Part shown: piece after piece, positions 1 to 64,000 of the stretch
How the letters are laid out: the number at the start of each line of letters is the position of its first letter
How positions within the stretch are numbered: position 1 is the stretch's first letter
NCBI GenBank assembly: GCA_029961685.1
Contig: JARWKL010000006.1
Location: 15,522,276 to 15,586,275, forward strand
Reading direction: 5' to 3'
From: Aristolochia californica
Lineage: Eukaryota > Streptophyta > Magnoliopsida > Piperales > Aristolochiaceae
DNA: 64,000 nt
Notes under the pieces: generated by a model
The model's input: only the letters and a program-made list of their open reading frames with translations
Databases searched by the model: none
What the model was told of the DNA's origin: nothing
Position numbers and translations under genes: made by a program

Positions 1-874
1 AATGGCTAAATAACAGAGCAAAGATAGCCTACAAAAAAATCGGAATTCAGCCATATCTATGTAGAAAAGAACACGATTTTCAAGAGATCATGCAATCTGA
101 AATTAAAACACATTTTGGGTGTTGACTTATTTTTGGCTGAATTAAAATGAAATTGAATGACTAGGAGACACTTAAAAACTCCCCCATTGCACACTTTTAA
201 CTCTTTTGGAACAGCTTTGTTTTTTGTTTATTTAACTAACAATATCTAGAAAGAATCTTTAGAACAACTTATTTTCATAAACATTCCTTGATTTATTTGT
301 CAAAGAGAAGAAGTGTTCCTATTCTGAATTATGACAACTTCCCAAAAAAAATAGTTACTTGATTTAATGCTGCAAATTACAAAAATATCTATGTAAGGAA
401 ATTCTAATCTAAGATCATATTAAAAACGTGTGTTTCTTCTCTGGTTAGGAGAAATCCTTGCAGCATATTAACTACTTGTTGGAGCAACACTCAATTTACT
501 TATCCCCTTATGAAGTGAGCAGCCTTGCTCAGCCTATCACTTGTTGAAATCCTTTCAAGCTATAACCAGTGTAGCCTCACACTTTGCCTTCAATTTTTTA
601 TCTTGCCTTTTAGAATCAGTTTCATTATGTAATTACATCTCTAAGCGTGGACTATATTCAGAAAAAGGACACTTACATTGTTGGTTGCTAATTAGTTGGT
701 TTAATATGGCTAGCTCTCGATTTGGTGTCTGAATTAATCACTGATGCAGTAAGCGTGGAAGCAACAACCATTACTGTTATTCACTCCTCTGTTTGTTAGA
801 ACACCTTGTAGCTGCTCTTGGAACCGGCAACACTTAGTTTAGTTATTCGTTTTTAGAAGATTAACAAAAATTGG
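1..874. other. No gene recognised; probable intronic DNA
   Basis: This is AT-rich sequence with only short chance ORFs and no motif I recognise. It lies downstream of the MADS-box exon at 9340-9521 on the minus strand, so it is most simply part of that gene's first intron. That is inference from position only. Confidence 0.3.
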
Positions 875-1341
875 TGTTAGGAATTAGATGTCCTAATTCC
901 AAACTAATGAGAGAAATAATAATAATCACAGAAGAAAGGAAAAAAAACACAAAAATACAACAAGATTTATACAGGCTTGCATCAAGGTGAGACTGCGTCC
1001 TATCTTTCGTCGCTACAGTAATCCACTATAAAGATGAAATAGTTTACAAGAGAAATCACACACACTTACATGTGTTTTCTCTAACCTCTCTCAGGCTGCA
1101 ACTCCAACTCCTCGGTGATGATAAAACCCTAATAGCGGTGCCCCTCAATTATAAAGAGAAAATTAGGGCAACCACAATACAAGAGTAAAATTTTCATACT
1201 GCCCTTAATGAAATAATAGTTAATATATTGTAGACCGGGCAGGGGCTCCGCTCCCCTTCCAACCCCCACGACAACCTTACTACGAAGGCCGATCTGTGAA
1301 CCAACTCAGCGTTGGTGTTGATTAAGCTCCACAACTTAACA
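875..1341. mobile_element. Solo LTR with 5-bp target-site duplication
   Basis: The block begins TGTTAGGAATTAG, ends AACTTAACA, and is flanked on both sides by ATTGG (870-874 and 1342-1346). TG...CA ends plus a 5-bp duplication are the signature of an integrated LTR. There is no primer-binding site, polypurine tract or second LTR, so it is a solo LTR of about 467 bp left by LTR-LTR recombination. It contains a GC-rich stretch (about 1234-1270) in an otherwise AT-rich context. The family is unknown. It sits inside an older repeat that resumes at 1347. Confidence 0.8.
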
Positions 1342-1346
1342 ATTGG

Positions 1347-1610
1347 TTCAACTTATTGGCAGCTTATTACTCGATTCCAGCTTATTATTTGGTGCACATC
1401 TTCTTTATTCAAGGATGGATTTACCGCAGATTATCTCATGTCTCCTTATTACTCCTAAGGACTTTTACTATTTACCAGTTATCCACTGCTATATTACAAC
1501 ATGCTTGGTATGTGTTATTTGGGCATTGGCTCATTAGCACAGCTACTATTGTGTCTCTTTGATTGAGACATTATTTTTAAAGAAGAAATCCTCAGTTGCT
1601 TGCCATGGGC
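1347..1610 (+). mobile_element. Fragment of the LARD-type non-autonomous LTR family
   Basis: This stretch is visibly homologous, on the plus strand, to the minus strand of about 12060-12260 inside the complete element at 11269-13262. Shared runs include 'tattgtgtctctttgattga', and the order of words around it is the same. It is therefore an internal-region fragment of that family with no LTR of its own in view. The short ORFs across it are conserved only as DNA homology; I recognise no protein. Confidence 0.6.
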
Positions 1611-2765
1611 TTACTATTTACTGACTGATATTGGCATTGGTTCATATGATGAAGAATTTGCCTTGGGTTCATTAGTTACAAGAGATCTTACTCATACTAC
1701 TTCAGTAGATAATAAGCAGATAGATAAGAATAAAGTTTAGAGTTACTTGATATGTTTGGAGGCCTCAAAATAAATGACCCAGGAGGTGGGAGAAAAGGAT
1801 GCAAGTAATATGAATGTAGGTAAGCCAAAGTAGTACTTGCATTGGAGGAGGACAGCCAAGGTGTCCCTTGTGGAGTAGTTGGAATTTGCATGAATTATAT
1901 CGCAAGGTGGTGAACTTCATCTTTCCTAATAATAAGTATGCCTGAGTTTGAAGTACCTTCTGAGGCTACTCGATTCACCCCTATTGATGTGTCAAATGTG
2001 TCCCATAGTGGTCTCAAAATTTTTCAAAATTGAGATTAAACCGCCCACAATGAACACCGACCACTCCCTTATTCTCTACCATCTTGTTTGACTTCAAACA
2101 AAGTACCACAAAGGTAAACCCGCTTTAACCTTGACATTATCTCCTCAAAATTTTGGTGGATCTGGGTTGGCCAAAATCTAAGATCTCATTGTCCCATATT
2201 TTGGGCCCAAAGAATGCACTAACCAAGTAACCCAAACCAATGTTATTCAACCCAACCCCTGGTTCAAACCCGATTCAACTGAGTGTAACTACCAGTTGAA
2301 CCAGAGCTGACTTCATACTCCCTTGTAGCCCAAAGAAGGGGTGAGAGTTGGGGCTCCACCCTCTTCCCACTTTTCATTTGTCATTAATGGGGGAGTAATC
2401 CCCCATCCTTCTTGCCATCTTATAATGATGAGGACGGCGGGGGATCCCTCCCATGTTGTCTGTAGAGGGGTAGAAAGGGGCAAAACTTCCCCTCACTTTT
2501 CCTTTGTTCTCACCATTTTTTTAGAGATATAGTGAGAGGGGGAAGGGGAGGGCAGCACTAGGTTCTTCACTCCTATTGTTGTGTTTTTCAGAGAGGAGCT
2601 TTGCCCTCCTTGTCGTTGATGGTGAGCATGGTAGAGCCTCCTCCCCAGTAAGATCGAGTGAACTTTGACTGCTCCTTTCCATCGCATCCCTCTCCTATTC
2701 GATGAGGTTGGATTAGTTGATTCACTGGATGAACCAACTAATCCCGCTGATTGACTCTTATCCGA
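1611..2765. other. No gene recognised
   Basis: This is unique-looking moderately AT-rich sequence. Parts near 2040-2340 resemble LTR-element internal DNA, but no domain, terminal repeat or splice structure could be supported. Confidence 0.3.
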
Positions 2766-3840
2766 GTGTTTTTTTTATGAATAGTACGTATATTGATAAG
2801 AAAATTGAGAAAATTACAAACCTAGCCTTGAGGGCCTGACTCCACAACATAGTGTTGGAGAGAAATGCCCGCTTTGGCTTGGGAGTCTGCCAGGTGATTA
2901 GTAGAGCGCAGAATGTGATTCCATTTACAGTTTAACAGGGAAAATAAATTACATGTTTCATTGAACATATCCCAATGACACCATGGGGGTTGGCTATAGT
3001 TTTCACACCAATTGATGACCACTTTTGAATCGCCTTAAATATAAAGGGGACCAAAAAGGTGGCTAGAGAAGATTTTGAGCTTGTGCAAAAGACCAGAGAG
3101 TTTTGTTGTGGTAGAATTTAAGTTGTCGAGGGGGCCTGCATATGAGAAGAGGAGGTCACCATTTCCTTTGTGTATAACACCACCGAATCCAGTTGGTCCT
3201 GGGCAGCTGAGAGACCTTCCATTAAAATTGAGATTTGTGTGCCCGAGAGGAGGGGGGTCCCATGTAGCCATAGTTGGGTGGCGAGAGGACGGAAACAGCC
3301 CAGCGATAGTCTGCAAGATTCATCTGAATTTTTTGAATTCTTTTTTATTTAGGAGCCAAACAGAAACTTGGCTAGAGATTTGCTCAGTCAAAACCTCAAT
3401 AGGACAAGTTTTGAATTTGAATTTCCTCCTATTATGTTATTTCCAGAGATCCCAAATTATGTCCAACACAACAAGATATTATCATTTTACCTAACTTTTG
3501 GAGTTTGGAGCTAACGAGTGAGAGGACAATGTCAGCTATGTTTTCGGAGGCACAATACTGGAGGCCAATTTTGCTTAGAAGAGAAGTCCAGACCAGGTAG
3601 GCAAACTGACATGACAAAAGAACATGGGTTGTTGTTTCTGGAGTATTTTTGCAGAAAGGGTAGAGAGGGTCTAAGATAGGGGTGCCCCGTCGAATTAAAG
3701 AGTCAAAAGTTAAGATTTTGTTTCTACAGGCAAACCAAATGAAGAATTTAGCACGTGGAAGGGTGAGTAGATCCCAATCATAGGCAGCAAGAGTGTTTCG
3801 GACTTGTAAACCCAACAAGGGACCCTGCCCCATCAAACCC
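2766..3840 (-). pseudogene. 5'-truncated L1-type LINE, ORF2 C-terminal end
   Basis: Two minus-strand segments carry LINE ORF2 C-terminal domains. First, 3432-3836 resembles the reverse-transcriptase zinc-binding region (zf-RVT), with KFFIWFACRNK, then CKNTPETTTHVLLSC, then a W. Second, 2822-3316 is RNase H-like, with PGPTGFGGVI and later NHLADSQAKAGI. The order matches plant L1 elements. Reading frames are broken between the segments. The plus strand at 2768-2775 is a short T run, i.e. a poly(A) remnant at the 3' end. The reverse-transcriptase core and ORF1 are absent, as expected for 5' truncation. No clear target-site duplication was found. Plus-strand ORFs here are shadows. Confidence 0.75.
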
Positions 3841-4450
3841 GGTTCAACCAGCCAGGTCTGAGCTTTATAAAAAAGTCCAAAACTTATTATTTATGTTTTT
3901 CTATCTGTTTTAGTGGCTCACTAGTGATTGAATTTATCTAATCCATTATATGATGTTATCTAACTTATCGACATACTATGATTCTTAGAGAACCTCTTCT
4001 CTAGGAACACCCAAACATCTCTAGCAAAGTCGCAAAAGATAACTTAATCATATTTATGTGAGGCTCCAAGCTAGTGAGAAGCCAGGACATGACTAATAGA
4101 TTGTCTACCTTCCAGTCGACAGAATGAACAATCGGTTGTTCTTTTGTGATATACTTATCTTTTCACCTAGCACCAATATAGATGGAGGTTGCTCGGGTCA
4201 CATGAGATAGTTACTACCTTCAAGTTTGGCATAGGTAATGCTACCAAGTGCTTGTCTTTGACATGTTGTTTGTGAAGTATAGGATTCATGATCAACCAGT
4301 GAGATATGGTATGAGACAACCGTAGACTTCAATTAACTAAACTCAACCCTTGGTTAAGCACACACAAGTAGATAGGAAGAACCCAAACTCTACCATTAAA
4401 CATGAGAATTCAAGTAGACTAGACTATCACATGAAATAAACCATTACACG
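3841..4450. other. No gene recognised
   Basis: I see no ORF with recognisable motifs, no terminal repeats and no strong low-complexity tract. It separates the LINE from the TRIM element. Confidence 0.3.
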
Positions 4451-4706
4451 TGTTAAGGAATAGTCCCACATGGATTAATGAGTACAAAGATCTTGAGTTT
4501 ATTTGTTAGGAAAGAGTTTCCTAAGTTGGTTAGTCATTTTGGGATAAGCCTTGGACCCAATTTAACATGGTATCAGAGCAGGTACTCATATGTGGGCTTA
4601 CACCTAAACTATCCACTTGTAGAGCCACAAAAGAGGGCCTACACATGAGGAGTGTTAAGGAATAGTTCCACATGGATTAATAAGTACAAAGATCTTGAGT
4701 TTATTA
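4451..4706 (+). mobile_element. Ultra-short TRIM retrotransposon (TRIM-1), 3' LTR truncated
   Basis: The first LTR is 4451-4567 (117 bp, TGTTAAGGAATAGTCC...AATTTAACA). It is followed at once by a perfect initiator tRNA-Met primer-binding site TGGTATCAGAGC (4568-4579). The internal region is only 85 bp and ends in a purine-rich GAGGAG. The second LTR starts at 4653 with the same TGTTAAGGAATAG and matches the first to about 4706, where homology stops. A complete copy would be only about 320 bp, in the size range of the smallest described TRIM/SMART elements. It is non-coding and depends on other elements for movement. A second locus of the same family is at 14183-14706. Confidence 0.85.
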
Positions 4707-4868
4707 TCAAGAAACTGTGTTTCACCTCTTATGGTCCTCAACTTATCAAGAAACAACCTTGGATGCCCATTTCGTGGCTTCTTTAGGATCATTCAGAAAT
4801 GATGCTAAAATTGTGTCTAGTGTCAAGCTAACATGGATTAATATGAGAAAAACCAAAATTTACTCAGA

Positions 4869-5466
4869 TGGTGATTAACCAAAAAGGACTGACAACCAAG
4901 AATCTTATTATACATTGACAATTTTGATAATATGATCAGTGTATGCTTAAAATTAACTAGGTTAAGAATACTGCATCGTAGAATTACTATTCGGTTAAGA
5001 AGTTGCATTAAAAAGTCATTCTACAATCATTTTGAGATTAACTTATATGAAACCCATATTAAAAAAATGAGACTTTCATAGTATTCTTTGAATAACTAAA
5101 AAGTAAAATATGTAAAACTGTAAAATAATAGAAGTAAAGAAATTTTTACACCAGCATTGAAAAATATCTGCAACCTTGAAAAAAACAGTGTCAGCAGAAA
5201 GAAGAAAGCAAGGATAAAACAAAAAAAGATGGTGGTTAAACAAAAGGACTGACAAGCAAGAATCTTATTATACATTGACAATTTCGATATTATGATTAGT
5301 GTATGCTTAAAATTAACTAGGTTAAGATAACTAAAAAGTAAAAGCTGTAAAACTGTAAAATACTAGAAGTAAAGAAATTTTTACACCAGCATTGAAAAAT
5401 ATCTGCAACCTTGAAAAAAACAGTGTCAACAGAAAGAAGAAAGCAAGGATAAAACAAAAAAAGATG
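4869..5466. repeat. Local duplication with an internal deletion
   Basis: Segment 4869-4968 is repeated at about 5228-5328, and segment 5094-5228 at about 5331-5466. The order is the same, but about 125 bp present between the segments in the first copy (4969-5093) is missing from the second. The copies are nearly identical (shared: 'aagaatcttattatacattg'), so the duplication looks recent. The minus-strand ORF across 5096-5281 is low-complexity and not taken as a gene. Confidence 0.75.
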
Positions 5467-7003
5467 TTAAAAAATGGTGGCACCTATAGTTGTATCCCTT
5501 TTTAGGTCAATAAGCTAATCGTAGATCCTATGCTGTTACCAAGTTTGATGTCAAACACACTGTCTCGTGAGGCCCATTCCATCAAAGATCCTGAATTGTT
5601 TGTTGTCAGTGCACCAACTATCGCATTACAGAATAAAACTTTTATTGAGTTGAAGCATGAGATTTGAGAAACACTTTATAAGGAAGCCTTAACAAGCATA
5701 GTACAATAAAATATCTAACGTTATGTGGATGCAAAATTGAACACTTTCAGGCAATTGATTACTTTCACCTAGAATCCAATTACCATACAACTCCTAAAAT
5801 AATGTGTAAAAGAAAGAACATGTAGAAGCCAACGTCACACCATCATTCAAGTAAGGGTTCACTGGTGGAGAGGTTATGGTCCCAAAAAGAAGGGCAATGT
5901 ATTTGGGTGGTAGATGATCCCTTCCAGCCTTCGGACATGGTGGTTGCGTAGGATAAGATGGACCAACAAAAGTACTCCAAGAAAATCCATTGCAACCTTC
6001 AACAAACAGTTCAAGTTTACCTCTACAGATGTTTCATATTACTATAACCTCATACATATGCGCAAGGATTCAGCATATCTCAAGGGAAGAGTAGATGCTG
6101 TAATATCCAGACCAAGGCGTCCTTGACTTAATAAGCTTCAAAACATATAGGAAATTTTTTTATTTATATCACACATATATGATAAATCTTATTTGATAAA
6201 ATGTTAGTGGGCCATTCTGTTAAACAAAGGTAAAAAAATTAACAAAATTTTCATAGGGCAAACAAGAGGATCAAATGAAATGTTTACCACAAACTTCATA
6301 CAGAAAAACAATTGAAGGTGGAAAAACTAAATGTTTAAAATGTTTGTGTCTAAGATGTCCCTACACAATCTATGGGAAGAAGGTGAAATTTGTTTACCAC
6401 AGTCACCTAACATGATGAGAAGTTTGGCACACCAGCATACAGGAATATACAATAATTTGTGTTAATTTATATTAGCATAGATTATCATACACGTATGATA
6501 ATGTTAGAAGGTAATTTTGATAAACTCGGTGAGTCAAATCCAATATAGTAGGAAATCCAGACATATACATATCTGTGTGCGAATGACAGTGTATGCATGT
6601 GTGTCTGCAGTTTTATTTTTAATCAGTTCCGCATCATTTGAAGAATGTGTACCCTCGCATATAAATCATGTTGCAGCTAGCCTATGGGCCATCTTTATTA
6701 CTTATTACACTGGCCTTTTCTTTATCATCAATACAGTAATTACTATATGTAGCCATCTGAGTTTTGTAAGGTTTTGGAAATGTTATAGAGTAGTTATTTA
6801 TTGAACTTCTCCAAAATTTAGGTCTTAACTTCGTTAATGGATTAATTTCTGAAAGAGTCAGTACAATTCAATCCCATATCAGGATTTATTTTCCTAATCC
6901 AAGAGTTTTTCAATCTCTTAAATCTTATTATTTTAGGAGAATATCGATCTTACATACATACATAGTACTGTTCTGGTCTTTTAATATATCATATCTGATT
7001 CTT
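5467..7003. other. No gene recognised
   Basis: Several ORFs of 60-95 codons occur on the plus strand (for example 5914-6126 and 6517-6804), but none has recognisable motifs or splice context. The stretch is AT-rich and is probably intron of the MADS-box gene. Confidence 0.3.
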
Positions 7004-7151
7004 TCCAGTAAAGAAAAAGAAGTCAAAATAGGTTATGGAGAGCTTGAAGATTATCCTATGAACATCAGATGGTCCAGTAAAGAAAAAGAGGTCAAAAGAG
7101 ACCAAAATAGATTATGGAGAGCTTGAAGATTATCCTATGAACATCAGATGG
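7004..7151. repeat. Two-copy tandem repeat, about 70 bp
   Basis: A unit beginning TCCAGTAAAGAAAAAG at 7004 recurs at 7073. Both copies end with the same words (GAGCTTGAAGATTATCC then CATCAGATGG). The second copy carries about 10 extra bases. Confidence 0.8.
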
Positions 7152-7900
7152 ATATATCCTATCTATAAAATCAAAGCAAATGCCGAGACCATGGTTGCAA
7201 TAGTTTAACCAACCATAGCACTCCATGCTTGTAATCATGTGAACGTGCTTGGTGATAGATTGCCTTTGCCCTTCTCCTCAATGTTATAGCAGTCCAGAAG
7301 AACATGTTTGGTACTCAACATTCCCAGGCTCTTTACTGCTCAATAACCACGAAAGTCTCAGGTACTACTGCTGCTTTTAAAAACCAATCTTTCTCGGGGC
7401 ATGATCCCACATTGGCAATATTCATACTCCTAATGGAACGTCCTTTTGGCACGTAATTAATACTCCATATTGCCGTGGCAACTTCCAAGCTTGAAATCTG
7501 AGGTTCCAAGGATCTATACCAATTAGGTTAGTTGGTTAGTAAAGGGATGATCATCAATTAAGACTGGAACGCGTATGAATACTCGTGAACTTAATTGACT
7601 TGATCTTAAAAGATGACCTAGCACTCTATCAAAAATCCAAATAAAAGACACAAACTTCACTCAGTGCTGGAAAACAGAAAATGAATTCCACCGAAGCTAC
7701 TGAAAGAGTTGTCCTAAATAAGTCTTGTGAGGTGCTTACTAAAAGAAAGTTTCCACAGGTAAAAGTTCTACAGAAATAATGAGATGGATAGTTTTTGGAT
7801 GACGAGGAATGGTGCCCCCAGGAGACCCATAACAAGAAAAGAAGATAGCTTCATCGAAGTAACTACTCATATTGAAGATGATCAACTCCTACTGGAATAG

Positions 7901-8003
7901 TTAATATACATAAGCAATCATCACAGCAAAGATCTCCTACACATGATGAGGGGTTAATATAGGCAATCATCAAAGTAAAAATCTCCGACGCATGATGAGG
8001 GAT
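7901..8003. repeat. Two-copy tandem repeat, about 52 bp
   Basis: The copies begin TTAATATA at 7901 and 7954. Both carry GCAATCATCA...CATGATGAGG with several substitutions, so the duplication is older than the one at 7004. Confidence 0.7.
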
Positions 8004-9339
8004 ATTATATGACAGGCAGCAAGGTAAATGAAGACATTCTCACGTTCTCCTAAGGGAAGAAAACGATGTCAACGAGATAAACAAATGCAGGTTGAGACTA
8101 TATTTTTATTTGAGGCAAGATGATGATTGAGGACAGGCTTTCTTCAAGAAACGGCAGTTTCTGTTAGTCTGTAATGACCAGTCCTTTGTTTCAATAAATT
8201 CTTGTTTTGAAGGATGTACCAGGTCACGGATAAATGGAATGAGGCTAAAGCTAGACTGAGAGGTCAATGTCCGAGCTAACCTTGACAAGAAAAAGAACAA
8301 GAAACCGTAAACCCTATCCTACATTAAAATAATAACCCACCCTTTTTTTTTTTGCGAGGAATGGTAGGCTTCAAATACCTTTAGTAGAAAAAGATTTTTA
8401 TAAAATATATTGTTCCCTCAAATAAAACATAAATCTGAACTTTAAAGATGGCCTTACCATTTTTCTTTTACTTTTTTTTTTATATAAATGAGTTATGCCA
8501 ATACGTACATATAGACTTGTACATCAAGTTACATTAGGAAGAAAGTTCGTAAAGGGAACGACGTAAGAGTCGAAAGCGAAGAATTTAAAACACAAATATG
8601 AAAGGAAGAGAGTCAGACTATAGAAGCTAGAGAAGCTATAATCGGGTTTGAGTTCCCTTCACTAAGCTGGTTTCTCCTAAAAATCCAACGAGGATTTCTA
8701 GCATAATAGGTAAGCAGATGCATTTCATAGTTCCCTCATGGAAATCTCTAATCACATGAACCCACTGAGAGCTGCTTTTCTGAAGTCTTTAGGAACTACA
8801 AGAAGACGATATCTCTATTTTATTCACATTACTCTTTTAAGATTTTCTGTTTTAATGAAGGCTCTAGAACTACTTTTCCGCTGAACTACTTCACGTTCAA
8901 CCTGAGTGAAGAAGCATTAGAAACTGTTACCGGAAGACCTAACCACACTAAGAGAAGCTACAAAACGGATTTAGTTCAAAGTAGAGGTGCACCACAGGGA
9001 GATATTAAGGACCAAAATTTGGTGGTGCTCTCTACCAAACCACTTTCTTCTTCAATGTTGGAGAAAAAGGTGTTTAGTTTTCCGCTTCGGTTTGGTCCGT
9101 ATAACTCAATCACCTCGACCGAGGACGAAATAAGCTTTCCAGTTGGAAGCTGCAGACTTAAAGGTTCAATAGTACAGTGCTGAGAGAAAAAACTGTGGCT
9201 CGAAGTACAATTAGATCCAGGGGGATACAGCCTAGCTAAAATCTACGGAAATAGAGAGCTGTTGATCTGAAAGAAGAGAAATGGAAAAGATAAAAATTAT
9301 GAAAAGGAAATCCTATTAAGTGAGAATGAAGAATCGCAC
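8004..9339 (-). other. Probable 5' part of SOC1-like intron 1
   Basis: This DNA follows the exon-1 donor site (minus strand, GT at 9339-9338). No ORF of note and no repeat ends were recognised. It is assigned to the intron purely because the exon has a good donor and no second MADS or K-box exon was found down to position 1. Confidence 0.4.
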
Positions 9340-9521
9340 CTGGAACTGGCGAATTCGTAAAGCTTCCCTCTCGGAGAGAAGACGATCAGACCAACCTCAG
9401 CGTCGCACAGAACGGAGAGCTCAAAGGCTTTCTTCAGCAGTCCATTCCGACGCTTAGAGAAGGTGACCTGCCTGCTGGTGGCGTTCTCGATGCGCCTCAT
9501 CTGAGTCTTGCCTCTCACCAT
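9340..9521 (-). CDS. SOC1-like: SOC1/TM3-type MADS-box transcription factor, exon 1 (partial gene)
   Basis: The 182-nt exon encodes a complete MADS DNA-binding and dimerisation domain beginning [20 protein letters not shown] and reaching GKLYEFASS. This N-terminus is characteristic of the SOC1 clade (SOC1/AGL14/AGL19/TM3), MIKC-type nuclear factors of the flowering pathway. The start chosen is the ATG at 9521-9519; the upstream in-frame ATG would add nine unconserved residues. The exon ends CCAG|GTGCG (donor GT at 9339-9338), the phase usual for MIKC exon 1. One oddity is [10 protein letters not shown], where the family normally has alanine at the G. I-, K- and C-domain exons were not found within 9.3 kb downstream, so intron 1 is very long, or the gene is broken, or it continues outside the window. 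MADS identity is very sure; completeness is unknown. Confidence 0.9.
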
Positions 9522-9800
9522 TTTTCCTGTGGTGGCAGATTGAAACACAAGTTTTGGGAAGAAGGAATCGAAGAAACTGAAGCGCTACCAGAGGAAACTC
9601 AATTGCGAGAACAGAAATAAAGCCGATCCAGTCGAAGGCATAGATCTCTCACCCAGAAGAAAAGCGACGGAAGCAGAAAGTAGCTGGGATTTCGTCGAAG
9701 CAAAAGTGGCGAGATGAACAATCAACAAATCCTTATTATCTCTCACACGCTAGCAACGGTTGCAGAAGAGGGAAATAAAAGGGAAAATACCGACGTCTCT
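9522..9800 (-). other. 5' leader of SOC1-like gene, possible leader-intron acceptor
   Basis: Just upstream of the ATG the minus strand reads CTGCCACCACAG|GAAAAATG, a plausible 3' splice acceptor (AG at 9528-9527). SOC1 genes commonly carry an intron in the 5' untranslated region, so the start codon may lie four or five bases into exon 2 of the transcript. That is inference; no donor was fixed. Confidence 0.4.
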
Positions 9801-10110
9801 CTCATATCATTTCCCCTCTTCTGGCATCTTTCTTCTTTTTCACAAGTTGTTTTCTAGATTCGGCAAAGAATAGTAGAAAACAAGTAAATTTGGTAAAAAA
9901 AAAAAAAAAAACAGTAAAGAAAGAAAGAAAGAGGAGCGGGAAATAATTTATTTCGGGAGTGTTGTCCGAAATGGACCAGCAGTAAAGAAAAAGGGTAAAC
10001 AGATTGGAGTGCGGGGATTGGAGAAGAAGGAGAGGCATCGGGACTGGGTCTCGATGTACTTAGGTTAGAAACACGTCAACATCCTCCGTACGAGACCGTA
10101 TTTTTTAAAT
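9801..10110 (-). other. Upstream region of SOC1-like gene, no gene
   Basis: The plus strand carries A-rich and purine-rich tracts (for example an A run near 9895-9912), i.e. pyrimidine-rich on the gene strand. The ORF here is low-complexity and is not taken as coding. Confidence 0.35.
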
Positions 10111-10164
10111 ACCGAGATAATATCCACGTGGCATATCGAGATAATATCCAGACCGTGTCACGTG
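10111..10164 (-). promoter_or_regulatory. Duplicated promoter module with two G-boxes
   Basis: CGAGATAATATCCA occurs twice (10113-10126 and 10137-10150), about 24 bp apart. The copies are associated with two palindromic G-boxes, CACGTG, at 10125-10130 and 10159-10164. G-boxes bind bZIP and bHLH factors. The repeated GATAA/AATATC words resemble light- or clock-responsive elements. Position about 0.6 kb upstream of the SOC1-like ATG makes a regulatory role plausible but unproven. Confidence 0.45.
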
Positions 10165-10358
10165 GTTTCTCCTTGTTGGGCTCGTCGATTTTGCCTTTTT
10201 GGAATTAAATACAAGAGAAGTACCATACGTGATTCGGTCTATCGGCCGCACGATGGAGTATCCAGTGAGTGCCCCTTCTTTCCTATGGACTTTTTTGCTG
10301 CCAGGGCGCATATACATTACCAAGTGCCGTGTGGGTGGTCCCCTTTTTGCCAATTCCG

Positions 10359-11345
10359 GAGCAATGCAGAGGTTTTCAGGAGGGGACCGCCAGCGTGCGA
10401 CACGTCTCTTTTCTTTATATTTTTATTTATTACGGAATCATTTAATTTCTTTTTGAAATACTAATCATTAAATAAATTAATGGAGCTTTGCCTCCCTTTC
10501 TTCTCTCCCCGATGACAAATGGTAAGAGTCCTCACATTGAATTGTGCAATATTTCCCTGTAAATTTTTTGTAAAATCTCTTTTTTTTTCAATTTCATCTA
10601 ATTACATCCGTATTGTTGATTCTTAGGATTTCATAGATGATAATTTTAGAAAAAAAGAGAAGAGAAAGATCTAGAGCAATGCAGAGGTTTTCGGGAGGGG
10701 ACCGCCAGCATGCGACATGTCTCCTTTCTTTATATCTTTATTTATTTATGGAATCATTTAACTTCTTTTTGAAAGACAAGTCATTAAATAAATTAATGGC
10801 GCTTTGCCTCCCTTCTTCTCTCCTCGATGACAACCGGTAAGAGTCCTCACACTGAATTATGCAACCTTTCCCTCTAGACTTTTGGTTAAATCTTTCTCTT
10901 TTTTTCAATTTCATCTACTTACATCCGTATGGTTGATTCTTAGGACTCTATGGATGATAATTTTAGAAAAAAAAAAGAAGGAAGAAGAAGGAAGAGAGAA
11001 GAGAAAGTTCTGGAGCAATGCAGAGGTTTTCAAGAGGGGACCGCCAGTGTGCGACACGTCTCCTTTCTTTATATCTTTATTTATTACAGAATCATTTAAC
11101 TTCTTTTTGAAAGACAAGTAATTAAATAAATTAATGGCGCTTTGCCTCCCTTCTTCTCTCCCTGATGACAACTGGTAAGAGTCCTCACACTGAATTGTGT
11201 AACCTTACCCTCTAGACTTTTGGTAAAATCTTTCTCTTTTTTTCAATTTCATCAACTTACATCCGTATTGTTGATTCTTAGGATTCCATAGATAATAATT
11301 TTAGAAAAAAAAAGAGAAGGAAGAAGGAGGAAGAGAAGAGAAAGA
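10359..11345. repeat. Three-copy tandem repeat (about 315-339 bp) that includes an LTR edge
   Basis: Units begin GAGCAATGCAGAGGTTTTC at 10359, 10674 and 11013. Each continues through the same 250-bp body to CGTAT (10609-10613, 10926-10930, 11264-11268) and then the first 57-80 bp of the LTR that begins the element at 11269. Only the third copy goes on into a full LTR. The first two units therefore carry the element's target-site duplication and a truncated LTR edge, showing that tandem amplification happened after the element inserted. Confidence 0.85.
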
Positions 11346-11552
11346 CATGATAGAAACATGGTATACGTCCAAAGAGATGATAAGAAATTAGGGTTTTGGA
11401 CTTATCCAAACCTCCCCCCATAAGAGATATTTATAAATATTAAAACTATCAATATTATAAGTATACCCTTCACTCTAATAAGAGTGAAGAAGAGACAAGA
11501 AATTTAAACTAATTACGTTAGTGCCTTCTTAATTACATCATATATTCCAACA
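11269..11552 (-). repeat. LARD-1 3' LTR
   Basis: On the minus strand this is the downstream LTR, directly preceded by the polypurine tract. Its outer edge is the one duplicated in the tandem array at 10359-11345. Confidence 0.85.
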
Positions 11553-12956
11553 CTCCCCCTCAAGTTGGAAGGTAATGGCAGTAATCCCAGCTTGAACCAA
11601 ATAACATAGATGTAGTAGTAATTTCTTCCATCACAGTGTCCCAAGGTTAAATACGACACTAGGTACAAACTCTCAAAGGGTAGAAATGGGTGATAAAACA
11701 TAAATCGAAACCAAACTCAAAGGATTTTGAACAAATATAGTGATAATAATCACTAAAGTGGCTAATGTCTGTCATTAACGAGACAATGATAAAAGACCCA
11801 CGGGTACCAATAAGAAGTCTCGATGGAGTTAAAACACCCATATAAGTAAAAGGGACCAACCAAAGCAATGGTCCAACAGGGTTAGCCAATAAGGATAAGT
11901 GAGAATCAAATAAAGGATGGTAGGAGAAAGACTACCAAAGGGTAATGGGAAAGAGGAAGATAAGATGTTGAGGCCACCATGTGCTTTATTGTTCTAAGAA
12001 ATTCAAATTCCACATCAGATGAACCAATGCCAACAACAGTCGGCGAATTATGAACCTAAGGCAAGCAACCGGGGAGTTCTTCTTCAGAAAGAATATATCA
12101 ATCAAAGAGACACAATAGTAGTAGCAAATGGGTCAATGCCCAAATAACATGCACCACATATGCAACTGTATAGTAGCGGATAACCGATAAATAATAGAAT
12201 TCCTTAAGAGTAATAAGGACACATGAAATAATTCGCAACAATTCCATCAGTAAATAATGAAGTTGGAACCTAGTAATAATCCAAGATAATAATCCAGTCA
12301 GAGATAGAGAACCGAGTCGAACCGAGTAAGATATCATACCAATATAGCCGAGTCGCGGGAAAATAAACCTTGTGCCCCAGACCCGTATAACCGAGGTAGG
12401 AAATAAGTGGGCCAAGTTAGGTTGACCCAGATTAACTCGACTGAACAGGAGCAAGTGATCTTCTGGTCAGCAAAACCATCACTAGGTGAACTTGGGTGGG
12501 TCAGCAACAACAGTGGAGAAAAAATCTCACGACGTTGGTAATACAACGAATTAGGCTTAAAATCAGCAACATAGTGATAGAACGAAATCCCGTCAATTCG
12601 CAACTGGCTAAGATAGTTTTGGCTTGCCAGCGAAGAAGCATTTCCAGCCAGTAACGTTTGACTTACAACGAGCAACAACAATGATTAAAACGACATGTTT
12701 CTAATCAGCAAGTATGGAAAGTTTCTGTAATTGCATATCTCAACATATAATAGAGATATAGAAAGAAATAGAAAATTTGTAATATGATTAACAGAGCAGC
12801 ATTTTATGATCGAAGCTGCTATTAGAATAATCAAACTCTTTTTCTGATGAATCAAAGAAACTCAAATGGAAATCCTTACTCTGCTACTACCCATCAGTGG
12901 CAGCAAATACTTCTTAAAATAGAGAAGAGAACAGGCATTGAATCATGAAAATCATA

Positions 12957-12968
12957 GCTCTGATACCA
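12957..12968 (-). other. Primer-binding site of LARD-1
   Basis: The minus strand reads TGGTATCAGAGC, complementary to the 3' end of initiator tRNA-Met. Confidence 0.85.
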
Positions 12969-13262
12969 TGTTGATTTTCCGGATTCCATAGATGATAACT
13001 TTAGGAAAAAGAGAGAGAAGGAAGAAGGAAGAAGGAAGAAGAGAGAAGAGAAAGAGAGGATAGAAATATGGTACATGTCCAAAGAGAGGATAGGAAATTA
13101 GGGTTTGGGACTTTTCCAAACCCTCCCCCATAAGATATATTTATAGGTATCAAAACTACCAATATTACAAGTATACCCTTTACCCTAATAAGAGTGTAGA
13201 AGAGACAAGAAATTTAAACTAATTATATTAGTGCCACCCTAATTACATCATATATTCCAACA
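12969..13262 (-). repeat. LARD-1 5' LTR
   Basis: This is the upstream LTR in element orientation. It shares ends and most of its sequence with 11269-11552; the main visible difference is in the GAAGAAGGAAG-type purine tract. It is followed on the minus strand by the primer-binding site. Confidence 0.85.
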
Positions 13263-13267
13263 CGTAT

Positions 13268-13392
13268 TTATATAAAAAAATTACAGTTAGATTTAATTTT
13301 GGTCTCTCGAATCATCTCCGAAGTTGGTGTTACGGAGGACTTTTTCTTCTGTTTTTATGGATCTAGAAGAAGTCGAGGATCTCATGCCAACA
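13268..13392 (-). mobile_element. Copia 3' LTR remnant, split by LARD-1
   Basis: On the minus strand TGTTGGCATGAGATCC starts immediately after the polypurine tract of the copia fragment at 13393-13520, so this is the beginning of its 3' LTR. The LTR runs into the LARD-1 insertion site at 13267. Its continuation should be the non-LARD part of the tandem units left of 11264. The other end was not identified. Confidence 0.6.
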
Positions 13393-13520
13393 ATCCCCCT
13401 CAAGATGGTGAGTATAGATCTCTGATGTCCAACTTGCCAAGTGAGTTATAAAAGTTCTTGCCACATACTGCTCTTGTAAGTATGTCTGCCAACTGGTCTT
13501 CATATTTAATAAACAGAAAT
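13393..13520 (-). pseudogene. Copia pol C-terminal (RNase H tail) fragment
   Basis: The minus strand encodes DQLADILTRAVCGKNFYNSL and ends ...DLYSPS followed by a stop inside TTGAGGGGGA. This is the standard end of a Ty1/copia polyprotein running into its polypurine tract. Nothing of the rest of pol is visible upstream on that strand, so it is a short truncated relic. It belongs to a different copia lineage from Copia-1, whose end is ...LGINDVFSPPV. Confidence 0.75.
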
Positions 13521-13894
13521 TGAATTATTTTGGCTTCAAAGGTTTTTCTCCATGGTCGGATATGGTCTAGGTCATATATTCGCTCTTCTTGAGCACTCCA
13601 TCAGTTTCGATCGGCTGAAGTCTATTTCACGCCAGAGGCCCTCGATATTATTGAAGAATTTTTTAAGATAGTTACCTGTGTCACATGTTGCCAGAGATCA
13701 TACACATGGGAAGTGTCATTGCCATCAAGTTACGTAGTAGTAATTTCGGTGGTCTAGGTCGGGGTTGAAGCTTTACTCAAAGCTTTAGTCATTCTCGTGG
13801 TCAACTCGACCATGAGTAGACGAGATCGAAAGAGATCACCGCTCAAATACCCAACTTGTCTTTACCTAAGATATACATCTCGACAACCTAGGAT
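13521..13894. other. No gene recognised
   Basis: No ORFs with motifs or terminal repeats were recognised. Confidence 0.3.
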
Positions 13895-14095
13895 AGGTCC
13901 GAGTCTGGTCTAACTCAAGTACGGTCTGAGTCTGGTCCAAGCTGAATCCGGTCCAAATCTGGTCTGGTTCGAGTCTTGGTCTGAGTCTATTTTGAGTTGA
14001 GTCCAGTCCAAATCTGGTCTAGGTCGAGTCTGGTCTGGTCTAAATCTAGTCCAGGTTGAGTCATGTTTGGTCTGGTTCAAGTCAACTTGCATCTG
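13895..14095. repeat. Degenerate minisatellite of GGTCTGGTCC-like words
   Basis: About 200 bp consists of imperfect repeats of 5-20 bases built from GGTC, CTGAG and CCAAATCTGG (for example 'ggtccaaatctggtctggtt'). The minus-strand ORF across it (repeated D, Q, T, R and W residues) is a by-product of the repeat, not a credible protein. Confidence 0.7.
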
Positions 14096-14182
14096 ATAAA
14101 AGTCGTGTAGAATTTTTAATTTAATGTAGTTCATGTGTCAGACCACAAAGACGGAAGCGCTTCCATCAAATTTGAAACAATT

Positions 14183-14706
14183 TGTGAAGTTGGGTCCAAG
14201 GCCTATCCCAAAATGACTAACCATCTGAGGAAACCTCTTTCCCAACTAATAAACTCAACATATTTGTTCTCACTAATTGATGTGGGACTATTCCTTTACA
14301 CTCCCCCACACGTGTAGGCCATTTGGGCTTTTACATATGGATAATTTGGGTGGAAGCCCACATATAAGTACTTGTTCTGATACCATGTGAAGTTAGGTCT
14401 AAGGCCTATTCCCAAAATGACTTGCCATCTTAGGAAACCTCTTTCCCAACTAATAAACTCAATATATTTGTTCTCACTAATTGATGTGGGACTATTCCTT
14501 TACACTCCACACACGTGTAGGCCCTCTGGGCTCTTGCATGTGGATAATTTGGGTGGAAGCCCACATATAAGTACCTGTTCTGATACCATGTGAAGTTAGG
14601 TTTAAGGCCTATCCCAAAATGACTAGCCATCTTAGGAAACCTCTTTCCCAACTAATAAACTCAACATATTCGTTCTCTCTAATCCATGTGGGACTATTCA
14701 TTAACA
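14183..14706 (-). mobile_element. TRIM-1 tandem array: three LTRs, two interiors
   Basis: Three LTRs of the TRIM-1 family lie head to tail at 14183-14300, 14386-14504 and 14589-14706 (118-119 bp each). Two interiors of about 85 bp separate them. In the minus orientation each LTR ends AACTTCACA and is followed by TGGTATCAGAAC, a one-base variant of the tRNA-Met primer-binding site. Each interior ends in a purine tract (GTGTGGGGGAG or GTGTGTGGAG). The outermost 5' LTR begins TGTTAATGAATAGTCC, like the copy at 4451. Such LTR-internal-LTR-internal-LTR structures arise by recombination between elements. Flanks (CAATT and CAACC) are not a clean duplication. Confidence 0.85.
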
Positions 14707-14998
14707 CAACCCTAGGCATGTTCATCCTTATGACAAGCTTGTTGTACTCGTTCGAAGATGTCGGCCACTCCATCTTCTTTCCCACCCAAAAGCCTCAAGA
14801 CAGGAAACCCTAATTCTTTCCTCATGTTTTCTTGTGTCCCAAAATGGGTGGTGAGATAAACAAAGACAAGTGGCAAAATAATCTCAGAAACCAAAGCTAG
14901 GAAGCCTCTCGTTTCCTCTTTCTATCCAAACTCCCCCACCCTTTGATGAAATCGCTACCCAAGACGTTGGCGGAAGCTCTTTTCTTACATATCTAAAG

Positions 14999-15568
14999 AT
15001 GGACAGATTAGAGAAGTCCCCCATGTCCTATTTGGACGATAGCGTGAAGGTGTTGGATGTGTGTAACTTCGTGTTGGCGGAGATCAAGAGGTTTTGGCTA
15101 GGCTAGCTTTTGGTTAATTTCGTACTTCACCTGCAGAGGCAATCCAGGGAGGAGACCCCAAAGGATGTTGTGGTTCTCGCCCGAGCACATGATTCACTCG
15201 CAGATTATTGGAGGAGTGAGAGGAGCAGTAGAGGGAGGTTCAATAAACCAGCGACCATGATTTGAGATTTGGCGCAGGGGCTCGGGTCTCCTCCCATCTC
15301 CTCCCAAGGGAAGATCTCTATAGTGGAGAAGCTCCTTCACCGCACCGTCTATGCTGTCAACACCATAATAATACTTGTCCTCAAAGTGATCGAGGCTGTC
15401 TTGGACTCATCGTCGGGGCCAATGCCCGTGGCAGAGGTGCACAAAGACTTCTCGTGGGAGAAGACGCTGAACAGATTAAGCACTGCGCTCGGTAATAAGC
15501 TGCAGGAGCGGTTCACAGGTGAGACACGTTGGTCAGCCATGAAACGAAGGCGGTGGAGAAAAGTGTAG
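14999..15568 (+). pseudogene. BYPASS1-like (BPS1/UPF0496-type) gene relic
   Basis: A decayed reading frame starts around MDRLEKSPM at 14999 and continues LDDSVKVLDVCNFVLAEI, with a stop after about 34 codons. It resumes as LLVNFVLHLQRQ and stops again at 15263. A second frame (15269-15568) carries KISIVEKLLHRTVYAVNTI, a hydrophobic stretch, and then FSWEKTLNRL. The LD.SVKLLDVCN block followed by a later membrane-like segment is what I know from plant BPS1-like proteins, which act in root-to-shoot signalling. Two stops and a frameshift make it a pseudogene. No introns are evident, but these genes are often intronless. A relative such as the ROH1/DUF793 group is possible. Confidence 0.5.
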
Positions 15569-15870
15569 CATCAATCAGTAATGTAAGCGAGTTCGAGAGA
15601 AGAGAGGGATCACAGACCTCGAGGGTGCACGGAGACGAGAGAGGAGGTGTGGGAGAGAGGGCGAACAAAATGAAAGAAGAAGACCGAGAGACAGAGGCCG
15701 GAGAGCTAGTCCGAGAGAAGAGAGGGAGCAGAGACCTCGGGGGCACAAGGAGATGAGAGAGGGGGTGTGGGAGAGAGGGAGTAAAAAAAGAAAACGAGAA
15801 GAGAGCGAGAGAGGGAAAAAAAACGTCGAGGGTTCGAACCCCGACGTTTACTTCATCTGGATGATTGGCA
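15569..15870. repeat. GA-rich region with an imperfect tandem duplication
   Basis: Blocks 15597-15664 and 15714-15781 are similar. Both carry GAGAGAAGAGAGGGA..CAGAGACCTCG and GTGTGGGAGAGAGGG, about 117 bp apart, within purine-rich sequence. ORFs here are compositionally biased and not credited. Confidence 0.6.
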
Positions 15871-16060
15871 AAAAGGGTCAGAAACCAAATTCCATAAATT
15901 ATACGTGGAGATGATGTTCAGCTTCATCTTAGTCATCGAGATGATTTGAAGTCTGGCGCTCCACTAACGACGTCAAGAGATGAACTGAGTAATGTGGCTG
16001 AAGTTCATCTCCTGTGTCAAGTTGACTAACCATCCCCCTCCCCCACCTCCACCAACCCCA
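15871..16060. other. No gene recognised; pyrimidine-rich end
   Basis: Ordinary sequence becomes C-rich from about 16032 and runs into the homopolymer tract. Confidence 0.3.
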
Positions 16061-16085
16061 CCCCCCCCCCCCCCCCCCCCCCCCC
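16061..16085. repeat. Homopolymer of 25 C (poly-G on minus strand)
   Basis: There are 25 uninterrupted C followed by CCTCCCC-type sequence to about 16098. On the minus strand it is a G run preceded by GAGGGGAGGGGGG. That is reminiscent of the expanded polypurine tracts before the gypsy 3' LTRs at 47678-47699 and 48542-48561, but no LTR start was recognised next to it. The glycine-rich segment of the 198-codon minus ORF at 15929-16525 is an artefact of this tract. Confidence 0.8.
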
Positions 16086-16626
16086 TCCCCCCTCCCCTCT
16101 AATTGTAAATTTTCCACGAACAGGGACTGAGCAACATACATATCATCCAGAAAAATAAATACAATGAATTCAAATTGAAAATGAACAGACATATTGGTGT
16201 TGTTCTCATCATCAGAACAATAAAACATCACCCATAGAAATTTTATTTTTTCCATTCCCGGAATTCCTAAAAAATTCCCATCTTGCGTTTCAGACCCAAA
16301 ATTCGGGATTCTGTAAAATTGTCTTTGTTTCTCTACTTCACTAAATAATTTCAATGCCATTGGAGAGGAATTTTGTAAAACATAGAGGGATTTGAGAAAA
16401 GAGAAGACGAAAATTGAAGAAATTCGTCGTAGGAGTTTACCCCAAATGTTTTTGAAATTTGTTTTGTGATGTGCTGCCGAGACTGAGAGTGACATTGAGA
16501 GGGAGAGTGAGAGTTCGGAAGCCAAAGCCCACCGGATTTGTTTCTAATGGAGGCTCCTCTTTTTTCGATGGCAAACAACAACCCTTTAGGGTTTCGTTGC
16601 GAGAGATTTTCCAAGACAGAGGGCTC

Positions 16627-17034
16627 TCAGATTTTTTTCATCCCCTGTTCTGGGAGATGTTTGGCTTCCCATGTGAAGGGGGCTTCCGCCGAACCCAAAT
16701 TAAGACTTTCCGACAAGGGTTGTGCTGAATACCCCTCCGATTTTGCAATTGCAGGGGCCTTGTTGCTGGACTTCAGCTCTGGATTTTCATGCACGAAACT
16801 TGTGAAATTTTCTGGCCCTTGGCCTTTCTTCCTGTCCAAGACAAAGTCTCGAGCAAGTTTAGGTCGTTTGACCTTTTTTGTGGTAGCGAGATGCCTCTCA
16901 ATTGCAAAAATTTTAATGGAAGTTTTACGCATTCCATCCTGCAAGGCTTCTTCCCATACTATAACTCCTGCACGTATTTCTTCCAATAGATCGAGCGCGG
17001 CAATCCATATTACTTGCGATGAAGAATCACTCAT
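16627..17034 (-). CDS. Unidentified ORF directly downstream of an LTR primer-binding site
   Basis: A minus-strand frame of about 135 codons starts at the ATG at 17034-17032 (MSDSSSQVIWIAALDLLEEI). That is only a few bases after a primer-binding site (17055-17041), the position of gag in an LTR retrotransposon. It contains a basic segment (RPKLARDFVLDRKK) and no zinc knuckle or other motif I know. A second open stretch follows in another frame (16351-16614). It may be an unusual gag-like protein of a non-autonomous element, or captured host sequence. Confidence 0.4.
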   Translation of the reverse strand: MSDSSSQVIWIAALDLLEEIRAGVIVWEEALQDGMRKTSIKIFAIERHLATTKKVKRPKLARDFVLDRKKGQGPENFTSFVHENPELKSSNKAPAIAKSEGYSAQPLSESLNLGSAEAPFTWEAKHLPEQGMKKI

Positions 17035-17055
17035 TGTGTTCCCAATCTGATACCA

Positions 17056-17413
17056 GTTATTACGGTCCCGGATCTGACACATGGATTCGTAGGGAGGAAG
17101 AAGAGAAAAACGAAAATCTAGCTAAAGGGAAGCTTGAAAACCCTAGGTTATTTGAAGAGAATGCACACCTCTGAGCTCGTTGAGGAGAAACCAAAACCCT
17201 TGTTTACTCTAAATCAATGGTTGCCTTTTCTCATTACTTTTACCCCTTAAATAGGGTTCACCTTACAAGTTTTAAGATAAAATATTACCAAAATACCCCT
17301 ATAGATAAAATATTACTAAAATACCCTTGTGGTCTATTAATTCTTTAACTGAAATAAAATAAAGTAAATTAAAAAAAAATAATTCATTGAATAATGTTAT
17401 TGTTTGCATAACA
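17056..17413 (-). mobile_element. 5' LTR of a minus-strand LTR element (family A/B)
   Basis: The LTR of about 358 bp ends TTTGCATAACA at 17413. On its inner side the minus strand reads TGGTATCAGATTGGG (17055-17041), a tRNA-Met-type primer-binding site. It is clearly homologous to 24954-25298: shared words include GGATCTGACACA, GGAAGCTTGAAAACCCTAGG and CCCTTAAATAGGGTTCACC. The element's interior lies to the left and its 3' LTR was not found, so the copy is incomplete. The terminal TG is eroded. Confidence 0.75.
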
Positions 17414-17688
17414 CTATGGTAGATCATTTCCATTGGAATAAATTTGAGCGAAACACATGAGAGTCGAGTGTTTATTTCTGTGAGGGTCTACTTATTTAGT
17501 TTACTCCATCTTCGAATGAAAATGCTTACTAAGTAATTGTAAGCTATTTAAGAATATTTGTTTATGATATTTTATGAGTTTTGAAGAGCTTGGTTGTTCT
17601 TTGTTGATGGTGTTACAAACTTGGTGTTTTTGGGAAATTATATTTGAGTTTTGCCCGAGGACGAACAAAAGCTAAGTGTGGGGGAATT
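17414..17688 (+). mobile_element. Athila/Tat-like gypsy 3' end with polypurine tract
   Basis: The sequence GAGGACGAACAAAAGCTAAG then TGTGGGGGAATT (17657-17688) matches the form of the 3' untranslated region and polypurine tract that I know from Athila/Tat-type Ty3/gypsy elements. The coding part is absent because the family A LTR abuts at 17413. Confidence 0.55.
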
Positions 17689-17910
17689 TGATGAGAATCA
17701 AAATATCATATTTTTCTCCCTTAATTCTTAGGATTTTAGAATTATTTGGTGCCTAAATATACTCATTATTCTTATATTTTGATTTAGGGTGCAAATGGAG
17801 GCGTTAAGTGCCAAACGAAGTTAATTGGGTGATTCTGGACAGTTTCAACATCGCTTTGTAATCTAGGAATAACTCTCTCATTAGGGCTCTGATTGAGATG
17901 ATTGAAGATG
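17689..17910 (+). mobile_element. Athila-like 3' LTR, left part
   Basis: The LTR appears to start TGATGAGAATC just after the purine tract at 17671-17686. It is interrupted at 17911-17915 by the Copia-1 target-site duplication and continues at 24108. No tandem partner is in the window. Confidence 0.5.
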
Positions 17911-17915
17911 ATATG

Positions 17916-18501
17916 TGTTACAATGTGGGATCCACCATGGTGCTCGAGTTGGTGGAACCCACCATGAGGATGTGGGACACCAAGAAGAGTCCTCACCCAA
18001 GCAAGCACGAGTTAAGGAATTAAGAAGCACAAGCTGAAATGAGTTAGAAGACTTGAAGATCAAGTGGGACCCACAAATATCTCATGAACTGAAAGATCAT
18101 GAGGGACCCATAAGGATAAGGCCATGAGCTGGCCTCCTCCCTTATATTCACGTGAATGAAGAAAGAGTTCTAGTTCAACTCATATTAGTCTTCTAGTAGA
18201 TAGGTTTGAGTAGACTTATCTTAGAGAGTTAAGAGTTGGAATGTAATTAGGATTGAAAGGATAATTGTATAAGGACTCTACCTCTTCCTCTACTATAAAT
18301 AGAGGTGTTTTAATTCAGAATTAAACAAGTTACACATCTCATTCTTGAGTTAATCTTTCTCTCTCTCTTTGCTTGGTGCCACCTCTCTTTTCTCTTTTAT
18401 TTTTTCTTCTCTCTACCCGAGAGATCTTCTTCCCTTTTCATAGTTTTTTATTTCTTCTTTCTCTTGCTTGGAATAATGGAAAAGGGATCCTAAATTCAAC
18501 A
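17916..18501 (+). repeat. Copia-1 5' LTR
   Basis: This 586-bp LTR starts TGTTACAATG and ends TTCAACA. It is followed by CAGTATCAGAGC (18502-18513), a primer-binding site that differs from the usual TGGTATCAGAGC at its first two bases. Confidence 0.92.
18294..18301 (+). promoter_or_regulatory. TATA box in Copia-1 5' LTR
   Basis: TATAAATA lies in the context CTCTACTATAAATAGAGG. The same box is conserved in the 3' LTR (23894-23901), in the Copia-2 LTR (53449-53456) and, inverted, in the LTR at the window's right end (63608-63615). Confidence 0.7.
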
Positions 18502-18993
18502 CAGTATCAGAGCATTATATTTAGGATCCCTTGTCAAAGGAATGCTCTAAAGAAGTGATGATCAACACCACTCAAAGAAGACTTTATGAAAGAAGAACAC
18601 AAACTGAGAGATAAGTGTTCAATTTTTTTCCTTTTCATGTTACTGGTTTCCGAATTTAGAAGATGATTTAAGGATGGGTATGTGAATGCTTTCATATTAT
18701 TATATTATGGATATGCATGCTTTTCTATCTAGAAGGAGCTATCAAAACAGTTTTGTCAGTTTGGAAATTCTGTTTAGCGAGACCAGTCCATGATCAGATT
18801 GTTGGAATTTTTTTGCATGGGATAAGAGTTTTATGATATAGAAGATTGTTATTGAGTCTCTTATGAGTGGTATTAGAGAAAAAATCAGAATAATAATTTA
18901 GCATCAATACTAAAATTCCCCATACATCGAGTTGTTTGAAGAGTACTACTTGGTGTTATTATTAGAATTTTTTTTTTTGAAGAATGGCCTATC

Positions 18994-20326
18994 ATGGCTG
19001 AAGAGAATATGAATATCAAAGGTGATATACTGAGAATTACCACCATACCCTTAAGTGAGGTATCAAATTTTATGAGTTGGTCCACATCGGTTCGGAGGTT
19101 CCTTATAACAAAAGATCTACTTGGTCACCTCACCACCTGAGGACCACCTATTGATGAAGATGATATTTTTTTATAACAAATGGTTGAAAAATGATACTTT
19201 GGTGATTAGTTGGATAATCAATAGCAAGGAAGAACATGTCTCCAATAATGTTATTCATCTTGACACTGCTAAAAAAATTTGGGAGACGTGCTAAACTGTA
19301 CTCTTGCCCGAATACTCTACATAGACCATATGATATTCTCCAAAGAATGTTGAATACTAAACAAGGAGAAAATATCCATGAGTACTTGGCCCGCTTTAGA
19401 GGTTTTCTTCAAGAGTGGAAGTTAGCTCAGCCTTCAACCACATATATTTCTATCCAAGACAAACAGAAAGAAGCCTTAATTACTGCTATTTATCTTGAAA
19501 ATTTTAAACCCCATCTTGAGATTGCTAAGAGTCAAGTTTTGACTGCTTCTGCTATCCCCAAGTTTGATGATGTTAAGCACCTAGCCAATACTACCTAAAA
19601 CACCGGCCTATTAGGAGCGGGAGGCATAGGTGCTTAACCCCAGGACCATAATAGTATACCCCACATTTGCGAGCCAACGTCCACAGCGGCTTAACACTTA
19701 GCGACGGGAGATAGGTCAGGATCCCATAATCCCTTACGGTCATCGCGTATGGGGTTCGCGATCACCCGCATCGGGGAACTCCCTTCGGAGATTCGAACTC
19801 GCAACGTGGGGGCCTACTCTGATACCAAATATTAAGCACCTAGCTAATACTACCCAAAATATCGGCTTGTCAGGAGTAGAAGGCATATGTACGTAACCCT
19901 AGGACCATAATAGATGATGTATGTGCAACACTGCTTCATATTCTAGACACTTCTTCCTCCACTATTGAAGTATCATCCGCTATGAATTTCGATCATAGAG
20001 GATCATCATCTGACCACGGCGGAGGCCGAGGTAGAGGTTATAGAGGAGGCAGAGGAAGAGGTGGAAGGACTGGTGTTGGCAGAGCAGATGGGAAAGAATG
20101 TACTCATTGTAAAAAATTTGGCCACACTATAGATCATTGCTATTACAGGGCATGCACTTACTGTGGACAATATGGCCATTATAAAGAAATATGCTATAAA
20201 GCCAATGGACAGTCAGAATTGACAAGGGCTAATCAAGCCTTTATAGGTGATACAAAAGAAGAACCCACAAAATCAGCAGCACAAAAAAAATTACTGATGA
20301 AAAGTATGAGCTATTTTAGAAAATGA
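18994..20326 (+). pseudogene. Copia-1 gag, broken and interrupted by TRIM-2
   Basis: The frame opens at the ATG at 18994 (MAEENMNIKGDILRI) and stops after about 48 codons. Conserved copia gag words then recur in shifted frames (PPIDEDD, VIHLDTAKK, QGENIHEYLARFRGF). After the TRIM insertion at 19571-19912, an RGG-rich stretch leads to two zinc-knuckle-like motifs at about 20098-20190: CTHCKKFGHTIDHC and CTYCGQYGHYKEIC. These would bind RNA in the virus-like particle. Frame breaks make it non-functional. The same gag family occurs in Copia-3 at 54392. Confidence 0.85.
19571..19912 (-). mobile_element. TRIM-2 copy 1 (342 bp) inserted in copia gag, TSD GATGA
   Basis: The ends are direct repeats beginning TGTTAAGCACCTAGCC (19571) and TATTAAGCACCTAGC (19830), each about 83 bp. 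GATGA flanks the insertion (19566-19570 and 19913-19917). CTCTGATACCA next to the second repeat is the complement of a tRNA-Met primer-binding site, so the element is on the minus strand. Its 180-bp interior is non-coding. Removing the insert restores continuity of the gag DNA on either side, which confirms the boundaries. Confidence 0.88.
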
Positions 20327-20348
20327 AGACAATGATGGGTTCTTCTCC

Positions 20349-21104
20349 TTGCTCCTCCGCAACTACTGCTGCACTACCGCTTCAGGTATGTTATCAGCCT
20401 CATCTTCATCTTGGATAATTGACTCAAGAGCCTCCAAGCATCTAACAGGTAACAAAAATTTATTACATTCTCTATGTCCGAGTCTTGCACACAAGTTTGT
20501 TACCATAGCCGACGGTTCTCAAACCAAAGTCCAAGGGAAAGGTTCCACTTCTGGCACACCATCACTTCCGCTTATTGATATTCTTTTTGTTCCTACTTTC
20601 CCTTTGAATCTATTATCTGTTAGTCAGCTGACAAAATATTTTAATTGCTCTGTTACCTTCTCACCCCCTTCATGTGTCTTTCAGGATCTTATAACAAAGC
20701 AGGTGATTGGTGGAGGCCATGAACAAGGGGGGTTTTACTACTTAGATGTGCCAAAAATAAATATGGTTTCTACCATTGAAAATGAGACACGGTTATGGCA
20801 CAATTGGTTGGGATATCCATCTGCACAGTTTCTTAATTATATGTTTCCTTCTCTTAAAGTAAGGTCAGAATTTTATTATGAGGTTTGTCAATTGAGTAAA
20901 CATCAAAGGAGTACATACTCTCCTCACCAAGAAGTCAAAAGTGTTACTCCATTTTCTTTAATTCATACTGATGTTTGGGGGTCCTTGATTGTCTCCAACA
21001 TTTCTCAAGCGAAATATTTTATTACATTTATTGATGATTTCATTCGCACAACTTGGTTGTTTATATTTAAGGAGTGGTCTGAGATACCATTTATTTTAAA
21101 GTAA
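20349..21104 (+). pseudogene. Copia-1 protease and integrase N-terminal part
   Basis: The aspartic protease segment reads WIIDSRASKHLTG. The catalytic triad is normally D-S/T-G, and here G is replaced by R, so the protease is probably inactive. The pre-integrase zinc-binding region follows (LWHNWLGYPSA), in which the usual GHPS histidine is Y. The integrase core begins at HTDVWG and FIDDF. The frame stops at 21104; downstream integrase words (YFYWPHAVLTAW, SPYSRL, KCIFLGYS) continue in 21317-21631 after a frameshift. Confidence 0.85.
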
Positions 21105-21899
21105 TTTCATGCTATGGTACTCACACAATTTTGTCAGAAAATAAAAATTCTCCAGTTTGATAATGCCAAAGAATATGTTTCCAAAGACCTCGACTTTTTT
21201 TGTCAAGAAAATGGCATTATCCATCAAACATCATGCGCCAACACTCCTAAAAAAATGGTGTAGCCGAACGAAAAGATCATCATATTCTTGAGGTAGCTCG
21301 AGGTTTATTATATGCCATGAAAGTTCCATACTTTTATTGGCCTCATGCAGTCCTTACTGCTTGGTTTATTATAAATCATCTACCATCTACCGTACTTGCT
21401 AATAAATCTCCTTACTCTAGATTATTACCAAATGATGATCCATTTTCACTACCTTTGAAAGTCTTCAGATGTCAATGTTTTGTTCATAATTCATTACCTA
21501 GACACAACAAACTTGATTCTAAATCTATCAAGTGTATCTTTTTAGGATACTCTCGCACACAAAATGGTTATGTTTGTTATAGTCCTACTCTTCAACGTTT
21601 ATTTGTGTCCAGGGATGTAACATTTTTTTGAAGACTCCTCATTTTATTCTGATAGTGCTCCTCCTGGTCTGTCCTCAACACCAGGTTCCCTTCGACCGGT
21701 TGTGCCTCGAGATACAGAGATTATTCAACCCCCTGAGCAGGTGGCCGACACCACACCTGCCGAGTTAACAGATCCAACAGAGGTAAGTCATTCATCACTA
21801 ATTATTTTTGGCCCTCAATATGATACTCGTCTTATTGCTATAAGGAAATAACCTAGTTCATGCACTAGACCTTCTACTTCTCATCCCATTTTAAATTTT
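21105..21899 (+). pseudogene. Copia-1 integrase C-terminal part and linker
   Basis: 21105-21300 holds the core's second half out of frame (VRF-like words, HQTSC). 21317-21631 (104 codons) carries MKVPYFYWPHAVLTAWF and IFLGYSRTQNGYVCY, the usual C-terminal integrase block of copia elements. The proline- and serine-rich linker to reverse transcriptase follows with a stop at 21851. Confidence 0.8.
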
Positions 21900-22760
21900 G
21901 TGTCTCATCATCACCTCTCACCTTTATGTTGTCAGTTTCTTTCTTCTATTTCCTTCATATCTGTTCCACAGTCCTATCAGGAGGTTCTACAACATCTAGG
22001 GTGGAAGGCAGCAATGGATGAAGAAATGAAGGCCCTTAATGACAATCATACATGGTCACTGGTTCCTCTTCCCACAGATAAAAATCCTGTTGGTTGCAAG
22101 TGGGTTTGTACTGTCAAACATAATCCGAATGGGTCAATTGCACAACTGACGGCTTGACTGGTTGCCAAAGGTTATACTCAGTGCTATGGAATTGATTATG
22201 AAGAAACCTTTTCTCCAGTGGAAAAAATGAACTTGGTACGTATATTTTTATCTCTAGCGGCCAATTCATCATGGGCGATATATCAACTTGATGTGAAAAT
22301 GCATTTCTTAATGGTGATATTAAAGAAGAAATTTACATGCAACAACCACCTGGGTATGTGGTTGAGGGGGAGTCAGTATGCCGCTTAAAAAAATCTTTAT
22401 ATGGTCTAAAGCAGTCCCCTCGGGCATGGTTTGAGAAATTAGTCAAGTCATCATAAGCTTTCACAGATGCTTCGGAGATCACTTAGTATTTATTGAAAAA
22501 ACACCGAGAGGTAAGGTGATTCTGGTTGTATATGTTGTTGATATTATTTTAATTGGGATTGATTCCGAGGACATCCAGAAAACAAAAGAAGAAAATATGT
22601 GCTGAATTCAAGACGAAGGATCTTGAACTACTCAAATATTTTTTGGGTATTGAAGTATTACAATCCAGACATGGGATTGTGCTATCTCAAAGGAAGTATG
22701 CCCTTGATCTACTAGAGGAGACATGAATGATGGGAGACACACTCCCAGGCACTCATATGG
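21900..22760 (+). pseudogene. Copia-1 reverse transcriptase
   Basis: RT starts with WKAAMDEEMKAL and NPVGCKWV. A stop lies at 22156, and the frame then continues as AKGYTQCYGIDYEETFSPV and AIYQLDVK. The polymerase box should read YVDD but the DNA encodes YVVD (about 22530), which removes one catalytic aspartate. Frameshifts occur near 22290, 22450 and 22580. The later word [19 protein letters not shown] is intact. Confidence 0.85.
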
Positions 22761-23487
22761 ACTCAAATACAAAATTATGTGGAGGCACTGGAGAAGATGT
22801 AGATATTGGGAATATCAAAGACTAGTGGGATGACTTATTTACCTGTGTGTAACAAGGCCAAATATTTCATATGCAGTAAGTGTGGTAAGTCAATACATGC
22901 ACAAGCCACAACTTAGTCATTGGCAAATACTTGAAAGAATACTACGATATCTGAAAGGAGCTTCAGGAAGGGGACTTCTGTATAAAAACCATGGTCACTT
23001 CAACATTGAAGGATTCTCAGTTGCAGACTGGGCCGAATCCCCGGATGATAGAAAATCTACTTTGGGATTTTATACGATGGCTGGAGGGAATTTGGTTACA
23101 TGGAAAAGCAAGAAGCAAAATGTAGTAGCACGGTCTAGTGAATAAGCAAAATACAGGGCCATGGCACACACTGCTAGTGAACTCATATGGATAAGATCTC
23201 TTCTCAATGAGTTGGGATTCTATAAAGAAGCTCCAATAGATCTATACTATGACAATCAAGCAGCAATACCCAGTGTATTGAATCTAGTCTTCAATGAAAG
23301 AACAAAGCATATTGAAGTGGATTGCCATTTTATAGGAGAAATGTTCCAAGCTGGTTTCTTATCTCTGAAGCATATATCTTCACAAAATCAAGTTGCAGAT
23401 ATTCTCACCAAGCCGGTCTCTCACAAGATTATGTCTACCATATGCAGCAAGCTGGGCATTAATGATGTCTTCTCACCCCCAGTTTGA
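22761..23487 (+). pseudogene. Copia-1 RNase H and polyprotein end
   Basis: Two near-continuous frames (22882-23145 and 23161-23487) carry copia RNase H words: RILRYLKGASGRGL, DDRKSTLGFYTM, MAHTASELIWIRSLL, YYDNQAAI, NERTKHIEVDCHF and QVADILTKPV. A stop at 23143 breaks them. The polyprotein ends FSPPV followed by the purine tract TTTGAGGAGGAG and the 3' LTR. Confidence 0.88.
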
Positions 23488-23494
23488 GGAGGAG

Positions 23495-24102
23495 TGTTAC
23501 AATGTGGGACCCACCATGGTGCTCGAGCTGGTGGGACCGGCCATGAGGACGTGGAACACCAAGAAGAGTCCTCACCCAAGCAAGCACGAGTTAAGGAATT
23601 AAAAAGCACAAGTTGAAATGTGTTAGAAGACTTGAAGATCAAGTGGGACCCACAAATTTATCACGAGCAGGAAACCTTACCAAGATGAGCTGGAAGATCA
23701 TGAGGGACCCACAAGGATAAGGCCACAATCTGGCCTCCTCCCTTATATTCATGTGAATGAAGAAAGAGTTCTAGTTCAACTCATATTAGTCTTCTAGTAG
23801 ATTGGTTTGAATAAACTTATCTTAGAGAGTTAGAGTTGGAATGCAATTAGGATTGAAAGGCTAATTGTGTAAGGACTCTACTTCTTCCACTACTATAAAT
23901 AGAGGTGTTATAATTCGGAATTAAACAAGTTACACATCTCATTCTTGAGTTAATCTCTCTCTCTATCTTTGCTTGGTGCCATCTCTCTTTTCTCTTTTAT
24001 TTTTTCTTCTCTCTACTCGAGAGCTCTTCTTCCCTTTTCTTATTTTTTTTATTTCTTCTTTCTCTTGCTTGGAATAATGGAAAATGGATCCTAAATTCAA
24101 CA
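23495..24102 (+). repeat. Copia-1 3' LTR
   Basis: This 608-bp LTR is homologous along its length to 17916-18501, with a TATA box at 23894-23901 and a 3' end CTAAATTCAACA. Confidence 0.92.
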
Positions 24103-24107
24103 ATATG

Positions 24108-24914
24108 GAATGCTAAGAAAAATTTCTATAACTTTTATGTTTTGAATTTTGAGAGATACTTGCTGCATCTAGGTCTAAATTTGGCTTGAAGTTGTGGCAC
24201 GTGCACTCCCCCCCCCTTTTTCCCTTCTCCAGCTTTTCTTCCTCTTTTATTTAGTTTTTACTTCAAATTTCTACATGTCCCTGAGTGGCTAAACTTTCAG
24301 ACCTTGTCAAAGGAAACTGAAGCCATCGAAATCAATAAAACTGTGAGATATGATTTGTTTTCATCGTTCAATTTATGTTTTAAGTATTAGATGTTCTTCT
24401 GTAATTTTTTTCATGATTGTTTTGTTTAATCACTCGGAGGCCTTCTAGTTTATTACTCTTTGCAATCTACTGTTGGGTTAGATATCAAATCCATAATTGT
24501 TTGATCCCTCTAACTTGTGAAGCAATTGAGATTTGATGATTTGCATCGTCAGAAATTATTAGATCTTAAGAAGAACGCTAGACTAAATTCAATGCAGTCG
24601 ATTGTGCTTCTGTTGTTTAGTTTCATCGATCTCTCTAATTCTTAAGGTTGTAGCTAGATTAAACCTTTAGAGCTTGTTTTGGGTTGTTTAGTAGTTAGGG
24701 TTTAGGGTTAATTGGATCGCTTGTTTTCTAATTAACTACGACTAAGGAGAGATAGGAAGATGTTCCAACGGTGATTACTCAAGTGCGAATTGATATATGC
24801 TTCCATGGATGATAAGTTGTGAAATTCCGATGGTGGATGTTAACTTATACCAAGGTTTGTTCTTTTGATTGATTTTGATCCTTCAATTTGAATTCTTAGC
24901 TGTTTTTCTTAACA
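24108..24914 (+). mobile_element. Athila-like 3' LTR, right part
   Basis: This is the continuation of the LTR from 17689 after the Copia-1 insertion. The terminus is taken as TTTTTCTTAACA at 24914. With the left part, the LTR would be about 1.0 kb. The call rests on the purine tract and position, not on a matched partner. Confidence 0.4.
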
Positions 24915-24953
24915 ATGTTTTCGTTATACTCAACAACCCACCCCCAATCCTTG

Positions 24954-25298
24954 TGTTACGATCTCAGATCTGACACAATGATTCATAGGGAGGAAGAAAA
25001 GAAACACTAAAATCAAGCCGAAGGGAAGCTTGAAAACCCTAGGTTCTTTGAGGAGAATGCACACCCCTGAGCTCGTTGATGAGAACTCAAAACCCTTATT
25101 TACTCTAAATCAATGCTTTCCTTTTTTCATTACTCTTACCCCTTAAATAGGGTTCACCCTTACAAGGTTCAAGATAAAATATTACAAAAAATATCCCTAT
25201 GGCCTATTAATTCATTATCCGAAACAAAATAAAGTAAATTAAAGAAAAATAATTAATTAGACTCTAAATAACTTAATAATGTTATTGTGTGCATAACA
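24954..25298 (-). mobile_element. 3' LTR of minus-strand family A/B element
   Basis: The 345-bp LTR (TGTTACGATCTC...GTGCATAACA on plus) is homologous to 17056-17413. On the minus strand it is preceded by the purine tract of the relic at 25299-25420 (CAGGGGAGGGGGGTG), so it is a 3' LTR. The interior is to the right, and no 5' LTR was found to its right. Confidence 0.75.
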
Positions 25299-25420
25299 TT
25301 ACACCCCCCTCCCCTGGAGAAAGAGTTTATCCTCAAGCTCGAAGGTAGGTTCTGCTTGTCGACATCTCCACCTGTTCCCAAGTAGTATCCGTTGTATCTG
25401 TGGCAACCCTTTGGACGACA
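25299..25420 (-). pseudogene. Gypsy pol C-terminal (chromodomain-end) relic
   Basis: In shifting minus-strand frames the DNA encodes TTDTTWEQVEM and then TFELEDKLFLQ, running into a G-rich polypurine tract. DTTWEP followed by FELEDKL is the C-terminal end of the chromodomain-bearing gypsy integrases seen elsewhere in this window (for example 47590-47675). Only the end is left. Confidence 0.6.
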
Positions 25421-25469
25421 AAACTGGAGCATTCCAACCAAGAACCAAAACTGTTTTTTTATGACATTG

Positions 25470-26755
25470 TCAGCATCTCTTGCTGTAGCACACCTCAATA
25501 CAGATAAGCAACCAAACAACAAGTTGAACTATCACCTGCTCCAAACTGGAAACTTCTGCTTCGACATTAATAGCCCTTGTGTGATCTACCCCAACGGTTG
25601 CCTCATTAGCAAAATGCAGCATGTCCCCAGTAACCTGAGTAATGGGATTGAGCTGATTTCTAATTACAACTCGCTGCCCAAGTTCATTCATTGGTTCTTC
25701 ACTTGTCTATGCATACATGGCTACTATGGCTCCACAAAAATTCCAACACAAGGCAAAGATGAGGTTTTTCTTCTTGTCCCTGGCAACCACGGTCACTATT
25801 AAATTTCTACTTAGAGGAATATGGTCTGTATGACCCATGTCAAGACTTCATAGACCACTATCGAAATCCTTCAACTGGGTAGCGGTGGAGAGGACTGCTC
25901 GACTGAGAACAGGCACCCAACAAGCATCTTTTTCAGTATTTGGAAGCAGTCCTTGTTCAATAAATTGCCCAGCAATACCCAGATTATTTATTTGGACAAC
26001 ACACAAAATATCTGCAGCACCTCCCATATCAATTGGCACTATTGCAAACCTGCACCCAACATTAGGATGGATCCCTCTGAGCATGCCAAAATAGATCTTG
26101 CAGGCTACAATACCCCCCACAAAAGGTGGATAGCTGCATACCCCATGTGCTTTTTCATTCTGCACTGCCACTGTTTTCAGCACTAGATGCTGGCTGTTGA
26201 GCAACAATTTTTGTTGCATTGCCACAGTTTTCAGCACTGGTTTATGGCTGTTTAGCAGCAATGTTTGCTGCATTGCCACAACAACACTGTGGCCTTGGCT
26301 GTTTGGCAGCACTGTGTTATGCACTGGCACAACAGACCAGACCTCATTTGGTGGAAGAAGCCATGAGAGTAAGCACATGTTGTCGATCTTGATAAGTGCA
26401 AACGTTCCTCAGCACCATCCTTCAAATGGTTGATATTCCCATGCAAAACTGTAGCACTTATACTATGTCCAGATGCCGCGCAAAATTTAATTTTTTTCCC
26501 TTCAACAGCCATAAAAATCATTCCCCACAACATTACATTCAAATTATGGCCAAGAGAACCTTCATCATTGAGAGTCTCCCTATCTGCCAAAAATTTCTCA
26601 AAATCAATTGTATTAAGACATTCTTTACCAAAGACAACCCCTCTGCCACATAAGATTTCATTTGAGACTAGATCAATAGCAAGTAATTCATTAAATACAC
26701 CACGAGCATCATCAATGTTCCCACCTTGCACAAACACATTCAAGTCTTGTCTCAT
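25470..26755 (-). CDS. Unrecognised minus-strand coding-like region
   Basis: Three open frames on the minus strand: 25470-25691 (73 codons), 25848-26378 (176 codons) and 26252-26755 (167 codons, MRQDLNVFVQGG...). The last two overlap in different frames. Composition looks protein-like, with ordinary amino-acid mix and hydrophobic segments, but I recognise no family. It lies inside the family A/B element, upstream of its gypsy-type tail. It may be that element's decayed gag/pol or a captured host gene. The 176-codon frame holds an 18-residue tandem repeat (26167-26324). Confidence 0.3.
26167..26324 (-). repeat. 54-bp tandem repeat, about 2.9 copies, frame-preserving
   Basis: Units begin GCCAC at about 26167, 26221 and 26275. 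Each reads GCCACTGTTTTCAGCACT... or a variant, then GGCTGTT.AGCA. The period is a multiple of three, so the minus-strand frame reads an 18-residue repeat of the form LLLNS..(V)LKTVA(M)Q. Confidence 0.75.
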
Positions 26756-27389
26756 TTGTTCAAAGTCAGAATATTTCAGTTGGTGTTCATCTATATTATT
26801 TTTTTCAGTTTGTATTTTTTGCTGTGGTGCTCATCAATTTGCATTATTTTTTTCAGTTTGTATTGGCCTCAAGAGCTCCACAAATGGTATATACAGTAAG
26901 AACAATAATTACATTTATTGCTGTCCCTTTTCGGCCATTTGTTGCTACGCAGAAGTTGCGTGCCTGGCGCACAAAAAACAAAGGAGATACTTTGGGCTGA
27001 AAGCCAAACTCTTCGGGCTGCGGAACGGGCCCAACGGGATTTGCCTGTTTCAGTTCGGACAGAGGCATCCCTGGTCGACACGGTTGCTGTTCGCCGACGG
27101 ACAACGCCTCCTCCGGTCAGGAATTTCGGTGACAACGGTGAGGGGCGGAAGGTAAGCATCGCCTCCACTTCTCCCTCAACCGAGACATACCTCAACTCAT
27201 CGACATCAATGCTAGGTAAGTCTTCGAATACCTCTGTCCAGCGTGTAAGAATTGGGGAAAAGCAACCTCTGGAATGGGAAAAAAAAATTTCCCACAGCTC
27301 CGTCCACTGCTGGGCTCCCTTCTGATGCTCTTCTCCACGAAAACCAGACAGGAAGAGCTGTGGGACCGCTTCTGCTTGTAGCAATGCCT
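26756..27389. other. No gene assigned; includes a 21-bp echo and a GC-rich stretch
   Basis: ATTATTTTTTTCAGTTTGTATT-type sequence occurs twice (about 26796 and 26843). From about 26990 the GC content rises. Overlapping ORFs on both strands (plus 26918-27325, minus 26869-27384) have no recognisable motif. It could be upstream sequence carried along with the captured MFS gene fragment. Confidence 0.3.
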
Positions 27390-27855
27390 GTGCTGAAACC
27401 GGGACTAGACCTCCGTGGGTTGGCCTCGGAGCCGCAGTTTGGGTCCAAATTGCTGCAGTAAACCCCTATAATTTTCCTCTCTTTTCGCATTCTCTAAAAT
27501 CTGTTTTGGGTTACTCCCAACAGAAGTTAACGATCCTAGGAGTTGCTAACGATCTAGGCGAGAACGTGGGCCTACTTCCTGGGATTGTATGCAATAAATT
27601 GCCCCCATGGGTTATGCTTTTGATCGGAACACTTTCTTGCTTTCTTGGGTACGGGGTGCTCTGGCTCCCAGTTCGGAATGTTGAATCTTTGCCTTACTGG
27701 CTGTTATGGGTGGCCTTGGTTGTCGCCACTCATCGTAGTGCATGGCTTGGGACTGGCGTACTAGTGACCAATATGAGAAACTTCCCTCTGAGCAGAGGCA
27801 CAGTCGCTGGCATTCTCTAAGGTTATCTTGGTCTTAGTGCTGTAGTATACACAGA
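27390..27855 (+). pseudogene. Nodulin-like MFS transporter (NFD4-type) N-terminal fragment
   Basis: A continuous frame reads TGTRPPWVGLGAAVWVQIAA, then LGYSQQKLTILGVANDLGEN, VGLLPGIVCNKLPPW and MRNFPLSRGTVAGIL. These are landmark words of the plant nodulin-like major facilitator proteins related to NUCLEAR FUSION DEFECTIVE 4, covering the first several transmembrane helices (about 150 of roughly 550-600 residues). A stop codon at 27818-27820 replaces the conserved lysine after GIL. The frame continues [13 protein letters not shown] and homology ends at about 27855. There is no clear start ATG in frame. It is a fragment, directly followed by a piece of a different gene. Confidence 0.8.
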
Positions 27856-27879
27856 GATCCCATTCAAAGAGTCTCTAAT

Positions 27880-28035
27880 TATTTTGATCATGAAATGGTA
27901 TGGAAGGGCACTTATGCTTTATGGTTACTTGATTCCAATCTCTCTCTATGTCTCTATTGCTGTGGTCAAAGTATTACAAGCTATGCTCATCAATTGGGAT
28001 GTACAACTGTTTGATGAAGAAACCTACAGCTCTGC
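27880..28035 (+). pseudogene. P4-type ATPase (aminophospholipid flippase, ALA-like) fragment
   Basis: The ORF at 27884-28222 begins [20 protein letters not shown] and continues [20 protein letters not shown] and DEET. The [24 protein letters not shown] block lies just upstream of the phosphorylation site in plant P4-ATPases, and this fragment stops before the DKTG loop. Only about 45-50 residues of a protein of roughly 1,100 are present. The rest of the ORF to 28222 ([14 protein letters not shown]...) is unrecognised and may be another fragment. Confidence 0.7.
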
Positions 28036-28239
28036 TTCTGGTGGCAAGCTTCAGAAACATTGGCAGAATGAAAACCCAAGTAACTTCAAGGATGGACTGA
28101 CCAATGCAGTCATAGAAGAGAATTCAGAAGTAAAGCTTCAAAAGAATCCAACTTGGAAGTCAAGTTTGAAGATGAAAATAGGGAAAATTATGTGTAGAAA
28201 TGGATGCAAAGGGGCTCCATAAATTCATATAAAGTAATA

Positions 28240-29100
28240 GGAAAAATCTTGCTGCCATAAGAGAGGAGGTCCCACTTGCGTTAAGGAGTGCCTGAGATCC
28301 AGCAAGGTTGGGTTTGGAGTCCCTGGATGACTTCTACACAGAAACACCTACTCTTGATGGAAAGAGGGACCCCAACCTCTTGGATCTGCCTAGAACTTGT
28401 ATTATGTTGATGGAGTGTCTAGGCCCTATGTTAGCTAATGCTGAATCAGATTCCTTGGTGGTGTCCTCAGAGATCAGAGAAAAGTCAACAGATATTGCTG
28501 AGGCATGGAAACCAAAGTTGGATGAACTTGATATTGATGGCTCTACAGGAAACCCCTTAGAGGTTCATGCTTTTCTGCACCTTTTAGTGACATTTGGTAT
28601 TGCCTTAGAATTTGATATGGATGATATTTGCATACTCATCCCATTTGTTGCTCGTCGCCGGTAGACAACTGATCTTTGTAGGATACTTGATTTACAAGAT
28701 AAAATGCCAGGCGTGATTGATGTTTTGGTTAATAGTGGACGACAAATTGAAGCAGTTAGCATGACATATGCTTTTGAGCTCACAGAGCAATTTGCACCTG
28801 CGCCATTCACAGATCAAAGTTGGAAGCACATCCCCATCTGCTGCCCAGAATGAATCAAACAAGCAAGAGTTAGCTGCGTTTAAGGCTGTCATCAAATGCA
28901 TTGAAGAGCATAAGTCTGAGGAGCAGTACCCTGTGGATACTTTGCCGAAAAGGGTTCTCCAGCTAGAGAAGGCTAAAGCTGATAAGAACAGAGCAGTAGA
29001 GGCTGCCAAGCCTCAACCAAAGAGACCTTGTGCCAATGGTGTTAACTGCAGTCCTTGTCCTACTAACATTGTTGACAAGAGCTTTTACAGGGCAATAGCA
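28240..29100 (+). pseudogene. FRIGIDA-like (FRL) gene fragment
   Basis: The frame begins AIREEVPLALRSA (stop) and continues LESLDDFY, then CIMLMECLGPMLANAES. It goes on with AWKPKLDELDIDGS, FLHLLVTFGIALEFDMDD, a stop at 28662-28664 in place of the usual glutamine, and NSGRQIEAVSMTYAFELTEQ. After a shift it reads SPSAAQNESNKQELAAFKAV, IKCIEEHKSEEQYPVD and LEKAKADKNRAVEAAKPQPK. These are the conserved blocks of the FRIGIDA-like family, nuclear scaffold proteins of flowering-time control. The N-terminal coiled-coil third and a short piece around 28800 are missing. Homology ends near 29090 and gypsy sequence begins by about 29145. Confidence 0.85.
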
Positions 29101-29144
29101 ACTCAACTACCCAACCTCCCAACTGGGTGGCGGTGCTGTGATTT

Positions 29145-29251
29145 GCATGTGGAACCTATGACTCACGGCGAGAACCAACGGAGGATTCGTTTCGGCAGGC
29201 ATACTCTACCTTCGAGCTCGAGGACAAGCTCGTTCTCCAGGAGGGGTGGGA
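29145..29251 (+). pseudogene. Gypsy pol C-terminal tail fused to captured sequence
   Basis: In one frame this reads EPTEDSFRQAY then TFELEDKLVLQEGWDV and enters the LTR. TFELEDKL is the C-terminal signature of the chromodomain gypsies in this window. A purine tract (GGAGGGGTGGGA) immediately precedes the LTR. It shows that the element's own pol is missing and host-gene fragments sit where pol should be. Confidence 0.75.
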
Positions 29252-29673
29252 TGTTATGGACCAAATAGTGAGCCGAGTCAGGCTGAGACACTATGGCTGA
29301 GTCAGTTAAGTCGTTATTTACTTTATTTTCTATTTTATGCTATTTGGGTTTAAATATGCCTCAGGGGCATTTTTGTAATTTTTTCCTAAACTCTTATTGG
29401 CGTGAAGTATTTGTATGCATCGTATGGTAATGAATGGGGAAGTGAAAAGTTAATCTAAAATAGGATTTGAGGTCTCCTCTTTGAGCTCAGGGTCGGTGTT
29501 CCCCCGGAACCCTAGGTTGCGGTCTCCCTCAGAGCCGTAGGTTACGGACTCCCTCAGAGCCGAGTTATCCCTCTCTGTTCTTCTCTATGATTTTCTCCCC
29601 TTTCGTTCCCTTCTTCTTCGTTATCACCCTCGTCCTCCCTGGTGAATCTTCATGTTGATCTGGGACCATAACA
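29252..29673 (+). mobile_element. Gypsy-E 3' LTR
   Basis: The LTR is TGTTATGGACC...GGGACCATAACA, 422 bp, starting directly after the purine tract. Copia-2 integrase sequence starts at 29674, so the element inserted into Copia-2. The flank to the right is GGTAC; no matching 5' LTR with GGTAC was found to the left, so the 5' end is missing or unrecognised. Confidence 0.8.
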
Positions 29674-31533
29674 GGTACTCACTCAGTTTGGTAAAAAAAT
29701 TCAAATACTTAGGTCGGATAATGCCAAAGAATACATCTCCAAATACCTTGACTCTTTTTGTCAAGAAAATGACATTATTCATCAAACCTCATGTGCCTAC
29801 ACCCCTCAACAAAATGGTGTAGCTGAATGGAAAAATCGTCATATTCTTGAGGTAGCTCTTGGTTTACTATATGCTATGAAAGTTCCATACTTTTATTGGC
29901 CACATGCAATTCTTACTGCATGCTTTCTTATAAACTAGTTACCATCTTTCGTTCTTGGTAACAAATCCCCTTACTCTCTATTATTACCTCATGACGATCC
30001 TTTTTCACTGCCATTGAACGTATTTGGGTGTCAATGTTTTATTCATGTTTCCTCCCCACTCCCAAAAGGGTTATGTTTGCTACAATCCCACTCTTCAGCG
30101 TTACTTGTATCCCGAGATGTCACATTTTTTTATGACTCTCCATATTATTCTGACAATGCTCCTCCAGGTCTATCTTCAGTACTAGGTTCCTCTCGGCTGG
30201 TTGTGCCCCATGCTACAGAAATGACTCAGCCCCCAGAAACACTGGCTGACACCTCACTTGCTTAGTTTATAGATCCCCTGGAGGTAAGTCCACAATATGA
30301 TACTCATCCTATTTCCCTTTGAAAATAACCCCGAATATGCACCATGCCCTTTACTTCTCATCCCATTACAAATTTTGTGTCTTATCATCGTCTGTCCCAT
30401 GTATGCTATTGTTAAGCACCTAACCAATACTACCTAAAAGACTGGTCAGGTACATAGTGGAAAGTCAAACACTTAACCCATGATCATAACATTACACATC
30501 CCTTGGAGAAAGAGTGTCGTCAAGCTCTTACGACCCGACGTCCACGATGACCCACTCTAGTGACGGCCTACCCTAGCGACACCGCTAGGTCGACCCCTCC
30601 GGGATTCAAACTTGAAACGTAAGTAGTAGCTCTGATACCAAATGTTAAACACCTTGCCAATACTACCCAAAAGACCGGCCGGGTAGGTAGCTAAAAGCCA
30701 AACACTTAACCTAAGATCATAATAGCTATCAATTTCTCTCGGCTATTTCTTCCATGTCTATACCACAGTCCTATCAAGAGGCTCTCAAATATCTAGAGTG
30801 GAAGGTGGCAATGGATGAAGAAATGTAGACACTTTATGAAAATCAAACATGGGCTCTAGTCCCACTTCCATCGGAGAAGAAACCCGTCGGTTGCAAATGG
30901 GTGTTTAATATGAAACACAATCTGGATGGGTCCGTGGCTTGGTTGAAGGCTCGCCTCATTAGTAAAGGCTAAACACAATGTTATGACATTGATTATGAGG
31001 AAACCTTCTATCCAGTGGCAAAAATGTACTCGGTACGTGTGTTATTATCTTTCGTAGCTAACTCTTTCTTTCAGGTATATCAACTTGATGCCAAGAATGC
31101 CTTTTAGAATGGGGATATCAAATAGGCAATTTATATGAAGCAACCACCTGGGTATGTGGTCGAGGGGGAGCCTGTATGTTGACTCAAAAAATCCCTTTAT
31201 GATATGAAACAATCTCCTCGTGCATGGTTTGAAAATTTTACCCAAGCACTCATATGCATTGGATTTCACAGATGCTCTGGAGATCACTCCGTATTTATTA
31301 AAGACACACTGAAGGGCAAGGTGAGTTTTGTAGTATATGTTGATGATATCATTATAACCGGTAGTGATCCCGAGGGCATCCAAACAACAAAAGAAATCAT
31401 ATGTACTGAATTTAAGACAAAAGATCTCGGACTACTCAAATATTTTATAGGCATTGAAGTACTACAATCCAGACATGGAATTATATTATCTCAAAGGAAG
31501 TATGTCCTTGACCTACTGGAGGAGACTGGAATG
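29674..31533 (+). pseudogene. Copia-2 pol, left part (integrase to reverse transcriptase)
   Basis: Integrase words (IQILRSDNAKEY, VPYFYWPHAILTA) start at 29700. RT follows from 30770 with KPVGCKWVF, ARLISKG and IDYEETF. The polymerase box YVDD is intact (about 31335), and the segment ends YVLDLLEETG at 31533. Stops are frequent (for example 29937, 30826, 31106 and 31182) and TRIM-2 copy 2 sits in the linker. The polyprotein resumes at 52334 after the pararetrovirus. It is the same family as Copia-1. Confidence 0.88.
30410..30724 (-). mobile_element. TRIM-2 copy 2 (315 bp), TSD GCTAT
   Basis: Direct terminal repeats 30410-30491 and 30643-30724 (82 bp each) begin TGTTAAGCACC and TGTTAAACACC and end GATCATAACA and GATCATAATA. 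GCTAT flanks both ends (30405-30409 and 30725-30729). The complement of TGGTATCAGAGC lies at 30629-30640 beside the second repeat, so the element is minus-strand. It sits in the integrase-RT linker of Copia-2. It is the same family as 19571-19912. Confidence 0.92.
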
Positions 31534-31534
31534 A

Positions 31535-31546
31535 TGGTATCAGAGC
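31535..31546 (+). other. Viral primer-binding site at the left junction
   Basis: TGGTATCAGAGC, the point where caulimovirid minus-strand synthesis begins and where their circular maps are numbered from. A 27-bp imperfect direct repeat (31542-31568 and 31579-31605) follows it. Confidence 0.85.
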
Positions 31547-31821
31547 CAAGAATTAGCCTTGGTCCTTTATGTGTATTTAGAGCCAAGGATTAGCTTTGGT
31601 TCTTTCTGTTTAAGTTTACATTCTCCCAAAATAGTTATGACCCAAAACCGATCACATCCCAAACAACATTTGTAATCCACAAATGTACCAAAAATTTAGA
31701 GTTCTAATATGGAACAAATCAAGTCTAACCCTGTAGTAAGACTTATCAACTGTTCTTGACTACGAGCATATATCATGCTAAGAAGGTATGCCAATCAAAT
31801 CGAATTCCAGAAGGTCTGGAT

Positions 31822-32010
31822 TTGACAATTAAAAGATCGACTCTTACGAGTTCAAGAAAAACTCAAAGAGTTAGAAGAAAATCCTTTAGTTGTAGACTAC
31901 AACAATGAAGGAAGAAGAATAATCCGAGATGGACGATTCTTAGGACTCGGTCCAGAAAGACTAAAACTAATCCAAGACCTAAAACATCAAATCAGGATAG
32001 AACAACTCAA
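31822..32010 (+). pseudogene. Viral coiled-coil ORF fragment upstream of viroplasmin domain
   Basis: An open stretch rich in K, E and L (for example RLLRVQEKLKELEEN), ending in a stop at about 32030, looks like an alpha-helical coiled coil. I do not recognise the family. It lies between the primer-binding site and the viroplasmin-like ORF. Confidence 0.45.
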
Positions 32011-32021
32011 ACTTCAAGAAT

Positions 32022-32330
32022 ATGCTATCTAAGCAATTTCTAGAAGATTTGGTTCTCATTCTCCGAAAAGAAATCAAAAGAATGAACCAAGCAGAAATCG
32101 TATATCAACACGTAGAAATCGCTTCAATTGGAGAAGCCTCTACAAGTACATACAAAATACCAGAACAAAAACAAAAATACTGGTATGTTGTCTTCATTGG
32201 GAGACAAACAGGAATATATGACAACTGGGAAGAAGCTCAAGAACAAGTCATAAAATTCCCCGAAAATTCTCATAGAAAATTCCAAACATGGAAAGATGCT
32301 GAACAAGCTTGGACAACATCCCAAAAATAA
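32022..32330 (+). pseudogene. Viroplasmin-like (RNase H1 hybrid-binding fold) domain of the pararetrovirus
   Basis: The 102-codon ORF contains YWYVVFIGRQTGIYDNWEEA and, later, KFQTWKDAEQAW. This pattern (W/YYVV..GR..GIY..W.E....V..F...K.F....A..A) is the caulimovirus viroplasmin/transactivator fold shared with the RNase HI N-terminal domain. The unusual point is its place upstream of the coat protein; in the TAV-bearing genera I know it is downstream of pol. The frame is open but both flanking frames are broken. Confidence 0.7.
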
Positions 32331-32529
32331 ATGATCTACAAGAAGAAACTTTTAGATCGTCTACAAAGAAAGAGAGATGGCCTTGCCTGTACTCTCTTAC
32401 TAAGAAACATGCTTCAGCATGAAGATGACACAATCCATTCAATAGAAATGTACTATGTCCATTGGGAAAGATATACTGATCGCATCTAAAAACTATGATG
32501 CAAGATCAAAAGAATTAAACAAAAGCTAA

Positions 32530-34135
32530 ACCTCTTAGCTTTGTGAAAATGGATGAGTTTTTCTATTTAATTGATATGGAAACTCCATTACCTCTAGGCC
32601 TTCTGACATTACCGGATGGCTTAAAAAACTAGTTTACCTTTGCACCTAGGAAAAAAAATTCAAAACCTTCAGCTTTTAGGATCGTTTCAAAAGCATCATC
32701 CTCTACAGATGATGAAATTTATGCAGAATATAATACTTTCGGATGCCAACCGATTTATTATGTTCAAAAGGAAAAACCATCCTCTAGTAAACAACAAGAG
32801 CAACATGACAGTGACCCAGAGGCATGGGAATCTGACGAAGTTGCAATAGAAAATACCAAGAAAAAAGACTACTATGCTAAAGACAAAAAGGCAGATGATC
32901 TTGGTAAAAGATTCGAAATGCTTTGAGGTAGTAACCAACAAGGAGTAGAAACTTCAAGGGTACGGGATACCCACATGGAAGACAGCTTTCGAGACAATTT
33001 CCGCGATCGAACAATAGATAACTCTCGAGAACGAGAAAGTTTCTCCCACTCCAAAATATCTCTGGGAGGACAAAGGTATTCGAAAAAATATACAAATGTC
33101 GATCCATCGCATGCTACTAAGGGACATCAATCCATAAATAGCATAGACCCTTTTGGATTTTATCTCAACTTGGACTGCCCCAAGGATGGAGAAAAAGTCC
33201 TTAAAGAATGGGAAAGAAGCATGAGTAATGCTACAAATATGCATGAATCTTGGGATAAAGATTCTGCATTCGATTTCTTTACCCATGCTTTACAGGGTAA
33301 TGTAGCTCATTGGTGGGACAACCTTCCCGAAGACCAAAAACGAACTACTTCAACATCTATAACCTCTATACTAAAATGATTAGTAGCTAAGATATCAAAA
33401 GAATTTCTAGGAATACATCCAACCCTAGAAGCTCATAATGAGAGTACTAAACAAGGAAAACGTTTAGAAATTCTTCAAAAATTAAACAAGTTACAAATTT
33501 GTAACATTTGTTTTTATGAGAAGTACTATTGCGAATTTGCAAGCTACTTCTATAAACTACAAAAAGATGATAAAAAACCTTACCTGGCCATCTTTTATTC
33601 AAAATTGCTAGAACCTTTTGCAACTGTAGTTGAAAAAAACTACATTATCAAATATTGGCAAAATAACCCAGAATGTGGTACTTTAACCATGGATAATTTC
33701 CTTAACTTTGATACTTTAGGACGAAGATACAAGTTTCTACAAGACATGTTGGCAAATCTCTGTGAAGCCCAAAAACTAAAAAAAAAAGTAGTAAGGCACA
33801 TCAATAAACATTATGTTGTTCTAACCAGAACAAAAATATAGGAGCATATGGTTGTAAGACCAACTCTCATATGCAAAGAAAATATCCTAAGAATTTTCTT
33901 AAGAAAAAATTTAGGATACAACAAAGTTCAAAAACTAAGTGTACTCCTCAAAAGAGATACTTTAGAAAAAGAACAAACTCTGGCCCCTCCACATCCAGTC
34001 AAGGGTCAAATGCATACTTCCCAAAGGGAAAACTCCCAAGCTAATGCAAGTGCTGAATATGCCAGAAAGAAGGACATTTCGCTCGCGATTGTCCTAATGA
34101 TAAGAAAAAATGGTAGTACAATACCTACATGATAC
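32530..34135 (+). pseudogene. Viral coat-protein region with zinc knuckle
   Basis: Three frames contribute (32975-33379, 33605-33841, 33848-34132). The first contains a conserved-looking tract ending ALQGNVAHWWDNLPEDQ. The last leads to a CCHC knuckle at about 34046-34110 whose visible core is CQKEGHFARDC; a stop falls between its first two cysteines. A W-W core followed by a basic segment and a CCHC knuckle is the coat-protein layout of plant pararetroviruses. At least five frame breaks. A movement-protein domain was not recognised. Confidence 0.7.
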
Positions 34136-34277
34136 TGGCCAAAGAAAAAGGATAGGAAATCATCCATCATGATGAAATCCAGTCAGACGATGAAGTATAT
34201 GAACTTCATCTTGACACTGAGTCTTCCAATTTAGAAAACTCAAAAAATATGTCGAACTCTTCAGGCACCTTTTCTGA

Positions 34278-34660
34278 ATGAGTATCTGCATAAATGCAGA
34301 GCATGTAGCTTCTGGAAATTCATATATCACGGTCATGCTTAAGCTACCCGGATATATCAAATTCTATATACACACTCTAGTAGATACAGGAAGTTCATAT
34401 TGCCTAGCTATAGAAAATTTACTTTCAACAACTTTATGGAAAACACTTGAAGTACCACTTCAAGTAACAGTTGGCTGAGGAGCAACTATTTCTCTTCCTG
34501 CCAAAGCCAGAAACATTCGTCTTGACATTGTAGGTGAAACATCTCTTATCCCAAAACTCATTAGTTTAGGACCACAAATAAACACAGGACCGGATTTAGT
34601 CCTCGAAAATGAATGGCTCATGTTCCACACACCTATAGAACAAACAACAGCCTACTAAAA
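34278..34660 (+). pseudogene. Viral aspartic protease
   Basis: The motif LVDTGSSYCLA at about 34376 is the catalytic D-T-G of a retroviral-type protease, preceded by a beta-rich stretch. A stop at 34476 and further stops near 34658 break the frame. It lies between coat protein and reverse transcriptase as expected. Confidence 0.75.
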
Positions 34661-34915
34661 ACTTCGTTGTCGTATCTGACACGAAATAGATAATTCTGCA
34701 GTATTTGTATACGTAGTAAAACCCCTGAAGCCTTCGCCCTTTCTGGCAATGGAGACGTTCTCCATCAGGTCTTCAAAAAATGTAGCAAGCGTGGTGATGA
34801 AGTTCCTCCCTGGAATCTCTCCTCCTCGCAGAGTCCTGCGAATCAGAAGTTCAACAGCTTCTGGATTCCACTTGTTCTGAGAAACCACTAGAATGGTGGA
34901 ATAAACAAATACCAT
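34661..34915. other. Protease-to-RT linker of the pararetrovirus
   Basis: Viral DNA without an open plus-strand frame of useful length. The 86-codon minus ORF is a shadow. Confidence 0.4.
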
Positions 34916-34965
34916 ATGCCAACCTTGAACTTCTTGATCCTGAAAAAGAAATTCAAGAAAAACCT

Positions 34966-35484
34966 ATGGTTTACACTCCTTCTGATATTGAAGAGTTTTC
35001 AACACAAATCAATGACTTGCTAACACTAGGATTAATCCGTGCAAGTTATTCTTCACATATATCTCCTGCTTTCCTTGTTCGGAATCATGCAGAGATCAAA
35101 CGTGGAAAAGCTAGAAAGGTCATTAACTATAAAAAGGTTAATGAAGCCACAAAAATGGATGACTACTATCTTCCTAACAAAGAAAGATTAATAGCCGCTA
35201 TAAGAGGAAAACAATGGTTTTTTAAATTTGATTACAAATCAGGGTTTTGGCAGATTCGTCTAACCGAAAGACCTATTCCCCTTACTACATTCAGTTGTCC
35301 TTCAGGACATTATGAGTGGCTTGTTATGCCCTTCGGGTTGAAACAAGCACCCAATATATTTCAAAGAAGAATGGACGATATCCTCAAACCATTCTTTAAA
35401 TTTTGCTTAGTTGATGTTGATGACATCATAGTTTTCTCTGAAACTAAAAATCAACATAAAGAGCAATTACTTAAGGTATTAAAT
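34966..35484 (+). pseudogene. Viral reverse transcriptase, left part
   Basis: An open frame of about 170 codons carries caulimovirid RT landmarks: ARKVINYKKVNE, FKFDYKSGFWQI and MPFGLKQAPNIFQ. The polymerase box is VDVDD where Y-[VI]-D-D is expected, so the conserved tyrosine is changed. The frame is cut at 35484 by Gypsy-C and resumes at 48947. The part seen here is nearly undamaged apart from that box. Confidence 0.85.
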
Positions 35485-35861
35485 TGTTATGGACTCCATA
35501 GCATCTAGAGTATCTACTCGACGTAGAGGGTAGACTATGTAATTTTCAGTTTTATTTCATTAGTAGGTTGTTATGTAATTTCTTTCAAAACTGATGGCCT
35601 CGTGTTTGGCCAAGGTTGGTGTCGTGCCCTAATCCCTTTATAGGGGTGTCAAGTTATGGAATAAAGTAAGCATTGATCAAATTAGTGTAGGAGATCAGAT
35701 TCTCTCTCTGACGAGGTCCAAGGCTGAGTCTCCTTTGAAGGCTCGTTCTATCCCAACCATTGGGTGTTCGAAGCATCCCAAATCCTTCTCATCCTCATTA
35801 TTCAATCTGGAAGCCAGAGGAGATCATCGGGTGACTTGATCCATGGCAAGGGAACCTAACA
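35485..35861 (+). repeat. Gypsy-C 5' LTR
   Basis: This 377-bp LTR is aligned base for base in length with 48565-48941. An ATG at 35843, 19 bp before the LTR end, opens the gag frame. Confidence 0.92.
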
Positions 35862-37102
35862 TCGTGGTATCAAACAGGACCACCATTGGCGATTCCTCTT
35901 CCCTTGCTGATTTGCGTAATCTGATTGAGGAAAATCGTATTGAGGCTCAAAATCGAAATGACACACTCCAAACTGAAGTATTTGTCATGAAAGACACTCT
36001 TCAGCAAATGATGATTTGAATGGAGGAAGGGTTTTCTCGGATTGCGGCATAGCCAGGAAGTTCAACATGTCCTTCCAACCCTCCAACGCCCCATCCCCCT
36101 CCACCTCCAACTCATTTGCGTCAACAACCTCCTCCAGCCATGGGAGTCCACGGACGAGGCCACACAACAGTGCCCAGGTATACTAAATTAGACTTTCCCA
36201 CGTATGATGGGTCCTTGGACGCTTTGATTTGGTTACACCGGTGTGACCAATTCTTTTGGAATCAAAGAACCCAACCCGAGGATAGGGTTCCCTTAGCTGC
36301 CTTCCACATGCTCGACGAAGCGCTGTTGTGGTATCATCAATTTAATTCTGAGCATCATGTGCATGATTGGGAATTTTTTAAAGACTACTACATGTTACGG
36401 TTTGATCCACCAGCACGCAGAAATCCTCTAGGATATTTGGTAAATCTCAAACAAATAGGAACTATTGAACATTATCAGAAATTATTTCAAGAACGGCTTG
36501 CACGAGCCAATTAGTTTGTGCGTCTGAGCTAATATGTCCACTTGTTTACAGCCGGCCTGGTTGAGGCACTTCGTCTCGAGGTGGAATTACATGACCCCCC
36601 CCATCTTTAGCACATTCTATGAATTTGGCACGGACGCTTGACACCAAACAACGAATATTGAAAGACTCATTGCGTAGACCCCCTTGGACAGCTCGGGTGA
36701 CACCAGGTGCCCCACAAAACCACAACACACCACAGTGCCAAGGAACACCTCCGTCCAATCCATTATAGACTACCACATCCACACCCCCACCACAATATAT
36801 TAAACGCCTGTCCAAATCAGACGGGCTCAAGGGCTGTGTTTTAACTGTGATGAAAAATTCCGGACGGAGCATGTTTGCAAAAGGCTGTTTTGGTTAGAGG
36901 TGGAGGATCCAAAAGATATTACCCCACCAGTGGATGAGGAAGAGACCGAAGTGGAGGAACCTGCAATTTCCATCCACGCAATGACTGGGTTGCATAGCGC
37001 CAACACTATGCAGGTCCACCCTGCCATCCAAAATCTCATGTTACTTGCACTGGTCGACTCGGGCAGCACCCATAATTTCCTCAGCCAACCTGCAGCACAA
37101 TA
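35843..37102 (+). pseudogene. Gypsy-C gag and zinc-knuckle relic
   Basis: Gag opens inside the LTR (MAREPNIVVSNRTTIGDS), reads through the primer-binding site (35865-35878, TGGTATCAAACAGG) and stops at about 36019 and 36049. The main gag domain is 36116-36514, with TKLDFPTYDG, CDQFFW, MLDEALLWYHQF and FQERLARAN, then a stop. Downstream, a CCHC knuckle has decayed (around 36836-36885). A stretch with AMTGLHSANTMQV leads into protease. Confidence 0.85.
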
Positions 37103-37330
37103 GTTGGGATTGTCACTTCAGCACAATTTTGGCATTTCTGTCTTTGTAGTTAATGGGGACAAGGATACCAGTGTGGGGTTCTATTTAGCTTTTCAATTTG
37201 TTATTGAGGGACACACCTTTGTGGCAGATTTCTTGGTCATTCCACTTGTTGGGTTTGATTTGGTTTTGGGGATTAAATGGCTGCAACAGTTGGGTCCGAT
37301 TTTATGGGATTTCAGTCCCTTTCTATGATT
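36963..37330 (+). pseudogene. Gypsy-C aspartic protease
   Basis: LALVDSGSTHNFLS at about 37048 contains an intact D-S-G catalytic triplet. A stop at 37102 interrupts it. The second half (FVADFLVIPLVGFDLVLGIK and then WL) matches the flap and C-terminal part, ending at a stop at 37328. Confidence 0.85.
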
Positions 37331-37441
37331 TTTACGCAAGCTCATCACCAGCTCACACTCCATGGCGCCCATACATAGTTACCATGCACTATCAAGAATA
37401 TCCAAGTTCTAGACACAGATCGCTATCAGTTAAACTCCCTC

Positions 37442-38185
37442 TTGACAAAATTCGCAGACTTATTTCAGAAACCAGCTGCACTTCCGCCCATACGAGCTTG
37501 TGATCATCGAATTTGGCTAAAGTTGGGCACCGAACATGTAGTAGTGCATCCATACCATTACCCGCATTTGCCGAAAGATGAGATAGAACGACAATGTCAG
37601 CAGATGTTAGCGAATGGACTTATTCAGCCTAGCCACTCCCCATTTTCTTCACCGATGTTGTTGGCAAAAAAACATGATCACTCTTGGTGATTTTGTGTCA
37701 ACTACAGAGAGCTCAACACTCGTACAGTAAAGGATAAATTTCCAATCCCGGTAGTGGACGAACTATTGGACGAGTTACATGGAGCTCAATTATTTACTAA
37801 GCTGGACTTGAAATCCAGCTATCATCAGATTCATGTACACAATGACGATGTGGGGAAAACTGCATTCCGGATGCATCATGGTCATTTGGAGTTCTTGGTT
37901 ATGCCATTTGGGCTTTCCAACGTCCCTTCCACCTTTCAGTCACTTATGAACGAGGTATTTCATCCATTCTTACGTAAATCTGTTCTGGTATTCTTTGATG
38001 ATATATTGATTTATAGCAAGAATTGGGAAAACCATCTACAACGATTGAGACAGGTATTTACTCTCCTGCGTGTCCATCATCTCTTCCTCAACCAATCCAA
38101 ATGCACTATGGGTACTTCAGAGGTCGCTTATCTGGGTCATGTTATCTCAGCCTCCAGAGTTAAAGTGGACACTAGAAAAATATAG
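37442..38185 (+). pseudogene. Gypsy-C reverse transcriptase
   Basis: RT words: YHYPHLPKDEIERQC, SPFSSPMLLAKKHD then a stop at 37688, [10 protein letters not shown] and [13 protein letters not shown]. The catalytic [10 protein letters not shown] is intact at about 37995. The frame ends with a stop at 38183. Confidence 0.87.
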
Positions 38186-38800
38186 GCAGTTATTGATTGG
38201 CCTACTCCACAGTCAGTCACGGTTTTAAGGGGATTTTTAGGCCTCGCTGGGTATTATAGGAAGTTCATTTGCGAGTATGGCAAGCTTGCCGCACCACTTC
38301 ACAACTTACTCAAGTGTAATGCCTTCCATTGGCCTGAAATTGCAGAGTCATCCTTTCAGCACTTGAAACAAGCATTAGCATTTACCCTAGTTCTCCAATT
38401 TCCAGAGTTTGAGGAACCATTTGTTATTGAATGTGATGCATCCGGAGGAGGCATTGGCACGGTCTTGTAGCAACAGGGACACCCCATAGCTTATTTCAGC
38501 CGCCACCTTGCCCTGCACCACCAGAAGTTAGCTGCATATGAAAGGGAACTTATCGACTTAGCAAAAGACATTCAACATTGGAGGCCCTAGCTGTGGGGTC
38601 CACCTTTTGTGATCCGGACCGACCACTACAGTCTGAAATACTTGTTGATGCAATGCCTCACTACTTCAGCGCAACAACATTGGCTGAGAAAATTAATGGG
38701 GTTTAATTTTAAGGTGGAGTACAAACCAGACCATCTTAACCAGGGGGCTGATGCCTTGTCTCATAGAGACATTGTGGACTCACAGCTGGACACCATTAGT
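38186..38800 (+). pseudogene. Gypsy-C connection and RNase H
   Basis: The frame carries FLGLAGYYRKFI, ECDASGGGIGTVL (catalytic D in CDAS), a stop at 38468, AAYERELIDLAKDIQHW, a stop at 38588, then IRTDHYSLKYLL and GADALSHRD. It is the retrotransposon RNase H in normal order with two nonsense codons. Confidence 0.85.
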
Positions 38801-38899
38801 CAACCGCGGTCACTTTTGCTCGATTCCATCCGAGATGACATTCAACAACATCCTGAGCTTCTCGCATTATATGACAAAATCGAGCAACATACTATGGAC

Positions 38900-40190
38900 A
38901 ACAACTGGGAAGTTCAGGACTGCCTTATATTGTATAAGAGTCATATCTATCTCCATCACACTTTCATACTCCTCAACAACATTATCTCTTCCTTTCAGGA
39001 CAACACTCATGAAGGCCAGCAGAAGACGTATTTCTATCTTAGTCGTGACTTCTCTTGGAGGGGCATGAAAAGGATGATAGTTGAGTATGTCGCTACATGA
39101 CAGGTTTGCCGATGGAACAAAGCAGAATCTTTAAACCCAATTGGCCTGTTGCAACCCCTTCAGCTACCTTCACAGGTATGGGCAGATATTTCCATGGACT
39201 TTATCGATGGCCTTCCAAATTCTTCCGGCAAATCTATTATTCTGGTAGTGGTGGATTTGTTCTCTAAATATGGGCACTTCATGCCCCTGGCACATCCGTA
39301 TACGGCGACTCATGTCGCTCAAATTTTCATGGACCAGATTGTCCGTCTTCATGGCTTACCAGAGTCCATCACCAGTGACCGTGATGCCGTCTTCACCAGT
39401 AACTTCTGGACCAAACTCTTCAAATTGCACAACACAAAGTTTGCATTCTCCTTAGCATACCACCCGCAGACCGATGGGCAAACAGAGCTGGTCAACCACA
39501 CTCTGGGGATGTATTTGCGGTGTTTCGTTGGTGACTCTCCACGCACTTGGGTCCGATGGTTGGCCTAGGCCGAGTGCTGTTATAACATCTCTCACCACAC
39601 AACGCTGGGCACCACACCGTTCAAGGTGGTCTATGGGCGTGAGCCCCCTCGTCTCATATCTTATGAACCTGGGTCATCTCGAGTAGCGTCACTTGACCAG
39701 GGTTTAGAGGAACGGGATACCATGCTCACCTAGGTAAAAGCTCACTTGCAGCGCTCTCGGGACACTATGAAGCACACATATGACAAGGCCCATCGTCCTC
39801 TTTTATTTTCTCTTGGAGATTATGTATGGCTTAAACTCAAACCCTACCGCTAGCTTTCCCTTGTGGTATCTTAAAGACACAAACTCTTTCCAAAATTTTA
39901 TGGGCCTTCCAGGTGTTGCAATGTATTGGCAATGTGGCTTATCGCCTGCAACTTCCACCAGACACCAAGATCCATGACGTCTTCCACGTCTCTCTCTTGA
40001 AGTCCTTCAGGGGCGACTCTCCGCTGCTGAACACCCCTTTGCCACTGCTACAAGATGGACGACCTCTGCCTACTCCAACGCAGGTACTAAATGCTCGCAG
40101 TGTCTAGGGATCATGGGAGGTGTTAGTTCAGTGGGTGGATGAAGACCTAGTGGAAGCTTCCTGGGAGCCACTCCAGTCCTTCCAGGCCCT
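38900..40190 (+). pseudogene. Gypsy-C integrase and C-terminal chromodomain-like tail
   Basis: H2C2 region: DNTHEGQQKTYFYLSRDFSW followed by a stop at 39098 where the second Cys pair begins. Core: DISMDFIDGLP, VDLFSKYGHFMPLAHPYTA, SDRDAVFTS and YHPQTDGQTEL, so D, D and E are all visible. Stops follow at 39566, 39732 and 39853. Tail: VLVQWVDED and WEPLQSFQALY, cut by LARD-2 at 40191; the final FELEDKL is on the far side (48508-48540). Confidence 0.87.
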
Positions 40191-40195
40191 ATACT

Positions 40196-40634
40196 TGTTA
40201 AATTTATAGAAAAGTGAAATACTTCATTGACATCAATAACTTATTGTAATTAGAGTACATAAACTTCTATTTATAATAGAGGAAGGTACTAGAGTCCAAT
40301 TACAATAAAACTAACCTTGTCCCAATTACACCCAAACTCTAACACTTAAAGATAAGTCCTAACATAATTAAATAACTCAATATAGATAAAAGACAAACGT
40401 AACTCAAACTAAAACTCTTCTTTGACGTGACCATAAGATAAGATACTTTTGTGAGACCTTCTTGAGCTTCCAAATGATGTGATAAGGACCAGCTCATGGT
40501 AATCATTGTGGGTCCTACTTCTTATGGGCTGGGACCCATCTTGTGGGCCTTCCTTGGTCATGTGGCCCATCTTATAATAATCTTAGATATGTGGGCCTTC
40601 CTTGGTCGTGTGGGCTTAAGCTTATCTTCCAACA
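40196..40634 (-). repeat. LARD-2 3' LTR
   Basis: This LTR runs TGTTAAATTTATAG...CTTCCAACA on plus. A minus-strand TATA box (TATTTATA on plus, 40268-40275) lies in the U3-like part. It matches 42380-42445 and 48157-48502, where about 25 bp near the outer edge is deleted. Confidence 0.85.
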
Positions 40635-42379
40635 CTCCCCCTCAAGTTGGGGACGAGAGAACAACCTGAACTCCCAGCTTGTTGCAAATGATGTATAGAA
40701 TATTTTTGTATAAAATGGCACATCTTCCAATACTCCCCCTCACGCTGTTGTGTTCTTCATTGAGGCCCTATGGCATAATATAAGTGACAGTAAAAATCAC
40801 TCCTAGCCGGTAAGTCATTGTTCCATACTCCAGTCCTAATGCTGGATGTAGGGCATACTCTGTCTTCTATCGGAAGTGTGTCTATCGACATTGCTCTGAA
40901 GTGTCCACCACCATGTCCCTCCACATGATAACAACTCCCAGGTGGTAGGAGACATAAAAGCCATTACAGGGGGGGGGGGGGGGGAGGGGGATAACATAGA
41001 TGTAATAATAAGTTTCTCTGTCATGGTTTCCTAAGGTGATATATAAAACGAAAGAGAACCCAAGAAATAATGTCCCCAAAGAGACATAATAGCAACAACT
41101 GTATATAACACGACCATCTTCCAACACATATAACACGAACCAAATAATAAACTTTGTAAAAGAACCCATGAAATAATCCGATATAAAAATTTCTTCTTAG
41201 ATGCACAAGCTTCATCTTTTGTGCTCCCCTTTTTTTGTATATTTTGGTCACATAAGCTTATTCGCAACATGTGAAATAAAATACCTCTTTCTTGTACTTC
41301 TTGTACTTCTCCCCTTCAAGCCGGGAGGTAATGGCAGTGATCCCAGCCTAAACCAAATATCATAGATGTAGCAATAAGCCCAAATAACAAAGATGTATAA
41401 ATAAACCCTCAAACCAGGGACAAGTGAGATATTTTCCTGATATATCAACTCAAAAAGTGACACAAACAATTGGTATAAATGTGGATTTTTAAATACAACA
41501 AAATACCAGCTTGACCTTTGATTCTTTCAATTCGAATATATCTTTCAATATAGATCAGATTGACATGAAATTTTTTCCTTCTGAAAGTAGACTTAAATAA
41601 CTTTCATCCAAGTTTTACTTAAATTCATAAAATATAATTTTAAGAAGATAAATAATCTGATATATTTTGGTCTCTGCCATTTGGTCGAACTAAATATTGT
41701 TTCTCCTGTTTTTCCTGAATGACCATTGACTCTTCAAAGATAAATATCTCCTTATAAAAGGACCATACTGAGGATTGGTTGAGTAGGTGAGAAAATAGAC
41801 TTACGTATATTTATTTTGATATATAATTCTCCACATAAAGTCTCTTTCTTGATGGCATAAAATACCTCGGAATTTGAGGATTTTTGCTGCCGCTCGAACC
41901 TCTTTTTCAATCTGACCATTGATGCTTCAAATATCGATTTCTCTTTGTCAAAAATTCAGATAAAAAATTGGTTGAATTGGTAAAAGAATAGACTTACAGA
42001 TATTTTTTTTATATATATTTATCCCATAAAGTCTAGCTCTTGATAGCAAAAAATACCTCGGAATCTGAAGATTTCTGCTACAGCTTGAACCTTTTTGCAA
42101 TCTGACCTTCACTCATTCAAATATTGACATCTCTCTGATGATAACTCCGATTGGAACAAATCATTTTTATTTGGAAAGTAGACTACAATATCATTCCATC
42201 AATATATATTTTTCAATATGAAAATCTCCGTATAGAGGTAAAAAATGCAAAGAAAACTATGGGTATAAGGACTAAAAAAATAACAACGAACCTAGACTTC
42301 TGGTTTAGGGTTTAGAGAAAAGGATCACATTACCTCCGTTAGTTGACCAAGTCAACTCACAGAACCTGTTCTGATACCA
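40635..42379 (-). other. LARD-2 interior, non-coding
   Basis: Short ORFs on the minus strand (for example 41021-41270) lack retroviral motifs. A run of 16 G followed by AGGGGG is at 40969-40990. Around 41580-42240, two or three blocks resemble each other (AAATACCTCGGAATTTGAGGA near 41861 and AAAATACCTCGGAATCTGAA near 42050), i.e. an internal diverged duplication. Confidence 0.6.
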
Positions 42380-42445
42380 TGTTGAATTTATGGAAAAGTG
42401 AAATGCTTCATTGACATCAATAAGTTGATGTAATTAGAGTACATG
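42380..42445 (-). repeat. LARD-2 5' LTR, left piece
   Basis: The 66 bp after the primer-binding site match the start of 40196-40634. Cut by Gypsy-A; ACATG (42441-42445) is its target-site duplication. Confidence 0.85.
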
Positions 42446-42894
42446 TGTTATGGACTCCATAGCATCACGAGTTATCCATAGGCATAGGAATTAAATTGTG
42501 TCTATTTAATTTTCATGTAATTTCAATTCAGTTTGGTTTACTTTATTTGGTTTGGTTTATTTTGGGTTGGTTCAGTGTAATGTGGCATGAACCACTGACC
42601 TAATGGGTCATCTTTGTATTTTCGTCCTCAACCCTATTTAGGGGGGCGTGAAGGAAAAGAGAGGCAAGTATTGAGAAAATTATATTTTACAGGTCTTATT
42701 CTCCCTCAGAGGTCAAGGTCAGATTCTCCCTTTGAGGTCCAAGGTTGAGCTTCCTCCAAAGCTCCTTCATTCTAAATTGAGTTCCACCATTACTCGTTCA
42801 AGAAACAAGGTTTCTGTTCCAACGTTAAGATCATCCATGGAGGGAAGAGAGGAAAGAAGGGTGACTCGATCCATGACAAGGGAAGAACCTAACA
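42446..42894 (+). repeat. Gypsy-A 5' LTR
   Basis: This 449-bp LTR runs TGTTATGGACTCC...GAACCTAACA. ATGs at 42838 and 42873 in the same frame lie inside the LTR and open gag. Confidence 0.92.
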
Positions 42895-43985
42895 TTTTGG
42901 TATCAGATAGGTCCACCCTTGGGGATTCTTCTTCCCCTAACGATTTGAGACAGTTAGTGGAAGATAATAGGCAAAGGACAGATAACCAGGCTCATTCCCT
43001 GGAAGAGGTGCGTCAATCAACCTCTGATTTGTGTGAGGCAATAAAATCAATGGATGCTGCCATCCAAGCTCTCCTCCGGCGACAAGAGGACCATGATACA
43101 CGAGCCCAACCTCTAGCTGCCTACTCTCCACCGGCCGAACACCATCCATTCCACCTACCACCTCCCCCACAACCACCAATGCGTCAACACCATTCCCATA
43201 TGGGGCCTGCCGTTCAAGGACCAAACATTGTGCCCAGGTATTTAAAACTTGACTTTCCTATGTATGATGGGTCTAAGGACCCTTTGATTTGGTTATCCAA
43301 GTGTGATCAGTTCTTTTACCATAAAAAAACGCCTGCGGATGAGAAAGTGTATTTGGCCGCCTACCACATGCTCGATGAAGCGCTTCTATGGTACCACCAA
43401 TTCTGAAATGACCAAGTGGTTTAGGATTGGGCAAGTTTTAGACAGTCTTGCATGATGAGATTTGGTCCTCCTGCTAGTAGCAATCCATTGGGCGAATTAA
43501 TCAATTACAAACAAACTGGAACACTAGAGGTGTACCAAAAGACCTTCCAAGAAAGGTTAGCCTGAGCAAACCAGTTTGTTAGACACACATAGTATGTTCA
43601 TATTTTTACTGCTGGTTTGACAGAAGCTCTGCGTTTAGAAGTTGAATTACATGCTCCTACAGATTTAGACCACGCTATGAATTTAGCCAGAGCAATTGAG
43701 CACAAGCAGTGTGTTCTAAAGGAGTCACTGGTCAGAAAACCAGCTTGGCCAGGAAGGCACAATGCCTCTGCACCAAACCATTCCTATGGACCTCCAAAAT
43801 TTAGAGACAGTGCAGCCCCACACCCAGACATCTCTAATTCAGGTCCACCTGCTCCTTACTTCAAAAAACTTACTAGACAAGAAATGGAGCAGAGAAAGGC
43901 CAAGGGCCTCTGTTTTAACTATGATGAACAATATGTTTTTGGTCACCACTGCAAACGATTATTCAGTATATGTCTGTGGGAGGAT
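42838..43985 (+). pseudogene. Gypsy-A gag
   Basis: An open frame runs from the LTR (MEGREERRVTRSMTREEPNI) through the primer-binding site, read as LVSDR. It includes a coiled-coil-like Q/E-rich segment and a proline/histidine-rich linker. The gag core follows (KLDFPMYDGS, CDQFFYHKK, HMLDEALLWYHQF), stopping at 43404-43406. It continues after stops at 43422 and 43563 with TEALRLEVELHAP. The CCHC knuckle is damaged: GLCFNYDEQYVFGHHCKR has Y where the second Cys belongs. Confidence 0.88.
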
Positions 43986-44049
43986 GGAGAAGAAATACCA
44001 CTAGAGGAAGAAATTTTGGAAACTGACCAAGAAGGTCTAGAGATTTCCC

Positions 44050-44605
44050 TTCATGCTATGACTGGTCTACGCAGTGCAAGCACAATGCAGGTTAAAGCCC
44101 AATTACATCATTTAAAGTTACTGGCTTTAGTTGACTCGGGTAGTACACATAATTTCATCAGTCAGCAGGCAGTAGAACAACTTTGGGTTAGTAGTACAGC
44201 AACAAAATGGTCTTTCTGTATCAGTAGCCAATGGGGCTAAAATTACTAATGTAGGCATATCACCAGCCACACACTTTGATATTGAGGGATATAAATTTGT
44301 TGCAGATTTTCTGGTGATTCCACTATCAGGATTCGATTTGGTGCTAGGAATTAAATGGCTACAATTATTGGGACCAATACTATGGGATTTCCAAGCTCTG
44401 ACCATGTCTTTTATAGAGGACCAACATCAGATTATATTACATGGCACACAAGCACCACTCACCTGCGCACTACAGGTTGCCCAGGTCCAGTCCACAAATA
44501 CATGTAAGTTATCTCACTTACTTACAGAATTTGAGGATATCTTTCAAGACCCTACTGCCTTACCGCCACTTAGGCACTGTGATCATCGTATCCGTTTGAA
44601 AACGG
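44050..44605 (+). pseudogene. Gypsy-A protease and spacer
   Basis: LALVDSGSTHNFIS at about 44126 has an intact D-S-G. A frameshift near 44190 moves the rest (FLVIPLSGFDLVLGIKWLQL) into the frame at 44314-44646. The frame then reads DHRIRLKTGTE and is cut by the solo LTR. Confidence 0.87.
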
Positions 44606-44613
44606 GGACCGAG

Positions 44614-44987
44614 TGTTATGGACTCCATAGCATCAAGAGTGGCTAACCGGAGAAGAGAAGAGATGGAATAACTTGTATTTCAGTACCTTAGGGGTTTAAT
44701 TATAATTTGAAGTTCCATAAGGGTCTAATTGTAATTATAGAACCTTTGATGTTTTCCTTGACCTATTTAGGGCGTCAAGTGATGGAATGAAAACAAGCAT
44801 TGATCATTAGTCTAAATGAGATTAGGTTCTCTCTCTAAAGAGGCCTAAGGTTGGAGCTCCTTCAAAGGCTCACGTCCCTTCATCATTGGGCGTTCCAAGA
44901 ACCCCAAATCCTTCCCTTCTTCGTCATTCAATCTGGAAGCTAGAGGAGATCGCCGGGTGACTCGATCCATGGCTAGAGAGCCTAACA
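44614..44987 (+). mobile_element. Solo LTR inside Gypsy-A pol, TSD CCGAG
   Basis: TGTTATGGACTCCATAGC...GAGCCTAACA, 374 bp, is flanked by CCGAG (44609-44613 and 44988-44992). It is closer to the Gypsy-C LTR than to Gypsy-A's own. Its 3' end carries ATGGCTAGAGAGCCTAACA, the gag start of the family, which joins in frame to the downstream pol. Confidence 0.93.
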
Positions 44988-46693
44988 CCGAGCCGGTAGT
45001 GGTATGTCCGTATCGTTACCCTCACTTGCAGAAGGATGAGATTGAAAGGCAGTGCCAGCAGATGTTAGCACAGGGTATTATTCAGCCCAACAGGTCTCCT
45101 TTTTCTTCACCGGTATTACTAGTCCGCAAGCATGATAAGTCATGGAGGTTCTGTGTGGATTACCGACAACTCAATGCCCATACAATTAAATATAAATTTC
45201 CTATTCCAGTGTTGGACGAGTTGTTAGATGAGCTACATGGAGCTACTATATTTACTAAACTCGATTTGAAATTTGGCTATCATCAAATCCGAGTTCATCC
45301 ATCAGATGTGGAGAAAACAGTGTTCCGCACGCATCACGGCCATTTTGAATTCCTCGTAATGTCATTTGGTCTGTCAAATGCGCCTGCCACCTTCCAGGCC
45401 CTCATGAATGAGGTATTTCCCCCTCTCTTGCGAAAATATGTATTGGTCTTTTTCGACGATATTTTGGTCTATAGCAGCAGTTGGGAAGAACATCTTCAGC
45501 ACCTTCACCAGGTATTTTCTCTTATATGTTCACATCATTTGGTTTTAAATCGGTCAAAATGTTCTATGGGCACATCAGAAGTGGCATATTTGGGCCATGT
45601 TATTTCAACATCAGGGGTGAAGGTAGACCAGAGTAAGATACAAGCTGTCACAGATTGGCCTATTCCTACATCTATTACAGCCTTAAGAGGATTTTTGGGC
45701 CTTGCTGGATATTATAGAAAATTTATTCGTAGCTATGGCCAGCTTGCAGCTCCGCTCAACAATCTCCTCAAGAAAAATGCTTTTACTTGGTCCGAGACAA
45801 CAACTCATTCCTTTCAGCAATTGAAAGATGCCTTATCATCAGCCCCAGTTTTGCAGCTCCCCGACTTTGAGGAGTCCTTTGTAGTGGAATGTGATGCTTC
45901 AGGGGGCGGTATTGGCGCAGTGTTGCACCAACAGGGCCACCCGATTGCTTATTTTAGCCATCAACTGGGCCAACACCACCACAAGTTGGCAGCTTATGAG
46001 AGGGAATTGATTGGATTGGCGAAAGCTATACAACATTGGCGCCCTTATCTTTGGGGACGTTCTTTTTTGATTCGTACTGATCATTCCAGCCTCAAGTATC
46101 TTCTTGAGCACCATCTCACTACTTCACCACAACAGCATTGGTTAAGTAAGCTTATGGGGTTTGACTTTTCTGTCGAGTATAAACCAGGAAGTTTGATTGT
46201 AGGGGCTGATGCCTTATCTCGCCGGGACGTTCCAGAGCCGCAATTAAACGCCATCAGTCAGCCCAGAGCTCTCTTGTTGGATTCTATACAGGAAGAGGCA
46301 CAACAGTACCCAGATATTATCTGCTTATGCCAGGATATCCAGCAGGGCACATCGGCACCACATTGGACGGTTCAGGACAATCTCGTCCTCTACAAAAACA
46401 GAATTTTTCTTCACCACACATCCCCTCTGATTAACAACATTTTGGCCTCCTTCCATGATAGTACACATGAGGGCCGACAGAAAACATATTTTCAAATCAG
46501 TAGGGAATTTTATTGGAGGGGCATGAAGCGCAGTATAGCTGATTATGTGGCAGCTTGTCAGACTTGTCAACGGAATAAAACTGAAACATTAAATCCAGCG
46601 GTGTTGCTCCAACCACTTCAGCTTCCGTCACAGGTCTGGTCTGATATTTATATGGACTTCCCTCTTCATCAGGTAAATCTGTTATCCTTGTAG
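44969..46693 (+). CDS. 574-codon ORF: solo-LTR start codon fused to gypsy RT-RNase H-integrase
   Basis: The ATG at 44969 is in the solo LTR (MAREPNT) and continues as EPVVVCPYRYPHLQKDEIE without a break. Reverse transcriptase follows with SPFSSPVLLVRKHDKSWRF, LDLKFGYHQI and an intact catalytic VFFDDILVYS. RNase H has ECDASGGGIGAVLHQ, TDHSSLKYLL and GADALSRRD. The integrase H2C2 motif is HDSTHEGRQ... then CQTCQ, and its core begins DIYMDF. A frameshift near 46660 ends the frame at 46693. All RT and RNase H landmark residues I can check are present. It is a defective polyprotein fragment without protease or full integrase. Confidence 0.88.
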   Translation: MAREPNTEPVVVCPYRYPHLQKDEIERQCQQMLAQGIIQPNRSPFSSPVLLVRKHDKSWRFCVDYRQLNAHTIKYKFPIPVLDELLDELHGATIFTKLDLKFGYHQIRVHPSDVEKTVFRTHHGHFEFLVMSFGLSNAPATFQALMNEVFPPLLRKYVLVFFDDILVYSSSWEEHLQHLHQVFSLICSHHLVLNRSKCSMGTSEVAYLGHVISTSGVKVDQSKIQAVTDWPIPTSITALRGFLGLAGYYRKFIRSYGQLAAPLNNLLKKNAFTWSETTTHSFQQLKDALSSAPVLQLPDFEESFVVECDASGGGIGAVLHQQGHPIAYFSHQLGQHHHKLAAYERELIGLAKAIQHWRPYLWGRSFLIRTDHSSLKYLLEHHLTTSPQQHWLSKLMGFDFSVEYKPGSLIVGADALSRRDVPEPQLNAISQPRALLLDSIQEEAQQYPDIICLCQDIQQGTSAPHWTVQDNLVLYKNRIFLHHTSPLINNILASFHDSTHEGRQKTYFQISREFYWRGMKRSIADYVAACQTCQRNKTETLNPAVLLQPLQLPSQVWSDIYMDFPLHQVNLLSL

Positions 46694-47220
46694 TGGTGGA
46701 TCGTTTCTCTAAATATGGGCATTTCATTCCTCTGGCACATCCTTACACTGCAACGCAAGTCGCTCAACTTTTTATGGATAACATTGTACGATTACATGGG
46801 ATGCCTAATTCAATTACCAGTGATAGGGATGCAATCTTTACAAGTACCTTCTGGAAAGAACTCTTCAAGTTACAAGGCACAACGTTAGCCTTTTCTTCAG
46901 CCTACCATCCACAAACTGATGGTCAGACAGAAGTCGTCAACAGAACCATTGAAATGTATCTCCATTGTTTCGTGGGGGACTCACCTAAGAGGTGGGTTAA
47001 GTGGCTCGCCTGGGCTGAGTTCTGTTACAATACCTCCTACCACAGCGCACTCGGCACAACCCCATTCAAGGTGGTATATGGTAGAGAACCTCCCCATTTT
47101 TTAGCCTATGAACCAGGGGCCTCTAAAGTCACAACTTTGGACCAAGCATTGGCTGAAAGAGACACATTCATCACTGAGGTGTGCACTCATCTACAGAAGG
47201 CACAATATTCTATGAAATAA
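46694..47220 (+). pseudogene. Gypsy-A integrase core and C-terminal part
   Basis: The 175-codon frame continues the integrase after the frameshift: VDRFSKYGHFIPLAHPYTAT, SDRDAIFTSTFW (second D), YHPQTDGQTEVVNRT (catalytic E) and CYNTSYHSALGTTPFKVVYG. It stops at 47218-47220. Confidence 0.88.
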
Positions 47221-47677
47221 TATTATGACAAGAAGCACCAGGAAGTCTTCTTTTTTCCTGGAGATTATGTTTGGTTGTGTCTCCAACACTACAGGCAGCT
47301 GTCGTTGACAGCCTCCAAACGTCACAAGCTCTCTCCAAAATATTATGGTCCCTTTCAGGTGATGGACCGCATTGGGACAGTGGCCTACAGATTGCACCTT
47401 CCGCTAGAGGCCAGAATTCACAATGTCTTTCATGTCTCACAATTAAAGGCCTTCCACGGTGATTCGCCCTTGCTGCACACCCCGCTGCCACCACTCCATG
47501 AGGGACGTGTACTTTCTACCCCGGCACAAGTATTACAAACTCGCCATATTCAGGGTGATTGGGAGATCTTAGTGCAATGGGCAGATGCTGACCCCAGTGA
47601 CACGACATGGGAGCCATTAGCGGCGTTTCGCACCCTCTACCCATACTTTGAGCTTGAGGACAAGCTCTTTCTCCAAA
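47221..47677 (+). pseudogene. Gypsy-A integrase tail with chromodomain-like end
   Basis: The frame continues KYYGPFQVMDRIG, AYRLHLPLEARIHNVFHVSQ, ILVQWADADPSDTTWEP and YFELEDKLFLQR, then enters the poly-G tract and 3' LTR. The VFHVSQLK... WE block is the GPY/F and chromodomain-type C terminus of chromoviral integrases. Confidence 0.85.
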
Positions 47678-47699
47678 GGGGGGGGGGGGGGGGGGGGGG
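47678..47699 (+). other. Polypurine tract of Gypsy-A: 22 consecutive G
   Basis: CCAAA is followed by 22 G, then TGA and the LTR (47703). It is in the position of the plus-strand primer tract but abnormally long and pure. Confidence 0.88.
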
Positions 47700-47702
47700 T
47701 GA

Positions 47703-48151
47703 TGTTATGGACTCCATAGCATCACGAGTTATCCATAGGCATAGGAATTAAATTATGTCAATTTACTTTTCATGTAATTTCAATTCGATTTGGTTTACTT
47801 TATTTGGTTTGGTTTATTTTGGGTTGGTTCAGTGTAATGTGGCGTGAACCACTTGACCTAATGGGTCATCTTTGTAATTTCGTCCTCAACCCTATTTAGG
47901 GGGACTTGAAAGAAAAGAGAGGCAAGTATTGAGAAAATTATATTTTACAGGTCTGATTCTCCCTCAGAGGTCAAGGTAGGATTCTCCCTTTGAGGTCCAA
48001 GGTCGAGCTTCCTCCAAAGCTCCTTCATTCTAAATTGAGTTCCACCATTACTCGTTCAAGAAACAAGGTTTCTCTTCCAACGTCAAGATCATCCATGGAG
48101 GGAAGAGAGGAAAGAGGGTGACTCGATCCATGTCAAGGGAAGAACCTAACA
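47703..48151 (+). repeat. Gypsy-A 3' LTR
   Basis: This 449-bp LTR is nearly identical to 42446-42894. It is followed by ACATG and the rest of the LARD-2 LTR. Confidence 0.92.
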
Positions 48152-48156
48152 ACATG

Positions 48157-48502
48157 AACCTCTATTTATAATAGAGGAAGGTAGTAGAGTCCAATTACAA
48201 TAAAACTACCCTTGTTCCAATTACACCCAAACTCTAACACTTAAAGATAAGTCCTAACATAATTAAATAACTCAATATAGATAAAAGACAAACATAACTC
48301 AAACTAAAACTCTTCTTTGATGTGACCATAAGATAAGATACTTTTGTGAGACCTTATTGAGCTTCCAACTGATGTGATAAGGACCAGCTCATGGTAATCA
48401 TTGTGGGTCCTACTTTTTATGGGCTTGGACTCATCTTGTGGGCCTTCCTTGGTCATGTGGCCCATCTTATAATAATATGAGGCTTGAGGTTATCTTCCAA
48501 CA
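48157..48502 (-). repeat. LARD-2 5' LTR, right piece
   Basis: It continues from 42445 with CTCTATTTATAATAGAGG and matches 40262-40634 to the end CTTCCAACA, with about 25 bp deleted near 48475. Confidence 0.87.
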
Positions 48503-48507
48503 ATACC

Positions 48508-48564
48508 TCACTTTTGAGCTTGAGGACAAACTCTTTCTCCAGGGGGGGGGGGGGGGGGGGGTGA
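48508..48564 (+). other. Gypsy-C pol end and poly-G polypurine tract (20 G)
   Basis: TTTTGAGCTTGAGGACAAAC encodes the FELEDKL end of pol. It is followed by CTCCA, 20 consecutive G (48542-48561), TGA and the 3' LTR at 48565. Confidence 0.87.
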
Positions 48565-48941
48565 TGTTATGGACTTCATAGCATCTAGAGTATCTCCTCG
48601 ACGCAAAGGGAAGACTATCTAATTTGCAGTTTTATTTCATTAGCAGGTTATAATGTAATTTCTTTCAAAACTGATGACCTCGTGTTTGGCCAAGGTTGGC
48701 ATCGTGCCCTAATCCATTTATAGGGGCGTCAGGTTATGGAATAATGTAAGCATTGATCAAATTAGTGTAGGACATCGGATTCTCTCTCTGACGAGGTCCA
48801 AGGCTGAGTCTCCTTTGAAGGCTTGTTCTACCTAAACCATTGGGCGTTCGAAGCATCCCAAATCCTTCTCATCCTCGTTACTCAATCTGGAAGCCAGAGG
48901 AGATCGTCGGGTGACTCGATCCATTGCAAGGGAACCTAACA
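48565..48941 (+). repeat. Gypsy-C 3' LTR
   Basis: 377 bp, the same length as 35485-35861, followed by TAAAT and the resumption of the viral RT gene. Confidence 0.92.
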
Positions 48942-48946
48942 TAAAT

Positions 48947-49690
48947 GCCTTAAAAATGATGGGATAACACTTAGCAAAAAGAAATCAGAATTGTTTAAAA
49001 CTAAGATAGATGTTTTAGGACTAAACATCTCAAAAGGAGAAATTATACTCCAAAATTATATTCTGCAAAAATTAGCAGATTTTCCAAATGAAATAGAAGA
49101 TGTTAAACAACTTCAATGTTTCTTAGGATGCCTAACATATACTAAACAATTCATAAAGAATTTAGTAGAAATTAGGAAACCTTTTCAACAGAAGTTAAAG
49201 AAAGATGTCAAAAGGGAATGGACTCCCTCTAACAGTTCAAAAGTTATTAGGATCAAACAAATGATGAAACACCTCCCAGCGTTAACTCTACCAGATCTAG
49301 ATGCAAAACTAATTTTAGAAACTGACGCCTTGGATCATACTTGGGCAGCAGTACTAAAATGTAAATCAATGATTCTGAGTGAATATGTAAATATACCTTA
49401 AGAACAATTTCATATGCTAAAATAAACTATCATTCTTATGAAAAAGAAATTTTAGCAGTAAAAAATGGGATAAAGAAATCTTGCCCCCAAAGAATTTCTG
49501 GTGAGAACTGACTGTAAAAATTTTGTCGATTTTATGACAAGAAATCTAGAAGACTCACTTTGTCGTGGTAGATTACTCCGATGGCAGTAGTGGTTCTTTC
49601 AATTCTCTTGTACTGTAGAACACATTAAAGGAGACAAAAATTATTTACTTGATACTCTTACTCAAGAATTTTCTTGTGTTACAGACGGGT
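48947..49690 (+). pseudogene. Viral reverse transcriptase end and RNase H
   Basis: The RT frame resumes after Gypsy-C with TLSKKKSELFKTKIDVLGLN and the thumb/connection words LQCFLGCLTYTKQFI. RNase H follows (ILETDALDHTWAAVLK, first catalytic D-type region) with a stop at 49399-49401. It continues in other frames with FLVRTDCKNFVDFM and VEHIKGDKNYLLDTL, ending near 49690. This is the normal end of the pararetroviral polymerase. Confidence 0.85.
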
Positions 49691-49694
49691 AAAA

Positions 49695-49945
49695 TGAACC
49701 CTCTCAGCAATACACTGACGGACCTAGCAGCAACAATCGCCACTCTTACGGTATTGCTCTCTACCCAACAGTTTCTATTTGACAATCTTTTAGTTCTTTC
49801 TGAACGAGGAGACTTATCCAAGAACTGTGCCCATTATGGGTTAAGTGGAGACCTCTTACAACTCAAGGTTAAGGAATTAAACGAAGAGTTAAAAGAACTC
49901 AACAAAAGGCATGATATGCCAAGCTCCTCTGGGACTTCTACCTAA
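49695..49945 (+). pseudogene. Viral ORF downstream of polymerase, coiled-coil rich
   Basis: An open frame starting MNPLSNTLTDLAATI ends with LKVKELNEELKELNKRHD, a leucine-heptad coiled-coil pattern. The product is unrecognised. It starts immediately after the RNase H end, so it could be a separate downstream viral ORF. Confidence 0.5.
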
Positions 49946-50023
49946 TCTCCTTTGAAAAAAAGGAAGCCTCAACATCAGCTAATAAGCAGACGGATGACTT
50001 TAGTGTTTCGATAAACACAGGTC

Positions 50024-50216
50024 GACTCGCGATTTCTACCGGTCATGTCAGGCATGAGAAGGAAATCAAAACCCAGTCTTCTATGAAGATCGGGAAATCA
50101 AGGATTTCTATTTGCCAGTCTAGAGCTGGAAAGGAAATCTTAACGATTTCATCAAAATCGGAATCAGGGACTTCTACCTGCCAGTCTCGAGCTGGAAAGG
50201 AAGTCACAACGGACCA
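50024..50216 (+). repeat. Imperfect tandem repeat in the viral genome (about 66 bp)
   Basis: The unit CCAGTCTAGAGCTGGAAAGG (about 50113) recurs as CCAGTCTCGAGCTGGAAAGG (about 50180), each within GGNA/TTTCTA context. A weaker third unit lies near 50025-50065. In one frame this repeats CQSRAGKE. Confidence 0.65.
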
Positions 50217-50222
50217 TCTCTG

Positions 50223-50911
50223 ATGGAAACAGACTTGTCTAGAAATGAATTCTCATTCAAGACAAAATTGGTTACCTCGTTTGAGTTTACATGGTTGCAA
50301 AGCCTTAATAAGCCAAACAAAGCAAGTTTTATTGAGTTTGAATTTTTGAAGAAAATTCAACCTTTGAAACTTTCGAACATCATGTCTGAGGATCCCTCGC
50401 TACGCCTTCTAAAGGTGGACAACATTCATTGAAAAATAGAAACCGATCATACTGTTCAATTCCAAAGGTGGAATGACCAAATCGGACAAGGGATGAACAC
50501 TCCATTCTTCACAACCGAATCCAGCAGCAGTTGGAATCAAGTGAAACTGAGTCAAGAAATAGACTTGAAATATGCATCCATACTTTATTCTTATGGATTC
50601 ATAAAGCAGATAATGCTTCACTCCACCAATTTATTGGTTTTGGAGAAGATGCCAAAAAAGATTATGGAGGCTTGCTAAAGCTTTATCTCCATAAAAAAAG
50701 TAAAGGAACTCAGATTAAATTCGTTTCCTATATTGCTGAAATTGTTACTGACATCAAGATGTTTCCAAGCATTTCTGTCGTGACTCTTGAAGCCATCAAA
50801 ACAGGTGAAGCTACACAGGAATATGATCCCAGACATATTCCAAAGACAAAACCATGCCCCGAAGCTGTTTGGCCAACCAGGCGTATACAAGGGCTCAAGC
50901 TTCTGACATAG
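50223..50911 (+). pseudogene. Viral downstream ORF region, unassigned
   Basis: Frames 50223-50432 and 50531-50911 are open and protein-like (for example FVSYIAEIVTDIKMFPSISV) with breaks between them. The place after pol is where several caulimovirid genera carry an extra ORF, but I see no diagnostic motif for movement protein or transactivator. Confidence 0.45.
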
Positions 50912-52327
50912 CTCTTACAACAACTACTTCAGAAGAAGAAAAACTTTATCTGTAAGACATCCGTCCCATTAACGATTATTGCGAAAATCTATAAAGAGAC
51001 TCCTGCACCTATTTAGAAAAGTCTCGAAGAAATACTAAAGAAAATCCTCAAAGGAAATATTCCCTTAAGAAAAAATACAAAAGAAGGTTTCTGCAAGATG
51101 GCCCAGAAGTCTTTTCCAAAAGAGCACACCTGCCGACTGTGCATAGAAAGGTAACTATCAGAATGAAGAACAGTCAGCAGCCATGTCAGTCGACACATCA
51201 GCCAACAAGTCAGCAGCCACCAAGGTAGAAGACAAAATCCAAGTCAGCAAAGGCGACAAAGAAAAAAGATCCCTGTACGTCAGCAAGATGATGTCAAGAG
51301 AATAAAAGTCTTTAGTACCCCTGCTTTCGGCTCCGAAAGGTAATACTGTAAGGGCAAAAATGAAAAGACAAAAAGACAAACGATACCCTTTATCTTTAAT
51401 TACAAACCCTTCGATCAAGGGTAAAGAGGGAAGAAAAAGAGAGCCCCTCAGCTACAAAATTGAAGCTCCACCAGAGGTTGAGGCATTCAAAAATCAATCC
51501 ACTCTTTTCTAGAAGAAGAATCAAATATCTGAAGAAGGCGATTTCCAGTGAGCATCTTTTGGTGAAGTCCTTAAAGAATGGTATGTGCTTAACAGTCGTA
51601 ATGGCTGAGTAGTAAAGTGGGAGCCGACCGGTAGCACGATCGGTAACTTCAGGAGCTATGTAGATATGTAATTGTGTTTTTCTTTTTCCTTTTTAAGGAT
51701 ATGATGTTGTGTTTTTTTTTTATATTTTCCACATGTTTGTAATATTTCAATTCGTACAGTGTTTTTTTTATTGTTCCTGTTGCTCATCTATATATGAATC
51801 ACCACAGTAGTTGTTTTTCCTATTCTAAAGTTACTGTTGATGTTTATTGTTCATGTTCACTGCTCACTCGTAAATAGTAATAGTATCGAATAGTGCTAAA
51901 TACAATCGAAGCTAGAGACTTAGAATTATTCGGCTACTCTTCGAGGTAGAAAATGAAATGGAGCTATGCTCTACCCTACTGAAGCAGCCATGGAGCCGCA
52001 TCAGTTGACATAGATGGCTTGGGGAACTTTGAAAACCATGAGGAGCCCATGTGGTGGTATGCCGGTAGGAATAAGGTCAAACTCCGAAGAGTTCTGAGTA
52101 GCAGCAGAAGTCATGTTGGGCCTATTAGATAGCTATTAAATATCGACACAAACGAGTAAATAGCAGTAATATGTGGTAGTGACTGACAATAATATCAATA
52201 GGAAATGTTGGTAAGGGAAGAATTGTAATGTAGGAATAGTAAGTAATGTGTTGAGAGTGTCTTTGTGTTAAAAATGGTATCAAAGCAATGGTGTTTTGGT
52301 ATCATAGTAGTCTAGTGTAGTTTAAAA
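50912..52327 (+). other. Putative viral intergenic region and pregenomic leader
   Basis: Long frames are lacking here. Short frames up to about 51418 are on the minus strand only. From about 51660 the DNA is T-rich with many short ORFs, typical of a pararetroviral leader. It ends with TGGTATCAAAGC at 52275, matching the primer-binding site at the left end, and a second partial copy TGGTATCATAG at 52297. I could not fix a TATA box or transcript start. Confidence 0.45.
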
Positions 52328-52333
52328 ATGGTA

Positions 52334-53093
52334 ATGCAGACCAGTAGAAACTCCTATGGACTCAAATGCAAAATTATGTGCCAGTACTGGAGAAGAGGTA
52401 GATGTCAAAAAATATCACAGATTGGTGGGAAAACTTATTTACCTCTGCTAACGAGGCCAGATATTTCATATGAAATCAGTGTAGTATGTAAATATATGCA
52501 CACCCCATAACTCAATCATTGGCAAGCACTAGAAAGGATATTGCGATATATGAAAGGAGCACCAAGAAGAGGGCTCCTCTATAAAAATCATGGTCACTTT
52601 AACATCGAAGGATTCTTAGATGCGGATTGGGCCAGATCCCCGGATGACAGAAAATCTACTTCGGGATATTGTACCTTGGTTGGAGGGAACTTGGTTACAT
52701 GGAGAAACAAGAAACAAAATGTAGTTGCACAGTCCAATGCAGAAGTAGAATATAGAGCCATGGCACACACGGTTAGTGAACTTCTATGGATCAGATCTCT
52801 TCTTACTGAACTGGGATTCTACAACGAAGCTTCTAGGGACCTATATTGCGATTATCAGGCAACCATACATATCACATCCTATCCATCTTTCATGAGAGGA
52901 CAAATCATATTGAAGTAGACTACCACTTCATATGAGAAAATTTCCAATCCAACATATTATCTTTCAAGTATATTTCTACACAAAGCTAAGTTGCAGACAT
53001 TCTCACCAAATCGATCACTCAAAAAATTTTGTCCACCATCTACAGCAAGCTGGGTATTTATGATGTTTTCTCCCTCCCCAGCTTGAGGGGGAG
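52334..53093 (+). pseudogene. Copia-2 pol, right part (RT end and RNase H)
   Basis: It resumes the copia polyprotein left at 31533: RPVETPMDSNAKLC, then after stops RYMKGAPRRGLLYKNHGHF, DADWARSPDDRKSTSGYC, AQSNAEVEYRAMAHTVSEL and LYCDYQATIHI. It runs to a polypurine tract TTGAGGGGGAG before the LTR. Frameshifts occur near 52450, 52880 and 52920. Confidence 0.88.
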
Positions 53094-53665
53094 TGTTACA
53101 ATGTGGGACCCACCATGGTTGCATGAGCTGGTGGGACCCACCATGAGGACGTGAGAAGCCAAGATGAGTCAACACACAAGTTGTCATGAGTTGGATGACG
53201 AGCTGGAATAAGTTGGAAGAATTGAAGATTTAGTGGGACCCACAAAGATACCATGAGCTGGAATATCTAATGGGACCCACAAGAATATAGCATGAGCTGG
53301 CATCCTTAGCCTAGCCAGCTCATGAACAAGGAATTGGGAAAGTTAGTATTTGGCGAAGTTAGAATTTGGGTAAGTTAGAATTTGAGTAAGTTCTAAATTG
53401 AGTTGAATTATAGTGGGAAAGTGTACATAAATTATATCACTCCTCCACTATAAATAGAGGAGCTTGTATTCAAGAAAAATCAATCAAAGCAAGGAGTTCT
53501 TTCCTCTTTTCCCATTCATGTGAAAGAAGCTCTTCTTTTCTCTTCTCTTCTCTTTAGTTTTTTCTTCTTTTCCTCTCTCTACCTGAAAGCCCTCTTTCCC
53601 TCTTCTCTTTTTCTCTTCTCTCTCCCCTTACTCAAGTTATTATTCATTGGGTCCTAAACTCAACA
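53094..53665 (+). mobile_element. Copia-2 3' LTR
   Basis: TGTTACAATGTGGGACCCAC...CTAAACTCAACA, 572 bp, is related to the Copia-1 LTRs but clearly diverged. A TATA box is at 53449-53456. The right flank begins CACAT; the element's left end is not in view, so no duplication could be tested. Confidence 0.88.
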
Positions 53666-54391
53666 CACATCAAGTCAAGATAATGTTCATATATTGTGAA
53701 GATTTATTTTTATGACCAAAATGATGTTATAATCTTGATCTTCTTGTAGATCAATTACAAGCTTGATCAAGATCAGTTGCTATTTGTGTCTTATCAAGAT
53801 TGATTTTTTGAGATTCAGTTACCTTTATGTAACTTGGATTAATTTTATTTGAGGTGGAATTCTAGCACATGTTGCTGTAAATTCTCCCACTTGATGTGGC
53901 TCATGGGATTGTGTTATGTTGTTGGATGACCGTTATATGTTTGATGAAATTCCAGCATTTACTTATCCCGATTATTTTTGTTGTTCTTGAACTTCAGCAA
54001 TTGCAATTTTTTTGCGTTGAAGTATTCCCATGAGCTGAAGATAAATTTGTTTCCGAGTGTCTTGATTTGCCTCTGAGTTTTCTTTAAATATTTTTTGCTC
54101 TCGGTTTGTCTTGGAGTTTAGATTAAGGCTTAAGCAGTTGCATCTACCTTCTCTTCTTTGTTTTTCCTTTAAGAATATAAGAGGAATAGAGTGATGGCTG
54201 GATTTTATTCTTGCTTGCCAAAAACACAAATTTGTTGATAATTTGGTGCTTACACTCATGAAGAAATTCTTTTCTCCTTTTCCCTCTATTGTTGGTGACT
54301 GATTTGGTCCATTGGTTCTTCAAATTACATTGAGTAATTGTTATTTGAAGAAGGCCCCAACCCTTGACCTCCACATTTGACTTGACTCATC
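53666..54391. other. Leader-like non-coding DNA between a copia LTR and a copia gag
   Basis: No primer-binding site follows the LTR at 53666 and no recognisable ORF occurs. The DNA leads into the Copia-3 gag. It could be the untranslated leader of Copia-3, whose 5' LTR would then be missing or shared. Confidence 0.35.
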
Positions 54392-55433
54392 ATGGATAGT
54401 GGACACCAATAATAAGAGTGACATACTCCACATTACAATGATTCCACTAAGAGGTCTCTACAATTACCTTTGTTGGTTACAATCGGTACGGAGGGTTCTC
54501 ATTACTTGTGACCTTTTAAGTCTTGTTATTAAAATCCCTCCTCCAATTGATGAAGAAGATGAAGCCGACCACGAGTGGTTTAAAAAAGATAACATGGTTA
54601 TTAGTTGGGTCATCAATAGCATGGAAGTGCATGTAGCTAACAATGTGGTCCACTTGGAAACAACCAAGGACATTTGGGACACTTGTGCTAAGCTCTACTC
54701 GAGTATTGCCTCCTTACAAAGAGTATATGATCTTACAAAGTATGCTGCATACTAAACATGGAGATAACATTCATGAGTTTTTGGCTAAGTTTCGGGGCTT
54801 TCTCCAAGAATGGAAAATAGCTCAGCCATACTCTACTAACATTGCTATTCAAGAATGATAATGAGAGGCCTTGGCAGCAGCTATTTGCTTGTCAAATATT
54901 AAGCCTTACCTTGAGGTTGCGAAGACCCAACTTCTATGTTCCTCCACTCTTCCATCCTTCAATGACATCAATGCCATGTTACTATGGATCCATGATCCAT
55001 CCCCTCCTTCTCCTATTGATGCTCCATCGGCTATGTTCTCTGGCAATCGGGGTACATCATCCTCATATCAAGGACGGGGCAGAAATATGAGAGGGGGGAA
55101 AACTATGAGGGGGAAAAAAATAGAGGTTGTCAAACGGGTCCGAATAATTCCCGTACTGAGCCTTGACTTTGCATTTATTGTGGTGGTTAGAAACGCCTTG
55201 TGGAAACATGCTGAAAACTTCACGGCAAGCCTGATTGGACCATGGCTAATCTAGTATCTGTTAATGTTGAGAAACGTGAAGAAAAGGATGACTCCCTCTC
55301 CGAAAATGTGACTCTCACTGCTGAAGACTATGTTGCATTTCAGAAGATGAAGTCCTTAATGGAATCTTCCATTCCTCCATTATCTACTGCCGCTACCACT
55401 ATTGCCTCAGGTATGCTTTTTTCCTCTTCATCC
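54392..55433 (+). pseudogene. Copia-3 gag and start of protease
   Basis: Frames 54399-54755, 54643-54858, 54871-55254 and 55242-55502 carry copia gag words homologous to Copia-1: SDILHITMIPLRGLYNYL, PPIDEEDEAD, VVHLETTKDIWDTC and HGDNIHEFLAKFRGFLQEW. The zinc knuckle is decayed (CIYCGG then a stop, about 55169). The DNA continues to the serine-rich protease lead-in and is interrupted at 55434 by Gypsy-D. Confidence 0.85.
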
Positions 55434-55438
55434 TCTTC

Positions 55439-56244
55439 TGTTATGGTCCCTAGCCATGGATCTAGTAACTCGACGAGTCAAATAAGGATCCAACACTGTT
55501 AGAGGGGTTTCTTAACAGATTTTTGTGAAAAAAACTCTCTTTTCTTCCCTCTCACGTTATAATTGAAAAGGAGTTTCCTTTTCTCAATTATAGATGCACC
55601 AAATCAATCAAGAGACTGTTTAAGGATCCAATTATGAAACCCAACTTTATACCTCACGTCAATGAGTAGGGTTTTTGAATTCATGCAACTACCAATGTTG
55701 TACGTAAAGAAGACATACTATTGTTCTTCTAAACTCGAAAAAGATAGATAAAAATACCTCTTGAAGACTTCCTTCAATCAGCAACTCGAAAACCTCTTTC
55801 TTGATGCCAAGGCTCACACAAAACCTCCTTCCCTCACTGCTGGTTCGTGGAAGAGATGGATAACTATTGCAGCTTGGAAGAGAAGGATGATTGCTCTTCC
55901 TTTTCCTTCCATGATCTCGTCAAAGATTCCCCAATGGATGCAACAAACCACCATGCCAAGAACTCTAGGATAGGGAACCTAGCAAGAACCTAATTACTCT
56001 ATTTTAATCTAAATCCGAACTTACTTTATTTCTCATTCCTTACCCTTTAAATAGGGTCATTCACACCAAGATAGGTTAGGGTTAGGGTTATAAATCCCAA
56101 CTATACCCCTACCTTCAAGTCTTATTACATAATCAATCAAATTCGAAATTAAAAGTAACATAAGTAATAAACGTAAAAGTAGGTGACTAGGTGAGTCATT
56201 GTCTCCTCCTCTGAGTGACTCAGTGTACTATTGAGTCCATAACA
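55439..56244 (-). repeat. Gypsy-D 3' LTR
   Basis: This 806-bp LTR is homologous to 60717-61539 along its length. It contains a TTTAAATAGGG TATA-like word (about 56045). Confidence 0.92.
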
Positions 56245-56297
56245 TCTGCCTCCCCTTGGAGAAAGAGCTTGTCCTCAAGCACGTAAGCTGGATAGAC

Positions 56298-56552
56298 CTA
56301 TTTCAATGTCTCTAATCGCTCCCATGTCACTACCTCGGGGTTTGTAGCGGTCCACTGCATGAGGATGTTCCACTGGTCATTTGTCATACACGCCCATAAC
56401 ACCGTGTAGGGTGTCAAAATGAGGTGGCCATTGTCCACTGGAGGAAGGAACGGTGGGGAAGAATGGGCTGGCCCTTTGTGAGGTTTCAGTAGTGAGACAT
56501 GAAAAACATCATGCAGCTTCACTGTGTCTGGCAATTGTAGTTGATACGCCAC
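56298..56552 (-). pseudogene. Gypsy-D integrase C terminus (chromodomain-like)
   Basis: It reads YQLQLPDTVKLHDVFHVSLL, then WNILMQWTATNPEVVTWERL. The VFHVSLLK and TWE words identify the gypsy integrase tail. A stop separates it from 56519-56719, which carries VGDYVWLRLRQYRRH. Confidence 0.85.
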
Positions 56553-57430
56553 CTACCCGACGCGTCAAATAATGGCAAAGGGGCCAAAGTACTTGGGGGA
56601 GAGCTTATGGTGCGCTGGTCCATGAGAGAGTGCCGTCGGTATTGTCGGAGACGCAGCCACACATAGTCCCCAACCGTGTACGAGACATCCAGGTGGCCCT
56701 TGTTGTAAGCCGCAATCATCCTGTCCTAAGCCTTTTGTAGCCGGTCTGTAAACGTCTTCAACACCTGATCTCGATCCATGAGTGCCTCATTAATGGCATC
56801 CACGTAGGTGGTGCCTCTGGTATAATAGAGAAGCCTCGGGGGGTCCCTCCCATAAAGAACCCAGAAAGGAGAGGACTGCAAGGCTGAGTGGAATGAAGTG
56901 TTATAACAGTATTCTGCCCAGAGTAGCCATTGAACCCACTGTTTCGGTCAATCTCCCACTAAGCACCGGAGATACATCTCGATGGTCCAATTAACCACCT
57001 CGCTTTGGCCATCCATCTGAGGGTGATATGCGAAGGAAAGTTTCAATTGCATTCCACTCTGTCGAAACAGTTCCCTCTAGAAAGTACTCGTGAAAACCGC
57101 ATCCCTGTCACTCACAATAGATTCAGGAATGCCATGTAAGTGTACAATATGCTCCAAGAAGGTCTGTGCCACACGAGTTTGCAGTGTAGTGGTGAGCCAT
57201 CAGGATAAAATGACCATACTTGGAGAAGCGATCAACCACCACAAACAAAATAGACTTCCTGGCTGAGAGGGGAAGACCCTCCACGAAATATCTGCCCATA
57301 CCTGAGTAGGGAGAGTGAGAAGCTAGAGAAGACCTGCAGGACTCAAATGATCTGATTTGTTCCTTTGACATACCTGACAATCGGAGACATATGCAGTAAT
57401 GGAGGAATTCATAGCCGGCCAATAGAAATC
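56553..57430 (-). pseudogene. Gypsy-D integrase core, badly broken
   Basis: Conserved words appear in different frames: HPQMDGQSEV-like around 57010, DRDAVFTSTF-like at about 57080, and VVVDRFSKYGHFILMAHHYT in the 3' part of the frame 57123-58013. Multiple stops and shifts. Confidence 0.75.
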
Positions 57431-58320
57431 CACCCAAATACACCACAACGTCTTCTGTAACCTCATGGGTAGAATCATGATAAGTCGAGAGAATGGTTGG
57501 AAGCAACTCGGACGTGGTCGGAAGGTAAATCCACTGCTTATAGAAAATTAGTGAATCCTGAAAGGACCACTTAGAATCCATCTCCCCATTGGAAATTTTG
57601 CGGTGCAGCTCCTGTAGTGCTGGAAGTGTGGCAAGTGCATCATGGACCATGTCTAGAATGAGAAAACGCAGTTGGCTGGCGACATAGACGAGATACTGAT
57701 GTTCAAAACGTTTGGACAAGGCGTCCACCACCTTGTTTAATCTGCCCGCACGATACTCCATTGAGAAATCAAAGCCCATCAACTTACTAATCCAATGCTG
57801 CTGTGGTGACGTTGTGAGACGCTGCTCAAGTAAGAACTTTAGACTATAATGATTAGTACGGATGAGAAAAGTACATCCCCATAAATACGGCCGCCAGTGT
57901 TGAACCTCCTTGGCCAACTCGATCAGCTCGCGTTCATATGCAGCCAATTTCTGATAACAAGAGGCCAACTGTCGACTGAAATAAGCAATGGGGTGGGAGT
58001 TCTGATGCAACACTGCCTCAATGCCCCACCAAAAGCATCACATTCTATCACAAACAAGTTATCAAAATTTGGAAGCTGTAACACCAAAATTTGGAAGAGC
58101 ATTCTTGAGTGCGTGAAATGCCATGGAAGCCTCTTCGTTCCACTGAAAGGAATTATTTTTAAGGAGGTTTGTCAAAGGTGCTGCCAATGGACCAAAACTC
58201 CGAATAAATTTTTGGTAATAGCCTACCAAACCCAAGAATCCACTTAATGCTGAGCAAGACTGAGGCTATGGCCACTCACTAATGGTCTGAATCTTCTCGG
58301 ATCAACAATGACCCCCTCAT
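57431..58320 (-). pseudogene. Gypsy-D RNase H and connection
   Basis: The frame 57123-58013 carries HPIAYFSRQLAS, AAYERELIELAKEVQHW, IRTNHYSLKFLLEQ (TNH where TDH is usual, a changed catalytic-region residue) and MGFDFSMEYRAGRLN. Upstream, the YLGHIIS word near 58320 ends the RT. Confidence 0.83.
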
Positions 58321-59040
58321 GGGAAATAATGTGGCCCAGGTAAGCAACATGAGATGCCCCAAAGGAGCATTTGGACTTCTTCAAATATAATTGGTGTGCT
58401 CGCAATAAATCAAATACAATTCTCAAATGTGCTAAGTGGTCATCTCGAGACTTGCTATATATGAGTATATCATAAAAAAAATAAGTACAAATTTTTGAAG
58501 GTAAGAGCTAAATACCTCATTCATCAGCGCCTGGAAAGTAGATGGAGTATTTGATAGCCCAAAAGGCATGACCACGAATTCAAAGTGGTCATGATGTGTT
58601 CAGAACGTCGTCTTTTCAATATCTGCTAGATGCATGCGAATTTGATGATACCCAGACCGTAAGTCTGGTTTTGTGAAGTCCCACGATCCTTGTAGCTCAT
58701 CGAGGAGCTCCTGCACCACCGGAATGGGAAATTTGTCTTTCACTGTCAGCGTGTTCAACTCACGATAATCAACACAAAAGCGCCAAGTCCCATCATGTTT
58801 CTTCACGAGCAGAACTGGTGAAGAGAAGGGGGACATACGGCTGCGAATAAGGCCCTGTTGTAGCATCGCCTGACACTTTCTTTCAATCTCATCTTTCTGG
58901 AGGTGAGGATACTGATACGGATGAACAACTACCACATCTGACCCTGGTTTCAAACATATCCGGTGATCACACTTTCTGAGTGGGGGGAGCTCTGTAGGCT
59001 CACAAAAAAAGGTCGGAGAACTCATCAATAAGACCATCAA
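58321..59040 (-). pseudogene. Gypsy-D reverse transcriptase
   Basis: The frame 58600-59040 contains LRKCDHRICLKPGSDVVVVH, YPHLQKDEIERKC, SPFSSPVLLVKKHDGTWRFC and DLRSGYHQI (preceded by FTKP, where FTKL is usual). It stops at 58600. [17 protein letters not shown] words continue to about 58540; the FDDIL box is disrupted by a frameshift near 58470. Confidence 0.85.
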
Positions 59041-59098
59041 TACTGCCTGCTAAAATATCTGGGGCAGTCAGAGAATGAATGTGCTGTTGTGTTTCTGT

Positions 59099-59500
59099 CT
59101 AACTTCCTTGTAGGAGCACTTGGCTACCTCGTAGGACAAAACTCATTGTCAATGCAGAAAAGTCCCACAAAATGGGTCCCAACGTTTGTAACCATTTGAT
59201 TCCCAACACCATATCAAAACCAGCCAGAGGAATAACAAAAAACTCAGCATGAAACAAAGTAGTGCCAATAGTAAAATTTACCGCCTTGCTGATTCTGTAG
59301 CTAGGAATCTTCTCCCCATTGGCCACTGAGACTGTGGCTGTCGGATGGGAAAGAATCTGTAAATGCAGGTGCTGGGCCGCGGTCAAACTAAGAAAATTGT
59401 GGGTGCTCCCCAAGTCCACTAGGCCCACGAGTTCCCGATCGAAGATCTGAGCTCTGACTTGCATGGTTTTTGGCGACTTTTGCCCAGTAATTGCATGCAA
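59099..59500 (-). pseudogene. Gypsy-D aspartic protease with altered active site
   Basis: MHAITGQKSPKTMQV precedes LVGLVDLGSTHNFLS. The catalytic D-S-G reads D-L-G. The C-terminal half FFVIPLAGFDMVLGIKWLQT is intact. Confidence 0.87.
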
Positions 59501-60735
59501 GGAAATTTATGGTGGTGCTTCCTCTATCATATCCTTTGTCACCTCGATATCATCATCTTCAACCGTATCAATTAAAAACAATCTTTTGCACTGATGACCA
59601 ACCCGATATGGTTCATCATAGTTGTAACACAGATTTTTGGACCGCCTCTCCATCATCTCAGCACTTGTCAATTTTTTTATGTACTGAGGTGGATGACTGC
59701 TCGATTTTGTATCCCCTAGTAAAGTGGTGCTCGAGTGTGTCTGGGAGGAGGTGTTGTGGTTTGAACCCCTGAGGATAATTGCGTCTGCTCTGCCAGGTGG
59801 AGGAAGTGCTCCTCTCCCCTGACCATGTGGGTCATCTGTGCAGGGCCTTCTGTCGCAGTTCTAAAGCACGGGCTACATTCATCGCGTGTGATAATGTAAT
59901 CGGTGCATAGAGCTCCACCTCAAGCTTTAACGCCTCCGTCAAGCCTGCTGTAAATAACACCACTTGGTGGTCCACTTGTACCTTACCGTTTGCTCGTGCT
60001 AAATTTTCCTGAAACAGTTTCATATATTGCTCCACGGAACCAGTTTGTCATAACATAACCAAATCACTCAAGGGATTGCTGTATGTCGGAGGTCCAAAAT
60101 GAAGAGAGCATAAATTCTTAAATTCTTCCCACTCCACAACTGATCTATCCGCTTCAAATTGCTAATACTAGAGTTGTGTTTCTCCCAGTAAGTGGAAAAC
60201 AGCCATCCCCACTTTATCATACGCTGGTACTCTTTGATGGGCAAAACATTTTTCACAGCGATATAGCCATACCAAAGGGACTTCTGACCCATTATAAGTG
60301 GGAGATTCGAGTTTAGTGTACCAAGGTACAATGCCTCCTCCCTGGTGGAAGGGTCCTCCCGGGATGAAGGGTCCTTGCTAGCCAGGAACAGTGCCTCCTC
60401 CCTGGTTGAAGGGTCCCCCTCGGAATGAAGGGTCCCTGCTGGCCAGAGAAACTCATGAGCCTCGTAAACTCATCTCCCCCTCTGTTATATGAATGGTCCC
60501 CTCCTCTTTGCTCTGGAGTTGTGTTCCTTCCAGTAGTCATACCAGTTTCCATGCTGTCCATTCTTCCATTCAAAGTCTCCATACTGATCTCAACCTTAAA
60601 GAACCTCTCCTCCAATTCAGAAAATCTTTTCTCATTATCTGTATTGCCTTTGAGGATAGCTTCAAGCAATTTATGGTTGCTGATATCTGCCGGGTTACCC
60701 TGCTCTGATACCAAGTTGTTATGGTCCCTAGCCAT
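59501..60735 (-). pseudogene. Gypsy-D gag
   Basis: Gag opens at the ATG at 60735, inside the LTR (MARDHNNLVSEQGNPADISN), reads the primer-binding site as LVSEQ, and has a coiled-coil segment (NEKRFSELEERFFKVEIS). The first frame ends at 60313. Further words are KLFQENLARANGKV and TEALKLEVELYAP (59832-60035). A zinc-knuckle relic, reading CVTTMMNH on one side and HQCKRL-like on the other, lies near 59590-59635. Two 60-bp repeats lie within (60328-60448). Confidence 0.83.
60328..60448 (-). repeat. Two 60-bp tandem repeats in Gypsy-D gag
   Basis: On plus, TGCCTCCTCCCTGGTGGAAG (about 60332) recurs as TGCCTCCTCCCTGGTTGAAG (about 60392). Both are followed by GGTCC..C..GAATGAAGGGTCC. The period is a multiple of three and encodes a proline/glycine/arginine-rich repeat. 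Confidence 0.78.
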
Positions 60736-61539
60736 GGATCTAGTAACTCAGTGAGTCAAATAAGGATCCAACACTGTTAGAGGGTTTCTTAACACGTTTT
60801 TGTGAAAAGAAACTAACTCTCTTTAACTTCCCTCTCATGTTATAATTGAAATGGAGTTTCCTTTTCTCAATTATAGATGCACCAAATCAATCAAGAGACT
60901 GTTTAAGGATCCAATTATGAAACCCCACTTTATACCTCATGTCAATGAGTAGGGTTTCTGAATTCATGCAACTACCAATGTTGTACGTAAATAAGACAGA
61001 CTATAGTTCTTCTAAACTCGAAAAAGATAGATAAAAATACCTCTTGAATACCTCCTTCAATTAGCAACTCAAAAACCTCTTTCTTGATGCTAAGGCTCAC
61101 GTAAAACCTCCTTCCCTCACTGCTGGTTCGTTGAAGAGATGGACAACTATTGCAGCTTGGAAGAGAAGGATGATTCCTCTTTCTTTTCCTTCCACGATCT
61201 CCTCAAAGACTCCCCAATGGATGCAGCAAACCACCAAGGATAGTTCATACCAAGAACCCTAGGATAGGGAACCTAGCAAGAACTAAATTACTCTATTTTA
61301 ATCTACATCCGAACTTAACTTTATTTCTCATTCCTTACCCTTTAAATAGGGTCTTTCATGCCAAGATAGGTTAGGGTTAGGGTTATAAATCCCAACTATA
61401 CCCCTACCTTCAAGTCTTATTACATAATCAATCAAATTCGAAATTAAAAGCAGCATAAGTAATAAAAGTAAAAGTAGGTGACTTGGTGAGTCATTGTCTC
61501 CTCCTCTGAGTGACTCGGTGTACTATTGAGTCCAAAACA
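60717..61539 (-). repeat. Gypsy-D 5' LTR
   Basis: This is the 823-bp partner of 55439-56244. The gag ATG lies 19 bp inside its 3' edge. Confidence 0.92.
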
Positions 61540-61544
61540 TCTTC

Positions 61545-63420
61545 CTCTTGGATCATCAACTTCGGGGTCTTCGAACATCTGTCAGGTAACAAACACTTGT
61601 TTAAGTCATTATCTCCTTGTCTTCCCTAAAAATTTGGTACTATTGCTAATGGTGCCAAACCAATGTCCTTGGCAAAGGTTCCTCCTCTCTTACCTCGTCT
61701 ATTCTTCTTCAAGATGTTTTGTTGTCCTTTGTCCTTCAATTTCCTTTAAATTTTCTTTGTGTTAGTCAATTAACAAAACAATTTAATTGGTCTGTCACCT
61801 TCTCACCGTCTTCTTGTATATTTTAGAGTCTCACTATGAAGTGGGTGATTGGTGGTGGCCATGAAAAGGGGGGCTTGTACTACTTCACTCTTCCACCATT
61901 AGCTGCCCTATCATCCCCTACATCTGAGGCCCAACTTTTGGCACGATAGGCTTAGTCATCCATCTACCTCTTCACTTTGTTCTTTGCTTCCATCTTTAAA
62001 AGTACTTTCTACTTTTAGTTGTGAGATTTATCAATTAAGTAAACATATTAGGAGTACATATTCTCCTTGTATTACAACTACAAGTGCTTCTCCTTTTGAG
62101 TTAATACATTATGATGTATAGGGACCTTTATGTGTCTCAAATATTTGTCACTTTTGTTGATGATTTTACCCAAGTGACTTGGTTATATTTATTTAAAGAA
62201 TGTTCAGAAATTCTTGCTCAATTTAAAATTTTTCATGCTATGGTATTGATACAATTTAGGAAGAAAATTCAAATCCTTAGGTCTGATAATGCTAATGAAT
62301 ATTTATCTACTAAATTCAAATCATTTTGTGAGGGTAATGGGCTTATCCATCAAACATCGTGTACTTATACCCCTAAAAAACATGGTGTTGCTGAAAGGAA
62401 GAATCATCACTTTCTTGAAGTTGCTCGGGGCCTCTACTCCATGTAGGTACCCTATTTTTATTGGCCTCATGCTATACTTACGACATGCTTTCTTATTAAT
62501 AGGTTACCTTCATCAGTTCTTCATAATAAAACTCCTTACTCTATTTTATTTCATGGTGAAGATCCGTTTTCTCTTCCTCTTAAAGTGTTTGGATGTATAT
62601 GTTTTGTTCATGTTACTTTCCCACAAAAAAAAAAAACTTGATCCTCGGTCTATGAGGTGTATTTTTTTGGGTTACTCTTGCACCCAGAAAGGTTATGTCT
62701 ATTACAATCCTACCCTTCTGAGGATGCTTGTTTCTCGGCCTGTGACTTTCTTTGAGGACACCTCCTTCTACTCCTCCCATGATGCTCCTCCCGGATGGAC
62801 ATTTCCTTCTACCACTCTGTGTCCGCTTGTGCCTTTCAATGTTGATATTAATCCACCCCTTCATGCACCGGCCGTACCTTCACCTATGGAGTTGTTGGAT
62901 TCACCAGAGGTAAGTCTTGTACCTCCTATGTTTGGACCTGAATTTTATACTAGGCCTATTGCTTTAAGAAAGGAACATCGTTCTTGTACTACTTTTCCTC
63001 CTATCTCAAATTTTATGTCTCACCATTGCTTGTCTTCTGAGTGTTTTAAATTCCTTGATTCTCTTTCTTCTACTTCCATTCCATAGTTGTATTAGAAAGC
63101 CCTGAAGCATATAGGATGGAAAACAGCTATGGATGAAGAAATGTACGCCTAATATGAAAATCAAACCTAGTCCTTAGCATCACTCTCGAAAGGTAAAAGA
63201 CCGGTTGGTGTAGATGGGTGTTTTTAGTAAAACGTAACCCGGATAGATCGGTTGCTCGTCTTAATGATCGACTCATTGCTAAACGTTATACTGAGTGCTA
63301 TGGGATTGATTACGAGGAGACCTTCTCTCCTGTTGCCAAATTGAATTCAGTATGTATCATCTTATCTATTGCTGCTAACTCATCATGGCTCGTATATCAA
63401 TTGGATGTCAAAAATGCCTT
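61545..63420 (+). pseudogene. Copia-3 protease, integrase and RT start
   Basis: It resumes the protease: SWIINFGVFEHLSGN, where N-F-G replaces the catalytic D-S-G. Integrase words: VTFVDDFTQVTWLYLFKECS, ILRSDNANEYLS, HQTSCTYTPKKHGVAERKN and CIFLGYSCTQKGYVYYN. RT begins near 63105 with WKTAMDEEM, then AKRYTECYGIDYEETFSPVA and VYQLDVKNAFF at 63415, where a copia LTR interrupts it. Stops are frequent (for example 62445 and 63085). Confidence 0.87.
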
Positions 63421-64000
63421 TTTTGAATTTAGGATCCCTTTTCCAATATTCCGAGCAAGAGAATAGAGAAAGAAAAAGAATAAAAGGGGAAGAAAGCTCT
63501 CGGGTAGAGAGAAGAGAAGAAGAGAAGAAAGGTGTGCACCAAGCAAAGAGAGAGATTAACTCAAGAAAGAATTGTAGTACTTGATTAATTCTGAATTACA
63601 ACACCTCTATTTATAGTAGAGGAGGTGATAGTCCTCATACAATTAACCTTTAAATCTCCTAATTACATTCCAACTCTAACTCTCTAAGATAAGTCTATCA
63701 TGAAAAGATAACACAATCTACTAGAGGGTCTAATATAAGTTGAATTATAACTCTTCTTCAATAACATGGAGATAAGGGAGGAGGCTACCTCTTGGCCTTA
63801 TCCTTGTGGGTTCCACATGATCTTCCAGCTCGCATTGATAAGATTACTAGCACGTGGTATCTTTGTTAGTCCCACTTAATCTTCAAGTCTTCTAACTCAT
63901 TTCATCTTGTGCTCCTTATTTTCTTAACTTGTGCTAGCTTGGGTTAGGACTCTTCTTGGTATCCCACATCCTCTTGGTGGGTCCCACCAGCTCGTGCACT
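63421..64000 (-). mobile_element. Copia-family LTR, minus strand, running off the window
   Basis: From TTGAATTTAGGATCCC at about 63421 the DNA is the reverse complement of the Copia-1 LTR, including the purine-rich GAGAGAAGAGAAG tract, the inverted TATA box (63608-63615) and GGTGGGTCCCACCAGCTCGTGCACT-type sequence at the edge. The last 25 bp or so of the LTR lies beyond position 64000. It interrupts the Copia-3 RT; the duplication cannot be tested. Confidence 0.87.

What the first reader, a model, noticed from the sequence alone, without database searches (positions are those of the whole stretch)
31534..52333. Apparently full-length endogenous pararetrovirus whose two ends both lie at the tRNA primer-binding site
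Viral homology starts exactly at TGGTATCAGAGCC (31535) and ends just after TGGTATCAAAGC (52275). Excluding the nested gypsy, the viral DNA is about 7.3 kb, one genome length. Most endogenous caulimovirids I know of are rearranged or partial. Here a single linear copy seems to have been opened at the minus-strand discontinuity. Copia-2 sequence flanks both sides and ATGGTA is present at both junctions (31534-31539 and 52328-52333). The primer-binding site also contains TGGTA. This suggests microhomology-guided joining of a free viral end.
Basis: partly seen in the sequence, partly recalled or inferred. Interest (0 to 1): 0.88.

Follow-up and report, generated by a model that had tools for sequence, protein, structure and literature searches.

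The report
Fossil plant virus integrated whole
A complete but decayed copy of an old plant DNA virus sits inside a mobile element, cut open where the virus starts copying its own DNA, which hints at how such viruses get captured in chromosomes.

Summary
Confirmed with one important correction. In a 660-Mb plant genome (probably Aristolochia californica, from contig lengths) a decayed caulimovirid copy of 7,337 bp (31535-35484 plus 48947-52333), split by a gypsy element, lies in a Copia pol gene. Its left end is nucleotide 1 of the tRNA primer-binding site (PBS). The right end is 52333, five bases into the real PBS. Copies that run through show the two ends are neighbours in the viral circle. 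In 28 of 29 other Copia copies the flanks are one base apart: no target-site duplication, about 1 bp lost, ATGG shared on the left; the second ATGGTA is viral. The nearest relative by leader (C438) is a second genome-length case: 7,205 bp between ends at PBS nt 2 and about nt 12, in an unrelated repeat, interior not read. Most other copies do not end at the PBS. Best reading: linear viral DNA ended at the minus-strand discontinuity was captured by end joining. Junctions near discontinuities are already in print for rice and tobacco.

The parts
29674..31537 (+). Copia pol, left flank of the insertion
   Evidence: 76.9-82% identity to the window's other Copia copy at 21116-22733 in its main pieces; other genome copies
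31534..31537 (+). ATGG shared by Copia and virus (left microhomology)
   Evidence: Copia copies read ATGATGG; viral copy L013 reads AAAAATGGTATC
31535..31548 (+). tRNA-Met primer-binding site (TGGTATCAGAGCCA), left end of the virus
   Evidence: 14 of the 16 bases of the tRNA-Met PBS printed in PMC13308828 (passage); same sequence in other viral copies
31542..31612 (+). 37-bp tandem duplication just after the PBS
   Evidence: two units also in L014 and L016
32181..32306 (+). Cauli_VI (RNase H1 N-terminal) domain
   Evidence: Pfam PF01693, E 1.8e-14
33470..33793 (+). coat-protein-like region
   Evidence: Pfam PF22909, E 5.6e-5 but 23.9 bits against a cut-off of 27
34320..34472 (+). caulimovirid A3 protease fragment
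   Evidence: Pfam PF02160, E 4.1e-6, above cut-off
34801..35484 (+). reverse transcriptase, 5' part
   Evidence: Pfam RVT_1 E 3.8e-25; PDB 8r0s E 8.5e-71
35480..35484 (+). TAAAT, target-site duplication of the gypsy element
35485..48941 (+). nested gypsy element (itself complex), LTRs 35485-35861 and 48565-48941
   Evidence: uninterrupted viral site in L080
48942..48946 (+). TAAAT, second copy of the target-site duplication
48947..49511 (+). rest of RT and RNase H
   Evidence: Pfam PF17919 E 1.4e-7 and 7.4e-4
49619..50911 (+). downstream ORF remnants, no Pfam family
   Evidence: part of it also in gene model P0045 and in L033, L080
51815..52209 (+). leader that folds as one long hairpin
   Evidence: 55 pairs spanning 250 nt or more, reached by 3 of 200 shuffles; energy z only -1.74
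52268..52321 (+).
52329..52333 (+). TGGTA, first five bases of the real PBS: right end of the virus
   Evidence: Copia resumes at 52334
52334..53263 (+). Copia pol and 3' part, right flank
   Evidence: 78% identity to 22751-23673; other copies

Best explanation
Shown: one genome-length caulimovirid copy lies in a Copia element with host junctions at PBS nt 1 (left) and nt 5 (right), about 1 bp of target lost, no target-site duplication, and four shared bases on the left. A second copy (C438) has the same layout in another repeat. Inferred: tRNA-primed reverse transcription makes DNA whose minus strand starts just upstream of the PBS and ends at the PBS. A linear double-stranded molecule with these ends, either a product that failed to circularise or a gapped circle broken at this gap, entered a chromosome break and was sealed by host end joining. 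The overlap of about five bases would be copying over the gap. A gypsy element later split the copy.
For: Native order leader, PBS-like unit(s), PBS, left-end sequence in L013, L016, L023 and L084, L085 makes the two window ends neighbours in the viral circle. Empty site in 28 of 29 other Copia copies with exactly one base between the flanks. Length 7,337 bp and collinear sister L080 over 32549-51073. Second case C438: right end at PBS nt 2, left end at about nt 12, 7,205 bp apart, flanks that join into a host repeat seen uninterrupted in eight other loci, CCA shared at its left joint. Integration during replication with junctions at discontinuities was proposed before (PMC526188, passages).
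Against: Ends at the PBS are a minority: by eye 23 of 29 other left-end loci continue upstream into leader or PBS-region sequence, and 3 of 5 right ends read run straight through the PBS. The C438 ends do not overlap; about nine PBS bases are absent there. The interior of C438 was not read. Only 40 of 557 left-end and 40 of 881 right-end candidates were scored. Whether the precursor was a linear product or a broken gapped circle cannot be told.
Confidence: 0.8

Rival explanations
1. A closed or concatemeric viral circle broke at an arbitrary place, or at a fragile leader hairpin, and the break merely happened to lie at the PBS.
For: Most copies found do not end at the PBS; rearranged and tandem copies exist (L017, L018, L022).
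Against: About 11 in 7,337 by chance for the window, and a second genome-length copy opened at the same place. The hairpin ends near 52209, over 100 nt from the PBS.
Confidence: 0.12
2. ATGGTA is a 6-bp target-site duplication made by an integrase, with the virus carried as a passenger of retrotransposon machinery.
For: The same six bases flank the insert.
Against: Other Copia copies have one base (mostly G) between ATGATGG and ATGC, not a single ATGGTA; viral copies carry AATGGTA natively. No integrase family among 24 viral ORF pieces scanned. The C438 copy has no duplication.
Confidence: 0.03
3. A longer or tandem insertion was trimmed later by recombination between PBS regions, leaving one unit.
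For: Viral copies in tandem or fused order exist (L017, L018, L022, L026, L027).
Against: Recombination between viral units would leave the outer host junctions where they were; both host junctions here are themselves at the PBS, in two unrelated sites.
Confidence: 0.05

Closest known systems
Endogenous RTBV-like sequences of rice and pararetroviral sequences of tobacco (Kunii et al. 2004, PMC526188, passages seen; Jakowitsch et al. as cited there)
   Same: No integrase; host junctions concentrate in the intergenic region and at positions matching discontinuities; integration during replication proposed
   Different: Here a genome-length copy with both ends at the tRNA-primed site and a base-resolved empty site; target is Copia, not an AT repeat
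Endogenous florendoviruses (Geering et al. 2014, PMC4241990, passages and section 7 seen)
   Same: High-copy endogenous caulimovirids, some near full length; empty sites with small gains or losses; NHEJ or microhomology joining proposed; one locus described with a copy meeting another at the tRNA-Met sequence
   Different: Genus of the present virus not determined; PBS-like units not mentioned in the passages I saw
HBV double-stranded linear DNA integration (PMC8398950, passages seen)
   Same: Works alike: linear reverse-transcription product joined to breaks by NHEJ or MMEJ
   Different: Hepadnavirus, another family; protein priming there is recalled; analogy only

Membership tests
Caulimoviridae | Caulimovirid reverse transcriptase | tested here: met
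   Best PDB match 8r0s E 8.5e-71, next 4ol8 1.3e-21, Ty3 7q5b 8.9e-21; relatives with Peptidase_A3 plus RVT_1
Caulimoviridae | A3 aspartic protease and Cauli_VI domain | tested here: met
   PF02160 and PF01693 above cut-offs
Caulimoviridae | Coat protein | tested here: inconclusive
   PF22909 23.9 bits, cut-off 27
Caulimoviridae | Movement protein | tested here: not met
   No MP family in 24 ORF pieces of the window copy; the copy is decayed, and a weak MP match (E 0.021, below cut-off) lies in L079 upstream of viral locus L012
Caulimoviridae | tRNA-Met PBS at map position 1, behind a structured leader | tested here: met
   31535-31548; native order; hairpin 3 of 200 shuffles
Caulimoviridae | No LTRs and no integrase | tested here: met
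   No repeat of the ends beyond the PBS bases; no integrase family in 24 pieces
Caulimoviridae | Genus-level placement | not tested
   No tree was built
LTR retrotransposon insertion | Target-site duplication | tested here: not met
   One base between the flanks in 28 of 29 other Copia copies
End-joining capture | Small target loss and/or microhomology, no duplication | tested here: met
   1 bp lost and ATGG shared; C438 2-4 bp lost and CCA shared

The most novel reading that the evidence does not exclude
In this virus lineage PBS-like units (one in the window, up to four read in L087) stand in tandem in front of the real PBS. Extra priming or strand-transfer sites could derail circularisation of new viral DNA, yield many linear molecules ended at the PBS, and so help the lineage fill the host genome (557 left-end and 881 right-end first-look candidates).
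Probability: 0.1. Interest if true: 0.75.

Novelty: new member of a known kind. Interest (0 to 1): 0.5.

Why it matters
A 2023 review calls the way caulimovirid DNA enters plant chromosomes speculative (PMC10377300 section 3.1). Two genome-length copies opened at the tRNA gap, each with an empty site resolved to a few bases, name a specific precursor and make it testable across one host genome with hundreds of candidate copies.

Tried and rejected
Considered 52112-52275 as an LTR of another element followed by its own PBS: rejected, no repeat in the window and the stretch is homologous to leaders of other viral copies. Considered 52268-52321 as templated filler made at the junction: rejected, other viral copies carry the unit. 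Two scans of viral contigs, with the RT piece and with an RT alignment, found no relative. A homologue search for 50477-50911 found none. Rfam (31300-53500) and tRNA scans were empty. The first genome pattern search gave five loci without similarity to the window's viral ends or near Copia flanks. The place about 7 kb upstream of the C111 relative (L089) showed no viral match. Age: gypsy LTR distance K 0.0815 would give about 3 million years at 1.3e-8 per site per year, a rate recalled and not calibrated for this host; a rough lower bound for the viral insertion.

Full report
Setting. The window is C478:15522276-15586275 of an assembly of 659,574,684 bases in 521 contigs. Contig lengths 48,413,878 (C221) and 51,226,272 (C111) equal the contig lengths listed for Aristolochia californica proteins P0091 and P0045, so the host is very probably that species.

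Virus. Pieces of 31535-35484 and 48947-52333 carry a Cauli_VI domain, an A3 protease, reverse transcriptase and RNase H, and a coat-like region below its cut-off. The RT piece matches PDB 8r0s at E 8.5e-71, the next best 4ol8 at 1.3e-21 (that 8r0s is the cauliflower mosaic virus enzyme is recalled). This piece runs 8 residues into the gypsy LTR. Frames are broken. The nested gypsy is 35485-48941, flanked by TAAAT. Sister copy L080 is uninterrupted there and collinear from 32549 to 51073, so nothing large is missing over that span. Compared with L011, L012 and L020 (L019 at the second place only) the window lacks about 400 bp near 32329 and, against L011, L020 and L019, about 215 bp near 32552. 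In 20 of the 29 other left-end loci a single alignment crosses both places without these segments, so the window is a short form. L013 covers 50933-52333 and runs on past the PBS.

Left end. Copia runs to 31537 and the PBS begins at 31535; the four bases ATGG fit both.

Right end. In L013, L016 and L023 and in L084 and L085 the leader is followed by one or more PBS-like units, then the true PBS, then left-end sequence. L086 has the PBS without such a unit. The window has one unit (52268-52321), then TTTAAAAATGGTA ending at 52333, then Copia. So the right end is five bases into the true PBS and the two ends overlap by TGGTA (ATGGTA if the shared A is counted).

Empty site. The left Copia flank gave 2,810 first-look candidates; 40 were scored and 30 loci cut, one of them the window. 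In 28 of the 29 others the two flanks are contiguous with one base between them, mostly G; L068 has a deletion across the site. Hence no duplication and about 1 bp lost. On the right, 0-1 base is shared.

Second case. The right-end search listed 74 matches, from 881 candidates with 40 scored. I read five right ends. The best match other than the window, C438 (90% over query 1-463), breaks two bases into the PBS (L083). Left-end sequence lies 7,205 bp away and begins at about PBS nt 12 (L088). The joined host flanks align across the site in eight other loci (L005, L020, L025, L028, L037, L055, L071, L073), with 2-4 bp lost depending on where shared bases are counted, and CCA shared on the left. 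The interior of this copy was not read. Of the other four right ends, L084, L085 and L086 run through the PBS, and L087 leaves the PBS after nt 7 for a stretch that by eye resembles window 51690 onwards.

How common. By eye, of 29 other left-end loci 23 continue upstream into leader or PBS-region sequence; L020 keeps about 12 nt of it; L012 has an unidentified, virus-like stretch; L025 and L037 have viral RT fused to the PBS; L038 has what looks like an inverted leader piece; L015 is truncated inside. Eleven further places were read in part (L070-L078); in L070 two copies stand head to head, one beginning at PBS nt 3. Ends at the PBS are thus real and recurrent but a minority.

Mechanism. Junctions of rice copies were mapped to the intergenic region and to discontinuities, with integration during replication proposed, citing tobacco (PMC526188, passages). 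End joining at breaks is one of two main hypotheses in a review (PMC10377300, section 3.1; also PMC4241990, passages). Gaps left by reverse transcription at the Met-tRNA site are described in PMC5902531 (passages). HBV linear DNA is a working analogy (PMC8398950, passages). The linear precursor itself is inferred. No published genome-length, PBS-to-PBS plant case turned up in searches, but the library lacks most subscription journals and I saw mainly listings, so this is weak.

PBS-like units. The exact string TGGTATCAGAG lies 30-250 nt upstream of the match start in 7 of 29 other left-end loci, four times in L018; in L018, L019, L022 and perhaps L029 one of these may be the PBS itself. L087 shows four units, L085 three, L083 two, L084 one, L086 none. 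In one search many of the extra short matches (query 405-484) lie beside longer ones, as tandem units would. One search listed one paper, seen as a listing only; nothing in it was checked on this point. A role for these units is a guess.

Confidence. The end positions and the empty site are computed results. The link to the discontinuity rests on two copies and established replication biology.

Noticed in passing
52268-52321; L018, L023, L083-L085, L087: PBS-like units, 1-4 in tandem, stand in front of the real PBS in several viral copies.
   Followed up: partly
L025 and L037, about position 1501; window 35484: Two loci have viral RT fused directly to the PBS at the viral position where the gypsy element sits in the window. 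Both also carry an inverted downstream piece.
   Followed up: no
L011, L012, L019, L020; window 32329 and 32552: Long forms of the virus carry extra segments of about 400 and 215 bp that the window and 20 of 29 other loci lack.
   Followed up: partly
L079:937-1191 (-): Weak movement-protein match (E 0.021, below cut-off) upstream of viral locus L012, none in the window copy. It could hint at a separate genome component, as proposed for some florendoviruses.
   Followed up: partly
L070:531-650: Two viral left ends head to head about 24 nt apart, one of them starting at PBS nt 3.
   Followed up: no
L007 (10 kb left of the window): Further viral fragments (66-79% identity) and Copia fragments lie next to the window.
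   Followed up: no
G000:C478 near 7.66-7.68, 8.07-8.10, 9.59-9.65 and 10.31-10.57 Mb: Clusters of leader matches, often with several unit matches side by side; L087 from one cluster breaks at PBS nt 7.
   Followed up: partly
31542-31575 and 31579-31612: 37-bp tandem duplication after the PBS, present in some copies (L014, L016) and single in L012, L013 and L020.
   Followed up: no
P0041, P0045, P0091: Annotated Aristolochia californica proteins that are fragments of these viruses.
   Followed up: no
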